Shown: positions 1 to 36,076, counted from the first letter of the stretch. The stretch is 36,076 bases of DNA from Prochloron sp. SulCav_FS08_3_32_3330 (GCA_020721205.1 DYNF01000041.1:1-36076); one strand, 5' to 3'. Made by a program: numbers and translations. Notes: a model not told the origin generated them from the sequence alone.

Positions 1-45
1 AGACTTAGTTTATCATCTAAGACACGCTCTGCCCGAACGCTAGTA

Positions 46-87
46 TCTAGGTACTAAGTTTTTTTTAACGCCCACATTACTGGTTAC
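46..87. repeat. Dispersed repeat element, copy 1
   Basis: TCTAGGTACT (46-55) and ACATTACTGGTTAC (74-87) recur in the same order at 15764-15809, with a slightly longer spacer there (28 versus 32 bases start to start). The middle is diverged. The second copy borders a truncated gene, so this may be an old mobile-element end, but no transposase or terminal inverted repeat is seen. Confidence 0.5.
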
Positions 88-114
88 GTTACGATCATTT
101 TATTATGGAAGAAG

Positions 115-153
115 AAAAAAGGTTAGTTAAATTATTCATTTAACTAACTTTTT
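115..153. terminator. Rho-independent terminator-like hairpin
   Basis: GTTAGTTAAAT (122-132) pairs perfectly with ATTTAACTAAC (138-148) across a 5-base loop, followed by TTTTT and preceded by AAAAAA, so it could stop transcription from either side. It probably ends the gene left of the window and insulates the psaA leader. Confidence 0.65.
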
Positions 154-178
154 GGTTTATTTATTGGTCAAAATTCAT

Positions 179-228
179 CACCCGTTAATTTCTATTGATA
201 TTTTTTTTGTTGTGAAATTTAACGGGTG
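179..228. repeat. Inverted repeat with 10-bp arms
   Basis: CACCCGTTAA (179-188) and TTAACGGGTG (219-228) are perfect inverted arms around a 30-base T-rich loop. The downstream CCTCTTTT is only a weak U tract. It could be a second terminator for an upstream gene or a structured leader element. Confidence 0.45.
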
Positions 229-294
229 TCCTCTTTTGACATTTAAGATAGAAAATGCGTCAGGGCATAGCCTGATCTTAAGAAAAAAACAATA

Positions 295-328
295 AATGTA
301 ACATTAATCTATCTTTCGATGTTACATT
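295..328. promoter_or_regulatory. Paired palindromic operator-like site upstream of psaA
   Basis: Two near-identical odd palindromes, AATGTAACATT (295-305) and ATGTTACATT (319-328), are centred 23 bp apart, close to two helical turns, and form an inverted repeat with 10-bp arms. Each contains TTACA, the core of the HLR1 motif bound by RpaB at cyanobacterial photosystem I genes. The canonical HLR1 is a closely spaced direct repeat, so the arrangement here is different. More TTACA half-sites lie at 469-473 and 491-495. The 1-742 leader otherwise shows only hairpins and no gene. Confidence 0.4.
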
Positions 329-517
329 GCCATCCTTTGACCTAGACTATTTAATCTCAAAGCCATTAAACCATAGATCCATCTCTAAGAAAAAGTAACA
401 GAGTTTGTGTAAAAGCTGAGGAATTGTTAAGGAAAGTGGAGTAAAATCTTTAATAATGTTGCGTTTTATTACAAAAAATTGAGCAAAACTTTACATTTTT
501 CAAGGCATAAATGGGAA

Positions 518-540
518 AAACCCTTGTTTGACAAGGGTTT
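518..540 (+). promoter_or_regulatory. Leader hairpin upstream of psaA
   Basis: AAACCCTTG (518-526) and CAAGGGTTT (532-540) form a perfect 9-bp stem with a 5-base loop about 200 bases before the psaA start. No T run follows, so this is more likely an mRNA leader structure or processing site than a terminator. Confidence 0.4.
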
Positions 541-742
541 AGAGAAATTTTAAATATTGTTAACTATTTCTACACAAAAGAAACGAAAGATATATCATCT
601 TATACAATGGTTTTCCATAAATAAAAAAAACAGGCATTTGCTTGTATTATCAAAAAAAGCAGTGAGTTATTAATTCACTGTTAAAAGATAAGAAAACTAT
701 TTTCAGTTAAACTAAGTTCATTAATTAGAGAGGAGAATCCTC

Positions 743-2962
743 ATGGCGTTTGGGGTTGACAATGATCCAGTACCCACTTCCACAGAAAAGTGGGGAAAGC
801 CTGGGCATTTTGACCGTACTTTGGCTAGAGGTCCCAAAACCACTACTTGGATTTGGAATCTCCATGCCAATGCACACGATTTCGATAGTCATACCAGTGA
901 CTTAGAAGATATTTCCAGAAAAATCTTCAGCGCTCACTTTGGTCACTTAGCAGTTGTGTTTGTATGGTTAAGCGGGATGTATTTTCACGGCGCTCGTTTT
1001 TCCAACTATGAAGCATGGTTAAGCGATCCCACCCACATTAAGCCTAGCGCTCAAGTGGTGTGGCCCATCGTTGGTCAAGGCATTTTAAATGGAGATATGG
1101 GCGGTGGCTTCCATGGTATTCAGATCACCTCTGGTCTGTTTTATATGTGGAGAGCGGCTGGTTTCGTTAATGGCGATCAGCTTTATGTCACTGCGATCGG
1201 CGGTTTAGTCATGGCGGCTTTAATGCTGTTTGCTGGTTGGTTCCACTATCATAAAAAAGCTCCTAAATTGGAATGGTTCCAAAATGCGGAGTCTATGATG
1301 AACCACCACTTATCAGTGTTACTCGGTTGTGGCTCTTTAGGCTGGGCAGGTCACTTAATCCACGTTTCTTTACCTGTAAATAAACTCTTAGATGCTGGGG
1401 TAAAACCTCAAGATATTCCCCTTCCTCATGAGTTTATTAATGCGGCTAAAATGGCGGAATTATTCCCCTCTTTTGCTGAAGGAATTAAACCTTTCTTCAC
1501 TTTAAACTGGGGCGTTTATTCTGACATTTTAACCTTCAAAGGTGGATTAAACCCTGTTACTGGTAGTCTTTGGCTTACCGATATTGCTCATCACCATGTG
1601 GCGATCGCTGTATTGTTTATCATTGCTGGTCATATGTATCGCACCAGTTTTGGTATCGGTCACAGCATGAAAGAGATTTTAGAAGCTCATAAAGGTCCTT
1701 TTACTGGCGAAGGTCACAAAGGAATTTATGAAATTTTAACTACCTCTTGGCACGCTCAATTAGCGATTAACTTAGCGTTAATGGGTTCTTTGAGTATCAT
1801 CGTTGCCCAGCATATGTACTCTATGCCTCCTTACCCTTACCAAGCGATTGATTACGGTACTCAGTTATCTCTGTTTACCCATCATATGTGGATTGGCGGT
1901 TTCTTAATCGTGGGTGCGGGTGCGCATGGTGCCATCTTTATGGTGAGAGATTATGATCCTGCTAAGAATGTTAATAACCTTCTGGATCGTGTTCTTCGTC
2001 ACAGAGACGCTATCATTTCTCATCTCAACTGGGTATGTATCTGGTTAGGTTTCCATAGTTTCGGATTGTATATTCATAACGATACAATGCGCGCTTTAGG
2101 TCGCCCTCAAGATATGTTCTCTGATAAAGCGATTCAACTTCAACCGATCTTTGCTCAATGGATTCAAGGTATCCACGCAAGTGCGGCGGGTAATACTGCT
2201 CCTTTTGCGACGGAACCTGCTAGTTATGCCTTTGGTGGTGCAACGGTAGCAGTAGCTGGAAAAGTTGCCCTGATGCCTATTGCTTTAGGTACAGCCGACT
2301 TTATGGTGCATCATATTCATGCTTTCACCATTCACGTTACTGTGTTAATCCTTCTCAAAGGTTTACTCTACGCTCGTAGTTCTCGTTTAATTCCAGATAA
2401 AGCTAGTCTAGGTTTCCGTTTCCCTTGCGATGGTCCGGGTCGGGGCGGTACTTGTCAAGTTTCCGGTTGGGATCATGTATTCCTCGGACTTTTCTGGATG
2501 TATAACTCTATCTCTGTGGTAATTTTCCACTTTAGTTGGAAAATGCAGTCAGATGTATGGGGAACTGTATCACCGGATGGTACTGTTTCTCATGTGACGG
2601 GTGGTAACTTTGCTGAAAGTGCAATTACCATTAACGGTTGGCTTCGTGACTTCTTATGGGCGCAAGCGGCTAACGTAATTAATTCTTACGGTTCTGCTTT
2701 ATCTGCTTATGGAATCATGTTCCTAGCTGGTCACTTCATTTTTGCTTTTAGCTTAATGTTCTTATTTAGTGGACGTGGTTACTGGCAAGAATTAATTGAG
2801 TCTATTGTCTGGGCTCATAATAAATTAAGATTAGCTCCGGCTATTCAACCTCGTGCTTTAAGCATCATTCAAGGACGTGCTGTAGGTGTAGCTCACTATC
2901 TCTTAGGGGGTATTGTTACAACTTGGGCATTCTTCTTGGCAAGAAGCCTCTCGATTGGCTAA
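743..2962 (+). CDS. psaA: Photosystem I P700 apoprotein A1
   Basis: PsaA is one half of the photosystem I reaction-centre heterodimer in the thylakoid membrane. It binds the P700 chlorophylls, the A-branch cofactors and, jointly with PsaB, the 4Fe-4S cluster Fx. The 739 residues include the family landmarks [16 protein letters not shown] near the N-terminus, repeated His-rich membrane helices, and the Fx loop [12 protein letters not shown] with cysteines at 562 and 571. The ATG has a good ribosome site (AGAGGAG, about 8 bases upstream). The N-terminus ([13 protein letters not shown]) is about 12 residues shorter than the usual 751-residue form, and all loss is before the conserved VDNDPVP. 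psaB follows after 284 bases. Identification is certain; the short N-terminus is seen directly. Confidence 0.99.
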
Positions 2963-2979
2963 ACTGCCTAATTAGATAC

Positions 2980-3043
2980 CGTGCCAGTCTTTGTGAAAAA
3001 GAATTGTTACAAAATACATACTTTTTTAACAAAGATTGGCACG
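2980..3043 (+). promoter_or_regulatory. psaA-psaB intercistronic stem-loop
   Basis: CGTGCCAGTCTTTGT (2980-2994) pairs with ACAAAGATTGGCACG (3029-3043), 15 bp with one G-U pair, around a 34-base loop. No T run follows. It sits just after the psaA stop, where it could stabilise the psaA 3' end, serve as a processing site, or cause partial termination before psaB. Confidence 0.55.
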
Positions 3044-3136
3044 TTACTTCCTTAAAGAAGTAAAATCAATATTTAAAGAAAACGGCATTATATTAGGGCA
3101 ACCAAATAAAAACCCGTTTTTAACTTTTAAATCGCG

Positions 3137-3156
3137 CTTGTAAATCTTTTTACAAG
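3137..3156 (+). promoter_or_regulatory. Short hairpin in psaB leader
   Basis: CTTGTAAA (3137-3144) pairs with TTTACAAG (3149-3156). It is a small perfect 8-bp stem about 90 bases before the psaB start. The arms contain TTACA, so a regulator-binding role is possible, but nothing further supports it. Confidence 0.3.
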
Positions 3157-3246
3157 GTCTAAAAAATAAAGACTAAGATGAGTCGCTTTTTATAATCTGA
3201 TTAAGTAAGCCTCATTTTTTAGGAAGGAGAATTTCCACAAACACTT

Positions 3247-5475
3247 ATGGCAACTAAATTTCCCAAATTTAGCCAGGACCTCGCTCAAGATCCGACTACT
3301 CGTCGGATTTGGTACGGGATCGCCACAGCCCATGATTTTGAAACCCATGATGGCATGAGTGAAGAAAATCTTTACCAAAAGATTTTTGCCTCTCACTTTG
3401 GTCACTTAGCGGTCATTTTCCTCTGGACATCCGGCACCCTTTTCCATGTAGCCTGGCAAGGTAACTTTGAACAATGGATCAAAGATCCCCTGAACGTTCG
3501 TCCTATCGCTCATGCGATCTGGGACCCTCACTTCGGTGAAGGTGCAATTAACGCTTTCACTCAAGCAGGTGCTTCTAGCCCTGTGAACATCGCTTATTCG
3601 GGTGTTTATCACTGGTTTTATACCATTGGCATGAGAAGCAATGATGAGTTACATGGTGGAGCTATGTTCCTCCTGATTCTCTCCGCATTGTTCTTGTTTG
3701 CTGGTTGGTTACACCTACAGCCGAAGTTCCGTCCAAGCTTATCTTGGTTTAAAAATGCTGAATCTCGCTTAAACCACCACTTAGCTGGTTTATTCGGTGT
3801 TAGCTCCTTGGCTTGGGCAGGTCACTTGATCCACGTTGCCATTCCTGAATCTCGTGGTGTTCATGTGGGTTGGGATAATTTCTTGTCGGTGAAACCTCAT
3901 CCGGCTGGTCTTGCTCCCTTCTTTACTGGAAACTGGGGTGTATACGCTCAAAACCCGGATACTGCTAATCACTTATTCAACACCTCTGATGGTGCGGGTA
4001 CAGCGATTTTAACCTTTTTAGGTGGCTTTCATCCTCAAACTGAGTCCCTCTGGTTAACAGATATTGCTCATCACCATTTAGCGATCGCTGTTCTGTTCAT
4101 TATTGCTGGACATATGTACCGGACTAACTTCGGTATTGGTCACAATATGCGGGACATCATGGATGCTCACAATCCCCCTAAAGGTACTCCTTTTGGTGGC
4201 ATGATTGGTGCTGGTCATAAAGGAATCTATGATACTTACAACAATTCACTGCATTTCCAATTAGGATGGCATTTGGCTTGTTTAGGTGTGGTGACTTCTT
4301 TAGTGGCTCAACATATGTATTCCATGCCTTCCTACGCTTTTATTGCGCAGGATTATACCACTCAAGCGGCTCTTTATACTCATCACCAGTATATTGCCGG
4401 ATTCTTGATGGTAGGGGCGTTTGCTCATGGTGCAATCTTCTTTGTGCGTGACTATGATCCTGAAGCTAACAAAGATAATGTTTTAGCAAGAATGTTAGAA
4501 CATAAAGAAGCTATTATTTCTCACTTGAGTTGGGTTTCTTTATTCTTAGGTTTCCATACTTTAGGTTTGTACGTTCACAACGATGTGGTTGTTGCTTTTG
4601 GTACTCCTGAAAAGCAAATCTTGATTGAACCTGTATTTGCTCAATGGATCCAAGCCGCTCACGGTAAATTATTGTATGGTTTTGATACCTTACTTTCTAA
4701 CCCTGAAAGTATTGCTTACACCGCTTATCCTAACTACGGTGACGTATGGTTAACTGGCTGGTTAGATGCAATTAACAGTGGTAAAAATTCTTTATTCTTA
4801 ACCATCGGTCCTGGCGACTTCTTAGTTCACCATGCGATCGCTTTAGGATTACACACCACCACCTTAATCTTAGTTAAAGGTGCGTTGGATGCTCGTGGTT
4901 CTAAATTAATGCCGGACAAAAAAGACTTCGGTTTCTCCTTCCCTTGTGATGGTCCCGGTCGTGGCGGTACTTGTGATATCTCTGCTTGGGATTCCTTCTA
5001 CATGGCTATGTTCTGGATGTTAAACACCTTGGGTTGGTTAACTTTCTACTGGCATTGGAAACATTTAGGTATTTGGCAAGGAAACGTTGCAACTTTCAAC
5101 GAAAACTCCACTTACTTAATGGGATGGTTTAGAGATTACCTCTGGGCAAACTCTGCTCAGTTAATCAACGGATATAATCCTTACGGAACTAATAATCTTT
5201 CTGTTTGGGCTTGGATGTTCTTATTTGGACACCTTGTTTGGGCAACTGGTTTTATGTTCTTAATCTCTTGGCGTGGTTATTGGCAAGAGTTAATCGAAAC
5301 AATCGTTTGGGCGCACGAGCGTACTCCTCTAGCTAACTTAGTTCGCTGGAAAGACAAACCCGTTGCTCTTTCTATTGTTCAAGCTCGTTTAGTTGGTTTA
5401 GCTCACTTCACGGTGGGTTACATCTTAACTTATGCGGCATTCTTGATTGCTTCTACTGCTGGTAAGTTCGGCTAA
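3247..5475 (+). CDS. psaB: Photosystem I P700 apoprotein A2
   Basis: PsaB is the partner of PsaA in the photosystem I core. It binds P700, the B-branch chlorophylls and phylloquinone, and contributes two cysteines to Fx. The 742 residues match the usual family length and start ([24 protein letters not shown]). The Fx loop [12 protein letters not shown] has cysteines at 567 and 576. His-rich transmembrane helices run throughout, and the conserved end ([14 protein letters not shown]) is intact. AGGAAGGAG (3221-3229) lies 17 bases before the ATG, a long spacing; no closer site is visible. The gene follows psaA in the standard order and is closed by a strong terminator, so the pair is probably one transcription unit with possible extra control in the intergenic hairpins. 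Confidence 0.99.
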
Positions 5476-5508
5476 ACCCTGATTTCCATAGTTTAAGTAA
5501 TTAAAGTT

Positions 5509-5538
5509 AAATCCCCTGCTTTCGAGTGGGGGATTTTT
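5509..5538 (+). terminator. psaB terminator
   Basis: AAATCCCC (5509-5516) pairs with GGGGATTT (5529-5536), followed by more T residues. This GC-rich stem with a T tract, about 35 bases after the psaB stop, is a typical Rho-independent terminator. Confidence 0.8.
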
Positions 5539-5577
5539 CTGTTTGATAGTTCGACTCCCTCTTTTTTGAGATACAAT

Positions 5578-5606
5578 AAAATTATTTAAAATTATTTAAA
5601 ATTATT
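5578..5606. repeat. 10-bp direct repeats before the DUF4258 gene
   Basis: AAAATTATTT is repeated nearly three times head to tail, ending about 27 bases before the gene start. The one-turn spacing is what an operator for a self-regulating antitoxin would show. Simple AT repetition is the alternative. Confidence 0.35.
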
Positions 5607-5633
5607 AAATAATAGAAACAGGTAGGTAAAAAT

Positions 5634-5885
5634 TTGGATTACATTCTTTCTCAACACGCAATTGAAGAATTACAAAGATCCGGTAGGTCACAAATTAAGG
5701 AAGAATGGATACAACGAACATTAACTACCCCTGATTATTCAGATCTGGATACAAGAACAAATACAATTAGGGTTTGGAAACGTATTCCTGAATATGGTAA
5801 TCGGGCATTGCGAGTAGTTTACAATCCGAATAAAAAACCTGTTGTTATTGTCACCGTCTTTTTTGATAGAGGATTTAAAAAATGA
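5634..5885 (+). CDS. DUF4258 family protein, putative toxin of a TA pair
   Basis: This 83-residue protein starts MDYILSQHAIEEL, the helix that opens the DUF4258 family, and ends in the strand-rich VVYNPNKKPVVIVTVFFDRGF. The small alpha-then-beta layout resembles RelE/BrnT-type toxins, which is family-level inference. The start is TTG (5634-5636). No better start exists upstream, and moving downstream would remove the conserved first helix. Its stop overlaps the next ATG as ATGA, so the pair is translationally coupled with a DUF2283 gene. That pairing is recurrent in cyanobacteria and is treated as a presumed toxin-antitoxin module; activity is not shown by sequence. Confidence 0.8.
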   Translation: MDYILSQHAIEELQRSGRSQIKEEWIQRTLTTPDYSDLDTRTNTIRVWKRIPEYGNRALRVVYNPNKKPVVIVTVFFDRGFKK

Positions 5886-6133
5886 ACAAATTTAACTATG
5901 ATCCAGAGGTTGATTCTGTTTACATTTCTATTGAGGATAGAGATGTTTTAGAGTCAGAGGAAATCGGTGAAGGAATTATTGTTGATTATGATATTGATAA
6001 TAATATTGTTGCTGTAGAATTATTAGGAATAAAAACTATTAATCCCAATAATTATGCTCAATTAAAGTCTTTGTTACCTGAATCTGTACAATTACAATTA
6101 AAAGAGTTTTTTCCTGACTTTGTGTTTGTTTAA
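5882..6133 (+). CDS. DUF2283 family protein, putative antitoxin
   Basis: This 83-residue acidic protein has the DUF2283 signature: a YDPEVDSVYISI strand near the N-terminus followed by VDYDIDNNIVAVELLGI. It begins inside the stop codon of the DUF4258 gene (ATGA), giving strict coupling. In comparable pairs the DUF2283 partner is taken to be the neutralising component. No DNA-binding motif is visible, so any autoregulation would need a complex with its partner. A gap of 167 bases with a fresh ribosome site separates it from the next pair. Confidence 0.82.
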   Translation: MNKFNYDPEVDSVYISIEDRDVLESEEIGEGIIVDYDIDNNIVAVELLGIKTINPNNYAQLKSLLPESVQLQLKEFFPDFVFV

Positions 6134-6262
6134 TCAATAACTGATTTAAAATTTATGTAGTAGTTTATTTACTTTCAAATATCTATTATTAAATTTAGAA
6201 ATAAGTAGCCGAGAGCAATTATTAAATTTAGTTAATCAATTTTAAGTTTTCAAACTATTTGT

Positions 6263-6268
6263 TATAAT
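6263..6268 (+). promoter_or_regulatory. Possible -10 box for the UPF0175/DUF3368 pair
   Basis: TATAAT lies 33 bases before the chosen start. No convincing -35 hexamer is present at the expected distance, and AT-rich DNA makes chance matches common. Confidence 0.3.
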
Positions 6269-6300
6269 AAAATTATCTTAATTAAAAGGAGTAAAATTTG

Positions 6301-6570
6301 ATGCAAACTATTTCGATTAAACTTCCCGAAAATGTTTTTTCTTCCTTAAGAAAAGACCCTAAAGAATTAGCTAAAGAAATGCGAATAATTGCGGCAATTA
6401 AATGGTATGAACTGGGAGAAATTTCTCAGAAAAATGCTTCTGAAATTGCGGGTTTAAGCCGTTTAGAATTTATTAATATTCTCGCTCATTATCATGTTTC
6501 TACTTTTCAATATACCCCTGATGAAATTGCTGAGGAATTAGCTAATGTTAATCAAGAAAGCAGTAATTAA
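6301..6570 (+). CDS. UPF0175 family antitoxin
   Basis: This 89-residue protein belongs to UPF0175, whose members are small helical proteins usually encoded just before a DUF3368 PIN-like gene. Visible landmarks are ISIKLPENVFSSL at the N-terminus, a central AIKWYELGEISQKNASEIAGLSR segment that reads as a helix-turn-helix, and the Y-P-D-E-I-A-E-E-L tail. I start it at ATG 6301 because AAGGAG (6286-6291) is 9 bases upstream; a TTG directly before it is less likely. It overlaps the following toxin-like gene by 26 bases. The helix-turn-helix suggests it represses its own promoter, which is inference. A second, diverged copy of the same pair lies at 33071-33821. Confidence 0.85.
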   Translation: MQTISIKLPENVFSSLRKDPKELAKEMRIIAAIKWYELGEISQKNASEIAGLSRLEFINILAHYHVSTFQYTPDEIAEELANVNQESSN

Positions 6571-7033
6571 TACATCCCCTTTAATCGTTTTATTTAAAAG
6601 TAATCTGATTGATATTTTACCAAAAATATGTGAAGAAATTATTATTCCTAATACTGTTTGGCAAGAAATAGTAGAATCAGATAAAAATGATTTACCATCA
6701 CAGCAACTGCCCAAAATTACTTGGGGAAAAAGAACTCAATTAGCATCAATTTCTCCTATAATTACGGCTTGGGGATTAGATGCTGGAGAAACAGAAGTTT
6801 TAAGTTTTGCTTATGAAAATAAAGGCTATAAAGTAATTATTGATGATTTAGCAGGAAGACGAGTTGCTCGTACTTTAAACATACCTTTAATTGGTACAGC
6901 AGGATTATTATTATTAGCTAAACAAAATGGATTTCTTGATTCAATTACTTTAGCTATTCAATCTTTACAAAATTCCGGTTTATGGTTAGCTGATGATTTA
7001 ATTCAATATTTAATTAAAGAAGCAGGAGAATAA
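6545..7033 (+). CDS. DUF3368 family PIN-like toxin
   Basis: This 162-residue protein shows the DUF3368 layout of a PIN-like nuclease: VINTSPLIVLFK at the start (first acidic position replaced by Asn, as is common in this family), a conserved Glu in TVWQEIVES, LDAGETEVLSFA in the middle, and VIIDDLAGRRVARTL with the paired Asp residues. These acidic residues would line a metal site for RNA cleavage, by analogy to PIN domains. It begins inside the UPF0175 gene, so the two are co-translated. It is followed immediately by a strong terminator, which marks the end of a two-gene operon. Confidence 0.85.
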   Translation: MLIKKAVINTSPLIVLFKSNLIDILPKICEEIIIPNTVWQEIVESDKNDLPSQQLPKITWGKRTQLASISPIITAWGLDAGETEVLSFAYENKGYKVIIDDLAGRRVARTLNIPLIGTAGLLLLAKQNGFLDSITLAIQSLQNSGLWLADDLIQYLIKEAGE

Positions 7034-7070
7034 GAAATATAATATAACATCATATTATATTTCTATTTTT
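7033..7070 (+). terminator. Terminator of the UPF0175/DUF3368 operon
   Basis: AGAAATATAATAT (7033-7045) and ATATTATATTTCT (7052-7064) form a perfect 13-bp stem with a 6-base loop, followed by ATTTTTTT. The stem starts at the last base of the stop codon. Confidence 0.75.
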
Positions 7071-7210
7071 TTGTGAGAAATTCGGTTTAGCTATTTAATT
7101 TTGACAACATAGTGACAGATTATTAATTTTTGTAAATTCAATTAATTGCCTGAATTTTTTTGTGATACAATTGATTATTAATATAATATAATCTAAAATT
7201 ATAGCTAAAT

Positions 7211-8380
7211 ATGACTTATACATCTCATAAATATAACTCAAAAACAGAAAATAAAGCTCTAACGAGACCGAAACGAAACACAGAAAATAAGATAGTACAA
7301 TTTTCTGAGGAAGAATTATCTCAATCTGTTTGGGGCAAAGTTGCTTTATTTTTAAATCATAACTACAAAAGATTTATTGATCATCATAGAGAAAAACAAG
7401 CTAAAATTGCCGAAATTCAAAGAGAAGCTATTAATAATTTATGGGATAATCCTGATTTAGATTGGCAAGAATTAATCGAAAAGGTTGAATCTAAAGATCA
7501 AAATTATGCTGAACAATTTTACTCTTATTTATCGGGAAAATTTAAACCTAATCCTCGTCACTTTAAGGAAATATGGCATCAAAATTTAGAAAAGTTTGTC
7601 AATTTATTAGATTATGTATTAGATCAAGATAAACCACAAGATTTATTAAAAATAGATCAATTGGAAAGAATTTTTGAACAATTTAACAATTATTCTGCTA
7701 AAACTTTTTTCGTTTTAAATCAACTTCCTTTATATTTAGATTCAAAAAATGCTGAAATCATTAAAAATTCTCTTGGTTATCAAAAAATTATTGAATATGG
7801 AGATACTCGTTTTCTCAAAGATTTTGGGTTACAATTACAAAAACATTTTCAAATTACAAAAATTGCAATTCAAGAGCAAGTTGCTGAAAATTTAGTACAA
7901 CATTTAGGGGAAACTGAAGCTACTTTACGCAATCAAGTTGAAATTTTACAACAGGATAATCAATTATTAAAAAATGAAATAGAAGTAATAAAAACTAAGG
8001 CATTTCAAGAGGCAACTTTTCAGTTAGGTAAAACTTTACAAAATCAAAGTCAACCTGTTTTAACTCAAATTTTAACTTTAAAAGAAAGATTAGATCAAAC
8101 TTTAGCAGAAAATCAACCTTTATCTAATACTACGGCTTTAACTTGTTTAATTACTTTAGAAGATATTATTAAAGCTTTTCACTGTTTAAATTTAATACCT
8201 TTTCCTAATAATCTTAATCTAAATTTTACCATTACAGGGGAACAATTAGGGGAATATAATTATATTAGTGGCTCTCCTTTTAATCATAATCAAGATTGTA
8301 AACAAGTACGTTGTTTACGTCAAGGTTGGCGTATTAATGAACAAATTATTACCCCTGCTCAAGTAGAAGAAGTTAGTTAG
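7211..8380 (+). CDS. GrpE-like protein, probable partner of the adjacent NYN-Hsp70
   Basis: This 389-residue protein has a mostly helical N-terminal region (about 30-220), a probable coiled coil (about 225-300, rich in Q, E and L) and a short strand-rich end. The last 25 residues (LRQGWRINEQIITPAQVEEV, 369-388) resemble the closing beta domain of GrpE nucleotide-exchange factors, where a gly-tyr-arg turn leads to a PA-x-V strand; GSPFNHNQ (354-361) fits the preceding GrpE loop. Coiled coil followed by this beta end is the GrpE order. The next gene, 80 bases on, encodes an Hsp70, the natural partner of GrpE. The N-terminal 200 residues match nothing I recognise. The GrpE link is inference from motif and context; a plain coiled-coil protein is the alternative. 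Confidence 0.6.
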   Translation: MTYTSHKYNSKTENKALTRPKRNTENKIVQFSEEELSQSVWGKVALFLNHNYKRFIDHHREKQAKIAEIQREAINNLWDNPDLDWQELIEKVESKDQNYAEQFYSYLSGKFKPNPRHFKEIWHQNLEKFVNLLDYVLDQDKPQDLLKIDQLERIFEQFNNYSAKTFFVLNQLPLYLDSKNAEIIKNSLGYQKIIEYGDTRFLKDFGLQLQKHFQITKIAIQEQVAENLVQHLGETEATLRNQVEILQQDNQLLKNEIEVIKTKAFQEATFQLGKTLQNQSQPVLTQILTLKERLDQTLAENQPLSNTTALTCLITLEDIIKAFHCLNLIPFPNNLNLNFTITGEQLGEYNYISGSPFNHNQDCKQVRCLRQGWRINEQIITPAQVEEVS

Positions 8381-8433
8381 TTGTTGTGCTTTAGCACTCA
8401 TAAAATTATGGCGCTAAAGCGCAACAACGAACC
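8381..8433. repeat. Palindromic dispersed repeat (GCGCTTTAGCGC family), copy 1
   Basis: TTGTTGTGCTTTAGCAC (8381-8397) pairs with GCGCTAAAGCGCAACAA (8411-8427), 17 bp with one G-U pair and one mismatch. The reverse complement of 8411-8433 is identical over 23 bases to 26946-26968. It sits in the short gap between the GrpE-like gene and the NYN-Hsp70 gene and could attenuate or process the transcript. Confidence 0.7.
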
Positions 8434-8460
8434 AAGTTTTAAATATTAACATTTTTTATT

Positions 8461-11400
8461 ATGAAAAATATTGCTTTATTACTAGATTTAGATAACATTA
8501 AACCGAACTTAAACGAATTAGAAGAAATTTGTCAACGCTACGGTAAGATTGTGGCACGTCGGGCTTTTTCTAATACTTCTACGGTTTTAACTGCTTATGG
8601 TAGTCGTTTTCGTGAATTGAATTATCGTTTTGAAATTACACCCGCTTTAGATATTGTTAGTCAGGAAGTAGATAATTTAATTTTTAAAACTACAGAAGAA
8701 TTATTACAAAATCCTAGTTTAAATATTCAATTAATCGCCATAGTTAGCAATGATAATGATTATGCAAAATTGTTTACAAAATTGAAAAATAAAGGCATTC
8801 AAACTCTAGCTATTGGTATTGGTAATCAAATGGGAAATAGCTTAAGAGAAACCTCTAATTATGTGGAAATTTTATCGGGTGTAATGCGTCCAATGTATAT
8901 TGGAATTGATTTGGGAACTACTAATACTGTGATGGCTTTAGCATCAGAAAACTTAATGAAACAATGGGTTAGTTCGGTGGTAGAAGTGCCAATCAAAGAT
9001 GAACAATCTGCTTTAATTCAAAGTAATATGATTCCTTCATCTGTTAGATTTATTTCTAATAGTAATACGGAAGTTGGTAGGCACGTTAAAGCTTTAGCTT
9101 ATCCCTATCGAGATCGCACCATTTTAGCATGGAAACATGACATGGGAATTACTAAAAATGGCAATCCTTTTCAATATAATTTAACTATAGGAAATATTGC
9201 CCCAGAAGAAGCGGCTAGTAAGGTTTTAGAGTTTTGTCGTCAAAAATTATTAGAGCGTTATGGCACTATTCAAGGCGCAGTAATAACTCATCCTGCTTGT
9301 TATGAAATAGATGCGATCGAAGCTACTAGAAAAGCGGCGGTTTTAGCGGGTTGGAATGAGGAAGATGTAGTGTTAATTTCTGAACCTCAAGCGGCTTTAT
9401 ATGACTTTTTATATCATTTACAACAGGGGCATCGTTATGTGCCTTTTGAGTTGAATAAACCTGTTAATATTTTAGTTTATGATCTAGGGGGAGGCACTTT
9501 AGATGTTACTTTACATGAGGTGGAATGGGATCATCAAAAAAATCGTTTTATTATTAATGATTTAGCCATTGGATCTAGGACTAGAATAGGGGGAGATATT
9601 ATTGATAATTTAATTAGTGAATATATTTTAAAGAATCATCAAGATTTTGCTAAATTATCAGAAGTTGAAAAGAATAAATTGCGGTATGAATTACCAATTT
9701 ATGCGGAAAAATTTAAAAAAGTTTGGGGTTCTCAATATCAACAAAGTCAAGATAAAACTAATTTTAATTATACTTTTCAAGGTTTATTTCTTGATGCTAA
9801 ATTTCCGATCCGTCATAATATTAATACTGAAAAAATGCAAGAAATTCTTGCTCCTCTTTTTTGTGAGGATTTATCGTTAAATGTTTTAGAGCATTTAGAG
9901 CCTGATCAAGCTTTTAATTTACCGCCTTTTAGCGATCGCCTGAATACGTTGATTGTGCCTGTATTAGAAGTATTATTGAAAGCAAAACAAACTCAAGGCA
10001 TAATCCCTGTAGTGGATGGCATTTTGCTTAATGGAGGAATGACTTATTTTCCTCTGATTAAAGAGAGATTAATTAAATTATTCCCCTCTGTACCGATTTT
10101 AGATGATAGTAATCCTGATCTAGCGGTGGCGAGAGGTGCGTCTTTATATGCGGCGGGAGTTTTAAAATCAAAAGAAACAATTAATCCTACTAATTTATCT
10201 TTAGAAGTAACACAAAATAATCAATTTGCATTAAGAACATTGATCGCACAGGGACAAAAATATCCTTATAAAACGGTTTTATCTGGTTTTAAATTACCAA
10301 AAACAGAGACAGGTTATTTATTATTTAAAATTTGGACTGGTATGGGAAATAAACCTAATATTAATACAAGTTTACAAAGATTACGTCAAGTTTCTGTAGA
10401 TGAAATTTTAGGAAATCAACTATCAGCAGGAAGTTTATTAGATTTAGAAATTGAATATACTTTTGATGAAAGATTATTATTAACTTTAGTAAGTAGAAAT
10501 AATCAAGCTCGTTATAAATTAGAAATTGCTACAGATACTAAAGAATTAATGATAGCAGAGCCTACTATCACTAATTCATCTGTTAAAAATATAAAAAATA
10601 CATTTAATATTAAAAGTATTATTCCCCCGATTAAACGTAGTCGTAAAAATCAAAATTTACCCCTTACATCTACGAAAATTAAAATTGAACAATGGGAAGA
10701 TTTAGCTAATTCTTTAACACAAAATTTTAGTAATAGTCAAGTTCACCAAAAAAAACGAGATTTATTAAAAAATACAGCTTTAGCTTCTAATCGTCTTGAG
10801 ATTGCTAATAATTTAATTAATTGGTTAGAAAAAGAGGAGTTATCATTTTATGAAAAACATCCCTTTAAACTTATATTAGCAGTGAGAGGATTAACTCAAA
10901 TTTTTGAGCGTTGTAATGAGGAAGAAGCTAAAGTTAAAAGTTTAGAAACAATTTATAAGAAATGGATTAAAAATAAATTTCAAGATGATTTATCAGGTGT
11001 TGATCATCATTTATTTCCAGAAATTATTGCAGTTCCGGGTAAATTATTTTGGACAGATTTTCATGAATTATTAATTAATGGTTTTGATCGTTATCAAAAT
11101 CAACCTCGTGCTATAACTTTTCTCAATTCTTTAGGTAAATGTGGCAAAATAGATCAAGAATTATCATTATTATCTTTATTAACCAAAACTATTAAAGAAA
11201 GTTCTCGTTTATCCTATCGAGAAAAAGCTTATTGGGCTTTAGGGCGTTTGATCAGTTTAGGGCAACCTGAAGAATATAGAGTTAATTTTGATATAGTGGA
11301 ATATGTAGCTAATCTTGCCCTTGAAGAATTATTAGAAAAAGTAACAGAACCACAAATTGCTATAACATTAATTAGAACTTTAAGTCAATGTTTAGTCTGG

Positions 11401-11622
11401 CAAACTATGGATTATAATTTTAGTAATGATTTCTTATTTAAAATTAATAATTTACCTAAAATTAACCTTCCTGTTAATCAAAATTTACCAAGATTTCCTC
11501 GCATTTCTATTACTTTTAAAGAACGGTTACAACTGTTACCAAAAATAGTTAATATTCGTGAAGCAACGGAGACAGAAATTAAAGAAATTCAAACATTTTT
11601 AATTGAATCAATTAAAGATTAA
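8461..11622 (+). CDS. NYN (PIN-like nuclease) domain fused to an Hsp70/DnaK-family ATPase
   Basis: This 1053-residue protein begins with an NYN/LabA-type domain (about 1-140): LLLDLDNI carries D9, D11 and N12, and IVSNDNDYAKL carries S96, D98 and D100, the acidic positions expected of a PIN-like RNase fold. An Hsp70 ATPase follows without a gap: phosphate-1 IGIDLGTTNTV (147-157), K225 in the position of the DnaK catalytic Lys, phosphate-2 DLGGGTLDVT (341-350), GGD at 377-379 and adenosine motif LLNGGM (522-527). A beta-rich, substrate-binding-like part (about 575-690) and a long helical tail (to 1053), possibly related to the DUF3731-type Hsp70 extension, complete it. The GrpE-like gene just upstream suggests a dedicated chaperone pair. 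No clear ribosome site is visible. The ATPase looks competent; RNase activity is inference from residues. Confidence 0.88.
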   Translation: MKNIALLLDLDNIKPNLNELEEICQRYGKIVARRAFSNTSTVLTAYGSRFRELNYRFEITPALDIVSQEVDNLIFKTTEELLQNPSLNIQLIAIVSNDNDYAKLFTKLKNKGIQTLAIGIGNQMGNSLRETSNYVEILSGVMRPMYIGIDLGTTNTVMALASENLMKQWVSSVVEVPIKDEQSALIQSNMIPSSVRFISNSNTEVGRHVKALAYPYRDRTILAWKHDMGITKNGNPFQYNLTIGNIAPEEAASKVLEFCRQKLLERYGTIQGAVITHPACYEIDAIEATRKAAVLAGWNEEDVVLISEPQAALYDFLYHLQQGHRYVPFELNKPVNILVYDLGGGTLDVTLHEVEWDHQKNRFIINDLAIGSRTRIGGDIIDNLISEYILKNHQDFAKLSEVEKNKLRYELPIYAEKFKKVWGSQYQQSQDKTNFNYTFQGLFLDAKFPIRHNINTEKMQEILAPLFCEDLSLNVLEHLEPDQAFNLPPFSDRLNTLIVPVLEVLLKAKQTQGIIPVVDGILLNGGMTYFPLIKERLIKLFPSVPILDDSNPDLAVARGASLYAAGVLKSKETINPTNLSLEVTQNNQFALRTLIAQGQKYPYKTVLSGFKLPKTETGYLLFKIWTGMGNKPNINTSLQRLRQVSVDEILGNQLSAGSLLDLEIEYTFDERLLLTLVSRNNQARYKLEIATDTKELMIAEPTITNSSVKNIKNTFNIKSIIPPIKRSRKNQNLPLTSTKIKIEQWEDLANSLTQNFSNSQVHQKKRDLLKNTALASNRLEIANNLINWLEKEELSFYEKHPFKLILAVRGLTQIFERCNEEEAKVKSLETIYKKWIKNKFQDDLSGVDHHLFPEIIAVPGKLFWTDFHELLINGFDRYQNQPRAITFLNSLGKCGKIDQELSLLSLLTKTIKESSRLSYREKAYWALGRLISLGQPEEYRVNFDIVEYVANLALEELLEKVTEPQIAITLIRTLSQCLVWQTMDYNFSNDFLFKINNLPKINLPVNQNLPRFPRISITFKERLQLLPKIVNIREATETEIKEIQTFLIESIKD

Positions 11623-11634
11623 TTTTCAAATTAG
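11619..11634. repeat. 16-bp dispersed sequence, copy 1
   Basis: TTAATTTTCAAATTAG overlaps the stop of the NYN-Hsp70 gene and recurs exactly at 34529-34544 and 35231-35246. The core AATTTTCAAATT is partly palindromic. All three lie at gene ends or between genes. Confidence 0.45.
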
Positions 11635-11659
11635 GTGTTTCTGATAATTATTCACAGTT

Positions 11660-11902
11660 TTATAATAAATTCAAGTTTTGTTTAATAACTTCCCAAAAGA
11701 CTTTTTCTTCATTTTCTGGATTATTTTCTGCTTGAATAGCATCTTTTAAATCCAGTAAATCTTCTAATTCCTCTGGATCAATAATAGCTAATTTCCCTTG
11801 ACTAATTTTTTCTAATAATTCATTAACAGATAGATTAAATTGTTTAGCAATATCTTCTATCCCTAATAAAATATTTTGATTAATTGTTAATTGATTCATC
11901 AT
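11660..11902 (-). CDS. Small hypothetical protein, antitoxin-like
   Basis: This 80-residue acidic protein lies opposite to its neighbours. IEDIAKQFNLSVNELLEKISQGKL (16-39) reads as a small helix-turn-helix, and the second half is rich in Asp and Glu (DPEELEDLLDLKDAIQAE). That layout is common among small antitoxins in cyanobacteria, but I do not recognise a named family and no toxin partner lies next to it on the same strand. Two adjacent ATG codons can serve as start (11902 or 11899). Codon use and length make it a likely real gene; function is unknown. Confidence 0.6.
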   Translation of the reverse strand: MMNQLTINQNILLGIEDIAKQFNLSVNELLEKISQGKLAIIDPEELEDLLDLKDAIQAENNPENEEKVFWEVIKQNLNLL

Positions 11903-12029
11903 GATTAACCCGATTTTATTAATTGATATTACATATAATATTATACCTCAACTTAGTATAAGGTGGGCAATTGTTTAAAATTTTATGCTTAATATTTTTA
12001 TTCTGATATGTTGCCCTGTTTACTTTTAT

Positions 12030-12049
12030 AGGCAAAATGCCTGTTCCAC
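12030..12049. repeat. AGGCAA-ATGCCTGT dispersed hairpin, copy 1
   Basis: AGGCAAAATGCCTGTTCCAC contains the small hairpin AGGCA/TGCCT and recurs with two changes at 30716-30735. Similar short repeats are widely scattered in cyanobacterial genomes. The 11903-12167 gap otherwise shows only TTATAC/GTATAA arms (11941-11961). Confidence 0.5.
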
Positions 12050-12167
12050 AAAAAAATTAGATTATTTTCATTAATTAATTTTTGTTAAGTTGATGAGTTT
12101 AAATGCAGTAAATATTCTATAATAATCATACTGTTTTCTCTAATCTATAGAAATAAGGAGTATTAAA

Positions 12168-15100
12168 ATGGATCAATCTAATCTAATTAAATTGGCTCAA
12201 CAAGGTGATTCTGAGGCGATCTCGCAACTTTTGAGTCAGAGTTTAAATAAAAACAATATTAGTGTTTCTAAATGTACGCTTAAAGATGATTGTTTACAGT
12301 TGATGTTATCTGCTATGACTGCACCTCCTCAAGAAAAGATAGTTAATTTCCTTCGTCAATGGGTACAAAATTTAAACATTAATTCTGTTAATAAAGTGAA
12401 AGTTTATAGTAAGGAAATAGGTGAGGATTTTCCGGCGTGGCATGAGGAATTTAACCTAGAATTTAAAGCTCAACCTAATCTTCATGAATTGGCTCAAAAA
12501 GGTGATATTGATGCCATTGAAAAGTTAATTATTCAATGGTTAAACTTAAAAGATGTTAAATTAAAAGCTAGTTTAAAAGAGCAAAAATTAAATATTTTAA
12601 TTCTTTTAAATTATGTTCCTAATGCTGATTTTATTGTTAATAAGTTAAAACAGGAACTTATTAACCTGAATATTGAAAATTGTCATGTTGTTAAAGTTTA
12701 TGCTCAAAAAATCGGTGAGGATTTTCCCGAATGGCATCAAGAATTTAAGGTAAAAGTTGAAGAAGTAAGTGAAGAATTAGTCACTAAAACCCAAAATAAT
12801 CCTATTAATCAAGACTTAAATTTAATTAAGGCAGAAACCTCAAATCAATTAACTACTACTGAAAATCAATCAAGTTTATTAAATAAAGCAAAATTAGGTG
12901 ATCTAACAGCGATTGAAGGGGTATTAAATTATTTACTGAAAAGTGATCGAATTTTTGCTAAAGTAAATCTTTCAAATCAATATTTACAAATTACGATAGT
13001 AGGAGAAAGAATACCAGAGCAAGAAAAACAAGTTAAATTAATTACTAATTTTGTTAAGCAATTAAACTTAAATTTTGCTGAAAAATTACAAATAGTTGCT
13101 TGGCGTAAAGGTGGCTCTTTTTGTGCTTGGAGTGAACAAATTAATTTAAAAGCTCCTCCTGATACTAATAATTTATGGAAAGCTATTACTGAAACTGCTT
13201 CAGATGTTGGGAAAGTTGTATCAAGTAAAATGTCAGATTTTCAACAATCAAATGTAGGTAATGAAATTACAAAAACAGCCTCATTTGTAGGAGGAAATCT
13301 TGGTCAAGCGACTCAAGGAGTTGGTCAATTTGTATCAGGTAAAATGTCAGAATTTCAACAATCAAATTCAGTAGATTCTAATTTAGATCGTCAAAATATA
13401 CCTAATACAAATTTAACTAATTATAATAATTCTTCTGAATTACAAAACATTACAAAAAATCATAATCATTATTTACAATATATCAATAAACAAGAAAGAT
13501 ATGCTATTTTAAAAATAATCTTATGGCTATCATTCGCCGATGAAAATTTATCAGAAGAAGAAATTAAAAATATTTTAGAAATTGCTCTTAGTTTTGGTAT
13601 TGAAAATTATAATCCTCAGCAAGAATTAAAAAATTTACCTAAAGAAATTAATCCTATTCTTCAGTATCTATCTTCTCATGAATCTAAACAATATTTATTA
13701 AAATTATTAGTTCATTTTTGTTTCTGTGATGGTGAATATTCTGCTAGTGAAAGATTAGCTTTATATGAAATTGCGATCGGTTTAGGTGAATCAGAAAATC
13801 TTGTCGCTGAAGTAGAAAGTGAGTATATTAAACAAGTTTCTATTGTGTTACAAAGTAATCCACAATTATTATCAAATATCAATCATCAGACAATACAGCC
13901 AAAACAAGATATAAATGATGGGAAAGCTTTAAAGGTTGCTGGAATAGTTGCTGGGGGTGCTTTAGCTGTTGGTATTACAGGAGGAATGGCAATTCCTGTT
14001 ATTGGTGGAATTATTGGAACTACACTTTTTGGATTAACTGGTGCGGCGGCTACTTCCTCTGGGTTGGCGGCTATTGCCGGAGGCTCTTTAGCGGCAGGAG
14101 GTTTAGGTACGGCAGGAGGCTCTGCTATTATTACAACAATTGCTAGTTTAGGTGGTGCTGGTCAGGCATTAAAATCAGGTTTAAATTTATATGGAGATTT
14201 AGAAGAATTTAACTTTATTCCTATTAGTCCTAATCGTTATGCTTGTCATCGTTTAATTTGTATTCATGGATTTTTACAACAAGGGAAATCTCCTCAAGAA
14301 GAATGGAGAGCAGTGATAAACTATGATCATCAAAGTGATCTTTGGAGTTTAAGTTGGGAATCAAAAACTTTACTAGATTTTGGAAATACTTTGTTTAATA
14401 TAGGTTCAAAATTTACAACAAGTGGATTAATGGGATTTATCGGTAAAAGTGCATTAAAAAACGCAGGAGGTTTATTAGCACTTCCAGCTACAGCATTATC
14501 CGCTTTAAAAATAATAGATAACCCTTGGTTTGTAGCTAAAAATAGAGCCGAAAAAACAGGTAAAGTTTTAGGAGAAGCGATCGCACAATTGCCTTATCCT
14601 GTATCTTTATTAGGTTATTCTTTAGGTAGTCGAGTCATCGCTTATGCCCTTGAATATCTACAAAAAGAAGGTCATTATGGTAAAGTTTTTGATGTTTATT
14701 TAATGGCAGGTGCAGTAAGCAAAAAACATTACACTTTTAGTAGTGTTGATTTAGATTCAGTTGTCGTTAATAATATCTTTAATTGTTATTCTCAATTTGA
14801 TGAAGTTTTATCTTATGTTTATCGCACGGCAGAATTAGGTGATGAACCGATTGGCTTAAGTCCAATTAATCATCAAAAAGTAACTAATTTAGATGTATCA
14901 AATATTTCTCCTCATCATGGAGATTATCCGAATAAACTAGATCAAATATTAGAATTATGTCGTCAAGAAACACCACCAACTCAATTTAAAAATCGAAGTA
15001 AAAAAACAAAAGTAAAATTAAATGATGCGATTAAAGTAATTGAAATATTAAAGACAGTACCCGGAATAACTAAAGCGGATCCTAGAGATTTTCCTAGAGC

Positions 15101-15287
15101 AAAACCTTATGTATTGTTACCAGATGGTTCAATTTTAAAAACATGGACTAATCCGGCAGGAGTATGGCACGTTTTTATGGGTGATCCTAATGATAATATG
15201 ATCTTTGGTGGTTATGTTGGTTGGATTCATACTGATGGATTAAAACGAATATTAGAAAGAATTTATCAAGAATATAAACCTTATTAA
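12168..15287 (+). CDS. Three-repeat / TerB-like / DUF726 alpha-beta hydrolase fusion
   Basis: This 1039-residue multidomain protein starts with three related repeats (about 5-98, 104-200, 240-333), each opening with A-x-x-GD-x-x-AI and closing with a K-V-x-x-(W/Y) strand; the first two share GEDFP-x-WH-x-EF. A TerB-like helical domain follows (about 435-560) with the acidic pairs FADENLSEEE and FCDGEYSASE, typical metal-sensing positions. A Gly/Ala-rich hydrophobic stretch (587-660) should insert in a membrane. The hydrolase part has IHGF, nucleophile elbow GYSLG (S818), D878 and H916/H917, matching the DUF726 (TMCO4-like) fold and triad order. The last 90 residues are an unrecognised domain. 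AAGGAG lies 7 bases before the ATG. It may be a membrane-bound lipase or esterase gated by the TerB part; substrate is unknown. Confidence 0.85.
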   Translation: MDQSNLIKLAQQGDSEAISQLLSQSLNKNNISVSKCTLKDDCLQLMLSAMTAPPQEKIVNFLRQWVQNLNINSVNKVKVYSKEIGEDFPAWHEEFNLEFKAQPNLHELAQKGDIDAIEKLIIQWLNLKDVKLKASLKEQKLNILILLNYVPNADFIVNKLKQELINLNIENCHVVKVYAQKIGEDFPEWHQEFKVKVEEVSEELVTKTQNNPINQDLNLIKAETSNQLTTTENQSSLLNKAKLGDLTAIEGVLNYLLKSDRIFAKVNLSNQYLQITIVGERIPEQEKQVKLITNFVKQLNLNFAEKLQIVAWRKGGSFCAWSEQINLKAPPDTNNLWKAITETASDVGKVVSSKMSDFQQSNVGNEITKTASFVGGNLGQATQGVGQFVSGKMSEFQQSNSVDSNLDRQNIPNTNLTNYNNSSELQNITKNHNHYLQYINKQERYAILKIILWLSFADENLSEEEIKNILEIALSFGIENYNPQQELKNLPKEINPILQYLSSHESKQYLLKLLVHFCFCDGEYSASERLALYEIAIGLGESENLVAEVESEYIKQVSIVLQSNPQLLSNINHQTIQPKQDINDGKALKVAGIVAGGALAVGITGGMAIPVIGGIIGTTLFGLTGAAATSSGLAAIAGGSLAAGGLGTAGGSAIITTIASLGGAGQALKSGLNLYGDLEEFNFIPISPNRYACHRLICIHGFLQQGKSPQEEWRAVINYDHQSDLWSLSWESKTLLDFGNTLFNIGSKFTTSGLMGFIGKSALKNAGGLLALPATALSALKIIDNPWFVAKNRAEKTGKVLGEAIAQLPYPVSLLGYSLGSRVIAYALEYLQKEGHYGKVFDVYLMAGAVSKKHYTFSSVDLDSVVVNNIFNCYSQFDEVLSYVYRTAELGDEPIGLSPINHQKVTNLDVSNISPHHGDYPNKLDQILELCRQETPPTQFKNRSKKTKVKLNDAIKVIEILKTVPGITKADPRDFPRAKPYVLLPDGSILKTWTNPAGVWHVFMGDPNDNMIFGGYVGWIHTDGLKRILERIYQEYKPY

Positions 15288-15289
15288 GT

Positions 15290-15394
15290 TTAATTATTTT
15301 TATCAATGAAAATTGGGATCAATTATTAATTAATAGTGAAAAAATCCTTGAAAAAGTAAGTATTAATAATATTGATCCTATTACTTTAGAATAA
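15290..15394 (+). pseudogene. Possible gene remnant after the hydrolase gene
   Basis: One frame reads as a plausible 30-residue C-terminal tail (NENWDQLLINSEKILEKVS and onward, ending in ITLE at a stop near 15394), but it has no start codon and is closed upstream. It may be the decayed end of a gene whose body was lost. Evidence is limited to amino-acid composition. Confidence 0.25.
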
Positions 15395-15444
15395 AACAGA
15401 TACTTCCGCTCTTAGAAATTCAGATAAACTGAGAATTATTTAGT

Positions 15445-15756
15445 TTAACTATTAACCAAAAATGATGGTAATTTTTCTCTTAAAATTGACATTAATTTTA
15501 CTTCCGCATCTTGATCAGTGGGGCAAATAGCTCTGATTCCGGTTAATTTTTCTACTAATTCCACTCCAGCCTGATTATTTGTCACAATTCCTCCGATCAA
15601 ATCGGGAATGAGATGAAAAGTATTAATTACTCCTAATACTCCATAAGGATCACTGGCACATAAAACGGTTAAACAAATTTGTGCCTCAATTTTTTCTAAT
15701 ACAAAAGTTTTACGTTGCCTAAGTTTTTCGAGGCAACAACCCCATACCTTGACTAT
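15445..15756 (-). pseudogene. 5'-truncated gene fragment
   Basis: On the minus strand a frame without any plausible start reads about 103 residues to a stop at 15445. It contains protein-like sequence such as VLCASDPYGVLGVINTFHL, IGGIVTNNQAGVELVEKLTG and a final LMSILREKLPSFLVNS. The frame is closed by a stop at 15757-15759, a few bases from the dispersed repeat at 15764-15809, so the 5' part was probably lost at that junction. A short inverted repeat (GTTGCCT 15714-15720, AGGCAAC 15731-15737) lies inside. I do not recognise the family. It is the main content of the 15288-16190 gap. Confidence 0.6.
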
Positions 15757-15763
15757 TTATTTT

Positions 15764-15809
15764 TCTAGGTACTTGAGTTTGTTTGTAATAGGCATACATT
15801 ACTGGTTAC
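15764..15809. repeat. Dispersed repeat element, copy 2
   Basis: TCTAGGTACT (15764-15773) and ACATTACTGGTTAC (15796-15809) repeat the pair found at 46-87. The element begins directly beside the broken 5' end of the minus-strand gene fragment, suggesting involvement in the truncation. From here to 16058 I see AT-rich DNA with no gene. Confidence 0.5.
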
Positions 15810-16190
15810 TGATAGCACATAGAAAATTATTAGCAATGCAACAACGAATTTATTTGATTATAGAATGAAGTGCGAGAAATCTCCAAAATTTGACAAATTT
15901 CAGTTATTGATAAATTATTTGATCAAGTTTAGTAAATTACAATTTTATAATTTTGTTGAGAATTGTTACTTTATTGATCACAAATTCAGAGGATATGATA
16001 TATAATTAATTTTAACGATCATAGATAAACAATTTTATTAAAATCAGAGGAGGTTTAAATTATTGTTATTTATAAATTTTTTCTGAAAATAGAAAAATCG
16101 AATGTTCCTCCCTATAATTATGCTTTAGATTTTAAGCAAAATGAGGAAGATAATCCCCTGATTAAATTTACTTCAGAAATTAGAGAAAGT

Positions 16191-16457
16191 ATGAAAAATA
16201 CTTTAGAAAAAAAAGCGATGTCTACCATCAAAGATCATCATCTTAATCTGATGATTAATACATGGATTGAGGATATCAAAGAAGGCTATCGAGAAACAAA
16301 TTTAACTTTAAATTTACCCCCTATTGGGCTGGAAAAATTAAGTCAAATTAATGATCAAGGTAATCAAGAATTACCTAGTTTAATTCATCCTAATTTATCT
16401 GGATTTGCCCCAACTTTAGGAATGTTACCTCCTCTTGATCATATTTTTAATTCATAA
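16191..16457 (+). CDS. Hypothetical protein, start uncertain
   Basis: The 88-residue reading from ATG 16191 matches no family I know; its end is Pro-rich (LSGFAPTLGMLPPLDHIF). The same frame is open back to 16059 and encodes protein-like sequence (KIEKSNVPPYNYALDFKQNEED), giving about 131 residues, but offers no ATG, GTG or TTG there. A strong ribosome site, GAGGAGG (16047-16053), stands 8 bases before an in-frame ATT at 16062, whereas ATG 16191 has none. Either the gene uses ATT, or the TTG at 16063 was the start and a one-base change in the T run near 16076-16082 shifted the frame. It lies 126 bases before the vWA gene, so it may be co-transcribed with it. Confidence 0.5.
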   Translation: MKNTLEKKAMSTIKDHHLNLMINTWIEDIKEGYRETNLTLNLPPIGLEKLSQINDQGNQELPSLIHPNLSGFAPTLGMLPPLDHIFNS

Positions 16458-16583
16458 TTTTTTTTGATTAATTATTAGAAAAAAACTTAAAAATGAATTT
16501 CAAACTTAACAAATATTGTTCAATAAATTGAACTAAATTACGATTAGTTTTTCACCCAAACCTAACACCGACAACCTCCTATT

Positions 16584-17918
16584 ATGAATCAACCTTTATT
16601 TGTTAAAATTACGCCTCATCGAGAATTTTTACCCGCAGATACGGCGGATCAACGCTTATTTATGATGTTGAAATTACGCCCTTCTCATGATATCGCCGGA
16701 AGTCGCCCCTCGACTACTTTTGTCTTTATTATTGATACCAGTGGCTCTATGTATGAGATTGTGGAGGCGGGGAAATCGAAAATTGATATTGTGATTGAAT
16801 CCCTTTCGGGTCTAGTTAAATCGGGACGTTTAACTCAGAGCGATCGCATTGCTATTATTCAATTTGATAATCAGGCTTCTACCTTAATCGGACTTACTCC
16901 GGCGACGGAAATCAGTCAATTACAGACTGCAATCTCCCGTTTAAAAGAGTTTAGCGGAGGAACTTGTATGGGTAGAGGAATGAATGAGGCTTTAACTCTC
17001 TTGAAAAATCAAACTATGACCAGTAGAAGGGCTTTAATTTTTACTGATGGGGCTACTTTTGATGAGTTTGAATGTCGAGAATTTGCTCAGGAATTTGCCA
17101 AAAATGGCATCCCTATAACGGCGTTGGGAGTAGGAGATTATGAGGAAGATTTACTAACTTATCTGAGTGATAATACAGGGGGAAACTGTTTTAATGTGGT
17201 TGAAAATAGTCAAAATGTAGTAGGTCAAAATGTTCCTATTCATCAATTACCTCAGACTATTTTTGAACAAGCTCAACAAGCTCAACAAGAGGTAATTAAT
17301 AATCTTAAATTAAATGTGAGGACTGTGCAGGGGGTAGAATTAGTGAGGGTTACGAGGGTTTATCCAGATCAAGCGGATTTTCCCCTAACTCAGCTACCTT
17401 ATCCCATCGGAGTGGCAATGGCAAATGATGAAACCATTTTTGTTTTAGAGTTTTCTGTGGATAGTCGTGCTGGATCAAGGGTGCGGATCGCTCAACTCGG
17501 TTTAACTTATGATATTCCCGGACAAAACCGCACGGGAGAATTACCGCCTCAAAATGTGGTAATTCAATTTGTCGTAGGTGGAGGGGCGGCTCAGGTGGAT
17601 CAGGAAGTTATGGGTTATGTGCAACAGCGAAATATTGCTCAATTGGTAGGAGATGCTACGAAAGTGGCTGAAAGTAATCCTCAACAGGCGGAAAAACTTT
17701 TAGAAACGGCTAAACGGTTAACGGTGAAAATTGGTAATCAAGCGATGTTAGAATCTCTAAATAGCGCCCATAATGAGTTACGCAAAACCCAAAAAATTTC
17801 CGCAGAAACTCGTAAAACAGTGAAAATGGGAGCTAAAGGTAAAACCGTAAAAATGGAGGGAGGGGATATTAATTCTCAACTTTCTGAGGAACAAATCCGA
17901 AAATTATCGGGAACTTAG
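16584..17918 (+). CDS. vWA domain protein with duplicated KTVKM tail
   Basis: This 444-residue cytoplasmic protein has a von Willebrand A domain (about 44-220) with a complete metal-ion-dependent adhesion site: DTSGSM (51-56), the Thr in SGGTCMG and the Asp of FTDGA. Such domains bind protein partners through a divalent cation. A beta-rich middle and a helical segment follow. The C-terminus carries KTVKM twice (411-415 and 420-424), each Thr set among basic residues, which suits phosphorylation and then FHA binding. The genes that follow encode FHA proteins, a PP2C phosphatase and Ser/Thr kinases, so this is probably the scaffold or switch of that set, comparable to TerY. There is no signal peptide. 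A long hairpin closes the gene. Confidence 0.9.
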   Translation: MNQPLFVKITPHREFLPADTADQRLFMMLKLRPSHDIAGSRPSTTFVFIIDTSGSMYEIVEAGKSKIDIVIESLSGLVKSGRLTQSDRIAIIQFDNQASTLIGLTPATEISQLQTAISRLKEFSGGTCMGRGMNEALTLLKNQTMTSRRALIFTDGATFDEFECREFAQEFAKNGIPITALGVGDYEEDLLTYLSDNTGGNCFNVVENSQNVVGQNVPIHQLPQTIFEQAQQAQQEVINNLKLNVRTVQGVELVRVTRVYPDQADFPLTQLPYPIGVAMANDETIFVLEFSVDSRAGSRVRIAQLGLTYDIPGQNRTGELPPQNVVIQFVVGGGAAQVDQEVMGYVQQRNIAQLVGDATKVAESNPQQAEKLLETAKRLTVKIGNQAMLESLNSAHNELRKTQKISAETRKTVKMGAKGKTVKMEGGDINSQLSEEQIRKLSGT

Positions 17919-17923
17919 TTATA

Positions 17924-17989
17924 AAAAGTCGGGGATTTTTCCTAACTCTGTAGTTTTTTTCTAAGATATTAAGAAAATCCCCGACTTTT
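17924..17989. terminator. GTCGGGGATTT palindrome after the vWA gene
   Basis: AAAAGTCGGGGATTTT (17924-17939) pairs perfectly with AAAATCCCCGACTTTT (17974-17989), 16 bp around a 34-base loop, starting 6 bases after the stop. The same family recurs at 18855-18919 and as a half-site at 34631-34646. It is probably a dispersed repeat that also ends transcription. Confidence 0.65.
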
Positions 17990-18110
17990 GATGAAATTAG
18001 TTATTAGTTATTGAACATAAATATTGACTTTTAAATTAAAAGTTGATATTGATCAGATAAATAAATAACGAATAACAATTTAATTTTTAATAATTTAAAA
18101 GGATTATAAA

Positions 18111-18833
18111 ATGAGTATTTGTACGGTTTGTGGTTATGATAAAAACCCTGATGGATCAGAGTTTTGTGATGCTTGTGGGGCAGAATTGACTGTTTCTAGT
18201 GGAAATTCCAATCCACCAATCTATCAAGCACCTGTGAATCAATCTTTTTCGATCGAGCCGACGGTGGTGACAACACCGCCTCCAATGCAATCACAGCCCA
18301 CGATTCAGTCTTTTGCCCCTGAGCCAATACCGATCGCCCCTGAGCCAATGCCGATCGCCCCGCCTCCACCGATCGAGCCTGTAAATCAGTCTTTTACACC
18401 TCCAGCCCCCATTCCTCAAACTATTTCGAGTCCGCCTCCCGTCTTCAATTCCGAGGCTTTTTCAGAGTCTCATCGCCCGATTCCGATTCCCGTAGCTGAG
18501 GCAACAACGGCAAAATTAATCGCTAAACAACCGAATGCTCCGATTCCTGAGTTTCCTCTGGAAAGTAGTAATATTATTGGTATTTTTAATGAAGAGCCTG
18601 TAGAAATTGATTTAGAAGGGTTTTATGGCAATGAAACTGTTTCTAGTCAACACGCTGAAATTTATCAGGATAATGGTTTCTGGATGATTAAAGACCTCGG
18701 CTCTACCAATGGTATTTTTATTAAGCCTGTTGGTCAAAGTCGTTTTGGGGCAAGGGTTACAGTGCCAACTATTTTAAATTCTGGAGATGAAATTGCAATC
18801 GCAAAAATTCGTTTTCAGTTTCAATCTTTTTAA
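18111..18833 (+). CDS. Zinc-ribbon, Pro-rich linker, FHA domain protein
   Basis: This 240-residue protein starts with a zinc ribbon (C4, C7, C19, C22), continues with a long Pro-rich linker with repeated APEP/PIAP words (about 35-130), and ends in an FHA domain (about 145-240). FHA domains read phosphothreonine. Here the VSSQHAEI and DLGSTNGIFI motifs are present, but the Arg normally following the first Gly (IGR) is replaced (IIGIFNEEP), so phospho-binding may be weakened or altered. AAAGGA stands about 10 bases before the ATG. It is flanked on both sides by GTCGGGGATTT palindromes, as if it were its own transcription unit within the kinase-phosphatase set. Confidence 0.88.
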   Translation: MSICTVCGYDKNPDGSEFCDACGAELTVSSGNSNPPIYQAPVNQSFSIEPTVVTTPPPMQSQPTIQSFAPEPIPIAPEPMPIAPPPPIEPVNQSFTPPAPIPQTISSPPPVFNSEAFSESHRPIPIPVAEATTAKLIAKQPNAPIPEFPLESSNIIGIFNEEPVEIDLEGFYGNETVSSQHAEIYQDNGFWMIKDLGSTNGIFIKPVGQSRFGARVTVPTILNSGDEIAIAKIRFQFQSF

Positions 18834-18854
18834 AAGATTAAAGTTACAATCATC

Positions 18855-18919
18855 AAAAGTCGGGGATTTTTCTTAGTTTCTAATATTTTCCCATAATAGT
18901 TAGCAAATCCCCGACTTTT
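18855..18919. terminator. GTCGGGGATTT palindrome after the FHA gene
   Basis: AAAAGTCGGGGATTT (18855-18869) pairs perfectly with AAATCCCCGACTTTT (18905-18919), 15 bp. It is a second copy of the repeat at 17924-17989 with a diverged loop, in the same position relative to the gene end. Confidence 0.65.
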
Positions 18920-18983
18920 AATAATTAATCTTGGTTTATATAGTTAAATAATTAAACAATTAAACAATTAATATTTTTTACTA

Positions 18984-20891
18984 ATGAAAAATACAGAATC
19001 TCAATTAATTATTCAAGAAAAAGAGTGCTTAGAAATTGAAAATTTTACTCTTGAAATTGTGTCTTATTTAGGTTTATTAACCAGTGATGTTCATTATTTT
19101 AAAGTTAATTTTAAAAATAATGAGCATCAGGATCATAAATTTGGTTTATTAAGAGTTGGCTCAATTAATGGAAGTTTGAAAAGAGAATTAGAATTGAGAG
19201 AAATTCTCAAGGATTATCAAATGATTCCTCATATTTTAGCTCAAAATATTGAAAAATCTGTGATCATTAATCCGCCTTTTTTGGAAAATAAACAGGATAT
19301 TAATGAGTCTAAAACAGAACTTATTACAGAAGACTTACCAGAAAACTCAAATAAATTTGAGAAGATTGAAAATGAAATAACTTTAATTGAAGAAACAGAA
19401 GAAATTAAGCATGAATTAACTCTTGAAACAGAAAAGATAGAAGAAACTTTACTAGAAAATCAAGAAGATTTATTAGAAAATAATAATAATGAAATTATGG
19501 CAGAAATTAAAGTTGAGAATGGGGAAAAAACTGATTATTTAGAAGAAGAAACTTATCCAGAAGAAGATATTACAAATGATACATCCACCGAAAAATTACT
19601 TTTATTAACAGATTTTCCCGACGAAGAAACCAGTTTAGCTACTTGGTTAAAACAAGAACATTCCTCGGAAGAATATTTGGCAATAACCACTCAAATTTGT
19701 CAATTTTTCAACTATCTTTATCAAAAAGATTGGTGTTATATTAACTTAATTCCCGAATTGATTACGATTAGTAAACCTTTAAAATTTTATGATTTAACTA
19801 GCGCCTATTCTCTCAATATTTCCTTAACTTCTGGTTTAATCGGGTCTTATATTGCCCCAGAATTATCATCAAGTCAAGGGGTTAATGAATTAATGAGTAG
19901 TTATACAATCGGAACATTTCTTTATCAATGTTTTCATCAAAAATTACCTCTAATTGATCCAATAATGGGGATCGAAATTAATCCCATTCCTCGCCTTTAT
20001 CAAATGTTAAAAATTAGTCTTTCTCCCGTAGCAGAAGAAAGATTTACTTTAGCTCAATTTTTAAGTTTGTTAGTAGAAACTAGAAAGAGTTTTAATAATA
20101 TTAATATTAACTGGAATATTGCTAGTAAATCAACGGTGGGACTTTCTCCTTATCGTCTTCAAAATGAAGATAATTATGGCATCAGACAAGAACAATTTTG
20201 TAATTTACAAAATTTAATTATGGGGATTGTTGCTGATGGTATGGGGGGTATGGCAAAGGGAGAAATAGCCAGTAAAATTGCAGTAGAAACTGCTTTAAAA
20301 GAGCCAATTCCTGATAATTTAATTAAAGATGAAGACTGGAATAATTGGTTAATTAATTTAGTCGAAAAAGCGAATCAAAATATTACGAAAAATGTGCAAA
20401 ATGGTGGCACAACTTTAAGTTTAGTTTTAGGAATTAATGATAAATTAATGATCGCTCATGTGGGGGATAGTCGCATTTATTTATTAAGAGAAAATGAGCT
20501 TAAACAATTGAGTGAAGATCATTCTTATGTGGCTATTTTAGTGGCAAGTGGACAAATTACCCAAGAAGAAAGTTTAAGCCATCCCGATCGCAATATTTTA
20601 ACTAAATCTTTGGGGACAAAAAACCGTTTAAGTCAGGGGTATGTCCAAAATTTAACTCGCACGATTGAGAATTTATTTTTAACATTAAAAAATGATGATA
20701 TTCTATTACTTTGTTCCGATGGAGTATGGGATTTAATTCCTAACAATGAATTTATAGAAATCTTTAATAACTGTGAAAATTTACAAGGAGGTGTAGATGA
20801 AACAATCAATAAAATTATTGAAAGGGGGGCGGGAGATAATGCTACACTTGTAGCGTTAAAATGTCAAATTTTATCGAATAAAAATCTTTAA
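18984..20891 (+). CDS. Pseudokinase-PP2C phosphatase fusion
   Basis: This 635-residue protein ends in a PP2C-type metal-dependent Ser/Thr phosphatase (about 380-635) with all metal and phosphate motifs: QNED (D396), DGMGG (418-422), GGTT, HVGDSR, CSDG (D579) and GAGDN (D618). In front is a degenerate kinase C-lobe (about 215-370): a catalytic-loop position reads CYINLIPE instead of HRDLKPEN, the DFG position reads YDLTS, but an APE motif (IAPEL) remains, so it cannot be an active kinase. Residues 100-215 are a Glu-rich, low-complexity linker. It should remove phosphate from targets of the neighbouring kinase, with the pseudokinase giving control or docking. No membrane segment or clear ribosome site is seen. 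Confidence 0.88.
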   Translation: MKNTESQLIIQEKECLEIENFTLEIVSYLGLLTSDVHYFKVNFKNNEHQDHKFGLLRVGSINGSLKRELELREILKDYQMIPHILAQNIEKSVIINPPFLENKQDINESKTELITEDLPENSNKFEKIENEITLIEETEEIKHELTLETEKIEETLLENQEDLLENNNNEIMAEIKVENGEKTDYLEEETYPEEDITNDTSTEKLLLLTDFPDEETSLATWLKQEHSSEEYLAITTQICQFFNYLYQKDWCYINLIPELITISKPLKFYDLTSAYSLNISLTSGLIGSYIAPELSSSQGVNELMSSYTIGTFLYQCFHQKLPLIDPIMGIEINPIPRLYQMLKISLSPVAEERFTLAQFLSLLVETRKSFNNININWNIASKSTVGLSPYRLQNEDNYGIRQEQFCNLQNLIMGIVADGMGGMAKGEIASKIAVETALKEPIPDNLIKDEDWNNWLINLVEKANQNITKNVQNGGTTLSLVLGINDKLMIAHVGDSRIYLLRENELKQLSEDHSYVAILVASGQITQEESLSHPDRNILTKSLGTKNRLSQGYVQNLTRTIENLFLTLKNDDILLLCSDGVWDLIPNNEFIEIFNNCENLQGGVDETINKIIERGAGDNATLVALKCQILSNKNL

Positions 20892-20901
20892 ATTAAAATA
20901 A

Positions 20902-21088
20902 GTTCGTTGTAGAGGCTCTAGCACTCAGGGCGTTTTCATTCTTTTTTTGACCACAGGTTAAAACCTGTTGCTACCCAAACAAAACCCGTCTTTACGGGTT
21001 ATATGATTAAATATTAACTAATATTAAAAAAATCAACCTGCGTAGGCAGGTTTTGCTTATGTAGCAAGGGGTTTTAACCCCTTGCTAC
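20902..21088. repeat. Cluster of hairpin repeats between phosphatase and kinase genes
   Basis: A degenerate relative of the GCGCTTTAGCGC repeat (20902-20928) is followed by AACCCGT/ACGGGTT (20983-21000), AACCTGC/GCAGGTT (21035-21052) and a perfect 13-bp palindrome GTAGCAAGGGGTT/AACCCCTTGCTAC (21061-21088). The last stands 28 bases before the kinase ATG. They fill nearly the whole gap and probably limit read-through or structure the kinase leader. Confidence 0.65.
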
Positions 21089-21115
21089 CCTCAAAAAAAA
21101 AAAGGAATTTTAATT

Positions 21116-24019
21116 ATGATTAATCAACTATTAAAAAGTCGTTATCAAATTATTAATAAATTAAGTGAAAAGGGCGGTTTTGGTATTACCTATATTGCCC
21201 AAGATTTACAAACAAAAATTGATTGTGTTGTTAAAGAATTACGATTTCAATATAATGATCATGATAAAGCCAAAGAATTATTTGAAAGAGAAGCAAAATC
21301 TTTACAAATATTAGGTATTCATGATCAAATTCCCACATTTATAGATTATTTTCATGAAAATCAACAATTTTATTTAGTACAAGAATTTATTGATGGTTTT
21401 CCCCTAACTGATGAACTGGATCAGGGTAATATTTTTAATGAAAATCAAGTCATTCAATTATTACAAAATATTTTAGAACCGTTAACATTTGTACATCAAA
21501 AACAAATCATTCATCGGGATCTTAAACCGGATAATTTAATCAGAAGAAAAAAAGACAATAAAATAGTTTTAATTGACTTTGGGGCGGTGAAAAAAATTGC
21601 CACTCAAATGGGTTTTCACCCCGCTACTCAAATCTACACGAAAGGTTATGCTCCCAGTGAACAATACATCGGAAATCCTCAATATAGTAGCGATATTTAT
21701 GCTTTAGGTGTCATTGCTATTCAAGCATTAACTGGTGTGCCAAAGATTGATTCTATCATAGATGAAAATACGAATCAAATTATCTGGAAAAATCAAGTTA
21801 AGATCAGTCAAGAATTAGCTAATATTTTAGATAAAATGATCCAAGATAATTGGCAAAATCGTTATCAAAATGCTAATGAAGTTTTACAAGTATTAAAACC
21901 TTTAATTTCTCCCCCCGTTGAATGTCCCGCTTGTTTAGCAGAAAATCCTCCTAATTCTGCTTATTGTTTAATCTGTGGTTATACTTTATCTATTCCTAAT
22001 CCTTCCCCCATATCAACTCATCATTTAAAACCTAATACTTTATTAAAACAAGGCACTTATAAAATAGAAAAAACTTTAGGAGAAGGAGGTTTTGGGATTA
22101 CTTATCAAGGAATTTATACCCCTAATAATGCTGTAATTGCGATTAAAGAATTATTCCCCGAAAAATCAGCAAGACAAGGTAATTCTATAATGTGGGCTAA
22201 CTCTATTTCTCCTCAAGAAAAACAACAACAAATTTATAAATTTAAACTAGAAGCTTCTAATCAACAAAAGTGTAATCATCCTAATATTCCGAAAGTTTAT
22301 GATTGGTTTGATGAAAATAATACTGTTTATATTGTGATGGAATTTATTACGGGTAAATCTCTTTTTCAAATTCTACAAACGGAAGGAATTTTAGCAGAAG
22401 AACGGGTTAAAAAATATTCTATTCAAGTTACTGAAGCTTTAATAATAATCCATAAAAATAATTTTTTACATCGAGATATTAAACCGGATAATATTATTAT
22501 TAATCACCAAGATCAAGCGGTTTTAATTGATTTTGGAGCGGCAAAAGAATTTATAGCTGGACAAACTCGTTTAATGACACAAATTTTAACCAAAGGTTAC
22601 GCACCTTTAGAACAATATAGTGAGAAAAGTAAGCGTTTTCCAGCCACAGATATTTATGCTTTATGTGCTTCTATGTATGAGTTATTAACGGGGGAATTAC
22701 CCGCCGAAGCTACGGATAGAATGCAAGGATTATTACAAGGATCTGATACTTTAATTCCACCTCGACAAATTAACCCGAAAATTAGTCCTTTCATGGAAAA
22801 AGTTATCCTCATAGGCATGAAAATTAATGTTAGTGAAAGATGGCAAACTGCGAAAAAATTAAATCAGACTTTAAGAGATAGAAGGATTATTGATCCTGCT
22901 CATGAAAAAGCGAGAGAATATGTTAAAAATAATCAATTAGTGGAGGCGATTCAAGCTTATGAAAGTTGTATAATTAATGATCCTAATAATGGCGAAATTG
23001 CTTTAGAATTAGCTTTAGTACAAATTCATCTTAATCATAATAAAGCCGAAATTTATGCCGAAAAAGCGATTGATCTTAATCCTCAAGATGGACGAGGTTA
23101 TGGTGTTTTAGGATTAGTAAAATGTCGTCAAGAAAAATGGCAAGAAGCGGTTACTTTTTTAGAAAAAGCGGTTAGTTTATCCCCTCAAGAAGTGTGGATT
23201 AATGCTAATTTTGCTTGGGCATTAGGTAAAATTAATAATTGGCAAAAAGCAGAAACTATTATTGATAAAACATTACAAATTGATCAGAATTGTACTTTTG
23301 CATTAGGAGTAAAATCATGGATTGCGGTGAATCAAAAACAATGGCAAATTGCGGTAGGATCAGCGACTAAAACAATTTTACTTTGTCAACAAAATCCATT
23401 AAATGATCATCAAGAAATTCAAAAATGGGTTTATCCTCATCTTGTTTTTGCTTTTGATCAATCTCCAAAAATTAATCAAAATACTCAAAATATTGAACAA
23501 AAACGCTTAGAAGAATTTATTAAATATTTTCCTCAAGAACCTTTTGCTTGGGGTTTTAAAGCTTGGAAACAGGCAAAAGAAGGTTTATATAATGAAGCTG
23601 TTACCTGTTTTAATCAGATAATTAATCAACCTAATATTGATGATTGGATCTTAATTAATTATGGTATAATACAGGAATATCTTAATAATATTCAAGGGGC
23701 AATTTCTCTTTATGAAAAAGTTAATCAAAATGCTTTTAGTTTATTTCGTTTAGGTACTTTATCCGGGAGGTTAGGACAATGGCAAAATGCTAAAAATTAT
23801 TTAGAAAAAGCAATCAAATTACAACCAAATTATGCAGAAGCTTGTCATAATTTAGGTTGGGTTTTATTGAATATTAAAACATCTGATGGTACAATTGAAT
23901 ATCATCAAGATTTATGGACAAATTATCGTCAAGCTGTGGATTTTTATAGTCAAAAAAATCAAATAAATTTTGTGCAAAATATTAAACAAAGTTTTCAATC
24001 AGCAGGTTTGACAATTTAA
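21116..24019 (+). CDS. Double Ser/Thr protein kinase with zinc ribbon and TPRs
   Basis: This 967-residue protein holds two complete Hanks-type kinase domains. The first (about 10-262) has KGGFGITY, K40, HRDLKPDN (D135) and DFG (D154); the second (about 312-580) has GEGGFGITY, K344, HRDIKPDN (D454) and DFG (D472). Between them is a zinc ribbon (C270, C273, C284, C287). About 350 residues of TPR-like helices follow (from 600). All catalytic residues are present in both, so both should phosphorylate Ser/Thr. No membrane segment is seen, so it acts in the cytoplasm. The PP2C gene upstream and FHA genes on both sides make a writer-eraser-reader set. The preceding AAAAAAAGGA gives a ribosome site about 8 bases from the ATG. 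Confidence 0.93.
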   Translation: MINQLLKSRYQIINKLSEKGGFGITYIAQDLQTKIDCVVKELRFQYNDHDKAKELFEREAKSLQILGIHDQIPTFIDYFHENQQFYLVQEFIDGFPLTDELDQGNIFNENQVIQLLQNILEPLTFVHQKQIIHRDLKPDNLIRRKKDNKIVLIDFGAVKKIATQMGFHPATQIYTKGYAPSEQYIGNPQYSSDIYALGVIAIQALTGVPKIDSIIDENTNQIIWKNQVKISQELANILDKMIQDNWQNRYQNANEVLQVLKPLISPPVECPACLAENPPNSAYCLICGYTLSIPNPSPISTHHLKPNTLLKQGTYKIEKTLGEGGFGITYQGIYTPNNAVIAIKELFPEKSARQGNSIMWANSISPQEKQQQIYKFKLEASNQQKCNHPNIPKVYDWFDENNTVYIVMEFITGKSLFQILQTEGILAEERVKKYSIQVTEALIIIHKNNFLHRDIKPDNIIINHQDQAVLIDFGAAKEFIAGQTRLMTQILTKGYAPLEQYSEKSKRFPATDIYALCASMYELLTGELPAEATDRMQGLLQGSDTLIPPRQINPKISPFMEKVILIGMKINVSERWQTAKKLNQTLRDRRIIDPAHEKAREYVKNNQLVEAIQAYESCIINDPNNGEIALELALVQIHLNHNKAEIYAEKAIDLNPQDGRGYGVLGLVKCRQEKWQEAVTFLEKAVSLSPQEVWINANFAWALGKINNWQKAETIIDKTLQIDQNCTFALGVKSWIAVNQKQWQIAVGSATKTILLCQQNPLNDHQEIQKWVYPHLVFAFDQSPKINQNTQNIEQKRLEEFIKYFPQEPFAWGFKAWKQAKEGLYNEAVTCFNQIINQPNIDDWILINYGIIQEYLNNIQGAISLYEKVNQNAFSLFRLGTLSGRLGQWQNAKNYLEKAIKLQPNYAEACHNLGWVLLNIKTSDGTIEYHQDLWTNYRQAVDFYSQKNQINFVQNIKQSFQSAGLTI

Positions 24020-24167
24020 TTTACAGAAATAAATAGTTTTTTTGTACTATTAATTAAGTCATCATCAGTCAAAATCTGGTAAAATAAAATTGCTGAATTT
24101 GATTAAAACGAAAAAACATTGATATTCTTATTTAAAGAATCTTTAGAATAATTAAGGAAATAAAAAA

Positions 24168-24992
24168 ATGATTAGTTGTCCGAATTGTCAACATCAAAAT
24201 CCTGATGGTGCTACCCAGTGTGAAGCCTGTTACACCCCTTTACCTGTGGAAAGTAGTTGTCCTAACTGTGGCGCACCGATTCAAAGTAATGCTACTTTTT
24301 GCGGTCAATGTGGCTTTAATATACCCGGTGCTGATCTTGGAGAATCTACTCCTGTAGAGCCTGATTCTAATGCCATTCCGCCCACGATCGCCTTGAGAGA
24401 ACCTGAGCCTGTGGTTGCCTATACGCCCCCCGTAGAAATCGAAGCAGAGCCTGAGCCTGTGATTGCCTATACACCCCCCGTAGAAATCGAAGCAGAGCCT
24501 GTGGTTGCCTATACACCCCCCGTAGAAATCGAAGCAGAACCTGAGCCTGTGGTTGCCTATACGCCCCCGGTAATGCCTTCACCGATTCCTGAACCTGAGC
24601 CGATCACTTTAGCGGAAATAAATCAGCCTCCAGTGGCGACTGGAGGGGCAACTAGGCTACAAATACAAACGGCGAGTTTATTTCATGTCCAAACAGGCAC
24701 AAAACTTGAACTTCAACAAAATTTATCCGTTATTCATATTGGCAAACCGAATGAGCAAATTCCCCCAGATATAGATGTTTCAGGCTTTCCTAACTCGGAA
24801 ATTGTGTCGAGAGTTCATTCTGACATTAGAGTCGAAGGAGATTCCTTCTTTATTGAGGATGTGGGTAGCTCTAACGGTACTTATGTCAATCACACACCTT
24901 TATTAGAAGGGAATCGTCATCGTTTACGTCCGGGCGATCGCATCGCTTTAGGCAAAGGAGATAAAATGACCTTTATTTTCCAAATGTCTTAA
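24168..24992 (+). CDS. Double zinc-ribbon, EPxxAYTPP-repeat, FHA protein
   Basis: This 274-residue protein begins with two zinc ribbons (C4/C7/C18/C21 and C31/C34/C45/C48), then four repeats built on AYTPPV-EIEAEPEPV (about 80-140), then an FHA domain (about 185-274). The FHA part keeps SRVH and DVGSSNGTYVN, but the first motif reads IHIGKPNE, with Lys where Arg normally contacts phosphate. The downstream paralogue at 25082 has the same substitution, so this is a stable family feature rather than a recent loss. It is probably a reader of phosphothreonine made by the kinase just upstream. AAGGAAA lies about 10 bases before the ATG. Confidence 0.9.
   Translation: MISCPNCQHQNPDGATQCEACYTPLPVESSCPNCGAPIQSNATFCGQCGFNIPGADLGESTPVEPDSNAIPPTIALREPEPVVAYTPPVEIEAEPEPVIAYTPPVEIEAEPVVAYTPPVEIEAEPEPVVAYTPPVMPSPIPEPEPITLAEINQPPVATGGATRLQIQTASLFHVQTGTKLELQQNLSVIHIGKPNEQIPPDIDVSGFPNSEIVSRVHSDIRVEGDSFFIEDVGSSNGTYVNHTPLLEGNRHRLRPGDRIALGKGDKMTFIFQMS
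24400..24575 (+). repeat. In-frame coding repeats, 42/48-bp units
   Basis: GCCTATAC-CCCCCCGTAGAA units repeat four times inside the FHA gene with spacings of 48, 42 and 48 bases, the difference being one Glu-Pro pair. Near-identity at DNA level shows recent expansion, so unit number probably varies between strains. Confidence 0.8.
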
Positions 24993-25000
24993 TCCACAGA

Positions 25001-25028
25001 AAACTAGGTTTCCTTAGAAACCTAGTTT
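25001..25028. terminator. Hairpin between tandem FHA genes
   Basis: AAACTAGGTTTC (25001-25012) pairs perfectly with GAAACCTAGTTT (25017-25028), 12 bp with a 4-base loop, 9 bases after the first FHA stop. A weak T tract follows. It probably ends or trims the upstream transcript. Confidence 0.6.
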
Positions 25029-25081
25029 AAAAATTTGATTTGAGCCAACAATCATTTTCAATTAAACAAAATTTTAAAATC

Positions 25082-25648
25082 ATGATAAATTGTCCTGTTT
25101 GTGAGCATCAAAATCCTGATAATGCTACTCATTGCGAAGCTTGTTTGACTCCTCTGTCCCTAGCTCCGGTGATTAGTGCTAATTGTCCTCAATGTGGCAC
25201 TCCAACTCCCCCAGAGGGAACTTTTTGTAGTCAATGCGGATTTCCTCTTAAAACAGAGGAAAACAAGAATATTCCTCAAGAAACAAAAGAAATTAACCAG
25301 AAAATAACTCCGTTACCAATACAAACAGTGAGCTTATTTCATGAGCAAACTAGCACAAAACTTGAAATTAACCCTGATTTATTAATAATTCATATCGGAA
25401 AACCAAATGAGCATATCCCCCCGGATATAGATGTTTCAGCTTTTCCTAACTCAGAAATTGTTTCTAGGAGCCATGCTGATCTGAAAATAGAAGGAGAATC
25501 TTATTTGATTGAAGATGTCGGTAGTGCCAATGGCACTTATATCAATAATCTACCCTTATCAAAAGGGGATCGTCATCTTTTGCGATCGGGCGATCGCATC
25601 GCTTTAGGAAAAGATAATAAAATGACCTTTATTTTTCAAATGTCTTAA
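25082..25648 (+). CDS. Double zinc-ribbon FHA protein, paralogue of the upstream gene
   Basis: This protein of 188 residues is a shorter duplicate of the preceding gene. It has two zinc ribbons (C4/C7/C18/C21, C35/C38/C49/C52), a short linker in place of the Pro-rich repeats, and an FHA domain with HIGKPNE, SRSH and DVGSANGTYIN. I choose ATG 25082 because it aligns exactly with the paralogue start (MI-x-CP-x-C); the frame stays open to a TTG at 25040, which is less likely. No strong ribosome site is seen. The two proteins may compete for the same phosphorylated partner or bind different ones through the different linkers. Confidence 0.85.
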   Translation: MINCPVCEHQNPDNATHCEACLTPLSLAPVISANCPQCGTPTPPEGTFCSQCGFPLKTEENKNIPQETKEINQKITPLPIQTVSLFHEQTSTKLEINPDLLIIHIGKPNEHIPPDIDVSAFPNSEIVSRSHADLKIEGESYLIEDVGSANGTYINNLPLSKGDRHLLRSGDRIALGKDNKMTFIFQMS

Positions 25649-25747
25649 TTTTACTACTTTTATTGTGCGAATCCCCCCCGCCTAAAACTTTTTCAATTGT
25701 TATAATAAAAAATAATTAATCATAAATTAAATCATAAATTATAAATA

Positions 25748-26938
25748 ATGCGGATCGGTTCTTTATTTGGTATTCCTTTTTATCTTGACTCTAGTTGGTT
25801 TATTATCTTAGCATTGGTCACTATTTTCAATGCCAATAGTTATAATCAAACTGGAATTTTTGGATGGCTTATCGGTTTAATTACAGCTATTCTCTTGTTT
25901 TCATCTGTTTTATTTCATGAATTAGGACATAGTTTAGTCGCTCAATCTCAGGGAATTAAAGTTAATTCAATCACACTTTTTCTTTTTGGAGGAGTAGCGG
26001 CGATGGAAAAAGAATCTTCTACCCCCAGTAAAGCGATTCAAGTAGCGATCGCCGGACCCGCCGTAAGTTTTATTTTATGTGGAATTTTTTGGTTATTAAC
26101 TAACTTATTATCCGTAGATAATTTACTAGGAAATATTTGTTTAGAAGTAGCAAGAGTTAATTTAATCTTAGGAATATTTAACTTAATTCCGGGCTTACCT
26201 TTAGATGGAGGACAAGTATTAAAAGCCATGATTTGGAAAATAACAAATGATCGTTTTAAAGGAATGCAATATGCCGCAATTAGTGGTAAAGTTTTAGGTT
26301 GGTTTGGTATTGCCATAGCTTGTCTTTTCACCTTTTTAACAGGAGATTTAAGTAATCTTTGGTTAGGATTGATTGGTTGGTTTATTTTACGCAATGCTAC
26401 CATTTATGAACAGGTATCTATTTTGCAAAAAATCTTAGCAACTTTAACCGCTCAAGATGTAATGATGAGGAAATTTAAAGTATTAAATGGACATTCAACA
26501 ATTCATAATTTTACAGAAGAATATATTTTAAGTAATATGGCTTTTCCTACCCCTTATTATGTCGCTTCTGAAGGGCGTTATCGGGGTTTATTAAGAATAA
26601 ATGATTTACAAACGATTGAAAGAAGTCAATGGGAAAATTTAACCTTAAATGACATAGTTCATCCTTTAGATGCCATTCCCTCAGTAACAGAAACTACCCC
26701 CTTATTTAAAGTCATTTTAAACCTAGAAGAAATGAAAGAACCATTTATTACAGTTTTATCTCCAGCCGGAGCAGTTTCAGGAACGATTGATCGCTCAGAT
26801 ATTGTAAAAATTGTAGCTCAAAAACAAAATTTATTAATTCCTGATCTGGAAATACAAAGAGTAAAACAAGAACATATTTATCCTCAAGGATTACAATTAA
26901 ATATTATTGCTAAAATGCTTCAATCCATGGATACTTAA
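25748..26938 (+). CDS. Site-2 protease family (M50) metalloprotease with CBS domains
   Basis: This 396-residue membrane protein cuts substrates within the membrane. It has the zinc motif FHELGH (H57, E58, H61) in a transmembrane helix, the second metal ligand in GLPLDGGQ (D153), and about five to six hydrophobic helices in the first 220 residues. The C-terminal 160 residues (from TAQDVMMRKF) form a CBS-like pair on the cytoplasmic side, the layout of S2P homologues that sense nucleotides. The start ATG gives MRIGSLFGIPFYLDSSW, the typical N-terminus of this subgroup. It lies 99 bases after the FHA gene and could release a membrane-anchored regulator, but no substrate is evident nearby. Confidence 0.93.
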   Translation: MRIGSLFGIPFYLDSSWFIILALVTIFNANSYNQTGIFGWLIGLITAILLFSSVLFHELGHSLVAQSQGIKVNSITLFLFGGVAAMEKESSTPSKAIQVAIAGPAVSFILCGIFWLLTNLLSVDNLLGNICLEVARVNLILGIFNLIPGLPLDGGQVLKAMIWKITNDRFKGMQYAAISGKVLGWFGIAIACLFTFLTGDLSNLWLGLIGWFILRNATIYEQVSILQKILATLTAQDVMMRKFKVLNGHSTIHNFTEEYILSNMAFPTPYYVASEGRYRGLLRINDLQTIERSQWENLTLNDIVHPLDAIPSVTETTPLFKVILNLEEMKEPFITVLSPAGAVSGTIDRSDIVKIVAQKQNLLIPDLEIQRVKQEHIYPQGLQLNIIAKMLQSMDT

Positions 26939-26943
26939 TAAAA

Positions 26944-27003
26944 TAGGTTCGTTGTTGCGCTTTAGCGCTATAAGATAGTGCTAAAGCCTCACATCGAGCC
27001 TAT
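26944..27003. repeat. Palindromic dispersed repeat (GCGCTTTAGCGC family), copy 2
   Basis: An imperfect hairpin with outer arms ATAGG/CCTAT and inner arms GCGCTTTAGCGC/GTGCTAAAGC lies between two convergent genes. Bases 26946-26968 are identical to the reverse complement of 8411-8433. Here it is placed to serve as a two-way terminator. Confidence 0.7.
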
Positions 27004-27024
27004 TTATTATTAGAAATAACCTAC

Positions 27025-27669
27025 TTATCTACCTAAATCGTGCATTTCATTTATAATTTTAGTACAATGATTAGTAATAGCCTCTAATTCCTCTCTTTTT
27101 GTAGAAATAGGAGGAGGAATAACATCCCCAACTCTTAAAGTTAAAGGTACAGATTGAGGAATAGCAGAGCCTTTTTTCACAATCTTTTCCACACCCCATA
27201 AACTTACAGGCAGAATCGGCGCATTAGCTTTAGCCGCAATCAACGCCGCCCCCAACTTAGGGTCATAAATCCTACCATCTTTCGTCCGAGTACCCTCTAA
27301 AAAAAGTCCCACTGCCCAACCATCTTTCAGAGCATCCAGAGCTAAACGAATTGCCGAGCGATCGCCCGCGCCTCGTTTAACAGGATAAGCCCCATATAAC
27401 TTGATCAACTCTTTTAATACAGGCACTTTAAACAATTCTTCTTTTGCCATAAAAGACACAGGGCGACGAATAGTAGTAGAAAGTAAAGGAGGGTCATAAT
27501 AACTACCATGATTACAAACTACCACTAAAGGACCTTTTTTCGGTACTTTTTCTAAACCGTAAGCTTTACCTCGGAAATAAGTATAATAAAAAGGACTAAT
27601 AAACGACCATTTAGCAAAATTAAATAAAAATAAATTAACAAAAGGCTCTCTTTCTCTTTGTTCAGTCAT
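27025..27669 (-). CDS. 1-acylglycerol-3-phosphate acyltransferase family protein
   Basis: This 214-residue PlsC-like protein transfers an acyl chain to lysophosphatidate, a step in membrane lipid synthesis. It has the catalytic H-x4-D motif in NHGSYYDP (H54, D59), the substrate-binding EGTR (125-128) and the downstream PILPVSLWG strand. A hydrophobic segment near the N-terminus (about 12-30) would hold it at the membrane. Length and motifs are complete. It is convergent with the M50 gene and follows the membrane kinase gene on the minus strand after 55 bases, so it may be read from the same promoter. A related acyltransferase substrate cannot be excluded. Confidence 0.92.
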   Translation of the reverse strand: MTEQREREPFVNLFLFNFAKWSFISPFYYTYFRGKAYGLEKVPKKGPLVVVCNHGSYYDPPLLSTTIRRPVSFMAKEELFKVPVLKELIKLYGAYPVKRGAGDRSAIRLALDALKDGWAVGLFLEGTRTKDGRIYDPKLGAALIAAKANAPILPVSLWGVEKIVKKGSAIPQSVPLTLRVGDVIPPPISTKREELEAITNHCTKIINEMHDLGR

Positions 27670-27724
27670 AGTTTTATAATTATTTTATAAAAAATTGATC
27701 ATAATTGTTTTAAAATTATAAACT

Positions 27725-29131
27725 TTATTGGTCAATTTGAAAAGATTGAATCATGATATCTACAGATTGACTCATCTTATTAAATTGATTTTGATCCGCA
27801 GTAAAAGTTAAGATATAAGCGTTATAATTTTCGATAGTCCAAACTTGCATTCTTTTAACAGTAATATCATCTTCTTTTGTCACAAAAATTATTTTTTTAC
27901 CCTGTTTATTTGCAAAAGTAATATTAACAGGAGTTTCTACATTTGGATCCATATTATTTTTGATATCCGTAAATATTTCGTTAGTATATTCATTTAAAGA
28001 AAGGGGATTATTTGCTAAATTTTCTGTACTTAAAGTAACCATTTCTTGAAAAGAATCATCCTTATTATTTAAGGGAGAAATAAATTTAACAAAATTTAGA
28101 TTAAAAGCATTAGGATTATTTTCAATAGACCAATTTTCAGGATAATCAATAGTTAAATTATAATTTTCATCTTGATAAGTTATAAATTTTACTTTATTTT
28201 TATTAAAAATAATTAATCCAGAAATACCAATTATTCCCAATAATAAAGCTAAACTACTAACTAAATATTTTAAATTTAGAGATGGTTTTAATTGAAATTC
28301 CTTTAATACTTCCCCCGCATTTTTATAGCGTTGATTTTGTTTATCTTTAACCATTTTCGTTAAAATATTAGCCAATTTTTGACCAATTTTCACTTTAGCT
28401 TGATTTTGCCAAATAACCTCCCCATTTTCATCAAATATTAAACTTTCTGGTAACATTCCCGTTATAATTTCAATGATGATCATACCCACCGCATACACAT
28501 CACTAGCAGTAGTAGGAAAACCCCTCAATTGTTCCGTTGGCATATAGCCTTTTGTCCCAATAGCAATCGTCGGCTTAAGAGTAGGTGAAATATTAGATTG
28601 AGTATAACTAAATTGAGTTGTTAATCTTTGTTTAACTGCTCCAAAATCAATCATTACTATCTTATTATCCGTAGCCCTAATTATTAAATTATCTGGCTTT
28701 AAATCTCGATGAATAACATTAGTATTATGGACATAATTTAAAGGTTCTAAAATACTTTTGAGCAGATTACTTAATTCATTTTCTGACCAAGATTGATTAT
28801 TTTGTTTTCTGTCAATTATTTCTTGTCTTAAGGTTTTACCTACTATATATTCCTGTACTAAATAAAATTCATTATTTTCGGTAAAATGAGCGAGTAAAAT
28901 AGGAATTTGCTCATGGTTTCCTACACTTTCTAAAACCCTTGCTTCTTCAGTAAATAATCTTTCTGCTACTTGTAAAGTATAGGGATCATTTGCTAATGGT
29001 TTTAATTGTTTAACAATACATTGAGGCTGACCCGGGCGATCCATATCTTTTGCTAAATAAACAACACCAAATGAGCCACTTCCTAACGGAGAAATTATTT
29101 CATATCTACCTCTAAGTATAGTTCCAATCAT
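27725..29131 (-). CDS. Membrane Ser/Thr protein kinase with C-terminal outer domain
   Basis: This 468-residue Hanks-type kinase has GSGSFGVVY in the glycine loop, IVKQLKPL for the catalytic Lys, VIHRDLKPDN and MIDFGAVKQ, so it should be active. The catalytic domain (about 10-275) lies in the cytoplasm. One transmembrane helix (SSLALLLGIIGISGLIIF, about 295-312) leads to about 150 outer residues starting YQDENYNLTIDYPENW, which resemble PsbP-like or DUF1795-like beta domains and may act as a sensor; that link is tentative. The gene follows the nucleotidyltransferase gene by 8 bases and should be co-translated with it. Its first 20 bases are copied at the start of that upstream gene. Confidence 0.93.
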   Translation of the reverse strand: MIGTILRGRYEIISPLGSGSFGVVYLAKDMDRPGQPQCIVKQLKPLANDPYTLQVAERLFTEEARVLESVGNHEQIPILLAHFTENNEFYLVQEYIVGKTLRQEIIDRKQNNQSWSENELSNLLKSILEPLNYVHNTNVIHRDLKPDNLIIRATDNKIVMIDFGAVKQRLTTQFSYTQSNISPTLKPTIAIGTKGYMPTEQLRGFPTTASDVYAVGMIIIEIITGMLPESLIFDENGEVIWQNQAKVKIGQKLANILTKMVKDKQNQRYKNAGEVLKEFQLKPSLNLKYLVSSLALLLGIIGISGLIIFNKNKVKFITYQDENYNLTIDYPENWSIENNPNAFNLNFVKFISPLNNKDDSFQEMVTLSTENLANNPLSLNEYTNEIFTDIKNNMDPNVETPVNITFANKQGKKIIFVTKEDDITVKRMQVWTIENYNAYILTFTADQNQFNKMSQSVDIMIQSFQIDQ

Positions 29132-29155
29132 AATTTTAATTAATTGTTAAATAAA
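29114..29155. repeat. Duplicated kinase start region, copy 1
   Basis: A 21-base identity (29114-29134 and 29497-29517) covers the first six codons and the leader of the kinase gene; similarity continues with small changes for about 20 further bases. In both copies it includes a start codon and what precedes it. Confidence 0.7.
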
Positions 29156-29520
29156 TTCAAGAGAGTTTTTTCATAAATAGTGTAAGCAGTGGTTAAAATT
29201 TCTTTACTACGAATGTAATTATCACTGGTTTTAAGAGAGTCTTTAATTGCAATATCTATCGGATAATTAAGTAATGATTCTAGTTCATATTTTAACTTAG
29301 AAATAGTTAATAATCCTTGGGGAACATTAGACTCAAAAGAAATTAAAAAATCAAGATCACTATCTTTGTGAAAATCCTCTCTTAACACTGAACCAAATAA
29401 AGCCATTTCCCTAATACCCCACTTTTGACATAAAAGAAAAAGCCGATTCAGAGTAATTCCTAATCTTTTTTCGATTTGAGAATTAGATTGTAGTAAAAGT
29501 ATAGTTCCAATCATAATCAT
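29140..29520 (-). CDS. MNT-type nucleotidyltransferase domain protein
   Basis: This 126-residue protein has the minimal nucleotidyltransferase signature GSVLRED-x5-DLDFLI (G43, S44, D55, D57). Related MntA proteins add nucleotides to a HEPN toxin and so neutralise it. No HEPN gene lies beside it, so it is an orphan or acts on another target. The first eight codons (MIMIGTIL) do not look like the usual MNT start: they copy the beginning of the downstream kinase gene (MIGTIL) with its leader. An ATG at codon 3 is equally possible. The stop is 8 bases from the kinase start, so the two are coupled. Confidence 0.85.
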   Translation of the reverse strand: MIMIGTILLLQSNSQIEKRLGITLNRLFLLCQKWGIREMALFGSVLREDFHKDSDLDFLISFESNVPQGLLTISKLKYELESLLNYPIDIAIKDSLKTSDNYIRSKEILTTAYTIYEKTLLNLFNN

Positions 29521-29545
29521 AATTTTAATTATTGTTTAATAAAAA
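29497..29545. repeat. Duplicated kinase start region, copy 2
   Basis: This copy supplies the start codon and leader of the nucleotidyltransferase gene. It differs from copy 1 by an extra CATAAT and a few base changes. Confidence 0.7.
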
Positions 29546-29549
29546 TCTT

Positions 29550-29915
29550 TTATTTAATGCGAATCTGATTAATATTAACCACAAACAATTTACCTCGATA
29601 GTGATTCCGATCTGGATAGTTTTTAAGATAATTAATTAACTTTTTCATCAATTGAGGTATTACTTCAGGATGATTTTTAAGTTGTAAAGCAATAATACCA
29701 CCATAAAGATTAGGTGGATAAGTTATAATATCAGAAAAATCACCATTAAGAGAAAGTAAAACAGCATCTAACTCTTGAGCTTTATTAATAACTATTGAAT
29801 CAGGAGATGTAATATTAATAAAATTCTTTAAAATTAAAGTTTGATAACCTGAATCTTGTAAAATATTAATAATTTGTTGTGGTACACATTGATCAAGAAA
29901 AAAAGAAATAGACAT
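29550..29915 (-). CDS. DUF5615 family PIN-like toxin
   Basis: This 121-residue protein starts MSISFFLDQCVPQQI, the DUF5615 opening in which the Asp after the first strand is a PIN-like metal ligand, and continues with KAQELDAVLLSLNGDFSDI, where further Asp residues belong. The family has a PIN-like RNase fold and is usually encoded after a DUF433 gene, as here. Its ATG overlaps the stop of the DUF433 gene by one base (TAATG). The nuclease role is known only by family resemblance. Confidence 0.87.
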   Translation of the reverse strand: MSISFFLDQCVPQQIINILQDSGYQTLILKNFINITSPDSIVINKAQELDAVLLSLNGDFSDIITYPPNLYGGIIALQLKNHPEVIPQLMKKLINYLKNYPDRNHYRGKLFVVNINQIRIK

Positions 29916-30142
29916 TAGGCAACACTCTCAAATTCTGATAAATCTCTAGCGAAATCTAAACAAGCTAAAATTTTCTCAACAGATAAATCAGGAAATTCTT
30001 GAATTATTTGTTGAGGAGTATTTCCTATTGCTAAATATCCTAAGATTAAACTCACAGGGATTCTTGTGTCTTTTAATCTCGGTTTTCCTTTTAATATATC
30101 AGGAGAAGATGTAATATAATCTTGCCAATGAATATTAGTCAT
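29915..30142 (-). CDS. DUF433 family antitoxin
   Basis: This 75-residue protein has the DUF433 landmarks: a short Trp-Gln-Asp-Tyr-Ile start, GKPRLKDTRIPVSLILGYLAIG, and a following PQQIIQEFPDLSVEKILACL that reads as a winged helix-turn-helix. DUF433 proteins are the DNA-binding antitoxins of DUF5615 toxins and usually repress their own operon. It is the first gene of the pair. Only a weak ribosome site is seen before the ATG. Confidence 0.9.
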   Translation of the reverse strand: MTNIHWQDYITSSPDILKGKPRLKDTRIPVSLILGYLAIGNTPQQIIQEFPDLSVEKILACLDFARDLSEFESVA

Positions 30143-30263
30143 AATATTAACTTAGATTAAGTATTAATTTAATAATACAATAAAATATGAATATTGTTTG
30201 TTAATTTTTATGTATAAGTTTTAATTTAAAATATATATATAGATATTAAGCAACAATCTATTT

Positions 30264-30440
30264 TTATAAACCTAATTGTTTTTTGATTAAACGACAAAGA
30301 CTTTCTTTGATTTCAGGATGACGAGGGATAGGAGTTTGTTGTCCATTAACTGGATTAATATAAATATCATGTTTGCTACCATGACGTTTTAAATAACAGC
30401 CCTGTTTTGTTAATTCTCTAATAAAATTACCTCGTTTCAT
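30264..30440 (-). CDS. hicA: HicA-type mRNA interferase toxin
   Basis: This 58-residue protein begins MKRGNFIRELTKQGCYLKRHGSKH, the HicA double-stranded-RNA-binding fold with the catalytic His in HGSKHDIY, and continues with INPVNGQQTPIPRHPEIKESLCR, where the P-R-H motif is typical. HicA cleaves mRNA when free of HicB. The ATG overlaps the stop of the upstream hicB by four bases (ATGA), so toxin output depends on antitoxin translation. The order, antitoxin first, is the reverse of the classical hicA-hicB pair. Length is normal for the family. Confidence 0.88.
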   Translation of the reverse strand: MKRGNFIRELTKQGCYLKRHGSKHDIYINPVNGQQTPIPRHPEIKESLCRLIKKQLGL

Positions 30441-30649
30441 GCTACATCAATTAAAATTTCTTTAGTTTTTTTCAAATTATGATTAATATTTTCCTGTTCA
30501 CTTTCTAATATCATTTGATATGCGTCTTTAATATATTCTTCTAATTCCTCTAAAGTTTCACCCTGACTAAAAACTCCGGGTATTTCTTTAAGTTTTCCCA
30601 CATACCAACCATCATCAAGCCAATATTCTAAGGTAAAAGAGTATTGCAT
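30437..30649 (-). CDS. hicB: HicB-type antitoxin
   Basis: This 70-residue protein shows the HicB fold: FTLEYWLDDGWYVGKLKEIPGVFSQGET is the partial RNase-H-like strand pattern with the P-G-x-x-x-x-G-x-T motif, followed by the helix LEELEEYIKDAYQMILE. It neutralises HicA. It is short and lacks the C-terminal DNA-binding domain of longer HicB proteins, so autoregulation is uncertain. It leads the pair, overlapping hicA by four bases. Confidence 0.9.
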   Translation of the reverse strand: MQYSFTLEYWLDDGWYVGKLKEIPGVFSQGETLEELEEYIKDAYQMILESEQENINHNLKKTKEILIDVA

Positions 30650-30715
30650 AATTTTTGCTCCCTAGATCTAAATTATTAATAGACTATAAAAAATAATTTA
30701 ATAATACAATAACAC

Positions 30716-30735
30716 AGGCAAGATGCCTGTACCAC
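30716..30735. repeat. AGGCAA-ATGCCTGT dispersed hairpin, copy 2
   Basis: AGGCAAGATGCCTGTACCAC, with flanking AC extending the palindrome, is followed by a T run. It matches 12030-12049 at 18 of 20 bases. It lies between the divergent hicB and protease genes; the rest of this gap holds no gene. Confidence 0.5.
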
Positions 30736-30888
30736 TTTTTTTGCTGAAAAATTAATTAAAATTAATCACTTTAGGAGACTTTTGATCAAAATTGTTTCCT
30801 TTCTGGTAGAACAAAAATTTTACCTGTATCGTGATCGCCAAACTTAAGCTACAATAAAATCATAAAACCTACCTAAATTTTATTGATT

Positions 30889-32619
30889 ATGAATAAATAT
30901 CTTTTTTCCTCTTTAACCCCCGCTATCATCGGCATTTCCGCCTCCATAACTTTAATCGCTCCCGCCTCTGTTATGGCTTTAGAACAAAGAGAAATATTGA
31001 GACGTGCGACAGAATTTACCGTTATGATAGATGGTAGGGAGGAAGGCTCTGGAGTTATTATTAAGCGTGATGGCAATACTTACACTGTATTAACCAATCG
31101 CCATGTTGTAGACTCTCTTGACGTTAATTTTAGTCAATTGACAGGAACTTATAAGGTTATTACTCCTGATGGGGAAACTTATACGATTGATGATAATAAA
31201 ATTAAACATTTAGAAGGCTATGATTTAGCAACTATAGAGTTTAATAGTAATAGAAATTATACTGTTGCAATACCTAGTACAGAAAATGCAGAATTGACAG
31301 ATAATGTTCATATTTTTGGTTTTCCTAAAATTTTTTCTGATTTTAATGAACGTAGTGCATATATTGAAGGTGCAACAGTAATTAGAGTTGGGACACAGGG
31401 ATTCGACGGTTATAATATTCTTTTTGATAAACGCCCTCCAGCAGGTACTTCGGGTGGACCATTATTAGATGAAAATGGTTTTTTATTAGGTATACATGGT
31501 TTAGGTGATACTCAAGAAGGTATACCAATTGATGCTAATAATCAAAGGTATACTGGTGGTGCAATACCAATTAAAAGCTATTTAGAGCAAACAAATACTT
31601 TTGCTACACCTCAAAATCCTAAATTACCAGATGATCCTTTGAGTGTAGGACAAAGAAAAGCACAGGAAGGGGATTATAGAGGTGCGATCTCTTATTTTGA
31701 TCAGGCTTTACAAGCAAATCCTAATAATCTTTATGCCTATTATTTTAGAGGTGAAGCCTTTTATTATTTAAAAGATTATCGTAGTGCCATAAATAGTTTT
31801 AACCAAGTATTAAGACTGGATAGTAATAATGTTAGTGGTTACCTTTACCGAGGGCTTGTCTACTATAACTTAAAAGAATATGAAAAAGCGATCGCTGATT
31901 ATAACCAGGCAATTAATCTTAATCCTAACTATGCTGATGGTTATGCTAACAGAGGTAAAACTTATTTTCAACAAAATAAATATGATCAGGCACTTGAAAG
32001 TTTTAACCAAGCAATTAGTCTTAATCCTAACAATGCCGAGTTTTATAATGATCGTGGGTTAACTTACCGTAATTTACAAAAATATAACGAAGCGATCGCT
32101 GATTACAACCAAGCCATTAATCTTAATCCTAATTATGCCGATGCTTACAGCCACAGAGGAGTTACTTATAATAAATTAGAACAATATCAAAGGGCAATAT
32201 CAGATTATAACCGTGCTATTGAAATTAATCCTAACTCTAGTTTATATTTCTATAATCGAGGAATATCGTATTTTAAATTAGAAGAATATCAAAGAGGAAT
32301 TTCAGATTGTAACCGTGCTATTGAAATTAATGATAATTGGGGTAACGACATTTTACTTGATTCCGCCTATCTTAATCGAGGTTCTGGCTACTATGAATTA
32401 GAAGAATATCAAAGAGCCATATCAGATTTAACTCGTGCGGTTGAACTTAATCCTAACAATGCTTTAGCTTACTATAACAGAGGGAAAGCTTATAAAGATT
32501 CAGGAAATCGTCAAAATGCCCTTTCAGATTTTCGTCAAGCGGCGAGATTATATCAACAACAAGGTGATACGGAAAGATATGAAAGAGCAATGAATCAAAT
32601 TAGGGAATTAGAGAATTAA
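30889..32619 (+). CDS. Secreted trypsin-like serine protease with nine TPRs
   Basis: This protein of 576 residues has a signal peptide (about 1-32, SPASVMA-like end), so it is exported to the periplasm or beyond. The trypsin/DegP-like domain has a complete triad: H72 in TNRHVV, D112 in YDLATIEF and S188 in GTSGGPLL. From about 250 nine TPR units follow (consensus YNRG-x-x-YY-x-x-x-x-Y-x-x-AI-x-x-YNQAI-x-LNPN), a scaffold for protein binding in place of the PDZ domains of DegP. I start at ATG 30889; TTG two codons before is possible. Similar fusions are common in cyanobacteria. The near-identical TPR units suggest repeat growth by recombination. Confidence 0.92.
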   Translation: MNKYLFSSLTPAIIGISASITLIAPASVMALEQREILRRATEFTVMIDGREEGSGVIIKRDGNTYTVLTNRHVVDSLDVNFSQLTGTYKVITPDGETYTIDDNKIKHLEGYDLATIEFNSNRNYTVAIPSTENAELTDNVHIFGFPKIFSDFNERSAYIEGATVIRVGTQGFDGYNILFDKRPPAGTSGGPLLDENGFLLGIHGLGDTQEGIPIDANNQRYTGGAIPIKSYLEQTNTFATPQNPKLPDDPLSVGQRKAQEGDYRGAISYFDQALQANPNNLYAYYFRGEAFYYLKDYRSAINSFNQVLRLDSNNVSGYLYRGLVYYNLKEYEKAIADYNQAINLNPNYADGYANRGKTYFQQNKYDQALESFNQAISLNPNNAEFYNDRGLTYRNLQKYNEAIADYNQAINLNPNYADAYSHRGVTYNKLEQYQRAISDYNRAIEINPNSSLYFYNRGISYFKLEEYQRGISDCNRAIEINDNWGNDILLDSAYLNRGSGYYELEEYQRAISDLTRAVELNPNNALAYYNRGKAYKDSGNRQNALSDFRQAARLYQQQGDTERYERAMNQIRELEN

Positions 32620-32718
32620 AATTAGGGAGTTTTAAGGGATAATTAATTAAGAATTTAACTAAAAAAAGGATTAATAATTATGCCCTATACTATTACAATT
32701 AAAAGGAGGCTTTTTATC

Positions 32719-33036
32719 ATGAAACAACTAGAGGAAAATGTAATCATAGATAGATCACAAAGACCAATAGCTCAGGGAGAAGTTATTGCGGATCTACTTG
32801 ATGATTTAGAAATTAATCAAAGCCAATTTGCAGAAATTTTAGGAGTATCAAATCAAATAGTTAATGATATGATTGAAGGAAAACAACCGATTACTGTAGA
32901 CTTAGCAATTAGGCTTGGCAAAGCTTTAGGAAATGGTCATAGACTTTGGTTAAATTTGCAACAAAAAGTTGATATATGGGATGCTTGGCAACTTAATCAA
33001 AAAGAATATGAGAAAGTATTAACTTTAGTTTCTTGA
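32719..33036 (+). CDS. higA: HigA-type XRE-family antitoxin, orphan
   Basis: This protein of 105 residues has an XRE helix-turn-helix (LLDDLEINQSQFAEILGVSNQIVNDMIEGKQPIT) inside the HigA-type layout: P-I-A-x-G-E-V-I before it and LAIRLGKALGNGHRLWLNLQ after it. HigA proteins repress their own operon and bind HigB. No HigB gene lies beside it. I choose ATG 32719, preceded by GGAGG at 9 bases; the frame is also open to an ATG at 32680 with its own AAAAGGA, adding MPYTITIKRRLFI. Two ribosome sites in one frame are unusual and the true start is open. Confidence 0.85.
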   Translation: MKQLEENVIIDRSQRPIAQGEVIADLLDDLEINQSQFAEILGVSNQIVNDMIEGKQPITVDLAIRLGKALGNGHRLWLNLQQKVDIWDAWQLNQKEYEKVLTLVS

Positions 33037-33070
33037 GCTAATTATTAATAATTTAATCAAATGAAAAATT

Positions 33071-33364
33071 ATGAAACTAGAACTTTTTATTCCCGATGAT
33101 TGGCTCAATTCAGTTGAGGAAAAACCTGATTTATCTCGTCAAAAAGCCTTAATTTATTTATTAGGTACACTCTATCAATCAGGTCAAATTTCTGGAGGAA
33201 TAGGTGCTAAATTGATGGAATGTAGTAAGATTGAATTTTATCAATTGCTATCAGAAAATGGCTTTGCTGTGATTGATTATCCTGCTGAAGAATTAGCAGA
33301 TGAAGCGACTATTAATGAAGTATGGTTTACACAGGTAAAAAAATATGAAAGCCGTAATCAATAG
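33071..33364 (+). CDS. UPF0175 family antitoxin, second copy
   Basis: This 97-residue member of UPF0175 has the central helix-turn-helix pattern ALIYLLGTLYQSGQISGGIGAKLMECSKIEFY and the YPAEELADE end. It is only distantly similar to the protein at 6301, so the two copies are old. It overlaps the DUF3368 gene by 20 bases. No ribosome site of note precedes the ATG. Confidence 0.85.
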   Translation: MKLELFIPDDWLNSVEEKPDLSRQKALIYLLGTLYQSGQISGGIGAKLMECSKIEFYQLLSENGFAVIDYPAEELADEATINEVWFTQVKKYESRNQ

Positions 33365-33821
33365 CACTCCTTTAATTGCTTTAGCAATAACTAATAATTT
33401 AGATTTATTATCAATATTATTTGATCAAGTTTTTGTGCCAGATTCAGTTTATTGCGAAGTAACTAAACAAGGATTAAGACCCGGAGCAAAAGAAGTTAGT
33501 CAAATAGATTGGTTTACTATTAAATCTCCTAAATTTTCTCCTATTCCTCCAGAGATTTTGAAATTAGATCAAGGAGAAAAAGATGTGATTTTATTAGCAT
33601 TAGAAACTAAAGCAGATTGGATCATTTTAGATGAAAATTTAGGTCGTAAAATCGCTTTAAATTTAGGGTGTCAAATCAAAGGTACATTAGGCATTTTATT
33701 AATTGCTTATAAAACAAATTTAATATCTAAAGAAGATACTATAAAAGCAATTAATATTTTATCTCAAAGTTCTATTAGATTGAGTTCCAATTTATTAGAA
33801 TGGTTTTTAAAACAATTATAA
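33345..33821 (+). CDS. DUF3368 family PIN-like toxin, second copy
   Basis: This 158-residue PIN-like protein has VINSTPLIALA at the start, Glu in SVYCEV, LDQGEKDVILLALE in the middle and IILDENLGRKIAL near the end, the same acidic pattern as the copy at 6545. It is co-translated with its UPF0175 partner. The different sequence makes cross-neutralisation between the two pairs unlikely, though that is inference. Confidence 0.85.
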   Translation: MKAVINSTPLIALAITNNLDLLSILFDQVFVPDSVYCEVTKQGLRPGAKEVSQIDWFTIKSPKFSPIPPEILKLDQGEKDVILLALETKADWIILDENLGRKIALNLGCQIKGTLGILLIAYKTNLISKEDTIKAINILSQSSIRLSSNLLEWFLKQL

Positions 33822-33835
33822 AGGAGTTTTCAACT

Positions 33836-33868
33836 ATGTTATGTGATAATTGTGAAGAAATTAACTAA
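33836..33868 (+). other. Ten-codon reading frame with ribosome site
   Basis: AAGGAG followed at 9 bases by ATG gives MLCDNCEEIN and a stop, 12 bases before the next start. The C-x-x-C pair resembles the first half of a zinc knuckle. It may be the remnant of a zinc-ribbon antitoxin gene or a coupling peptide for the next gene. Confidence 0.35.
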
Positions 33869-33879
33869 CAAGAGGATTA

Positions 33880-34527
33880 ATGATGAAAGTTGTTATTGAT
33901 GAAGTTATTAAAAATGGGATAGTTTTTGATGTTAAAAATTGGAATAAAAACCTTATGAATATTGATAATCTATTGACAAGTATTGATAATTTATTTGATA
34001 CTTTAGAACAAAATCAGATTAACTATTTATTAGTAGGAGGAATTGCTTTATTAAGTTATGTAGAAGGACGAAATACTCAGGATATTAATTTTATTTTATC
34101 TCGTCAAGATTTAGATAGTTTATCTGACATTAAAATTAATCATGAAAATAAAGATTTTATTCGATGTAATTTTAATGAATTACAAATTGATATTTTATTG
34201 ACTCAAAACAAACTTTTTAAAACAATATTGCAACAATTTGTAACAGAAAGAAACTTTGGCAAAAGATTAATCCGTTGTGTAACAGTGGAAGGTTTAATTA
34301 TGCTTAAATTATATGCTTTACCTTCTCTATATCGTCAAGGGGAATTTAATCGAGCGAGTATTTATGAAAATGATATATTACTTTTAATGTTAAATTATGA
34401 TGTGAATTTAACACCTTTAGTAAAATTATTAAATAAACATTTATTAAGTAGTGATTTAGAGGAAATTCAGGAAATTTTAACAGAGATTCAAGGTAAAATT
34501 AAGCGTTTTTCCCGTCATAAAATATAA
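33880..34527 (+). CDS. AbiEii-like nucleotidyltransferase domain protein
   Basis: This 215-residue protein has the nucleotidyltransferase opening LLVGGIALLSYVEGRNTQDINF (G53, G54, R64, D68, N70), as in AbiEii/DUF1814-type toxins and related proteins, followed by a strand with D-I-L-L and a helical C-terminal half. The second metal-binding Asp of the D-x-D pair is Asn, so catalysis is doubtful. No AbiEi partner is present, only the DUF3368 pair upstream. A second ATG follows the first. It could be an inactive regulator or a degraded toxin. Confidence 0.65.
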   Translation: MMKVVIDEVIKNGIVFDVKNWNKNLMNIDNLLTSIDNLFDTLEQNQINYLLVGGIALLSYVEGRNTQDINFILSRQDLDSLSDIKINHENKDFIRCNFNELQIDILLTQNKLFKTILQQFVTERNFGKRLIRCVTVEGLIMLKLYALPSLYRQGEFNRASIYENDILLLMLNYDVNLTPLVKLLNKHLLSSDLEEIQEILTEIQGKIKRFSRHKI

Positions 34528-34528
34528 C

Positions 34529-34544
34529 TTAATTTTCAAATTAG
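34529..34544. repeat. 16-bp dispersed sequence, copy 2
   Basis: TTAATTTTCAAATTAG, identical to 11619-11634 and 35231-35246, begins two bases after a stop codon. Confidence 0.45.
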
Positions 34545-34630
34545 TATATTGTATGGTGGACAATCATTGAATAATTGTTAGTTAAGATTTATAATTAAAT
34601 GTAAGATTACTTACTCTACTGATTCTAACG

Positions 34631-34721
34631 AAAATCCCCGACTTTTGAGAACAAATTGTAGGGGCATGACACCATTTAATTTTAAAATTACTATTCAATT
34701 AAATAACGTCATGCCCCTACA
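34631..34721. repeat. Composite repeat: GTCGGGGATTT half-site and TGTAGGGGCATGAC palindrome
   Basis: AAAATCCCCGACTTTT (34631-34646) is a single arm of the repeat at 17924. It is followed by TGTAGGGGCATGAC (34657-34670) and its perfect reverse complement (34708-34721) around a 37-base AT-rich loop. The left arm and the bases beyond it match the 56-bp tandem unit at the window end. It lies between convergent genes and can act as a terminator. Confidence 0.7.
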
Positions 34722-34732
34722 GATTTTAAATA

Positions 34733-35194
34733 TTAATCTGGTAAAAAATCTTGATCTAAAACTTCTTCAATACTAAAAGGTGATTCTAATGGAAAAGCCT
34801 TTAAAGATAAACCTGTTTCAATACTAGCTTTTTTTCTGCCATACTGATAACATTCAGCAAATATTTCCCTAAAGTAAGATTTTAAACTAGGACTATTTTT
34901 TAATGCTTTATCTAATCGTCTACGATGCTCAAAAATACTACTTTTCCAACTTCGAGAGCGTTTATTTGGCTGATATCGCCATTTTAATAAATGAAGTAAA
35001 ATAATAATTAAATTACTTTCTAAAGCATCTTTTTCACTTCTACCCATAGTTTCAATTTCTTCAATTAAATTTTCAAGATCCAATTCAGATAAACGCCCTT
35101 CTTTTAATAGTTGAGCCGTAGTTTCTAGCCATAAATAAAAATCTTGCTCATAGAGTTGATTTGTTTTCGGTTTTACTGCTAATTGTGCTGTCAT
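34733..35194 (-). CDS. DUF29 family protein
   Basis: This 153-residue protein has the DUF29 signature: LYEQDFYLWLETTAQLLKEGRLSELDLENLIEEIETMGRSEK in the first half and LLHLLKWRYQPNKRSRSW in the centre, with a helical end. The family is common in cyanobacteria and often present in many copies; its function is unknown. It is probably cytoplasmic and helical. It stands alone, convergent with the nucleotidyltransferase gene and divergent from the COP23 gene. Confidence 0.9.
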   Translation of the reverse strand: MTAQLAVKPKTNQLYEQDFYLWLETTAQLLKEGRLSELDLENLIEEIETMGRSEKDALESNLIIILLHLLKWRYQPNKRSRSWKSSIFEHRRRLDKALKNSPSLKSYFREIFAECYQYGRKKASIETGLSLKAFPLESPFSIEEVLDQDFLPD

Positions 35195-35230
35195 AATTTT
35201 TTTTAGTAAAAAATTTATTTTAATTATAGC

Positions 35231-35246
35231 TTAATTTTCAAATTAG
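35231..35246. repeat. 16-bp dispersed sequence, copy 3
   Basis: TTAATTTTCAAATTAG again, here just before a TATAAT box (35251-35256), so it falls in the promoter region of the COP23 gene and might act as an upstream element. Confidence 0.45.
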
Positions 35247-35250
35247 GGTT

Positions 35251-35256
35251 TATAAT
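35251..35256 (+). promoter_or_regulatory. Probable -10 box of the COP23 gene
   Basis: TATAAT stands 42 bases before the ATG. No good -35 is seen. GAGGA (35286-35290) gives a normal ribosome site. Confidence 0.4.
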
Positions 35257-35297
35257 ATAGGAATAGTTAAAAAATTCAGTTAATTGAGGAAACAATC

Positions 35298-35876
35298 ATG
35301 AAAAAATTACTAAATTTATCCTTGATCGGTAGTTTAGGAATTGCGATCGCTACAAGTTTAGGATTTAATCAACCGATTTTAGCTCAGAATAATAAATATT
35401 TTTGCGCTCAATTACATGGTGAATATCGCACTTTTATGAGAACAAATACAAGAGATATTCCCTTAATCACTTGGGTTTATACTTACGGTAATTATACACC
35501 AAGATCACGCTGTATAGAAGTTTCTCGCCGTTTTGAAAGACAACAGGATAACAGCTCATTAAATCAGATTGTTACAGGAGTTATTCATAATCAAGGAGTA
35601 TTATGTGGAGTCAGATCTCAAAATGAGACCTGTAACAGTAATAACGTATTAGTCACTTTACCTCCGAATACCTCACCATCACAACGCTATCAATATGCTC
35701 GTCAACTTCTTGATACAAGGGCATTAGCAAGTGGGCAAACTCTGCGTTTAAATGAAACACCTTTAGAAACCTTTAATAATGGGGAAAATTATTATGATAT
35801 GAATGCAGTAGAAGAATTATTAGAAATTCAATATCAAAATCAATTTATTGATCAAAATATAACTCCTATTGAATAG
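35298..35876 (+). CDS. COP23 domain protein, exported
   Basis: This 192-residue protein has a clear signal peptide (1-29, ending ILA-Q), then a domain matching the COP23 family, named for a circadian oscillating membrane protein of Cyanothece-type cyanobacteria. Visible features are KYFCAQLHGEYRTF at the mature start, the RSRCIEVSRRFE strand-helix, GVLCGV and NETC (four Cys, possibly two disulfides), and LVTLPPN. It should act outside the cytoplasmic membrane; biochemical role is unknown. A -10 box and ribosome site precede it. The tandem 56-bp repeat begins 33 bases after the stop. Confidence 0.85.
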   Translation: MKKLLNLSLIGSLGIAIATSLGFNQPILAQNNKYFCAQLHGEYRTFMRTNTRDIPLITWVYTYGNYTPRSRCIEVSRRFERQQDNSSLNQIVTGVIHNQGVLCGVRSQNETCNSNNVLVTLPPNTSPSQRYQYARQLLDTRALASGQTLRLNETPLETFNNGENYYDMNAVEELLEIQYQNQFIDQNITPIE

Positions 35877-35908
35877 TAATTATTGTTATGACGAAAGGTC
35901 ATTAAAAT

Positions 35909-36076
35909 GAGATTGTAGGGGCATGACATCATTTAATTAATTACTGTTTCCCTGAAATTAAAATGAGATTGTAGGGGCATGACATCATTTAATTAATTAC
36001 TGTTTCCCTGAAATTAAAATGAGATTGTAGGGGCATGACATCATTTAATTAATTACTGTTTCCCTGAAATTAAAAT
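35909..36076. repeat. Perfect 56-bp tandem repeat, three units to the window end
   Basis: Units at 35909-35964, 35965-36020 and 36021-36076 are identical. Each contains TGTAGGGGCATGACATCA and AATTAATTACTGTTTCCCTG. The array reaches the last base, so the real copy number is unknown. It has no spacer structure, so it is not CRISPR. The first half of the unit is related to the palindrome at 34657-34721. Confidence 0.95.

Follow-up and report, generated by a model that had tools for sequence, protein, structure and literature searches.

A conserved GrpE-like/NYN-Hsp70 gene pair in Prochloron and its probable independence from an adjoining vWA-FHA-PP2C-kinase cluster

The window, a stretch of 36,076 nucleotides from Prochloron sp. 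SulCav_FS08_3_32_3330 that was analyzed as a whole, contains between positions 7211 and 25648 a block of genes that the first-pass annotation had described as a candidate phospho-controlled chaperone-nuclease system. The open reading frames (ORFs) are present where they had been placed, and most of the domain list is right: Pfam finds the Hsp70, the vWA protein, the PP2C, the double kinase and three zinc-ribbon FHA proteins, but TerB remains below threshold. The block had also been said to lie on one strand. This is not the case, however, because an 80-residue ORF inside it runs in the opposite direction. The features are as follows.

7211-8380, plus strand: GrpE-like protein, 389 residues (AlphaFold, Foldseek, VIA, Pfam GrpE in its family, position upstream of the NYN-Hsp70 gene)
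8461-11622, plus strand: NYN RNase-Hsp70 fusion, 1053 residues (Pfam HSP70 and NYN, DnaK fold match, invariant residues)
11660-11902, minus strand: ORF of 80 residues between the NYN-Hsp70 and TerB-DUF726 genes (ORF call; no confident Pfam family)
12168-15287, plus strand: TerB-like (sub-threshold) and DUF726 α/β-hydrolase protein with N-terminal repeats (Pfam)
15704-15814, no strand assigned: dispersed repeat with up to six further copies in the genome, 81-95 % identical
16062-16457, plus strand: small conserved gene belonging to the vWA cluster, apparently with ATT as its start and with GGAGG upstream (tblastn, open frame)
16584-17918, plus strand: vWA protein (Pfam VWA, 69.8 bits)
18111-18833, plus strand: zinc ribbon-FHA protein, FHA1 (Pfam FHA; located between vWA and PP2C in the clusters of relatives)
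18984-20891, plus strand: PP2C phosphatase whose N-terminal segment is weakly kinase-like (Pfam PP2C, 55.9 bits)
21116-24019, plus strand: kinase-zinc ribbon-kinase-TPR protein (Pfam)
24168-24992, plus strand: double zinc ribbon-FHA protein, FHA2 (Pfam)
25040-25648, plus strand: double zinc ribbon-FHA protein, FHA3, a tandem duplicate of FHA2 (Pfam; repeat)

The GrpE-like protein consists of an extra N-terminal helical domain (residues ~30-200), a long helix (residues 217-277), two helices and a C-terminal β domain. Its AlphaFold model has a pLDDT of 84.7. The protein itself has no match to Pfam GrpE, but 12 of the 16 members of its family do, the best at 6.9e-11. The nine best Foldseek matches of the model are all GrpE or GrpEL1, with a best E-value of only 3.5e-3, and comparison with 3a6m_A by VIA gave a Z of 8.0 over 163 residues. 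The model and the family matches thus display the GrpE fold, comprising a long helix, a helical bundle and a C-terminal β domain, and the earlier assignment as GrpE-like holds. The protein would serve as the dedicated nucleotide-exchange factor of the adjoining Hsp70, on which it is predicted to have exchange activity.

The product of the second gene is a fusion of an NYN domain (residues 1-140), an Hsp70 nucleotide-binding domain (NBD, residues 144-568), a substrate-binding β domain (SBDβ, residues 569-690) and a helical C terminus, an α-solenoid (residues 717-1053), which stands where the SBDα lid would be. The fusion scores 96.7 bits against Pfam HSP70. Against a Pfam NYN cutoff of 24.2 bits, the full fusion falls short with 22.7 bits and the isolated domain passes with 28.4 bits, and all 16 members of the NYN-Hsp70 family match Pfam NYN, in agreement with the fusion proposed in the first-pass annotation. 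The NYN profile found no meaningful match among PDB sequences. Residues 144-693 have a DnaK-like fold and match DnaK residues 2-505 with a Z of ~31; searches of the full-length fusion with VIA and Foldseek listed Hsp70 throughout and bear on the Hsp70 part alone. Six DnaK-type catalytic (ATPase) residues are invariant in 17 homologs.

The conserved acidic residues of an NYN domain are present in the fusion. Asp71 and Asp98 are invariant in the 17 homologs and Asp9 and Asp11 are intact in 16 of them. Asp100 is replaced by Gly in five, so NYN activity may vary. This replacement, together with the weak NYN match of the window's protein, would suit a non-catalytic NYN domain that acts as an RNA-binding tag and localizes an Hsp70 to RNA. 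Such a role is improbable, however, in view of the conservation of the other four residues.

Both partners resemble DnaK and GrpE in their folds, and the Hsp70 also does so in its ATPase residues. They differ from them in having an N-terminal NYN domain, no SBDα lid and an extra N-terminal helical domain on GrpE. Furthermore, the fusion is far under the cutoff of the DnaK equivalog TIGR02350 (88.9 bits compared to 822.55).

The two genes occur together. The GrpE-like gene is located directly upstream of the NYN-Hsp70 gene, on the same strand, in all 22 carrier genomes. Three of these are represented by GC-rich contigs (64-68 %) from non-cyanobacterial MAGs, where the pairing is kept. A GrpE-like neighbor of the type found next to NYN-Hsp70 was absent at five other Hsp70 genes examined. 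The same nine of 292 cyanobacterial genomes contain the GrpE-like protein and the C-terminal domain of NYN-Hsp70. Were the genomes independent, which is only partly true, such a coincidence would have a chance of ~3e-17. One more of the 292 (G006) carries a broken relic, and one Hormoscilla contig has two copies. Anabaenopsis elenkinii is among the carriers in culture. The distribution is patchy and extends to unrelated phyla. The surroundings vary among the carriers and contain many housekeeping genes, without clear enrichment of defense genes; thus the pair itself is the unit.

The pair matches no PADLOC family, and the phage and plasmid collections searched yielded no full-length copy. Viral contigs contained no NYN-Hsp70 relatives, and phage records gave generic, partial Hsp70 similarity only. 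In the literature searched, which extended to few subscription journals, no paper was found that brings together 'NYN domain', Hsp70 and GrpE; the papers found that pair NYN with Hsp70 or DnaK appear not to concern this protein. The GrpE-fold protein and the NYN RNase-Hsp70 (NBD and SBDβ)-α-solenoid fusion constitute a real, conserved two-gene module that is undescribed in this literature. As judged from the sequences, the coupling of a chaperone to a predicted nuclease is real and conserved.

The rest of the block is of a different nature. The gene at 12168-15287 had been described as a TerB-hydrolase fusion. The hydrolase is well supported (DUF726, 179.6 bits, with a GYSLG motif), but TerB, at 21.4 bits compared to a cutoff of 24.4, is sub-threshold. 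No full-length relative of this protein exists in 59 relatives, where its N- and C-terminal segments recur alone.

Beyond this gene lies a region (15.3-16.2 kb) that had been regarded as a decayed patch. The dispersed repeat at 15704-15814 is real, but decay alone is rejected as a description because the patch also holds an intact conserved small gene. In tblastn searches, the proteins of nine relatives match 16062-16457 at almost full length with E-values of 1e-23 to 1e-35, and the frame is open from 16059 to 16457. There is no ATG, GTG or TTG at the start of the gene; the window reads ATT where the relatives have Met.

The small gene belongs to a cluster that continues to position 25648. Orthologs of the vWA protein are present in nine of the 59 relatives, with 57-67 % identity, and the PP2C gene is present in 13. 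The kinase-like segment of the PP2C protein scores 24.5 bits against Pkinase, below the cutoff. Kinases related to the product of 21116-24019 adjoin vWA or PP2C in most of the relatives' clusters, in which FHA2 was not seen as a separate gene. FHA2 and FHA3 share a 300-nucleotide direct repeat that is 77 % identical. The palindromic repeats noted earlier are real: inverted repeats of 21 nucleotides, 100 % identical, flank FHA1 (17974-17994 and 18850-18870).

The vWA, PP2C and kinase genes had been equated with the TerY-P triad. Like the triad, the cluster contains a vWA protein, a PP2C phosphatase, for which the Pfam match is clear, and a kinase followed by a zinc ribbon. A possible counterpart of the C-terminal ribbon of the TerY-P Ser/Thr kinase is a CPxC...CxxC ribbon that follows the first kinase but is situated between two kinases of one protein. 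The vWA protein is not TerY by profile, as the PADLOC TerY match is 18.5 bits over 36 residues (profile positions 10-44 of 277), and TerY-P membership of this half of the block is rejected on that ground. The cluster differs from the triad also in its FHA proteins, second kinase, TPR and conserved small gene, and has no link here to the chaperone pair.

The whole block could be read as a single system, in which phospho-control of a chaperone and nuclease would extend the TerY-P triad. Its genes adjoin one another, with most of them on one strand, and GAP1-N2 GTPase systems hold both HSP70 with GrpE and kinase/PP2C/vWA, as separate themes (PMC7159879). A conserved neighborhood of the two halves, the check named in the first-pass annotation, was looked for in other genomes, and none was found. 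In the remaining 21 genomes, the searched flanks of NYN-Hsp70 contain no vWA, PP2C or DUF726 homolog; these flanks reached up to 10 kb or more, being ~10 kb at many loci and less near contig ends. The NYN-Hsp70 pair is also absent beside the PP2C/vWA cluster in all 12 carriers of that cluster that were retrieved. Among the 59 relatives, the three carriers of NYN-Hsp70 and the nine carriers of vWA are disjoint, with ~0.45 shared genomes expected by chance. The sole relative with both NYN-Hsp70 and PP2C (G057) has them 2.8 Mb apart. Furthermore, the opposite-strand ORF and the repeat-bearing gap break the block. A single 18-kb system is thus highly improbable, and the composite is rejected on linkage and co-occurrence. 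What stands of the original proposal is the coupling of the GrpE-like protein to NYN-Hsp70; control by the vWA, PP2C and kinase proteins and membership of TerB-DUF726 are unsupported. The block very probably comprises at least three independent units placed side by side: the two-gene module (7211-11622), the lone TerB/DUF726 hydrolase gene (12168-15287) and a separate cyanobacterial cluster with the order small gene-vWA-FHA-PP2C-kinase (16062-25648). Splitting the pair from the vWA/PP2C cluster averts the description of a false composite system.

We tentatively propose that in this pair a chaperone, cycling with ATP, gates an RNase. The Hsp70 part would bind and hydrolyze ATP, and SBDβ and the solenoid would capture a client, which may be an exposed peptide or a ribonucleoprotein. 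With the GrpE-fold protein as exchange factor, the ATP cycle would present or withhold the N-terminal NYN domain, and RNA near the captured client would be cut, for instance on stalled ribosomes or infection-derived complexes. The RNase activity, the client and the trigger are, like the exchange activity, putative. The three units and this mechanism, taken together as one statement, appear reasonably probable. If the proposal is true, an Hsp70 ATP cycle built into an RNase and served by its own exchange factor would tie the sensing of protein state directly to RNA destruction. The pair would then offer a simple two-gene test case for the role of chaperones in bacterial RNA-targeting systems, a role so far only inferred in the more complex CoCoNuT and GTPase-centered systems.

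An alternative is a role in defense, in which the Hsp70-solenoid would bind viral or aberrant RNA, NYN would cut it with an anti-phage or suicidal outcome, and GrpE would reset the Hsp70. CnuD and CnuCD of the Type III CoCoNuTs, which also encode RNases, have an Hsp70 NBD/SBD joined to HEAT-like repeats, and binding of viral or aberrant RNA has been proposed for CnuD (PMC11090510). Type III-C CoCoNuTs are found primarily in Cyanobacteriota (PMC11090510). The NYN-Hsp70 protein shares this domain plan, with a DnaK-like fold followed by a helical C terminus. CnuD belongs to McrB-like GTPase systems and its Walker A-like motifs are degenerate, with poor ATP hydrolysis predicted, whereas the ATPase residues of the pair are invariant; GrpE is not mentioned in the main text of that report (PMC11090510). 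The pair has no GTPase, carries NYN in the same chain and has a dedicated GrpE-like gene. No McrB-like GTPase or McrC homolog was found by Pfam among the scanned ORFs of the window. Part of the GAP1-N2 GTPase-centric conflict systems carry an HSP70 and GrpE gene pair (PMC7159879). In the pair studied here, however, no GTPase, FNIII or DnaJ was found (for the GTPase, in a Pfam scan of ORFs of the window), and the putative effector is fused to Hsp70. The patchy distribution, the relic, the double copy in Hormoscilla, the unrelated phyla and related plasmid operons would all suit defense; the housekeeping neighbors, the lack of a PADLOC family and the lack of full-length phage or plasmid copies in the collections searched do not, and we regard this role as rather unlikely.

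The intact ATPase residues and SBDβ and the housekeeping neighborhoods are compatible with stress or translation quality control, in which the chaperone would clear aggregated or stalled ribonucleoprotein and degrade its RNA without any role in conflict. Sacsin, a human protein with chaperone modules and a predicted RNase-type domain in one chain, has been hypothesized to act at the level of both protein and RNA, although its modules are Hsp90-like and DnaJ with HEPN (PMC3710099). Rarity and patchiness (nine of 292) are unusual for such machinery, and we regard this role, too, as rather unlikely.

The ATP-gated arrangement proposed above may not be confined to the NYN-Hsp70 family. The nearest Hsp70s found outside it are encoded in plasmid operons of Priestia (NZ_CP032530.1) and Klebsiella (CP079755.1), with the order MBL-fold hydrolase, coiled-coil protein (possibly GrpE-like), Hsp70, and HEAT or hypothetical protein. 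The HEAT protein is that of Priestia, whose hydrolase is of the β-CASP type. In Klebsiella the Hsp70 is divided between two ORFs, and the locus has no match in E. coli genomes. Against the NYN-Hsp70 profile the two plasmid Hsp70s reach 206 bits and, for the split gene, 147 bits, compared to 88 or less for all other Hsp70s tested. A broader Hsp70 tree groups them with NYN-Hsp70 with modest support (86/78); a smaller tree has three groups only, so that its NYN-plasmid split is uninformative on sisterhood. The component lists are comparable, with a nuclease-like hydrolase, an Hsp70, a helical-repeat protein and perhaps GrpE, but in the plasmids the genes are separate and a metallo-β-lactamase fold takes the place of the fused NYN. 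Homology of GrpE and of the solenoid is not established: the coiled-coil protein matches the GrpE-like family weakly (hhalign probability 42 %, E 2.7e-4) and has no relatives in viral contigs or phage records, and the HEAT protein has no profile match to the solenoid. Chaperone-RNase machines gated by ATP may, tentatively, form a class. In such machines, an Hsp70 that bears helical repeats and has its own GrpE would control an exchangeable nuclease, sense a protein or ribonucleoprotein client and destroy the attached RNA. In cyanobacteria and certain other bacteria the nuclease would be the NYN domain of the fusion, and on the Priestia and Klebsiella plasmids the product of a separate metallo-β-lactamase/β-CASP gene.

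Among the carriers of the NYN-Hsp70 pair, one genome (G040) has a generic FHA protein at a distance of 3 kb from it, and two loci (L025 and L038) have generic kinases nearby.

The composite 18-kb system proposed by the first-pass annotation, which had read 7211-25648 as a candidate phospho-controlled chaperone-nuclease system extending the TerY-P triad, is not supported. No conserved shared neighborhood of the two halves of the block was found in the flanks searched in related genomes, the finding designated beforehand as decisive against it. The GrpE-like and NYN-Hsp70 genes form a well supported two-gene module. The ORF positions were confirmed, and the main features are:

743-5475, psaA/psaB, which mark the window as a cyanobacterial contig
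7211-8380, + strand, GrpE-like gene
8461-11622, + strand, NYN-Hsp70 gene
11660-11902, opposite strand, 80-residue ORF between the NYN-Hsp70 and DUF726 genes
12168-15287, + strand, TerB-like/DUF726 hydrolase gene
15704-15814, dispersed repeat
16062-16457, small gene
16584-17918, vWA gene
18111-18833, FHA1 gene
18984-20891, PP2C gene
21116-24019, kinase gene

Pfam recovered Hsp70, DUF726, vWA, PP2C, three zinc-ribbon FHA proteins, TPR and two kinases, the latter in one protein with a zinc ribbon between them and TPR also present. TerB scores below its cutoff (21.4 against 24.4). NYN scores 22.7 against a cutoff of 24.2 in the full protein and 28.4 when the domain is scanned alone, and the label is borne out in 16 of 16 family members. 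The GrpE label is correct at the family level, given Pfam GrpE in 12 of 16 members and the structural matches of the model.

Full-length NYN-Hsp70 orthologs occur in three of 59 relatives belonging to the same taxonomic order (60 listed genomes minus the window's own). In profile searches of 292 cyanobacterial genomes, nine, counting that of the window, have the GrpE-like protein, and the NYN-Hsp70 C-terminal domain occurs in those same nine and as one broken relic (L097, G006 C159:7009-7200; genome G006 has a vWA cluster elsewhere). Scanning 84,980 species genomes yielded 17 loci, distributed over 16 genomes. The non-cyanobacterial carriers include a Burkholderiales, a UBP9 and an unassigned bacterial MAG, whose loci are unlikely to be cyanobacterial contamination because their GC content is 64-68 %, compared to 32 % in the window. 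The two sets share three genomes, and in all 22 distinct carriers the GrpE-like gene lies immediately upstream of NYN-Hsp70 on the same strand. Hormoscilla GM7CHS1pb has two copies of the pair on one contig, one cut short (L035, L036), and those of Hormoscilla SP12CHS1 (L037) are fragmented. No description of the module was found in the open-access papers searched.

No homologs of the window's vWA, PP2C and DUF726 proteins were found in the searched flanks of the pair in the 21 other carriers. These flanks extended up to 10 kb or more per side, shorter at contig ends; in the window, the distance downstream from NYN-Hsp70 to the start of the vWA gene is 5.0 kb and to that of the PP2C gene 7.4 kb, inside the searched flanks where the contig allows. 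Two kinds of generic protein were seen: an FHA protein ~3 kb downstream on the opposite strand in genome G040, and Ser/Thr kinases near the pair at loci L025 and L038. Conversely, neither gene of the pair occurs in any of 14 vWA/PP2C cluster regions (12 genomes). Carriers of vWA and of NYN-Hsp70 do not overlap among the 59 relatives, which indicates absence of association rather than avoidance, since only ~0.45 shared genomes are expected by chance. In genome G057, 2.8 Mb separate NYN-Hsp70 from a PP2C-kinase pair.

The vWA/PP2C half of the block stands as a separate unit. PP2C orthologs are present in 13 and vWA orthologs in nine of the 59 relatives, and the order small gene (~127 residues)-vWA-FHA1-PP2C-kinase recurs across the 14 regions. 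Variants contain an additional kinase-FHA gene or inserted genes; G057, G035 and G044 have regions without vWA, and in G006 PP2C is on a separate contig from the rest. Upstream, the relatives examined have ARC6-IMS, beta-lactamase-like or more vWA proteins. FHA2 and FHA3 arose by tandem duplication, and the duplicate was not seen in the relatives' clusters. Inverted repeats surround the FHA1 gene (17915-18928; 21 nt, 100 % complementary, and another of 24 nt, 92 %).

The stretch at 15.3-16.2 kb, described as decayed, is of mixed content: the conserved small gene at its edge is intact and open, and the dispersed repeat also lies inside. This repeat has up to six more copies in the genome and is possibly an insertion-element remnant. 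The small gene, missed by ordinary ORF calling, has an apparent ATT start, compared to ATG in relatives, with GGAGG upstream. None of the 59 genomes has a full-length relative of the 12168 gene; the N-terminal repeat and the C-terminal segment of its product each turn up there without the other.

The AlphaFold model of the GrpE-like protein (pLDDT 84.7) has GrpE or GrpEL1 as its nine top Foldseek matches, with modest E-values (best 3.5e-3), and matches 3a6m_A with a VIA Z of 8.0; an extra helical domain is predicted at residues ~30-200. The NYN-Hsp70 model (pLDDT 84.5) aligns with DnaK residues 2-505 (Z ~31), comprising the nucleotide-binding domain and SBD-beta, and a predicted alpha-helical repeat region (717-1053) occupies the position of the DnaK lid. 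Across 17 aligned homologs, NYN residues D71 and D98 are invariant, D100 is variable, and D9 and D11 are intact in 16, the exception being L036, whose row start was set too late. Also invariant are six residues that, going by known motifs, are equivalent to DnaK D8, K70, E171, D194, T199 and D201.

By analogy with DnaK-GrpE, the GrpE-fold neighbor should promote nucleotide exchange on NYN-Hsp70, and NYN access to RNA would then depend on whether SBD-beta, the solenoid or both hold a client, a plausible mechanism for a putative chaperone-RNase module. Of two candidate triggers, the patchy distribution of the pair favors phage infection, and its genomic setting favors protein stress. The surroundings differ between carriers, with arginyl-tRNA synthetase, PGK and other housekeeping genes among them; PADLOC matches nearby are scattered. 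RNA binding has been proposed for CnuD of CoCoNuTs, with ATP hydrolysis predicted to be poor (PMC11090510), whereas NYN-Hsp70 keeps its ATPase residues. Further published parallels are sacsin (PMC3710099) and the HSP70 and GrpE themes known from conflict systems centered on GAP1-N2 GTPases (PMC7159879).

Among plasmid records, the top Hsp70 relative is on a Priestia megaterium plasmid, in the row beta-CASP metallo-hydrolase, coiled-coil protein, Hsp70, HEAT protein (L098 4669-11526). A Klebsiella grimontii plasmid (L099 6359-13968) has the same order, with a hydrolase annotated as MBL-fold, an Hsp70 split into two ORFs and a hypothetical protein that shares 33 % identity with the HEAT protein of Priestia. 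Against the NYN-Hsp70 profile the two plasmid Hsp70s reach 206 and 147 bits, compared to at most 88 for every other Hsp70 tested, and a tree joins them with NYN-Hsp70 with modest support (86/78). Neither operon has a convincing PADLOC match. A wider class embracing them is a lead, not a result, because the coiled-coil protein only weakly resembles the GrpE-like family (last 90 residues, probability 42 %, E 2.7e-4) and no match was obtained between the HEAT proteins and the NYN-Hsp70 solenoid.

Elsewhere in the window are two UPF0175/DUF3368 (antitoxin/PIN-like) pairs (6298-7033, directly upstream of the GrpE-like gene, and 33071-33821) and possibly toxin-antitoxin-like NTP_transf_2 and DUF5615 genes on the minus strand (29140-29915).
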